Part shown: in pieces, positions 1 through 23,799 of the stretch | How the letters are laid out: each line of letters starts with the position of its first letter | Numbering within the stretch: the stretch's first letter is position 1 | DNA from: a virus | DNA length: 23,799 nt | IMG/VR virus record: IMGVR_UViG_3300027770_004783 | Location: 1 to 23,799 of that record | Direction: 5' to 3' (one strand) | Translations under genes and position numbers: made by a program | The notes under the pieces: generated by a model | The model's input: only the letters and a program-made list of their open reading frames with translations | What the model was told of the DNA's origin: nothing | Database searches by the model: none

Positions 1-603
1 GCCGCGGAGCGTCTCGCCCGGACAGGCACGCGTTTGGAGAAACAATTGAACAGTCAGGCTACCGCCGTGGAGATGCTGGCAGAGATCCCCAAAACCTGCA
101 GTATCGGCGTCAAGACCAACAGCAAAGGGCATGAATCCTCGTGGCGCGGTTACAAGCTTCACCTCGACACAGGGGACGGCCAAATCCCTTTGACGGCCGT
201 GCTCACCGGAGCCAGTGTGCATGACTCGCAGGTGGCGATTCCTCTTATGAAAATCACCTCTGCGCGGGCGACTCATCTATACGAACTGATGGATTCGGCC
301 TACGACGCGGCCTCGATTCACGCCATGAGCGCCCGACTGTTTCATGTGGCGATCATTGATCCGAAGACCCCACCGAAGCCGAAGACACAGTTGCCGTGTC
401 GGGTGAAGCCGATCCCGGTTTTGGATCCGCCGGAGGTGATCCGATATCGGGAGCGGACGATGGCGGAGCGGGTGAATGGGCGTCTAAAGGATGAGTTTGG
501 TGCCCGTTTTGTCAGGGTGCGGGGGGCGGCCAAGGTGATGACCCATCTGATGTTCGGAGTGCTGGCTTTGACGGTGGATCAGCTGCTGCGCCTATCCCGC
601 TAA
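1..603 (+). pseudogene. DDE transposase, C-terminal part (cut by window edge)
   Basis: The frame is open from base 1 to the stop at 601-603, so about 200 C-terminal residues are visible and the true start lies upstream. The TTG at 34 is not a credible start. The text is typical of IS4/IS5-superfamily (IS1182-like) DDE transposases: a GYKLHLDTGDGQIPLTAVLT strand segment, ASVHDSQVAIPLM, the metal-binding Asp in LMDSAYD, and the final catalytic Glu in MAERVNGRLKDEFG, followed by a typical MFGVLALTVDQLL tail. Such enzymes cut and rejoin DNA at insertion-sequence ends. Whether the gene is complete upstream cannot be judged. No convincing terminal inverted repeat is visible just after the stop. Family-level call is solid; IS subgroup is a guess. 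Confidence 0.85.
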
Positions 604-942
604 GTTGTTGAAAAGTGGTCGAAAAGAAAAAATACAAAAATCGCTTATTGTTTAAAATCAACATATTTACCTTAGCGATTCTTCATCAAACAAACCGCCC
701 AGGACGACCTGTCGAAACACGTCCCGCGAGGCTCCTCCCCACCGTTCCTACCACGCCTGTCAAGCGTTTTGCACGGAGTTTTGCAAGTCCCTCACAAGGT
801 GTTGGGGTTTATATTTCCATTGTTTTCTATTACTTGAAAAACGGCCGAGCAAAAGCACCCACTATTCGTTTGATAGATTTGAGTTGCGAGAAGGCGCTGC
901 ACTAAAGCACGCGGCGAAATGTCAGCAGGGAGACGCGAACCG
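604..942. other. AT-rich intergenic region upstream of the virion operon
   Basis: No credible gene. The open frame 615-905 is low-complexity, has no ribosome-binding site and resembles nothing I know. The stretch holds a perfect 7-bp inverted repeat, AATCGCT at 639-645 and AGCGATT at 674-680. It also holds two direct copies of GTTTTGCA at 766-773 and 778-785, twelve bases apart. I looked for a sigma-70 promoter for the downstream operon and found no -35/-10 pair with acceptable spacing. The region probably contains the operon promoter and the boundary between the insertion sequence and the phage-like DNA, but neither can be placed. Confidence 0.4.
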
Positions 943-1182
943 ATGGAAGGTACCAAGCTGAAAAAGAGAAAAGTCACCGCCAAATTCAAAGTGGAACTTG
1001 TTGAGTTGGCTCTACGGAAATTGCACAAACAGTTGGAAAGCGAAGGCGAGTTGAAAGCGACACTCGGCGACATCATTCGCCTTGTCGAAGCCCATAACTC
1101 CATGGAGCAGGAGACCAGTCCCAAACAGGTGCTTATCCGATGGATAGATCAACCGAGCGACAATCAAGATTCGGAAGCCTGA
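943..1182 (+). CDS. Small hypothetical protein, candidate small terminase
   Basis: 79 residues from ATG 943, which has AGGGAGA about 9-12 bases upstream. The in-frame ATG at 919 has only a weak purine stretch before it, so 943 is preferred. The protein starts with a Lys/Arg-rich segment (KLKKRKVTAKFK) and is then mostly predicted helix (VELVELALRKLHKQLE), ending acidic. It is first in a plus-strand operon and its 3' end overlaps the terminase ATPase frame by 43 bases. First position before the large terminase is where small terminases (DNA-recognition subunits) usually sit, and the size is compatible. I do not recognise the family, so the function is inferred from position only. Confidence 0.4.
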   Translation: MEGTKLKKRKVTAKFKVELVELALRKLHKQLESEGELKATLGDIIRLVEAHNSMEQETSPKQVLIRWIDQPSDNQDSEA

Positions 1183-2471
1183 GTATTCGTCGTGAAATCA
1201 AGTACGACGCGTTGCCGTCGCAAAAGCGGTTTCACCAAGCCAAGGCTCGATTCAAAGGCTTCTCTGGATCGATCGGATCGGGGAAAAGCCTAGCTCTATG
1301 TCACGAATCAATTCGGTTGAGCTACGAGAACCCCGGACGCCAAGGGCTAATCGGGGCGCCAACGTTTCCAATGCTCCGGGACGCAACCCAGCGGACCATA
1401 TTCGAACTACTGGAGGAGAATCGACTTCCGTTCGATTTCAACAAAGCGGAAAACTGCATCACGATGCGGGATACCGGCTCACGAATTGTATTTCGAAGCG
1501 TAGATGACTTCGAACGATTGCGAGGGACCAACCTTGCATGGTTCGGCGTCGATGAATTGACTTACTGCCCGGAAGAGGCGTGGCTGCGCCTCGAGGGACG
1601 ACTGCGTGATCCCAAAGCTCGAAAGCTTTGTGGATTCGCCGTTTGGACTCCGAAAGGCTTCGATTGGGTGTACGAAAGATTTCTTGCGAACCCTGTCGAA
1701 GGCTACGAAACGGTTCTGGCCCAGCCCATGGAAAACCGCCATCTGTTAGAACAGATCCCAGACTTCTACGAAAGACTGAAGCATAGTTATGACCCGCGGT
1801 TCTTTCAACAAGAAGTACTGGGCCAATATCTAAGCATTAGCGCGGGACAAGCCTATTATAACTTTGATCGCGCTTCGAACGTGCGGCGCTGCCAACTCGA
1901 TCTCGCAAGGCCTATCTATTGGGCGCTTGATTTTAATGTCGATCCCATGTCGTCACTCGTCGCTCAAGTCTATGGCGATTCCGTCAACGTAATCGACGAA
2001 ATATCGCTCGCCAGAGCGACAACTTGGGATGCCTGTGAGGAATTTTTGCGCCGTTATCCTAATTGCCATGGATTGACGGTTTACGGAGATGCTTCAGGGA
2101 ACTCGATGAAGACGACGGGACCTCGAGACGGAGAGGCGATCAGCAAGTTTTTCCGAATGCGCAACATTCAACGAGTGAAAGTGGAACTTCCGCCCCAGAA
2201 TCCGGCTGTTCGGGAGCGAGTGGTGTTGATGAACACAAAGCTTCTGGACGCGGCGGGAGATAGAAAGCTAATTGTCGACCCCGCCTGCGTGGAGTTGATA
2301 AAGGACCTCGAGCAAGTATGTCTGCAGGATGGAACCATGATTATCGATAAAGGAAAGGACTCGAAGCGGACTCATATGTCTGACGCCCTCGGGTACTTAG
2401 TTTGGCAGGTTCTCGGGAATCAGGACCGAGGGACAGTTGGCTTACAGAACCGGCGACTGCCTGGTTTCTAA
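1140..2471 (+). CDS. Phage terminase large subunit
   Basis: 443 residues, normal for a TerL. The N-terminal ATPase has a Walker A motif GSIGSGKS at residues 43-50, a GAPTFPMLRDA segment after it, and a Walker B with catalytic acid at VDE (137-139). The C-terminal RNase H-like nuclease shows three acidic positions in the right order: ALDFNVD (D264), YGDASGN (D317) and the Asp of HMSDALGY near 417. TerL pumps DNA into the prohead and cuts it. ATG 1140 is the only ATG before the conserved region; it overlaps the preceding gene and lacks a clear ribosome-binding site, so translational coupling is likely. All catalytic signatures are intact, so the motor looks functional. Confidence 0.95.
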   Translation: MDRSTERQSRFGSLSIRREIKYDALPSQKRFHQAKARFKGFSGSIGSGKSLALCHESIRLSYENPGRQGLIGAPTFPMLRDATQRTIFELLEENRLPFDFNKAENCITMRDTGSRIVFRSVDDFERLRGTNLAWFGVDELTYCPEEAWLRLEGRLRDPKARKLCGFAVWTPKGFDWVYERFLANPVEGYETVLAQPMENRHLLEQIPDFYERLKHSYDPRFFQQEVLGQYLSISAGQAYYNFDRASNVRRCQLDLARPIYWALDFNVDPMSSLVAQVYGDSVNVIDEISLARATTWDACEEFLRRYPNCHGLTVYGDASGNSMKTTGPRDGEAISKFFRMRNIQRVKVELPPQNPAVRERVVLMNTKLLDAAGDRKLIVDPACVELIKDLEQVCLQDGTMIIDKGKDSKRTHMSDALGYLVWQVLGNQDRGTVGLQNRRLPGF

Positions 2472-2489
2472 ACTCAAAGGGAGAATCGA

Positions 2490-3899
2490 ATGGTTACGAC
2501 GATTGACCAGGAACATCTGGAATTTAAGGCGAAGCGACTACTTTGGAAGCGCTACCGAGATTTATACGCTGGGGGGGAACAGTTTAAGGATAACGCCTCT
2601 CAGTATTTAGTGGCGCGCCAAAAGGAACCGGGCGACGTTTACGGTGAGCGGTTGAGTCGTGTTTTCTATGAAAACTACATCGGTTCCATCATCGACTGGT
2701 ACGCGGCCACTCTATTCCGGCGCGAGCCAGTGATCAACGCAGAGGGGGCGAACGACCTGGGTCGCATCTTCTTTAGTGATTTCATCGAGGATTCGGACAG
2801 GAAGGGAACAGGGCTCAGCGATTTCTACCGACGACAGATTACGGACGCACTGGTATACGGCGTCGGATATACGCTGATCGATTTCCCCCGGACTAGTCAT
2901 ATGGCAGCGAGTAGGGCCGAAGAAGAATTGCTAGGGGCGAGCCGCGCGTATCTCGTTCACTATAGTCCGGAGGATGTGATCAACTGGAGTCGGGACGAGC
3001 ACGGCACCTTCGAGTGGGTGGTCATCAGAACTCAGAGTTCGCGGAAGGAGAGTGTTGAGGACCAAGTACCGATCATGGAGACGCGCTGGATTTACTATGA
3101 CCGCGAACGATTCAAGGTCTTTTTGCGTTGCGACAAGAAGACACAGTCAGGCCAAGCGGGAGCCATTGAACTGGTCGACGAGGGAATCCACGGCCTAGCG
3201 AAGCTCAACCGGGTTCCACTATTTGAACTCAAGGTGAGTGACGGGATGTGGCTGATGAACAAGGCGGCGCTTCTGCAACTTGAGCACTTTAACAAGTCAA
3301 ACGCGCTGAGTTGGGCGCTAACGATGGGCCTGTTCGCCATGCCGGTAGTGTACAGCGAAAAGACCTTTGACCAGATGGTCGGGGAAAGCTATTTTCTCCA
3401 GTTGGGCCCGGGGGATCGGTTCGGGTGGACAGAGCCCGAGGGAAAGGTTTTCGAAATTGCGGCCCAAAACCTGCATCGCTTAAAAGATGAAATCTATCGA
3501 GTGTGCTACCTGATTGGCCAGGCGGGGCCGGCAGTCGGAGACAATCGGCCGGTTTCGGGGTTGGCCAAGCAGCGGGATTTCGCGATCACCCAAGAGGTAC
3601 TGCGGGGATTTGGAGACTCGGTGAAGGACGCGTTGAAGCGGATCTTGCGGGCCATCGAATTCGTCCGTGAGGATGGCTTACAGATCAACGTGGCTGGCTT
3701 GGACGAATTTGACATCGGTGACTTTGCAAGCGAGGTGGAAGATGCCACGAAACTCCTTGCAATGAACATCGAATCGAAGACCTTGGCGAAACAAGTTTAT
3801 AAGAAGTTGGCCTTCAAGTACCTCTGCGATGAGCGGCAAGAGGTGAAGGACACAATCGCGCGGGAAATCGATGAATGGTTTACGCGCGGGATCCAATAA
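2490..3899 (+). CDS. Phage portal protein
   Basis: 469 residues, starting 18 bases after the terminase with AGGGAG upstream of ATG 2490. Portal proteins form the dodecameric ring at the capsid vertex through which TerL packages DNA and to which the tail attaches. Supporting features: position between terminase and scaffold; the size; the N-terminal segment RLSRVFYENYIGSIIDWY followed by TLFRREP; the HYSPEDVINW motif, typical of SPP1-gp6/DUF4055-like portals; and a long helical C-terminal half (DSVKDALKRILRAIEFVRED) that fits stem and crown helices. No frameshift or missing segment is apparent. Assignment to portal is strong; the exact subfamily is not. Confidence 0.88.
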   Translation: MVTTIDQEHLEFKAKRLLWKRYRDLYAGGEQFKDNASQYLVARQKEPGDVYGERLSRVFYENYIGSIIDWYAATLFRREPVINAEGANDLGRIFFSDFIEDSDRKGTGLSDFYRRQITDALVYGVGYTLIDFPRTSHMAASRAEEELLGASRAYLVHYSPEDVINWSRDEHGTFEWVVIRTQSSRKESVEDQVPIMETRWIYYDRERFKVFLRCDKKTQSGQAGAIELVDEGIHGLAKLNRVPLFELKVSDGMWLMNKAALLQLEHFNKSNALSWALTMGLFAMPVVYSEKTFDQMVGESYFLQLGPGDRFGWTEPEGKVFEIAAQNLHRLKDEIYRVCYLIGQAGPAVGDNRPVSGLAKQRDFAITQEVLRGFGDSVKDALKRILRAIEFVREDGLQINVAGLDEFDIGDFASEVEDATKLLAMNIESKTLAKQVYKKLAFKYLCDERQEVKDTIAREIDEWFTRGIQ

Positions 3900-3911
3900 G
3901 GAGGACGGAGT

Positions 3912-4499
3912 ATGGATGAGAACAAGCAAGATCAGACAGGGCCGAACAAGGGCGTCGACTTTCGGAATCTGATTCAGGAAGCCGTTCGGGAGTTCGTGAA
4001 CCTGGAGCAGTCCAAGAGTGAGCCGGCCTACAAAGCGGAACTCGAAGACGAGCGACGGCGGCGCGAAATGCTCGAGCGACGGATGAACGAACTCGTCGAA
4101 GAGAATCGGAAGAGCAGACAACTTGCGGAGGAAGCAGAGCGCAGCTCTTCGATCCGAAGCGAGTTGCAACGGTTGGGGGTTCAGAAACTCGACCTAGCCT
4201 TCCGTGCCGTCAAGGACGACATTCAGCGGACAGAAGACGGTCGTCTGGTGGGGCGCACCCGGGACGGTGAGGTAACGGTGAAGGACTACTTGACGAACTT
4301 CGTCAATGAAAACCCTGAGTTGCTACCCGCGCGAATTCCTGGGGGATCGGGCGCGTCGACGAGTTCGAAGGCGCCGTCTTCGGCACCGTTGGGATCGTTC
4401 GACATTGACAAAATTCGTCCAGGGATGCCCAAAGACGAGTTGGAGCGTGCGCGGCAAGAGATTTCGCGCATTGCACAACAACTCAGTGGCTCCCGCTAG
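3912..4499 (+). CDS. Capsid scaffold protein
   Basis: 195 residues with a very strong ribosome-binding site (AAGGAGG) before ATG 3912. It is charged and helical: residues roughly 35-85 are Glu/Arg/Lys-rich with heptad character (ELEDERRRREMLERRMNELV), consistent with a coiled coil. A Ser/Ala/Pro-rich linker follows near 145-160, then a short C-terminal helix (PKDELERARQEISRIAQQ). Position directly before the coat gene, composition and size all match phage scaffolding proteins of the GP20 type, which shape the prohead and leave before DNA packaging. No prohead protease is encoded in the operon, so a protease-independent scaffold would be needed. Function is inferred from composition and position. 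Confidence 0.75.
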   Translation: MDENKQDQTGPNKGVDFRNLIQEAVREFVNLEQSKSEPAYKAELEDERRRREMLERRMNELVEENRKSRQLAEEAERSSSIRSELQRLGVQKLDLAFRAVKDDIQRTEDGRLVGRTRDGEVTVKDYLTNFVNENPELLPARIPGGSGASTSSKAPSSAPLGSFDIDKIRPGMPKDELERARQEISRIAQQLSGSR

Positions 4500-4554
4500 A
4501 CCAAGATTGCTTCTCTGATCGAGGTAATCGGCCAGGAGAAGGGACGTTGGAGCA

Positions 4555-4656
4555 ATGGGCTACAGCGTCCGGTGGGCCAGCCGATCGGGCTGGCGACAAA
4601 CTTACCGTAAACACCCCACGCCGAAATGGCTGGGGCTTTTTTATTTTAGGAGAAAA
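4555..4656 (+). terminator. Structured leader with terminator-like hairpin before the coat gene
   Basis: Two hairpins lie between scaffold and coat. The first is GCCAGCC (4576-4582) with GGCTGGC (4588-4594), a perfect 7-bp stem with loop GATCG. The second pairs CCCCA (4614-4618) and GCC (4620-4622) with GGC (4628-4630) and TGGGG (4631-4635), with one bulged C and loop GAAAT, followed by CTTTTTTATTTT. That is the form of an intrinsic terminator, placed just before the coat ribosome-binding site AGGAG. It may reduce read-through from upstream, act as an attenuator, or define a processed coat mRNA end. Confidence 0.6.
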
Positions 4657-4659
4657 GAA

Positions 4660-5571
4660 ATGGCTGCTATTACTTCAGCGAATGTAGCGAACGCGCTTGT
4701 TAAGCTCGTTGCCGCCGACGCGTTGCCCGCACTGATGGGTAACTTGGTTATGGGCAACCTCGTGAACCGGAACTTCGAGCCTTCGCTCGCTCAGGCTGGT
4801 GACACGATTAACGTGCCCATTCCTCCGACTCTGGTGGCGAACAACATCGCTCAGGGCGGCACGGTTACGACGCAGAACCCCAGTTTGGGTAATGCGCAGA
4901 TCGTCTTGAATACCCATGCCGAGGCCACATTCCAGATTCCGGACGTGACCAAGGTTTTGGCGGTTCCGGATCTGCTGCGGCTTTACATGGAGCCGGCCGT
5001 GGTGGCTCTCGCCGAGAAAATTGAGTCTGATATTCTGGCGCTCTATTCGCAATTCACCGCGAATACTCCGCTGGGATTCGCTGGTTCTCCTCTTACCGAA
5101 GGGTTAGTGGACGAGGCGGAAACGGCTCTGTTTAATGCGAAAGTGCCGACTTCCGCCCAGAAGTATCTTGTTGTGGATGGCAGCACTTATTCGCAGCTTC
5201 GTCAGATTCCGCGCTTCTCCGAGTACAATACGGCGGGTGAAGCCGGCGTTCGGGCCATGATTGATGGGACGGTCGGCAAGTTGAAGGACTTCTTTGTCTT
5301 CCGCTCGCAGTTTGTGGCCAAGACGGGCGCCGGGCCGGCTACGACCCAGAACCTGGCGTTTGCCAAGGATTCTATCGGTCTCTGTGTCCGTCGGCTGCCG
5401 CAGCCGTTGCCGGGCACCGGCGCGATTGCTGAGTATTCCGAACTCGGGAACTTCGGTATGCGCGTAATGATGAGCTATCAGCCGAACACGTTGGCCCAGC
5501 AATTCACCGTCGACTGCTTGTACGGAGTCGCGGTGTTGCGCAACAACTTTGGTGTTCAGGTCCGCAGCTAG
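4660..5571 (+). CDS. Major capsid (coat) protein, HK97 fold, P22 gp5-like
   Basis: 303 residues from ATG 4660, chosen because AGGAG lies 6-10 bases upstream and the sequence then starts MAAITSANVANALVKLVAAD, a natural N-terminus. An in-frame ATG at 4555 would add 35 Arg/Trp-rich residues read through two RNA hairpins, which is unlikely. The body matches the P22 coat (gp5) type family: AGDTINVPIPP in the N-terminal third, repeated amide-rich strands, a segment like VALAEKIESDILALY for the long spine helix, and a C-terminal YGVAVLRNNFGVQV strand. Hundreds of copies form the icosahedral shell. It sits after the scaffold and before connector genes, bracketed by an upstream terminator-like hairpin and a downstream GC-rich hairpin. 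Confidence 0.9.
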   Translation: MAAITSANVANALVKLVAADALPALMGNLVMGNLVNRNFEPSLAQAGDTINVPIPPTLVANNIAQGGTVTTQNPSLGNAQIVLNTHAEATFQIPDVTKVLAVPDLLRLYMEPAVVALAEKIESDILALYSQFTANTPLGFAGSPLTEGLVDEAETALFNAKVPTSAQKYLVVDGSTYSQLRQIPRFSEYNTAGEAGVRAMIDGTVGKLKDFFVFRSQFVAKTGAGPATTQNLAFAKDSIGLCVRRLPQPLPGTGAIAEYSELGNFGMRVMMSYQPNTLAQQFTVDCLYGVAVLRNNFGVQVRS

Positions 5572-5583
5572 TTCGTAAGTGCT

Positions 5584-5603
5584 GGGGCGGCTTCGGCCGC
5601 CCC
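5584..5603 (+). terminator. GC-rich UUCG hairpin after the coat gene
   Basis: GGGGCGGC (5584-5591), tetraloop TTCG, GCCGCCCC (5596-5603): a perfect 8-bp stem, 12 bases after the coat stop. No T-run follows, so it is not a classical intrinsic terminator. It more likely blocks 3' exonucleases and stabilises the coat transcript, or terminates only partly. Confidence 0.6.
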
Positions 5604-5633
5604 GGATTCTGGTTAGTCGACAAAGGAGAAGAT

Positions 5634-5948
5634 ATGGACCTTAGACACTATTACGCCGAAGTGGCGGCGACGGAAGAGACGATCGAAGGCGAGGACGCGC
5701 TTATCGTGAGCCGCCCGACTGGGGACGGCGGCAAAGCTGGCGTCATTTCTGAAGTGCCAAAGGGCGTAGCGGCCCGCCTCGTTGTGGAGAAGAAGGCGCG
5801 TCTGGCAACGCCGGATGAGGTGGAGTTCTACCGACTCGAGCAGGCCGAGGGGCACAAACTTCGCCAGGAAGCGGCGCTTGCACAACGGGTTCAGGTGACT
5901 TTAGTCAGCGAACACGAATGGAAATCACTACAGCCCCGTAAAGGGTAA
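5634..5948 (+). CDS. Small structural protein, candidate head completion/connector
   Basis: 104 residues, with AAAGGAGAAG before ATG 5634. The protein is acidic at the N-terminus (AEVAATEETIEGEDALIV), has a Gly-rich turn, then a mainly charged helical C-terminal half (DEVEFYRLEQAEGHKLRQEA). I recognise no family. It lies directly after the coat gene, where tailed phages usually carry decoration or head-tail adaptor proteins, so a capsid-related role is inferred from position. It is intact and co-linear with its neighbours, spaced 11 bases from the next gene. Confidence 0.55.
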   Translation: MDLRHYYAEVAATEETIEGEDALIVSRPTGDGGKAGVISEVPKGVAARLVVEKKARLATPDEVEFYRLEQAEGHKLRQEAALAQRVQVTLVSEHEWKSLQPRKG

Positions 5949-5959
5949 GGAACACTCAC

Positions 5960-6706
5960 ATGGCTCTCTTCGTAGATGGGAATCCTTCTGAACCGATGGA
6001 CCTCTCGCCGTACGAGACGTCCATTTTCAGCACCGCAACGACCGAAGGCATCGATTTAGTGGCGAAGGGGACGGTGGCGGCGCTGGAGATAGGTTTTGAA
6101 TTGCAACGCTTTTTGGTCCGGACGCCAGGCGGTGTCTCGTTCGGCTTGGCGAACGTGGTGGCTACGGACCCACTTCGGCAATGGCATATTTTGCACACTC
6201 TGGCGGTCGCCTTTCGGGATGCACATCACCAGCAGCTGAATGACCGTTACAAGTCGAAGTGGGAGACTTACGTGGCACTGGCCGCCAAAGCTTCCGAACT
6301 GTTGTATCAAATTGGGGTGGGGCTGGTGTATGCCCCGCTGCCGCGACCGACGCTTCCGATAGTGGGACAAACGTTGGGAACCCAGGCGGCATTGACTTGG
6401 TTCGTGAAGGTGAGCTGGACGGACGACCTTGGAGTTGAAAGCCTCCCTAGTTTGGCGAGTTCCTTCAACACCTCCGAGGGTTCAGCGCTGACGGTCCGCG
6501 CCGTTGGGGCACCGCGAACGGCGCGGGGATGGAACGTCTATCTCGGTACGAGCGATGACCAGGTCGAACGCCAGAATGTTGGCCTTCTGGCCTTAGGTAG
6601 TACGTGGCAGATGCCAGCGGGCGCGCCTGCGGCGGGCATTCGTCCCGGCACGGGGCAGGTACCGGACCAATATCTGCGTCGATCAACTGTAGTGTTTCGA
6701 GGATAA
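5960..6706 (+). CDS. Structural protein with FN3-like C-terminal domain, candidate head-tail connector
   Basis: 248 residues; AAGGA precedes ATG 5960. Residues about 1-115 are mixed, with a helical portion (DPLRQWHILHTLAVAFRDAH and DRYKSKWETYVALAAKASEL). Residues about 120-240 form a beta-rich domain with an FN3/Ig-like pattern: LTWFVKVSWTDDLGVES at the front and ARGWNVYLGTSDDQVERQN near the end. A similar FN3-like pattern (FHVYRGTNPHQMARI) recurs in the large hub at 10923-14837, suggesting a shared module type within the operon. Position between the coat and the tail tube suggests a connector or tail-adaptor role. I cannot name a family. Confidence 0.55.
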   Translation: MALFVDGNPSEPMDLSPYETSIFSTATTEGIDLVAKGTVAALEIGFELQRFLVRTPGGVSFGLANVVATDPLRQWHILHTLAVAFRDAHHQQLNDRYKSKWETYVALAAKASELLYQIGVGLVYAPLPRPTLPIVGQTLGTQAALTWFVKVSWTDDLGVESLPSLASSFNTSEGSALTVRAVGAPRTARGWNVYLGTSDDQVERQNVGLLALGSTWQMPAGAPAAGIRPGTGQVPDQYLRRSTVVFRG

Positions 6707-6710
6707 TCCG

Positions 6711-7205
6711 ATGGCACAACTGGCAGTGTTGGCAGTGAAGAAGATCGAGGCTCTCTTGCGAGCGCCGACGGGTTTAGCGCAGGGGCTGGCGGCGGTCAGC
6801 GAGGCAAATGGGCAGACATTCGCACAATTGAGCGATCAGCAAATTGTGGCGCAAAATGTAGCGGCGGATCTGGCGGAAAGAGCCACGGGAGCGTTGTATC
6901 CGACTTACTACATTTATTGCGAAAAGCTTAACAATACACTTCGTGAGAAGTTTCGGCAGTTTTCTGGAACGGCCGTGATGTCAGTCGAGGTTCGAGTGAC
7001 TCACGATCGTTTAGAGGGGATTGAGCAAAAAGCGCACTTATATGTCGATGCGCTGATCGAAACTTTGGACGCGAGTCGAGGTGATTGGGGAGACGGCCAG
7101 TTCTATACCGGCGGTTACCAAATCAGTTTTAGCCCCGTGAAGCTTGGCGGGAAACACTTCGTGCAGACAGCGAAAGCGACCTTCGAAGTCCAGATTAGCA
7201 AATAG
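6711..7205 (+). CDS. Candidate tail terminator/completion protein
   Basis: 164 residues from ATG 6711, with AGGA 7-10 bases upstream and only 4 bases after the previous stop. The order before the tail-tube gene is where siphoviruses and GTAs encode the tail terminator, which caps the tube and joins it to the head. The layout of this protein suits that family: an N-terminal helical part, then YPTYYIYCEKLNNTLREKF, then alternating strands (GTAVMSVEVRVTHD) and a C-terminal strand pair ending in FVQTAKATFEVQISK. The final AKATFEVQI strand is typical of tail-completion folds. The assignment rests on position and secondary-structure pattern, not on a recognised motif. Confidence 0.55.
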   Translation: MAQLAVLAVKKIEALLRAPTGLAQGLAAVSEANGQTFAQLSDQQIVAQNVAADLAERATGALYPTYYIYCEKLNNTLREKFRQFSGTAVMSVEVRVTHDRLEGIEQKAHLYVDALIETLDASRGDWGDGQFYTGGYQISFSPVKLGGKHFVQTAKATFEVQISK

Positions 7206-7216
7206 AGGGAAAGGCA

Positions 7217-8386
7217 ATGGCTTGTTACATCTCATCAAACCAGAATCGATTTTACGCGGCTCTCGAAGGCAGTTTCGGGAACGTGGCGAGCGTTACGGCC
7301 GCCAATCGCATACCTGCAATCAAGTTAGCGATTCGACACGACACGATCGTAGCGCGGAGGCGCGACAAGTCGGGGAGCCGATCCCGAGCGGCGATGCCGT
7401 CCGGGGTACGGCGGCGAACGGACTATCGCCTGGAGACGTACCTTACGAACTGGGGTGAGACGACAGGCGAACCCCCATATGGGCCGATGCTCCGGGGAGC
7501 CCTTGGGGCTGAACCGGTGATCAATGCTGGTGGGATTGTGGCTTCGACTGCGAGGAACAACATTACCGTGGGAGGTCCCCATGGGTTGTCCAAGGGTCAA
7601 GCAATCAGCTTTGGCAGCGAGATTCGGTTTGTTCAATCGGTGGTGAATGCGACGACGATTCAGCTGAATGCGCCGTTTTCGGTATCACCGGCGACGGGTG
7701 CTCCGCTGAACCCCACGATCACGTACGCGCCGGCGACTCAGTTGCCGAGTGTTTCGATCTTCGACTATTGGAGTCCGGCGACGGCGGTTCAACGAATCAT
7801 CGCCGGTGCCTCGGTGGATGTGATGAAAATCAAAGTGAACGGCGACTATCATGAGTTCGAGTTTCAAGGCGAGGCAAGAGACCTCCTCGACAATACGTCC
7901 TTCAGCTCCGGAGTCGCGGCCTTGACTCAGTTTCCAGAGGAGCCAGCGGTAAGTGAGATTGGGTATCAGATCATACCCGGTCATATCGGGCAAGTCTGGA
8001 TGGGCGCGACTCCGACGCAGTTTTTCACGTTGACCGAGGCGGAAGTAGTTGTGCGGAATAACGTCGACATGCGGAAGCGTGAGTTTGGGTTTGACGGTCC
8101 TCGTTGTATGGCGGCCGGTGAGCGCGAGGTGGGTATGCGTTTCCGGATTCTGGAGCAGGATGATGCGGCGACGAAGGATCTATACGCGGCTGGGAAGGCT
8201 CGGCAGCCGATTTCGGTGATGCTGCAACTGGGTCAAGAGCCCGGCCAGCTTTGCGGGATTTACATGCCGAACGTAATTCCGGAAGTCCCAGAGTTTGACG
8301 ACCGAAATCCGAGAGTTGAGTGGTCGTTTGGGCTTAGCCAGGCGAACGGCTCACTCGATGATGAAATTCGGATTGCATTCGCTTAA
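7217..8386 (+). CDS. Major tail tube protein with inserted beta domain
   Basis: 389 residues; AAAGG precedes ATG 7217. The N-terminal and C-terminal parts look like a tail-tube (gp9/gpV-like) protein: early RFYAALEGSFGNV and RLETYLTNWG segments, and a C-terminal half with KVNGDYHEFEFQGEARDL, then EVVVRNNVDMRKREFG and a final strand VEWSFGLSQANGSLDDEI. Residues about 100-170 (GGIVASTARNNITVGGPHGL onward) form an extra beta-rich module with KGQAISFGSEIRFV, comparable with the GQLFQIDGELLVV module in the hub protein. Tube proteins stack as hexameric rings. At 389 residues it is longer than many tube proteins, explained by the insert, which probably projects from the tail surface. Confidence 0.75.
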   Translation: MACYISSNQNRFYAALEGSFGNVASVTAANRIPAIKLAIRHDTIVARRRDKSGSRSRAAMPSGVRRRTDYRLETYLTNWGETTGEPPYGPMLRGALGAEPVINAGGIVASTARNNITVGGPHGLSKGQAISFGSEIRFVQSVVNATTIQLNAPFSVSPATGAPLNPTITYAPATQLPSVSIFDYWSPATAVQRIIAGASVDVMKIKVNGDYHEFEFQGEARDLLDNTSFSSGVAALTQFPEEPAVSEIGYQIIPGHIGQVWMGATPTQFFTLTEAEVVVRNNVDMRKREFGFDGPRCMAAGEREVGMRFRILEQDDAATKDLYAAGKARQPISVMLQLGQEPGQLCGIYMPNVIPEVPEFDDRNPRVEWSFGLSQANGSLDDEIRIAFA

Positions 8387-8397
8387 GGAACGCGACC

Positions 8398-8763
8398 ATG
8401 AACTACGAGAGTTGTGTAAAGAGACTATCACAAGCAAGTCCGGGTGTCGCGTTTTCCGTTCGAAAGATGTCATTGGCTGGACGGATGGAGTTAGTGCACC
8501 GAATCCGAGTTGAGGGAGTAGGCTTGGCCTTCAGTGAAGCGGGGAGCGAACCGAAGGACAAGCTAATGGCCGCCGAAATCAGCAGTTCGATCGAATCGCT
8601 CTATGTCCGATGGGGGTTGGTTTCCATTGAAGGATTGGAGATCGACGGTGTGGTGGCGGATGTCGATCGGTTGATCGCGACCGGACCCGAAGCGCTATGT
8701 CGAGAAATCGCGCAAGCAGTGCGGGAGCAATGTTTTCTGAGCGAGGAAGAGAGAAAAAACTAA
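8398..8763 (+). CDS. Tail assembly chaperone, G-like zero-frame product
   Basis: 121 residues from ATG 8398, with AAGGA upstream. The position between tail tube and tape measure is the invariant place for the gpG/gpGT chaperone pair of long-tailed phages, which coat the tape measure during tail assembly. The protein is mostly helical with a segment LAGRMELVHRIRVEG and ends in the acidic SEEERKN. Its last codons carry a canonical slippery heptamer immediately before the stop, and a second frame (-1) continues to 9089. That geometry supports the chaperone assignment better than the amino-acid sequence does. Confidence 0.75.
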   Translation: MNYESCVKRLSQASPGVAFSVRKMSLAGRMELVHRIRVEGVGLAFSEAGSEPKDKLMAAEISSSIESLYVRWGLVSIEGLEIDGVVADVDRLIATGPEALCREIAQAVREQCFLSEEERKN

Positions 8764-9089
8764 CCGTCGCCTTTCATTTTCAGTTCGCGAACCAAGCCGC
8801 GTGGAGGTGCGACGATTGCCGGAGACAGGGCTTGGAAAAGAAGCGGAATTGTGGGTTTCTTCAGATCGAACCGGTGAGCCGGGCCCCGGTCTGGTTGCGG
8901 GGTGCGGTGGTTAGCCAGGAGTGCCCACGAAGCTTTATAAGCGCCGATAGCTTGAGTTGGCTGGAGGCGTTTCATGTTTGGCGATTGGGCGGAAAGCAAG
9001 AGTTGAGTCAGTACTCGGCCAAGGCAGTTGAGGCGTTTTCGGTACTTGAGAGTGAGTTGTTAAAGGAGCGAGAGAATGGCGTCCGATAA
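8398..9089 (+). CDS. Tail assembly chaperone GT fusion by -1 frameshift
   Basis: Shifting back one base at 8754-8760 joins the zero frame to the frame that stops at 9087-9089. The fusion would be about 230 residues: 119 from the G frame, two slippage lysines, then about 109 residues beginning LTVAFHFQFANQAAW. No start with a ribosome-binding site serves the second frame alone, which supports expression only by frameshifting. The T extension contains two closely spaced cysteines in WRCDDCRRQG and a third in RNCGF, possibly a small metal site. It ends overlapping the tape-measure start by 14 bases. In lambda the extension recruits the tail tube protein and the G part binds the tape measure; the same role is inferred here. 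Confidence 0.75.
8754..8760 (+). promoter_or_regulatory. -1 programmed ribosomal frameshift slippery site
   Basis: The heptamer A AAA AAC is in the correct phase: zero-frame codons are AGA AAA AAC followed directly by the stop TAA at 8761-8763. A -1 slip re-pairs both tRNAs on AAA and the next codon is CTA. Downstream, CGTCGC near 8765 can pair with GCGACG near 8808, a possible stimulatory stem. The stop codon next to the heptamer may also add a pause. Confidence 0.8.
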
Positions 9090-9741
9090 TTACACAAACG
9101 ACATGGAGCGCCTCCTTGCAGGCGGAAGCGGCGCGGCGAGTGGGGCGACGGATCCGTTGGCATCCGCAGGCGTTGCGCAAGGTCGGGAGGCTACTGATCA
9201 GTTGAGTAAGCAGATCGCCGACTTAGTGCGCATTGCCCAGCAGCAGGTGGAGACGACTCGGGCGAATACGCTAGCCATTGAATCGACGGCCCGAGGAAGC
9301 CAGGCGACTGGCATTGGAACTGATGTTGCGAAGAGCGCTGGTAGCTTTCTGTTGAAAGGGCTGACTCTTGGCCCTTTGATTGGAGGCATCGCAAAGCTAT
9401 TCGGCAGCTCGGGAGACAAGTCGCCCGAGCCGGCGCTTCAGCGTTTCGCTCTGCCTGAGCCGATCAGGGCTGAGGCTGGGCTTTCGCCTGAAGGTAACCT
9501 GTATTCGATCGCGCGGGGCAGTGGCGATCAGCCCCGCGTTCTATCTCCGATGCTGACGGCCTCAGAACCGCAAGCTTCTGTTGGGGGGAATAGAAACAGT
9601 GGGGCGATCCAGAACATTACGGTCAACATTAGTGCAATGGACAGTAAGAGTTTTATGGATCGAAGCGATGATATCGCCCGGGCGGTGCGAGAGGCGATGT
9701 TGCACTCTCACTCTCTAAACGATGTGGTGAATGACTTATGA
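9076..9741 (+). CDS. Very short tape measure protein
   Basis: 221 residues, with AAAGGAG before ATG 9076, overlapping the GT frame. The N-terminal half is Ala/Gln/Thr-rich helix (EATDQLSKQIADLVRIAQQQ). A hydrophobic, membrane-like segment lies near 88-108 (SFLLKGLTLGPLIGGIAKLF), followed by a flexible Ser/Pro/Gly-rich stretch. The C-terminus, NITVNISAMDSKSFMDRSDD then IARAVREAML, is the usual ending of tape measure proteins. The family sets tail length at about 1.5 angstrom per residue, so 221 residues predict a tail of only some 30 nm. Long-tailed phages usually have 600 residues or more. The short size recalls the Rhodobacter GTA tape measure (also around 220 residues, from memory). Confidence 0.75.
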   Translation: MASDNYTNDMERLLAGGSGAASGATDPLASAGVAQGREATDQLSKQIADLVRIAQQQVETTRANTLAIESTARGSQATGIGTDVAKSAGSFLLKGLTLGPLIGGIAKLFGSSGDKSPEPALQRFALPEPIRAEAGLSPEGNLYSIARGSGDQPRVLSPMLTASEPQASVGGNRNSGAIQNITVNISAMDSKSFMDRSDDIARAVREAMLHSHSLNDVVNDL

Positions 9742-10094
9742 GCGATTTTCCATTGTTAAAGACCGGGGCTGTGATGCAGTATCCGGGGGAACGGGGCCGG
9801 CTGTTTTCGACAGAGATCATTCAGTTTGTCGACGGCAGTGAACAACGATATCGTAATTATTCGGGCGCTCTGTTGCGGTGGTCCATTCGCTTGGCGAATC
9901 TGGACGAAGACGAACTTGGACGCATCGAGGCATTTTATGCCCAAGAACAGGGCGAATTCGGTACGTTTTCGTTTACGGATCCTTGGGACGGAACGGAATA
10001 CCCCGAATGTCAGTTCGAAAACGAAGAGATCCTGGCCGAATTTCTCGAGTTTCAGGACAGTCGAACCAATCTTAGAATCCGGCAGGTTCGGTAG
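9738..10094 (+). CDS. DUF2460-like distal tail/baseplate protein, compact form
   Basis: 118 residues; ATG 9738 overlaps the tape measure stop in an ATGA arrangement, so translation is coupled. It begins FPLLKTGAVMQYP, continues with RNYSGALLRWSIRLANLDED and FYAQEQGEFGTFSFTDPWDG, and ends with a strand DSRTNLRIRQVR. This is the layout of DUF2460/TIGR02217 phage proteins, equivalent to GTA gp12, which form the distal tail ring. The next gene is a tandem paralog sharing the same framework: FPxLxTGxxxQYP, Lxxxxxxxxxx LxxxExFxAxxxGxxxTFxFxDP, and a final strand. Here the loop after the DP is short. Role by family is baseplate ring formation. Confidence 0.75.
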   Translation: MSDFPLLKTGAVMQYPGERGRLFSTEIIQFVDGSEQRYRNYSGALLRWSIRLANLDEDELGRIEAFYAQEQGEFGTFSFTDPWDGTEYPECQFENEEILAEFLEFQDSRTNLRIRQVR

Positions 10095-10101
10095 GAACGA
10101 A

Positions 10102-10896
10102 ATGGCTTTTTTCCCACAATTATCGACAGGTGTCGCGAGCCAGTATCCGCTTAGGCGGAGACAGGTGTTCCGTTCGGCGGTGAATCGGATGCGCGATGGA
10201 AGACAGATCAAGGCGTTTGACTCGGGCGGCAGTGGCCTCGAGATCGAGCTCGAACTCAATGGGTTGACCGACGATGAGATGACTGGATTGGAGGAGTTCT
10301 TCGCCGAACGCGAGGGCAGGAGAGAAACGTTTGGATTTTTGGATCCAGCGATGAACCTTCTCCAATGGAGTGAAGACTTCTCGAAACCGGTTTGGACTCG
10401 AGGTCCGCTACTCAGCGTCACCGGCGGGGAGCTAGACCCATGGGGGACCTTACGCGCGAGCCGCCTGCAGAATTCAGCAGGCGCGGCCCAGGCGGCGGTT
10501 CAGGCAATCGCAGCGCCTGGCGGTTATCGATACTGCTTGAGCATTTGGCTTTCGGCCGTCGCTCCGACGCAGTTGACACTGCTGGCGACATCTGGCGGGT
10601 TTAGCCAGTCGCAATTAGTGGTGGTTGATCAGCTCTGGAAGAGGTTTTCGTTGAGCGTAGAGCTTCCATCGTCGACGGAGTCGATCGGTTTCGGCTGGGA
10701 ACAATCGGCGGGTTCGGTCGTAAAGGCAGTGGGGGCACAAGTGGATGCGCAGCCGGCAGCAACGGGTTACCGAAAGACGGCCTCACGCCATGGCGTGTAT
10801 TCGAAAGTACGATTTGCGGCGGATACGTTCTCGCGGGTAGCGCGAGGAGTGGACGATAACAGCACAAACATCAAGCTTTTTGCCCGCCTAGCTTAA
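10102..10896 (+). CDS. DUF2460-like baseplate protein carrying a carbohydrate-binding-like insert
   Basis: 264 residues from ATG 10102, preceded by AGGA. The upstream extension of the open frame to 9826 is rejected because it runs through the previous gene. Residues 1-77 (FPQLSTGVASQYPLRRRQVF to ETFGFLDP) align with the first 83 or so of the preceding gene. About residues 78-230 are an inserted beta-sandwich-like module, opening AMNLLQWSEDFSKPVWTR and including YRYCLSIWLSAVAP and ATGYRKT. This is the usual look of phage carbohydrate-binding/jelly-roll modules. The last 35 residues (GVYSKVRFAADTFSRVARG to IKLFARLA) resume the DUF2460 C-terminal strands. Inferred role: a baseplate ring that also presents a sugar-binding domain for adsorption. 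Confidence 0.72.
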   Translation: MAFFPQLSTGVASQYPLRRRQVFRSAVNRMRDGRQIKAFDSGGSGLEIELELNGLTDDEMTGLEEFFAEREGRRETFGFLDPAMNLLQWSEDFSKPVWTRGPLLSVTGGELDPWGTLRASRLQNSAGAAQAAVQAIAAPGGYRYCLSIWLSAVAPTQLTLLATSGGFSQSQLVVVDQLWKRFSLSVELPSSTESIGFGWEQSAGSVVKAVGAQVDAQPAATGYRKTASRHGVYSKVRFAADTFSRVARGVDDNSTNIKLFARLA

Positions 10897-10922
10897 CGCT
10901 CCGCGGCTACTGGACGAACCCT

Positions 10923-13900
10923 ATGCTGACGATTCACGAGATGAAAGAGCTGGAGATCCTGGAAACTCCAGTGCTGCTGTTTGACTGCGAACTGCGAAAC
11001 GGCCAACACCATTATTGGGCGACGCATCAGGTGACGTTTGAGGGCAACCGCTACGATGCCCGACTCATCGAGCACACTGGCTTTGACATCAAGGCCTACT
11101 CGGAGGACGGGATAGACACGTCGGCGAAAGTAAGTGTCGTGCTGGCGAACGCAGATTCGCGGTACTCCCAAGTGGAACGAGGGGTAGGATTCAAGGGATC
11201 CCGTTTGACGGCCCGGTTTGTCTTCGTGAACCTAGCAAGCGGTGTGGCCTCGACCGAAGCGGTCACCCTATTTCGGGGTATTGGCAATTCTCCAGACCAG
11301 ATTCGGGAGTCGACATTTCAGGTATCGTTCAACAATCGGCTTAACTTTCAAAGAGTTCTACTGCCCGACGTGAGGATTCAGAAGCGATGCCCATGGCTGT
11401 TTCCCGCAATGCAGGCGAATCGAATTGAGGCAATTACCGGTGGGCCGCGAGCCAGCCATTCTCCATTCTTTCGCTGCGGGTATTCGGCCGGTGAGCCGGG
11501 GGGCGTTGGGAATCTGAATGGGACCGCACCGTTTACGAGTTGCGATTATACGCGTAAGTCGTGTGAAGAGCGGGGGATGTTTAGTACTGACTCCCATGTA
11601 CAAATCACGCGTCGCTTCGGTGGAATAGAATTTGTACCGTCGACAACGCTTGTTCGCGGTTACGGCGACAAGGGATACTCGACGAGCGCAGTGCAGACCA
11701 ATGAGGCGAAGTACAACGATTTTGTGCCGCTCGTCTACGGAACTTGCTGGGTGCAGCCGCCGATCACTCTGGCGCGGAATGACGGAAATCTAACTCGGAT
11801 GGAAGCATTGGTCGCCCTTGGTGAGATACGCGGGGTCTTGAAGGTAGTCGTCAATGACGTTGAGATTCCGCTGGCGGTTGACGGAACGAATATGACGTCG
11901 ACCGGATGGTACCACTTGGTAGGTAGAGGCAATCGAACCGGGGCGTTCAACCTCAATTTCACGGATGGTAATGGAGAGGCGCTGGGTGATCCCTACGGTA
12001 GCATGGCTTACGTTTCAGTGGTAGTTCCGAATCGGGTTCAGGATGGCAGATCGATACCTCGGGTACAGGTTCTGGTCGAAGGAGCAGAGTTACCGACGTA
12101 TGATGCAGACGGAGAGTTTGTAGCTGACCTCTTTACGAACAATCCGGCCTGGGTGATGCTCGATGTTCTGAAGCGGAGTGGATGGCGAGAGGACGAAATT
12201 GACCTAGCGAGCTTCGGGACAACGGCCCTCTATTGCGCCGATGAGATTTCGGCGTTTGATCTTCACGGAAACTCGGTGCTGATCCCTCGGTTCCAGTGCA
12301 ATCTTGCGCTCCGTAGGCGTCGGAGCGCGGCGGAGGTTGTCCGCGGGATTCGGAATTGCGCTGGCTTGTTCTTGACTTTTGGGGTGGGAGGTAAGCTGCA
12401 GCTACGGCAGGAGTCGACGATTGGAGTTCAACAGGCACAGGCTTCTTCAGGAACAAATTCGGTCGAAGAGCTACTGGGCGGTTGGCCGGCCTACGAGTTT
12501 GATGAGAGTTCGATTGTGAGAGGAGCAATCGGCGAGCCCAAGCTCAGGATGTACGCGAGAAGTTCCGCAGATACGCCGAATCGTTTCAGTGTGGAGTTCC
12601 AAGACTCGTTCAATGAGTATCAACAGGACTCTTTCTCCTTGCTGGATTTGAACGATGTTGTAACGGCCGGACAAGAGACGAGCGCCGCTCTTCCCGCGCT
12701 CGGATTGGCTAATTTCGATCAGGCGGCACGGATGACGAAGCTGCACTTGCTCAAGAGTGTGCGAGGCAACGTTTATCTGGAGTTCGAGACATCGGTGAAA
12801 GCGATCGGGCTCAAGCCGGGTGATTTAGTAACAATGACTTACGCTAAGCAGGGTATGGATCGACAATTATTCCGGATCAGTCGCATCACGCCGGGACTTA
12901 ACTTCCGCACTGTTCAACTGACCATGCAGCAGCACGAAGACGATTGGTATGTTCAGACGGCTGGCAATGGGGCGGAGTCATCGGGAAGGCAGCCCCGCTA
13001 TGAATTGGGCGTGCCCAGGCCGTTGGTTGGAAATATGCTCGATGGGGATGGGATCGCTCAGTTTACAATCAGCGAGACCTACGCGGAAGGAACAGACGGC
13101 TCGGCTCGTGTTGAAATCTCAGTTGGCTTCACAGAGCCAACGAGACCGGAGACGACGAAGTCGGGGATTCCGCTGTTGGCGCTGTCCCCGGTGTCGCAAG
13201 CAGCGGGCGGGTCTTTGAGGGGCGATCAGGTCCTTTATTATGCGCTCACGGGGCTCGATAGCGAAGGCCGCGAGAGTGCAACGTCGTTCCTTGTTCGGGC
13301 CGTAATCCCGGCAGGGACGGATACGAATCGAGTTATGCTGAGTGGCCTAAGTTTCGGCTCAGGGACCAATTCGTTTCATGTGTACCGAGGCACGAATCCT
13401 CATCAGATGGCGCGGATTGCAGTGAACCAACCCATCGCGTTGACTTACTCTGACGATGGTGAGGCCGATGGCTTTGTGTCACCGCCGGACGAAAATTTTT
13501 CGCACGCGAATTTCTATTGGCGGTTAGAGCTGCAGGGCGAGCGGACGGCGGGGATCGTCAGTTCCGGGGCGATCGGTCATCCTGGCTTGAACATGATGGT
13601 CAATGAATGGCGATCAAAGACGGTAAGAATTGTCAGCGGCAGAGGGGTGGGACAGGAGAGAAGGATCGAGAGCAATTCGGAGACGAGTTGCGTTTTGAGC
13701 GCAGCTTGGGCGGTGGTACCTGATGCGACGAGCAAGTGGTCAATTGTGGAACCGAGTTGGGTGCGAGGGGCCACGACGTCTACGAGCCCGGCCGTATTCG
13801 AGGTTCCGAATCGAGAAGGAGCGACGGTCCAAGTTACGGGTCGCGCGGCGAATGCGAATGATCGAGAGTGCCTTCCGGAGCTGTCGCCAGTTACGCGATG

Positions 13901-14837
13901 GCGGATTCTGGGGGCCAGCGCGGCGCAACTTGATGTGGATGTGGCTCCAACACCATCGTTCTCAATGAGTTCAGTCGGTGACGGTACGATTGAAGTGCAT
14001 TCGATTGGTTTCCCTTCGCTGGTCAACACGCGAACGATTTCGGCCGGAACCTTGGTGTTGCGGTATTGGGATGAGCTTCAGAGCCCATCATCTGTCGTTT
14101 TGAGCCAAGCCATTGATGAGGTGGATAACACGATCTTGGTCTCAATTGCCGGTCGGCTTTCGGTTGGACAACTGTTCCAAATCGACGGCGAGTTGTTAGT
14201 GGTTACGACAGTATCCGCTGGTGGGGATTTGGTGCAGGCGGTGCGAGGTTCCCATGGTTCGTTGATCGAAATTCACGCTGTTGGGGCGACGGTTTATCCC
14301 TTGGACCAGAGGACTCATATCCTACCTTTTGGGCGGGACTTTTTTGGATCACCGGCCAGCGGAAGCTTTTCGTTTAACTCACACTTGCCTGGGATGAGGG
14401 TTGCCGCGGCGGACCTTTACTTGACGAATGGTCGCGGGAATTCGGAAGTGGCGAAGCGAAACGTAACGGGGACCGTTGACTACGGATTGAGGACGTTGCA
14501 GGGTGGCCAGATCTCACTGCAGGTTGAGGGATGGCTGGCGATTCAGGAAGATGCGACGCCACCGTTTCTGGTTGAATCGCCACTGGTGATGCGGGACCTT
14601 TTCGCAGTCGTAGGCGGCGCGCCGATGCTTGGTCCAATCGTGCTGGTTCTCCGACAGGATGAGGACGAGATTTGCAGGTTAACGATTCCAGCCGGGCAGA
14701 CGGTTTCAAACAGAGTCGACGGATTTGGAATGGCTCCGCTGCGGACAGGAGCGAGGTTAAGGCTGGAGATTGAAGGCGTAGCGCAAACGGCGGAGAGCAC
14801 TCCAGGAAGTGATCTGACAGTGACAATTCGACTGTAA
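10923..14837 (+). CDS. Large tail hub protein (DUF2163-like N-terminus, FN3-like and beta modules)
   Basis: 1304 residues. ATG 10923 has only a weak GGACG upstream; ATG 10941 is an alternative. N-terminal 150 residues match the DUF2163/GTA gp13-like start (VLLFDCELRNGQHHYWATHQ). A cysteine-containing region follows, from CPWLFP (C156) through CGY and SCDYTRKSCEERG, which may bind metal or form disulfides. Then comes YNDFVPLVYGTCWVQPPI (from Y264), typical of central tail hub/host-specificity proteins. Residues about 735-860 are FN3-like with FHVYRGTNPHQ. A beta module near 1080 reads GQLFQIDGELLVVTT. It seems to merge the hub and the megatron roles that GTAs split between gp13 and gp15. No separate NlpC/P60 peptidase gene is present. 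Confidence 0.78.
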   Translation: MLTIHEMKELEILETPVLLFDCELRNGQHHYWATHQVTFEGNRYDARLIEHTGFDIKAYSEDGIDTSAKVSVVLANADSRYSQVERGVGFKGSRLTARFVFVNLASGVASTEAVTLFRGIGNSPDQIRESTFQVSFNNRLNFQRVLLPDVRIQKRCPWLFPAMQANRIEAITGGPRASHSPFFRCGYSAGEPGGVGNLNGTAPFTSCDYTRKSCEERGMFSTDSHVQITRRFGGIEFVPSTTLVRGYGDKGYSTSAVQTNEAKYNDFVPLVYGTCWVQPPITLARNDGNLTRMEALVALGEIRGVLKVVVNDVEIPLAVDGTNMTSTGWYHLVGRGNRTGAFNLNFTDGNGEALGDPYGSMAYVSVVVPNRVQDGRSIPRVQVLVEGAELPTYDADGEFVADLFTNNPAWVMLDVLKRSGWREDEIDLASFGTTALYCADEISAFDLHGNSVLIPRFQCNLALRRRRSAAEVVRGIRNCAGLFLTFGVGGKLQLRQESTIGVQQAQASSGTNSVEELLGGWPAYEFDESSIVRGAIGEPKLRMYARSSADTPNRFSVEFQDSFNEYQQDSFSLLDLNDVVTAGQETSAALPALGLANFDQAARMTKLHLLKSVRGNVYLEFETSVKAIGLKPGDLVTMTYAKQGMDRQLFRISRITPGLNFRTVQLTMQQHEDDWYVQTAGNGAESSGRQPRYELGVPRPLVGNMLDGDGIAQFTISETYAEGTDGSARVEISVGFTEPTRPETTKSGIPLLALSPVSQAAGGSLRGDQVLYYALTGLDSEGRESATSFLVRAVIPAGTDTNRVMLSGLSFGSGTNSFHVYRGTNPHQMARIAVNQPIALTYSDDGEADGFVSPPDENFSHANFYWRLELQGERTAGIVSSGAIGHPGLNMMVNEWRSKTVRIVSGRGVGQERRIESNSETSCVLSAAWAVVPDATSKWSIVEPSWVRGATTSTSPAVFEVPNREGATVQVTGRAANANDRECLPELSPVTRWRILGASAAQLDVDVAPTPSFSMSSVGDGTIEVHSIGFPSLVNTRTISAGTLVLRYWDELQSPSSVVLSQAIDEVDNTILVSIAGRLSVGQLFQIDGELLVVTTVSAGGDLVQAVRGSHGSLIEIHAVGATVYPLDQRTHILPFGRDFFGSPASGSFSFNSHLPGMRVAAADLYLTNGRGNSEVAKRNVTGTVDYGLRTLQGGQISLQVEGWLAIQEDATPPFLVESPLVMRDLFAVVGGAPMLGPIVLVLRQDEDEICRLTIPAGQTVSNRVDGFGMAPLRTGARLRLEIEGVAQTAESTPGSDLTVTIRL

Positions 14838-14867
14838 CATTCGACTGGAACAAAGGAGCGCAAGACG

Positions 14868-17657
14868 ATGGCTGAGTATCTAGAGAAGCTGAGGCCCGAT
14901 CGCGATTTACAGGTTTACTTCGAAAGGCCGTCGGCGATTGCGGCGATGAGTGAAGCGACGGCTTCGGGCTTCACGGTTTCGGGGACATGGCGGCAGCAGT
15001 TCGATTGGTGCGTGATCGAGTGGGACCGAGATAACGTTTGGGAACATCCGTTGTTTCGGAACCTTCCGGACGGTGACCTGAGTGGACTCTTCCTTAGCTA
15101 CGATGAGACGCGGGAGAACTGCTTGCCGATGGACTCCGAGATCTATCCCACGGTGGGATGGCCATTTCTGCGCGTTTGGGTGGAGGATGACACGGTAATC
15201 GATGATATGGAGAGCTATTACGAAGTCCCGCTGAAGCGCTACGCTGTGCCGATTGCGGGAGCCTACACTCCCGCTACCGCTACGTTTACTCTACAAGGTT
15301 CGGTGACGGCAGGTGATGCGGTTGGATTGGCATGGATGAGTGAATATCATACCCATGTTTGCTATGCGACGGACACTTTGGTGGATGTTGCGGAAGCGAT
15401 CACAGCGAGTGTCAATGCATTCTCCGTTAATATGATTGCCAGTCGAACTGGAACGACAATCACGTTGACTTACGTGGGAGAAGACGGCCTGGGGGTGCGT
15501 CAGCTGTTAGCCGAATCGACGACCGGGTCTAATGGTAATCGGTTGGGGGCTTACGGGCACGTCACGCCAGGTGGGTCAGAAGCCTGGGACGTCGAGGCGC
15601 AATATTTCGCGGGGGGGACTTCTCCGTCGGAATGGCGAGTAGCGCTGGACTTCTCCGCAATCGAGGACAAGAGCGGCAACCCTGTCCCAATGAATCGGGT
15701 CAGAAAGATGCGCTGGACTTATGCAACTGACTTTCAGCGTGGAGAGTTTGAAAGGAGCGAGTTTCGGGTTCATCTAGATAACTGGAATGTTACGGGCTCT
15801 GCCCGCCGTTATCGGGTTGCTGGACCGGGTTCTCGACGGATTGAGAACTCGTCGAAAACGGTTGAGTATTATGGTTCGAGTTGGGGGCCTGAGGTTCGAG
15901 GCAACTATTCTGGCGGGACAATTCGTTGGGTCGAGCAGTATGGAGATCGCCTAGTGATCCGGTACCGATCTGGGCAGAACCACGAGTTGTACCTTGGCAC
16001 GCGCCTGCTCGATCAGGCTCCAAACATTGCGTTTCGAGTCGATGATGGTCCAGTGAAGGTGTTCAATCTTCGACGAAAACTGGAGGATCGACTGCTTCGC
16101 TTGCCAATAGGAGGGTATGGGGCTGGTGAGCACACGGTGTACATCACCCATAACGGTACATCGGGCAGACGATTTTGGTTCGATTTCCTGGAGGTGGCGA
16201 TCCCAGCAGAAGCGGTGGCCAATTTGCCTGCAATCGAAAAGTTGACGCTGGCGACGGACTGGGATACGGATCACTCGCTGGCGGTTCCCGCTGAGCGCAC
16301 GGCGTGGATGATTCACTCCCTCGGCTTTCGTGGAAGAGTGAATCACTATGTAGGCGCGTTAATTTTTTACGAACTTTACCGTAAAGGTCACCAGTACGCT
16401 TCAGCGACGATCGATTTCATTGGGGTACCGACTCCAAGCGAATACAGCGAGATCGCGATTGGAACTTTGGGTGAGCCGTCATCGACGATCACCGTTCGCC
16501 ACCTGAATCTGTTCGGCGATACCGCGGAAAGAATTGCCAAAGCATTCGAACTCGAGTTCAATCGCGGCTATACGGCCATCCGAGCGGAAGCGTCCGGAAC
16601 TCGGTTGTCGATCTATTCCCGAAAGATGGGCCAAATCGGAGAGTCCATCACACTTGGAGGTTCGCCCGCGACGGGGGGATTCCTACTGGACCTGAGCAGC
16701 GCCACGTTGGAGGGAGGAGTCGACGGACGTTGGACGACCGACACCGTCACAGGGCAGACCATAAATCGGGCTTGTCGCGACTGGTCGAGAGAATTCTGCA
16801 GGACATGTCAATCATACGGCCTAGACGTTACAGCAGCCTTTTCAACGGAACTCGAGCATGGAGATCCTTCGCCGGAGGCCGGATTGGCCCAGCGATACTC
16901 GGATGGGGAACCGTGTCTGTTGACGACACCGGCACTTCAGACGAACTTTTCGCCTACCGCCAGGCAATACTGGAAGCGGGTCCATAAGCAGATGGCCGAC
17001 ATTATGGCCGAAATCGGTTTGGTTCCTTACCTTCAGCTGGGTGAGGTGCAGTGGTGGTATTTTCCTGGTCCATTCGGGATCTCCACGGGGATCAGCATGC
17101 CTTATTATGACCAGTATACGATCGACAGCTTCCAGGCGAGGTACGGCTTTCCTATGCGGTTGATTCAAAATCAATATGTGGATCCCGGGTTGTACCCGGA
17201 GGAGAGTGTCCTCTTGCCTGCTCTGATTGGCGAGTACACCGACGAGCTGATCGGGTTTGTTAAGGCGGCGCACCCAAACTGCCGCTATGAAGTTCTGTAC
17301 CCGACGGACGTGAATGACACAGCTTGGGGGCGAATCGTCAACTATCCAGACGCGGAGTGGACGCCGGCGAAGATCAACGTTCTGAAGACGGAGAGCTTTA
17401 GCTTCACCTTCGACCGGAATCTAAAGAAATCTAAGTATTCTGTTGAGTTTCCCTCTTCGAAAGGATTCCTCCGATCGCAAAGCGCCTTTCTAGTGGGGCC
17501 GGGCGACTCGACGACTACGTGGCGAAAGGAAGTTGACATGGCGATGGCGGCAGGAGTGGAGTCGATCGTTCTCTTTGCGCTCGACCAGTTCTGCTTGATC
17601 GGGTACTCCCCATCGAATTCCCGGATTTCGCGCCGAAGTGCCAGGCACGGCGCATAA
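14868..17657 (+). CDS. Large tail protein with repeated beta domains and glycoside-hydrolase-like TIM barrel
   Basis: 929 residues, AAAGGAG before ATG 14868, last gene of the operon. Residues about 139-215 (TFTLQGSVTAGDAV, then DTLVDVAEAITASVN and TTITLTYVGEDG) form a beta domain. A second copy of the same pattern lies near 515-620 (IAIGTLGEPSSTITV, then DTAERIAKAFELEFNRGY and TRLSIYSRK). The last 280 residues look like a GH TIM barrel: VPYLQLGEVQWWYFPG with E726 as candidate acid/base, NCRYEVLYP, NVLKTESFSF with E842 as candidate nucleophile, and ESIVLFALDQF as a late strand. Comparable proteins are, I believe, sometimes annotated as non-contractile tail sheath. Likely role: tail exterior/tip, degrading or binding cell-surface glycans. 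Catalysis is not established. The C-terminus is short and Arg-rich after the last strand. Confidence 0.68.
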   Translation: MAEYLEKLRPDRDLQVYFERPSAIAAMSEATASGFTVSGTWRQQFDWCVIEWDRDNVWEHPLFRNLPDGDLSGLFLSYDETRENCLPMDSEIYPTVGWPFLRVWVEDDTVIDDMESYYEVPLKRYAVPIAGAYTPATATFTLQGSVTAGDAVGLAWMSEYHTHVCYATDTLVDVAEAITASVNAFSVNMIASRTGTTITLTYVGEDGLGVRQLLAESTTGSNGNRLGAYGHVTPGGSEAWDVEAQYFAGGTSPSEWRVALDFSAIEDKSGNPVPMNRVRKMRWTYATDFQRGEFERSEFRVHLDNWNVTGSARRYRVAGPGSRRIENSSKTVEYYGSSWGPEVRGNYSGGTIRWVEQYGDRLVIRYRSGQNHELYLGTRLLDQAPNIAFRVDDGPVKVFNLRRKLEDRLLRLPIGGYGAGEHTVYITHNGTSGRRFWFDFLEVAIPAEAVANLPAIEKLTLATDWDTDHSLAVPAERTAWMIHSLGFRGRVNHYVGALIFYELYRKGHQYASATIDFIGVPTPSEYSEIAIGTLGEPSSTITVRHLNLFGDTAERIAKAFELEFNRGYTAIRAEASGTRLSIYSRKMGQIGESITLGGSPATGGFLLDLSSATLEGGVDGRWTTDTVTGQTINRACRDWSREFCRTCQSYGLDVTAAFSTELEHGDPSPEAGLAQRYSDGEPCLLTTPALQTNFSPTARQYWKRVHKQMADIMAEIGLVPYLQLGEVQWWYFPGPFGISTGISMPYYDQYTIDSFQARYGFPMRLIQNQYVDPGLYPEESVLLPALIGEYTDELIGFVKAAHPNCRYEVLYPTDVNDTAWGRIVNYPDAEWTPAKINVLKTESFSFTFDRNLKKSKYSVEFPSSKGFLRSQSAFLVGPGDSTTTWRKEVDMAMAAGVESIVLFALDQFCLIGYSPSNSRISRRSARHGA

Positions 17658-17672
17658 TCTCATAAAGATTAT
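17654..17672 (+). terminator. AT-rich hairpin overlapping the tail operon stop
   Basis: ATAATCT (17654-17660) and AGATTAT (17666-17672) form a perfect 7-bp stem with loop CATAA, overlapping the stop codon. Only TTTATC follows, so it is at best a weak terminator for the structural operon. No better terminator is visible before the ilv promoter. Confidence 0.35.
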
Positions 17673-17688
17673 TTATCAAGAACGCATC

Positions 17689-17717
17689 TTGCATTTAGAT
17701 CGCTTTTGCTCTATCCT
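17689..17717 (+). promoter_or_regulatory. Sigma-70-type promoter of the ilv operon
   Basis: TTGCAT (17689-17694), a 17-base spacer, and TATCCT (17712-17717). The predicted transcription start is about 17724, just ahead of the structured leader. Position, spacing and the downstream attenuator agree; the hexamers themselves each deviate from consensus in two positions. Confidence 0.55.
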
Positions 17718-17723
17718 CAAGGA

Positions 17724-17822
17724 GTGAGCCGTTTCTACACTATTGACCGAGGCTGGCGACCCCTTTCCAAGGTCAATGTAGTAGATGCCATTGTTGGGGT
17801 TATCCTTACGGTAACCGCCTAG
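17724..17822 (+). CDS. Candidate ilv attenuator leader peptide
   Basis: GTG 17724 to TAG 17820-17822 would encode 32 residues ending VNVVDAIVGVILTVTA: nine of the last sixteen are Val, Ile or Leu, the hallmark of ilv attenuation peptides. The branched-chain codons (GTC, GTA, GTA, ATT, GTT, GTT, ATC, CTT, GTA; 17772-17813) lie across segment 1 of the attenuator, and the stop lies at segment 2. The weak point is initiation. The AAGGAG before the GTG abuts it with no spacing, so a leaderless start at the predicted +1 or another start would be needed. ATG 17785 opens an alternative 9-residue frame, MPLLGLSLR, also Leu-rich, with AAGG 12 bases upstream, but it would initiate on top of segment 1. 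Confidence 0.5.
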   Translation: MSRFYTIDRGWRPLSKVNVVDAIVGVILTVTA

Positions 17823-17851
17823 TGGCAACGGACTCCTAACGGAATCTAAAG

Positions 17852-17888
17852 GCCACCGGCGGGGAAACCTGACCGGTGGTTCTTTTTT
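17852..17888 (+). terminator. Intrinsic terminator of the ilv attenuator
   Basis: A 7-bp GC-rich stem, CCACCGG/CCGGTGG, plus a G-T closing pair, a 13-base loop and the tail TTCTTTTTT. It ends 19 bases before the ilvB start codon, too close to serve an upstream gene, which indicates control of ilvB rather than simple end-of-operon termination. Confidence 0.8.
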
Positions 17889-17907
17889 GGTATCTGGAGC
17901 TATACCG

Positions 17908-19635
17908 ATGTCTCAATTGATGAATGGTGCAAAGATCCTGCTTGAATGTTTATCGCAGGAAGGTGTTGATGTAATTTTTGGCTATCCGGGTGGCGTAACG
18001 CTTCCCTTCTACGATGCCTTGTATGATCACCCAATTCGGCACGTGTTGGTCCGACACGAACAGAACGCGGCGTTTGCTGCGCAAGGGTACTCTCGTTCCA
18101 CCGGCCGAGTCGGCGTTTGTTGTGCGACTTCGGGTCCCGGAGCGACGAATTTGGTGACCGGATTGGTGGACGCCATGATGGACTCAATCCCTATCGTCGC
18201 GTTGACCGGGCAAGTTTCTACGAAGCTAATTGGGACAGATGCTTTCCAGGAAGCCGACACATTTGGGATCACTCGATCTGCGACCAAACACAACTATTTG
18301 GTAAAGAATATCAAAGATCTTCCGTCCGTTATCCATGAGGCTTTCTACATCGCAGCGTCAGGTCGGCCAGGACCGGTACTCGTTGATATAGCCAAAGATG
18401 TGTTCATGGGTAACGCGCAATATGAGCCAGTGAACTCGATCCACCTTCCCGGTTACAAGGTATATACGGAAGGCCACACGGGACAAATCCGCAGGGCCGC
18501 GCAGATGATCCTGGAGGCAGAGCGGCCGATGATTTACGCCGGCGGCGGGATCATCTTAGGTAACGCGCACGATGAACTTCGCGAACTGGTGGAAGCGGTG
18601 GACGCGCCAACGGTTTGCACCCTGATGGGGTTAGGTGGTCTTCCCTGCGAGCATCGCAATTTTATCAGCATGCCAGGGATGCATGGTAGCTACGCGGCTA
18701 ATATGGCAATGTCCGGCGCCGACTTACTGATCGCTTTAGGGGTTCGGTTCGATGATCGGGTAACAGGACGTTTAGCGGCGTTCGCGCCGCACGCCAAAAT
18801 TATCCACGTCGACATCGACCCCGCTGAAATCTCGAAGAACCGAAACGCTGATTTGCCGATCGTCGGAGACCTAAAACGGGTACTCCCCAAGTTGACTTCC
18901 GTGATCCGCGAGATTCGAACGGAATCGGGTAACTTAGAGCGTACCGGGCTCAAGGCTTGGTGGAAGCAGGTCAGAGAGTGGAAGGAAGAAAATCCATTGG
19001 TCCCCGTCTATTCGACTACGGAAATCAAACCCCAGCACTTAATGGCAGAAATTGATCGTATTTCTGGGGGTAAGGCGATTATTACTAGCGACGTTGGCCA
19101 ACATCAGATGTGGGCGGCTCAACTCATTCGCTACAACGCCCCCCGTCTTTGGATCAACTCCGGTGGCCTAGGCTCGATGGGATTTGGCCTACCGTCTGCG
19201 ATCGGTGCTCAGTTCGCCAATCCGGATCAACTTGTATTCTCCATTGTTGGTGACGGGGGATTTCAGATGTCACTGCCAGAATTGGCGACTCTGATGAATT
19301 ATGGTCTTCCGGTCAAAATCATAGTGATGAATAACGGATACCTTGGCATGGTTCGCCAGTGGCAAGAGCTCTTCTATAACAACCGATTGAGCTCAGTTAC
19401 CCTGGATAGTTTCCCTGATCCGTCTTTGTTGGCCGGTGCTTATGGCTTTAAAGGGCGGACTATCGAGCATCCATCTGAATTGGCTGCGGCGTTGCAAGAA
19501 GCCATTGAATACAACGGTCCTTATCTACTCAATGTTAAGGTGACACCGACTGAAAACGTGTATCCGATGGTCCCGTCGGGTGGGGCTCTTAACGAAATGG
19601 TCTTAGGCCCAATACAGTCTAGTTCAGTGGTATAG
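17908..19635 (+). CDS. ilvB: Acetolactate (acetohydroxyacid) synthase large subunit
   Basis: 575 residues from ATG 17908, with GGAG 8 bases upstream; the frame extends back to a TTG at 17887 but that lies inside the terminator. The enzyme condenses two pyruvates, or pyruvate with 2-oxobutanoate, using thiamine diphosphate, FAD and Mg. Visible signatures: FGYPGG near the N-terminus, catalytic Glu51 in RHEQNAAFAAQGYSR, TSGPGATNLVTG, the GDG of the cofactor-binding motif at 448-450 ending at the NN pair 475-476, and the following GYLGMVRQWQELFY. Length is normal. It is followed by its regulatory subunit after 16 bases. Expression is probably controlled by the leader attenuator. The ribosome-binding site sits in the loop of a small GGTAT/ATACC hairpin (17889-17906). 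Confidence 0.97.
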   Translation: MSQLMNGAKILLECLSQEGVDVIFGYPGGVTLPFYDALYDHPIRHVLVRHEQNAAFAAQGYSRSTGRVGVCCATSGPGATNLVTGLVDAMMDSIPIVALTGQVSTKLIGTDAFQEADTFGITRSATKHNYLVKNIKDLPSVIHEAFYIAASGRPGPVLVDIAKDVFMGNAQYEPVNSIHLPGYKVYTEGHTGQIRRAAQMILEAERPMIYAGGGIILGNAHDELRELVEAVDAPTVCTLMGLGGLPCEHRNFISMPGMHGSYAANMAMSGADLLIALGVRFDDRVTGRLAAFAPHAKIIHVDIDPAEISKNRNADLPIVGDLKRVLPKLTSVIREIRTESGNLERTGLKAWWKQVREWKEENPLVPVYSTTEIKPQHLMAEIDRISGGKAIITSDVGQHQMWAAQLIRYNAPRLWINSGGLGSMGFGLPSAIGAQFANPDQLVFSIVGDGGFQMSLPELATLMNYGLPVKIIVMNNGYLGMVRQWQELFYNNRLSSVTLDSFPDPSLLAGAYGFKGRTIEHPSELAAALQEAIEYNGPYLLNVKVTPTENVYPMVPSGGALNEMVLGPIQSSSVV

Positions 19636-19651
19636 TTCAAAGGAAATTGAG

Positions 19652-21225
<1,574 letters not shown>

Positions 21226-21247
21226 TTCGCTGCCGGGCCTACCTCCT

Positions 21248-22843
21248 ATGCAGATTACGATCTTTGACACCACACTTCGCGACGGAACCCAAGGGGAATC
21301 CGTTTCTTTTTCAGTTGACGACAAGTTGACGATCGCGAGGGAATTGGATGTCCTGGGTCTTGACTACATCGAGGGGGGTTGGCCCGGCTCTAACCCCAAA
21401 GATAAGGACTTCTTCGCTCGCGCGAAAAATGAACTGGTCCTTCGACATTCAAAGCTTGTGGCGTTTGGCTCAACTCACTTCGCTAAGTATGAGGTTGGAG
21501 CAGATCCTTCAATTCAAGAATTGATACGGGCCGAGACCCCGGCAATATCAATCTTTGGCAAGACTTGGGATTTCCACGTGACCCGTGTTCTTGGAATCAC
21601 GTTGGACCACAATCTAACACTTATTGCGAATACTGTGGCGTTCCTCAAGCGTCATGGGCGAGAAGTGGTTTATGACGCGGAGCATTTTTTCGATGGTTAC
21701 AAAAGCAACCCAGACTATGCCATAAAGACTCTTCGGGCGGCGAAGGATGCTGGAGCAGACGTCTTGTGCCTTTGTGACACGAACGGCGGTACACTTCCGC
21801 ACAGTCTCGCGGAAATCGTTCGTGATGTTCGGTCGCACTTTACCGGAGTGATTGGTATTCATTCGCACAATGACTCTGATCTTGCCGTTGCGAATGCCCT
21901 AGCGGCCGTCGAGGCAGGATGTACTCACGTCCAAGGTTGTATCAATGGGTACGGGGAGCGTTGTGGAAACGCAAATTTGATCTCCGTTATCGCGAATCTC
22001 GAGCTAAAGCTTGGTCACGCCACGATCGGGGAGGCCGGATTGAAACGGCTTACTACTATTGCCCATTTTGTGGCTGATCTTGCCAATCTCCCCCTTCGGA
22101 ACGACCAAGCATTCGTTGGGAAAAGTGCATTCGCCCACAAAGGCGGGGTCCATGTCAGTGCAGTGCTTAAGGATCCGGCCACCTATGAGCACGTCTCCCC
22201 GGAACGAGTTGGCAACCGTCAGCGTGTTCTTTTGAGCGATATGTCTGGCAGAGGAAATATATTTTACAAGGTAAGAGAGCAGGGTCTGGAGCTTCGTCTG
22301 ACGGACGGACAACGGCTACAGTTGCTTGAGCAGATCAAGCAGATGGAATACGAAGGATACGAACTCGAAGCAGCCGAAGGTACCTTTGAGTTGCTAGTCC
22401 GCGAGGCTCTGCAGCCTGGCATGGAGTTTTTCAAGCTAGAGTCATTTGAGGTATCCACGAAGTTACAGCACGGTGACGAGCGGGCGTCGACAGTCGCGAC
22501 CGTTTCGTTGCGAACAGGCGACGGTTTGCATACCGAAACGGCTGGCGGCAACGGGCCCTTCAATGCGCTTGACCTTGCTTTACGACAATGCCTCTTCGGA
22601 CTCTATCCTGAGATAGCAAGAGTCAAGTTAACCGACTATAAAGTCCGCGTAATCGATTCGAAGAAAGGTACTGATGCTAAGGTTCGGGTGTTGATAGAGT
22701 GGCGAGATCGCGATCAAAACTGGGCAACGGTGGGTGTATCGGATAATGTTATCGAGGCAAGCTGGAAGGCACTACTTGATGCCATCCGTCTCGATTTGAT
22801 GCGATTAGGCGACCACCTCTCGGTCGACACCACCACAACATAA
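21248..22843 (+). CDS. cimA: (R)-citramalate synthase
   Basis: 531 residues, the usual length of the CimA family (TIGR00977 type). It condenses pyruvate and acetyl-CoA to citramalate, the first step of the threonine-independent route to 2-oxobutanoate and isoleucine. The N-terminal TIM barrel has DTTLRDGTQGE at 7-17 with catalytic R11 and D12, YIEGGWPGSNPKD, metal-binding HSHND at 205-209, and GCINGYGERCGNANL. The FAHKGGVHVSAVLKDPATYEH helix-turn is the linker region. The C-terminal part (from about 390) is the LeuA-type allosteric dimer domain, with GNGPFNALDLALR as its signature. In typical 2-isopropylmalate synthases the barrel sequence differs, so leuA is unlikely. No clear ribosome-binding site is seen; ATG 21248 fits the family start. 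It supplies 2-oxobutanoate for the AHAS encoded upstream. Confidence 0.93.
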   Translation: MQITIFDTTLRDGTQGESVSFSVDDKLTIARELDVLGLDYIEGGWPGSNPKDKDFFARAKNELVLRHSKLVAFGSTHFAKYEVGADPSIQELIRAETPAISIFGKTWDFHVTRVLGITLDHNLTLIANTVAFLKRHGREVVYDAEHFFDGYKSNPDYAIKTLRAAKDAGADVLCLCDTNGGTLPHSLAEIVRDVRSHFTGVIGIHSHNDSDLAVANALAAVEAGCTHVQGCINGYGERCGNANLISVIANLELKLGHATIGEAGLKRLTTIAHFVADLANLPLRNDQAFVGKSAFAHKGGVHVSAVLKDPATYEHVSPERVGNRQRVLLSDMSGRGNIFYKVREQGLELRLTDGQRLQLLEQIKQMEYEGYELEAAEGTFELLVREALQPGMEFFKLESFEVSTKLQHGDERASTVATVSLRTGDGLHTETAGGNGPFNALDLALRQCLFGLYPEIARVKLTDYKVRVIDSKKGTDAKVRVLIEWRDRDQNWATVGVSDNVIEASWKALLDAIRLDLMRLGDHLSVDTTTT

Positions 22844-23002
22844 CAAAGTTTTCGATGTTTGACGTGGATAAATCTAAATTCGGCGGTTAACCTGCTGAAA
22901 GTGGGTTGGCTGTGCTGACCGAGCACCCTGGCGGTTGCGGTTGCGGGTAGAAGAACCAGAAGATTCTCCGGAGCAGGGCGCGCCAGCGCTCCTTTTCGTC
23001 CG
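22844..23002 (-). other. Non-coding 3' region and short exon-side fragment next to the intron
   Basis: From 22844 to 22886 no terminator for the ilv operon is visible. On the minus strand, directly after the predicted intron 3' end, a frame runs from 23000 to a stop at 22887-22889. It reads DEKERWRALLRRILWFFYP and then a Pro/Gln-rich tail (QPQPPGCSVSTANPLSAG). It could be the C-terminal scrap of the gene the intron once interrupted, but it is only 37 codons and I recognise no family. Confidence 0.25.
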
Positions 23003-23042
23003 GTCGCGGTAGGGACGGTCATTTCTGACCGCCCCCCGCACA

Positions 23043-23075
23043 GATCCGTACGTGCAGAGTTACCGCATACGGCTC
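23043..23075 (-). ncRNA. Group II intron domain V
   Basis: 33 bases on the minus strand: starts GAGCCGTATGCGG and ends GCACGTACGGATC. It carries the AGC triad, the CCGTA/TACGG lower helix and the TGC/GCA upper helix of the catalytic domain V. It is one base shorter than the commonest 34-base form, and the loop region TAAC departs from the usual GAAA, which suggests decay. Confidence 0.75.
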
Positions 23076-23079
23076 CTGT

Positions 23080-23703
23080 CTAAGGTCGTGACGCGAAGAA
23101 GCGTTCCTCCGGATACGGATGCAGAACCCGGCATGGCGGCACGCACTTACGAGTGAGGCGATTGAAACGGGTCCAGTTGAGCCGGCTCCGTTGACTTCTG
23201 CGTAATAAAGCCTGCCGCCAAGCGCGGCAGACTTCGGCGCGGAAGCCAGTCAATCGCAACAGGTTCGTCGGAACTGCGTGGTACTGGAAGTAGCCATTCA
23301 GCACCCGGTGAAGCCATGCACCAACCACCGGCACGGGTTCGTGCCGTCGCTGGTAGAGCGTCTTCCGGATCGAGGTCAACGTGGCACGCATACGCTTCTT
23401 GGCCGTCAGCCGGACGACCTGGAACTTACCTTGTCGGTCCGTTCCACAGCAATGCGTGAACCCAAGGAAGTCGAACGTATCCGGTCTGCCCTGCCCCTTC
23501 TTGCGCCGCCGCTCAGCCGCATAGCGGCCAAACTCAATCAAGCGCGTCTTGTCAGGATGCAGCGTCAACCCGAACTTGGCGAGCCGTTCCCGGAGTGCTT
23601 CCAGAAACGCTCGCGCCGTCCCATCCGCCTCGAAGCCCACTACACTATCGTCAGCGTAGCGGAGCACAATGATCTCGCCTCGCCCTAGCGCTTCGGCGCG
23701 CTC
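23080..23703 (-). pseudogene. ltrA: Group II intron reverse transcriptase/maturase, N-terminally truncated
   Basis: The frame visible on the minus strand starts near 23730, but homology to intron RTs begins only around GEIIVLRYADDSVVGFEA, so the fingers and most of the palm are gone. What remains is the YADD polymerase box, LTLHPDKTRLIEFGRYA, FDFLGFTHCC, the thumb and the maturase domain X (AWLHRVLNGYFQYHAVPTN and FNRLTRKCVPPCRVLHPYPEERF). The ending before domain V is normal for bacterial introns without an HNH endonuclease. The first residues, MPNATGSILERAEALG, come largely from the invading sequence. It cannot be an active enzyme. Confidence 0.88.
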
Positions 23704-23799
23704 CAAAATTGACCCAGTAGCGTTCGGCAAAACTGACCCCGACTAAGAACAGGATTAAGAACGGGACGGCGCTCGTCATCATCCGCGCCGGCGCAGGCG
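23704..23799. mobile_element. Probable terminus of an IS21-type element
   Basis: Two near-identical 12-mers in direct orientation, CAAAATTGACCC (23704-23715) and CAAAACTGACCC (23728-23739), start exactly where the intron RT homology stops. Repeated AAAA(T/C)TGACCC-like units near the ends are a habit of IS21-family elements (istA/istB). No transposase gene fits in the remaining 60 bases, so the element, if real, continues beyond the window. Confidence 0.45.

Follow-up and report, generated by a model that had tools for sequence, protein, structure and literature searches.

The virion operon described here is likely a domesticated one, inherited vertically within the bacterial order Bryobacterales (Acidobacteriota) and working as a gene transfer agent (GTA). 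Its gene content, near-single-copy spread across the order, vertical signal and purifying selection are shown, as are the loss of mobility genes, the shortening of the tape measure and a small-terminase (TerS) candidate without a detectable HTH. Expression of the operon, release of particles, packaging of host DNA and its delivery are inferred. Taken as one joint claim, the probable reading is of an independent, new GTA system, ancestral to Bryobacterales, that combines a P22-type head with a shortened siphovirus tail, is conserved in most Bryobacterales genomes and has been counted as hundreds of viruses in catalogues. Few GTAs are established outside Alphaproteobacteria, and a 2024 review considered that new GTAs cannot yet be definitively recognized from sequence (PMC11841831). 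Here, comparative evidence distinguishes the domesticated particle from its true prophage relatives within the same genomes.

Extent and gene content of the cassette

The window, that is, the whole stretch of DNA analyzed, comprises the full 23,799 bases of IMG/VR virus record IMGVR_UViG_3300027770_004783 and was not cut from a larger contig. As this is the complete entry, the surroundings beyond the window were inferred from relatives. The cassette (919-17657; this and all further features lie on the plus strand unless stated) holds 16 co-directional head-tail genes in about 16.7 kb, all with intact, uninterrupted frames. Its first gene, of 87 codons, starts at 919 and runs into the gene for the large terminase (TerL); this refines the start at 943 given in the initial annotation. 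That annotation had claimed a complete, co-directional head-tail operon with intact frames and had guessed at an Acidobacteriota-type genome; both held, all claimed genes being present on the plus strand without interruption. Its claim that the window lacks integrase, repressor, replication, protease and lysis genes held as well, since we found none of these in the window. A P22-type head is not expected to need a head protease. The criterion for a GTA of a virion structural cluster with a terminase, and without replication, integration or lysogeny genes, is fulfilled.

Outside the cassette, the flanks carry fragments of a DDE transposase (34-603; PF01609, 2e-12) and of a reverse transcriptase of the group II intron type (23080-23730, minus strand; PF00078, 9e-9; phrog_1423, 2e-24). 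The host flank (17887-22843) consists of ilvB, ilvN, ilvC and a citramalate-synthase-like gene, the same neighbor as in genomes G001-G004.

Packaging and head genes

The first gene, g1 (919-1182), encodes 87 residues with a variable N-terminus and a conserved C-terminal segment. It was found in 128 of 128 loci and overlapped TerL in 127. No HTH family was detected among 43 members, the structure model consisted of two helices at low confidence (pLDDT 69), and a Foldseek fold search returned no matches. We regard g1 as a candidate TerS without a detectable DNA-binding domain, an identity inferred from position, size and the low-confidence model; this dependence is a point against the GTA reading. 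TerL itself (1140-2471; PF03237, 6e-13; phrog_2, 4e-36) retains its ATPase and nuclease residues (GSGKS, DE138-139, D264, D317 and D415), which were invariant in 24 divergent sequences, and its dN/dS is 0.03-0.09. The portal protein (2490-3899; phrog_145, 8e-48) has a dN/dS of 0.02-0.11.

A probable scaffolding protein follows (3912-4499), assigned from its position, which is kept across all complete loci, and from a weak match to phrog_1879 (E 0.011). The major coat protein (4660-5571; 303 aa) belongs to the P22 coat family (PF11651, 1e-16; phrog_283, 1e-41) and is the most conserved protein of the cassette, with a median identity of 78%. We placed its start at 4660, and not at the opening of the reading frame at 4555, because in-frame stops upstream are common among relatives. 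Directly 5' of the coat gene lies a terminator-like hairpin with a T-run (4614-4643). Its reading as a conserved terminator, and so as a sign of anti-termination, was rejected on its occurrence in 5/37 loci versus 14/219 coding windows; found in the window's clade and two other genomes, it is at most clade-specific. A strong hairpin predicted 3' of the gene (5582-5605) may be a partial terminator, and the number of hairpin sites in this region did not exceed that in shuffles.

Three genes without a family match in Pfam or PHROG follow. The first, g6 (5634-5948), encodes a small head or connector protein and was intact in all 126 loci with the gene. The product of g7 (5960-6706) is a head-tail connector candidate with a confident model (pLDDT 92), helical in its N-terminal half and beta in its C-terminal half; a fold search against the PDB gave matches, none usable for assignment. 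By position, g8 (6711-7205; intact in 120/120 loci) is a candidate connector or tail terminator.

Tail genes

The tail region opens with a tail tube-like protein (7217-8386; phrog_290, 3e-8). The tail assembly chaperone is encoded by g10 (8398-8763; G-like), recognized by its position and by a slippery site at its 3' end, and by g11 (8697-9089; T-like), the frameshifted half in the -1 frame relative to g10, intact in 101/101 loci. The heptamer A_AAA_AAC (8754-8760), from which a -1 frameshift would lead into g11, is conserved at this junction in 35 of 36 loci, versus 6 of 312 background windows. The tape measure protein (9076-9741) has only 221 residues, with a C-terminal match to phrog_3779 (2e-5), and its length in cassette relatives is usually 181-245 aa. 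By the rule of thumb of roughly 0.15 nm per residue, 221 residues predict a tail of about 30 nm. Next come a distal tail protein of the DUF2460 family (9738-10094; PF09343, 1e-13) and a second, DUF2460-like distal tail or baseplate protein (10102-10896; PF09343, 0.002). The baseplate hub, or central tail protein (10923-14837; 1304 aa), matches Phage-tail_3 (PF13550, 8e-9), phrog_31 (4e-21) and T5 pb3 (4e-6), and keeps a length of 1292-1311 aa across all loci. The last gene (14868-17657) encodes an accessory TIM-barrel protein of the "non-contractile tail sheath" family (PF23845, 4e-19). A sequence search of solved structures gave no match to it, and no TIM-barrel match was found 3' of the hub in six genomes (G156, G206, G207, G232, G008 and G151).

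Distribution and selection across Bryobacterales

The cassette is found across the order. A cassette-grade TerL, almost always in single copy and without internal stops, was present in 184 of 257 Bryobacterales genomes, with recA, our control for assembly completeness, present in 247. Outside the order, the sample of other genomes of the class gave about three matches, and the sample of the remaining phylum gave none. The roughly one quarter of the order's genomes without the cassette exceeds the assembly gaps suggested by recA, and therefore reflects real losses or cassette-free lineages. In 30 genomes besides the window the same 15-16 genes stood in the same order, and in all but a few the span from TerL through the final gene was 15.8-16.8 kb. 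Of 1580 gene-locus checks, 1573 showed an intact reading frame; these checks reached sequences with as little as about 60% identity in TerL. Over pairs, dN/dS ranged from 0.02 to 0.29, with TerL and portal lowest. The criterion for a GTA that its structural genes be intact and under purifying selection is fulfilled.

The same cassettes are listed in IMG/VR as 16-kb "viruses". None of the best 80 among 327 relatives there exceeded 18.7 kb, and 16 measured 16.1-16.9 kb. Such entries could lead to errors in virus counts, and in claims about host genes, drawn from soil viromes.

Inheritance and genomic neighborhood

Comparison of the cassette tree with that of rpoB revealed 13 of 24 splits in common (chance, 0.27), and the Mantel correlation between the two was 0.74 (0.86 for the portal). 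Among the 18 splits of the cassette tree with strong support, six clashed with strong splits of the rpoB tree, at deep nodes, which leaves room for some ancient transfer. Host neighbor genes recur on both sides of the cassette and are common to deep branches and distant genomes. Given this distribution, tree agreement and shared host neighbors, the criterion of long-term vertical inheritance without mobility is fulfilled, the deep conflicts remaining. In the window's clade the orientation of the cassette is flipped compared with the other genomes. The initial annotation had proposed one locus beside ilvB across genera, which held only for part of the order: ilvB lay within 13 kb of the cassette in 7/36 genomes, and we rejected it as a universal site.

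No integrase was found within 57 kb of the cassette in 12 genomes, several of them chromosome-scale, nor anywhere on the contig in six of these, and no early genes were found beside the cassette in relatives. The locus does not qualify as a temperate prophage, which would bring its own integrase, repressor and replication genes between att sites: 12 genomes lack a nearby integrase and host flanks are shared, although att sites were not directly searched. The observations named in advance as refuting a domesticated cassette were att sites, an integrase and early genes just outside, a patchy distribution with different insertion sites, and dN/dS near 1. Att sites aside, we saw instead no such genes beside the cassette in relatives, an order-wide and mostly single-copy distribution, neighboring host genes common to deep branches, and dN/dS far below 1. 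The proposal of an independent GTA-like cassette is thereby supported, packaging and transfer of host DNA still being an inference.

Proposed mechanism and alternative explanations

In the mechanism that we propose, a subset of cells would switch on the operon, and a P22-type shell would form on the scaffold around the portal. TerL, together with a small terminase without a sequence-specific DNA-binding domain, would fill the head by a headful mechanism with any DNA encountered, chiefly the host chromosome. A short, non-contractile tail, its length set by the tape measure of about 200 residues, would then be joined, lysis genes encoded elsewhere would open the cell, and the released particle would inject its DNA into a related cell. 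Besides the genomes without the cassette, the deep tree conflicts and the carbon cost discussed below, two further points stand against the GTA reading: the lysis and regulatory genes for the cassette have not been located, and there is no experimental evidence for transcription, particles or packaged host DNA. If the reading is true, a widespread group of soil bacteria may have possessed built-in gene exchange from an early stage of the order's evolution, and this would bear on gene flow in soil.

The cassette could belong to an ordinary lineage of temperate phages confined to Bryobacterales, whose modules for early functions, lysogeny and lysis lie elsewhere or are missing from the assemblies. 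Most of its genes have relatives in phage families, and related true prophages exist within Bryobacterales. This explanation is nevertheless strongly disfavored and very unlikely: no integrase was found within 57 kb in 12 genomes, flanking host genes are common to distant genomes, and near-single copy number, constant size and agreement with the host tree are not phage-like, while the true prophage relatives differ (portal only 31-32% identical, tape measure of about 1000 aa). A phage satellite, which would hijack capsids and package itself with help, is likewise very improbable. The cassette is compact and without replication genes, as a satellite might be, but it encodes its own full virion and terminase and steals none, no integrase or replication gene lies nearby, and it follows the host tree.

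A functionless, slowly decaying remnant of an ancient prophage would account for the missing replication and lysogeny genes and for the quarter of genomes without the cassette. It is all but excluded, being refuted by selection and integrity: the frames are intact, dN/dS is low and the frameshift site is preserved. Less readily dismissed, though still unlikely, is a domesticated virion with a role other than transfer, such as bacteriocin-like killing or protein delivery. None of the tail, hub and tail-tip genes is broken, and the conserved tail could act as a tailocin. However, a terminase, portal, scaffold and coat would be superfluous in a tailocin, yet it is these genes that are best conserved; the catalytic residues of TerL are retained, and it is the last tail gene that was not found after the hub in several lineages. 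The cassette does not satisfy the definition of a tailocin, in which tail genes come without a working head and terminase, and the "tailocin-like" option of the initial annotation found no support, because purifying selection is strong on terminase, portal and coat, all of them intact. Domestication for gene transfer remains the preferred reading.

Comparison with prophage relatives and known gene transfer agents

Bryobacterales prophages in three genomes (G212, G142 and G047) are true relatives of the cassette, with the same virion gene order as far as each was read. Their coat proteins are 64-73% identical to that of the cassette, TerL 35-50% and portal 31-32%. They carry extra genes, and they sit beside the cassette and do not replace it. 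In the two read far enough, the tape measure has 999 and 1145 aa, in contrast to 181-245 in the cassette; a lysozyme occurs in one prophage and an HTH small-terminase candidate in one, both unlike the cassette. This affords a direct before-and-after comparison, in which the tape measure was shortened about fivefold and the terminase partner is without HTH. The reduced carbon cost reported for alphaproteobacterial GTAs was not seen against these three prophages, a point against the GTA reading, although three are too few to decide. More distantly, the coat family is shared with Streptomyces phage Keanu, Arthrobacter phages, Vibrio phages and P22 (Pfam), and TerL belongs to a group in which Pelagibacter and cyanobacterial phages are found, at 31-33% identity. 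Among the isolated phages listed, TerL identity reached at most about 33%, and coat or portal at most 28%. The phages with this coat family are complete, of at least 31 kb, unlike the cassette of about 16.7 kb.

Our search of the open-access literature found nothing linking GTAs with Bryobacterales; papers mentioning Acidobacteria or Acidobacteriota appeared irrelevant, and preprints and most subscription papers were outside the search. The parallel that had been drawn to the alphaproteobacterial GTA held in part, for the tail tip and short tape measure and not for the head. Like RcGTA (Rhodobacter, Caulobacter), the cassette is a cluster of head and tail genes with none for replication or integration, inherited vertically on the scale of an order, with a short tape measure and a TerS (a candidate in the cassette) without a detectable DNA-binding domain. 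Both share the tail-tip families DUF2460 and Phage-tail_3, which among 14 controls both match the GTA producer Caulobacter vibrioides, so that the tail-tip criterion for the RcGTA family is fulfilled. The RcGTA head is built from an HK97-type capsid with a protease. The criterion of such a capsid and its protease is not fulfilled by the cassette, in which we found a P22-type coat, a probable scaffold and no protease gene; conversely, the P22-type coat family had no match in Caulobacter. The two also differ in phylum and host locus. GTA particles by definition carry mainly random host DNA, in pieces too small to encode the entire GTA, and pass genes to recipient cells. Known GTAs package 4-14 kb (PMC11841831), and their small terminases are reported to lack an HTH (PMC6854486, PMC11841831). 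In the GTAs BaGTA of Bartonella, VSH-1 of Brachyspira, Dd1 of Desulfovibrio and VTA of Methanococcus, no DNA-binding domain is detectable in the small terminase (PMC11841831); these GTAs, in different hosts, represent independent domestications of tailed phages, as we propose for the cassette of Bryobacterales.

Content and distribution of the cassette

The IMG/VR record is complete at 23,799 bases and is identical with the window. Sixteen genes, all on the plus strand, are encoded between positions 919 and 17657: a small terminase candidate, the large terminase (TerL), portal, scaffold, P22-type coat and three connector-type proteins, followed by a tail tube-like protein, the paired chaperones g10 and g11, the tape measure, two proteins of the distal tail, the hub (1304 residues) and a tail protein with a TIM barrel. 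Downstream of these are ilvB, ilvN, ilvC and then a citramalate-synthase-like gene. The window showed no gene for an integrase, a repressor, replication, a protease or lysis, which confirms the initial annotation of a head-tail cassette without mobility, replication or lysis genes. The outer edges of the record hold a transposase fragment (34-603) and a reverse-transcriptase fragment (23080-23730), typical for repeat-related contig ends.

Searching bacterial genomes with an alignment of TerL (A1) gave 171 matches, and nearly all of the 80 returned were titled Bryobacterales, Bryobacteraceae, Solibacter or broader acidobacterial names. L157 (DYJN01000047.1) is a cassette-bearing contig titled Arcobacter; it is probably a mislabelled acidobacterial MAG, judging from a 66% GC tag in the isolate name and the otherwise acidobacterial distribution. 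Within the order of one matching genome, 191 of 257 genomes had a TerL match. With seven genomes of phage-grade matches only (E 1e-30 to 1e-67) set aside, the cassette TerL is present in 184 of the 257, in exactly one copy in most, and no internal stops were seen among the listed order-set matches. As recA was found in 247 of the same genomes, part of the absence of the cassette is real. The non-carriers are clustered in adjacent genome handles (G072-G079, G116-G121 and G239-G257, with the carrier G245 within one run), a pattern that could fit lineage-wise loss or absence if the handles track taxonomy, which is not known. Only three matching genomes were found outside the order set in a class sample (n = 399), and none at 1e-100 outside the order in a phylum sample (n = 396).

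Among viral contigs, scanning with TerL recovered 327 relatives. None of the best 80 exceeds 18.7 kb, and 16 measure 16.1-16.9 kb, as long as the cassette itself. Records of 16-17 kb in IMG/VR (among viral contigs L002-L081) are in many cases apparently the chromosomal cassette and not viruses; it is counted repeatedly in viral catalogues.

Constancy of the unit and its chromosomal place

Thirty genomes, each read over approximately 30-39 kb, were compared with the window, and the gene order from TerL to the hub was identical in all. The hub measures 1292-1311 residues across loci, the first distal tail protein 118-120 residues, and the span from TerL through the last gene 15.8-16.8 kb, with one locus of 17.7 kb as the exception. 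Over all fetched loci, 1573 of 1580 gene checks were intact. The TIM-barrel tail gene (14868-17657) is accessory, since it was unmatched after the hub in six genomes (G156, G206, G207, G232, G008 and G151; loci L202-L203, L208-L209, L214-L217, L272 and L279-L280). The first chaperone half ends with the slippery heptamer A_AAA_AAC (8754-8760), directly 5' of the g10 stop; the heptamer occupies this place in 35/36 loci, compared to 6/312 background windows. By analogy with the lambda G/GT tail chaperones, and from sequence alone, we infer a -1 frameshift. A terminator-like hairpin between scaffold and coat (4614-4643) occurs in the window's clade and also in G001 and G002; G101 and G170 have different hairpins there, and none was seen elsewhere. 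The 4614-4643 hairpin might represent clade-specific attenuation.

The flanks of the cassette in relatives are ordinary host genes. Thirteen of 36 loci, belonging to several deep branches, share as downstream neighbors an ABC transporter ATPase, an M24 peptidase or both. In genome G008, cimA-ilvC-ilvN-ilvB reads away from the cassette on its 5' side, and the ABC transporter, c11 and M24 follow on its 3' side. In the window's clade the cassette is still upstream of ilvB, in the opposite orientation. The ilv neighbor is not universal, because ilvC is within 13 kb of TerL in only 7/36 genomes; the placement next to ilvB, which the initial annotation named as something to check across genera, holds only for part of the order. 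From these neighbor lists we infer one ancestral site between the ilv block and the ABC transporter/M24 block; the cassette would later have been inverted in the window's clade and moved to other sites in other lineages.

Selection and inheritance

Pairwise dN/dS of the cassette genes in close pairs was 0.02-0.29, lowest for TerL and portal (two comparisons, over 23 codons of g11 and over a 17-codon fragment of the coat gene, were disregarded as artefacts); the adjoining ilv genes gave about 0.01-0.04. Residues that TerL keeps invariant are the Walker A motif GSGKS, the acidic pair DE138-139 and the aspartates at 264, 317 and 415. The tree of the concatenated cassette and that of rpoB (27 genomes) have 13 of 24 splits in common, compared to an average of 0.27 and a maximum of 3 with shuffled labels, and the two sets of distances are correlated (Mantel r 0.74, and 0.86 for portal). 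Of 18 strong cassette splits, six contradict strong rpoB splits, at deep nodes, which leaves room for some ancient exchange or for weak resolution. We consider it very likely that the cassette is a domesticated virion gene cluster, inherited vertically.

Prophage relatives

Genomes G212, G142 and G047 each have a normal cassette and a second, different cluster whose virion genes, in the part read, come in the same order. Identity in these clusters is 64-73% in coat, 35-50% in TerL and 31-32% in portal. Their tape measures have 1145 (G212) and 999 (G047) residues, the G142 piece ending before this gene; that of the cassette has 181-245 residues in nearly all loci. The G212 cluster includes a phage lysozyme match (3.9e-5). 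Upstream of TerL, the G047 cluster encodes a helix-turn-helix protein (HTH_29, 2.6e-5) with a weak match to the Sf6-type small terminase; the small cassette protein at the terminase position showed no helix-turn-helix match in 43 members. Prophage relatives with long tape measures were seen at loci L222, L223, L230, L231 and L235-L239, in genomes also holding the cassette. These true prophage relatives are a useful outgroup for the ancestral phage.

Alternative explanations

A recent prophage was the alternative raised in the initial annotation, and an integrase just outside the window or dN/dS near 1 would have counted against its own reading. Neither was the case: the dN/dS values are far below 1, and in 12 genomes, in several of which the main contig is a near-complete chromosome, no tyrosine recombinase lies on the cassette's contig at less than 57 kb, with none on the contig in six. 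A tailocin-like system, the other option entertained there, would have no need of packaging. The selection pattern of the cassette genes indicates that DNA packaging is still in use, and the tailocin reading is accordingly disfavored.

Proposed function and comparison with known systems

The cassette likely functions as a gene transfer agent (GTA), although its expression, release, packaged content and delivery are inferred and none has been shown. Packaging is by headful in the alphaproteobacterial RcGTA and probably in all GTAs (PMC11841831, PMC7947584). In the proposed mechanism, the TerL motor would fill the intact shell with DNA, with a putative partner protein that seems to lack a specific DNA reader, and the particles would be released by lysis genes encoded elsewhere, as in RcGTA.

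The open-access literature that we searched (preprints not covered) held no paper joining gene transfer agents with Bryobacterales. A 2024 review names Alphaproteobacteria, Brachyspira, Desulfovibrio and Methanococcus as GTA hosts, with Acidobacteria absent (PMC11841831). Prophages were reported in subdivision 3 acidobacterial strains, those with virion genes being counted as active (PMC5900883). No listed isolated phage is closer than approximately 33% identity in TerL and 28% in coat and portal.

In outline the cassette resembles GTAs: motor and shell are intact, the tail is short, there is no means of self-propagation, and the putative small terminase seems to have no specific DNA reader. 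Of 14 control genomes, Caulobacter vibrioides, which produces a GTA, is matched by both tail-tip families (DUF2460 and Phage-tail_3), whereas E. coli is the only one matched by the P22 coat family; in five genomes searched, coat matches were solely within the cassette. The head is thus of another lineage than that of RcGTA. The cassette shares tail-tip families with RcGTA and differs in its P22-type head, and is likely an independent domestication that would work like a GTA, outside the RcGTA homology family.
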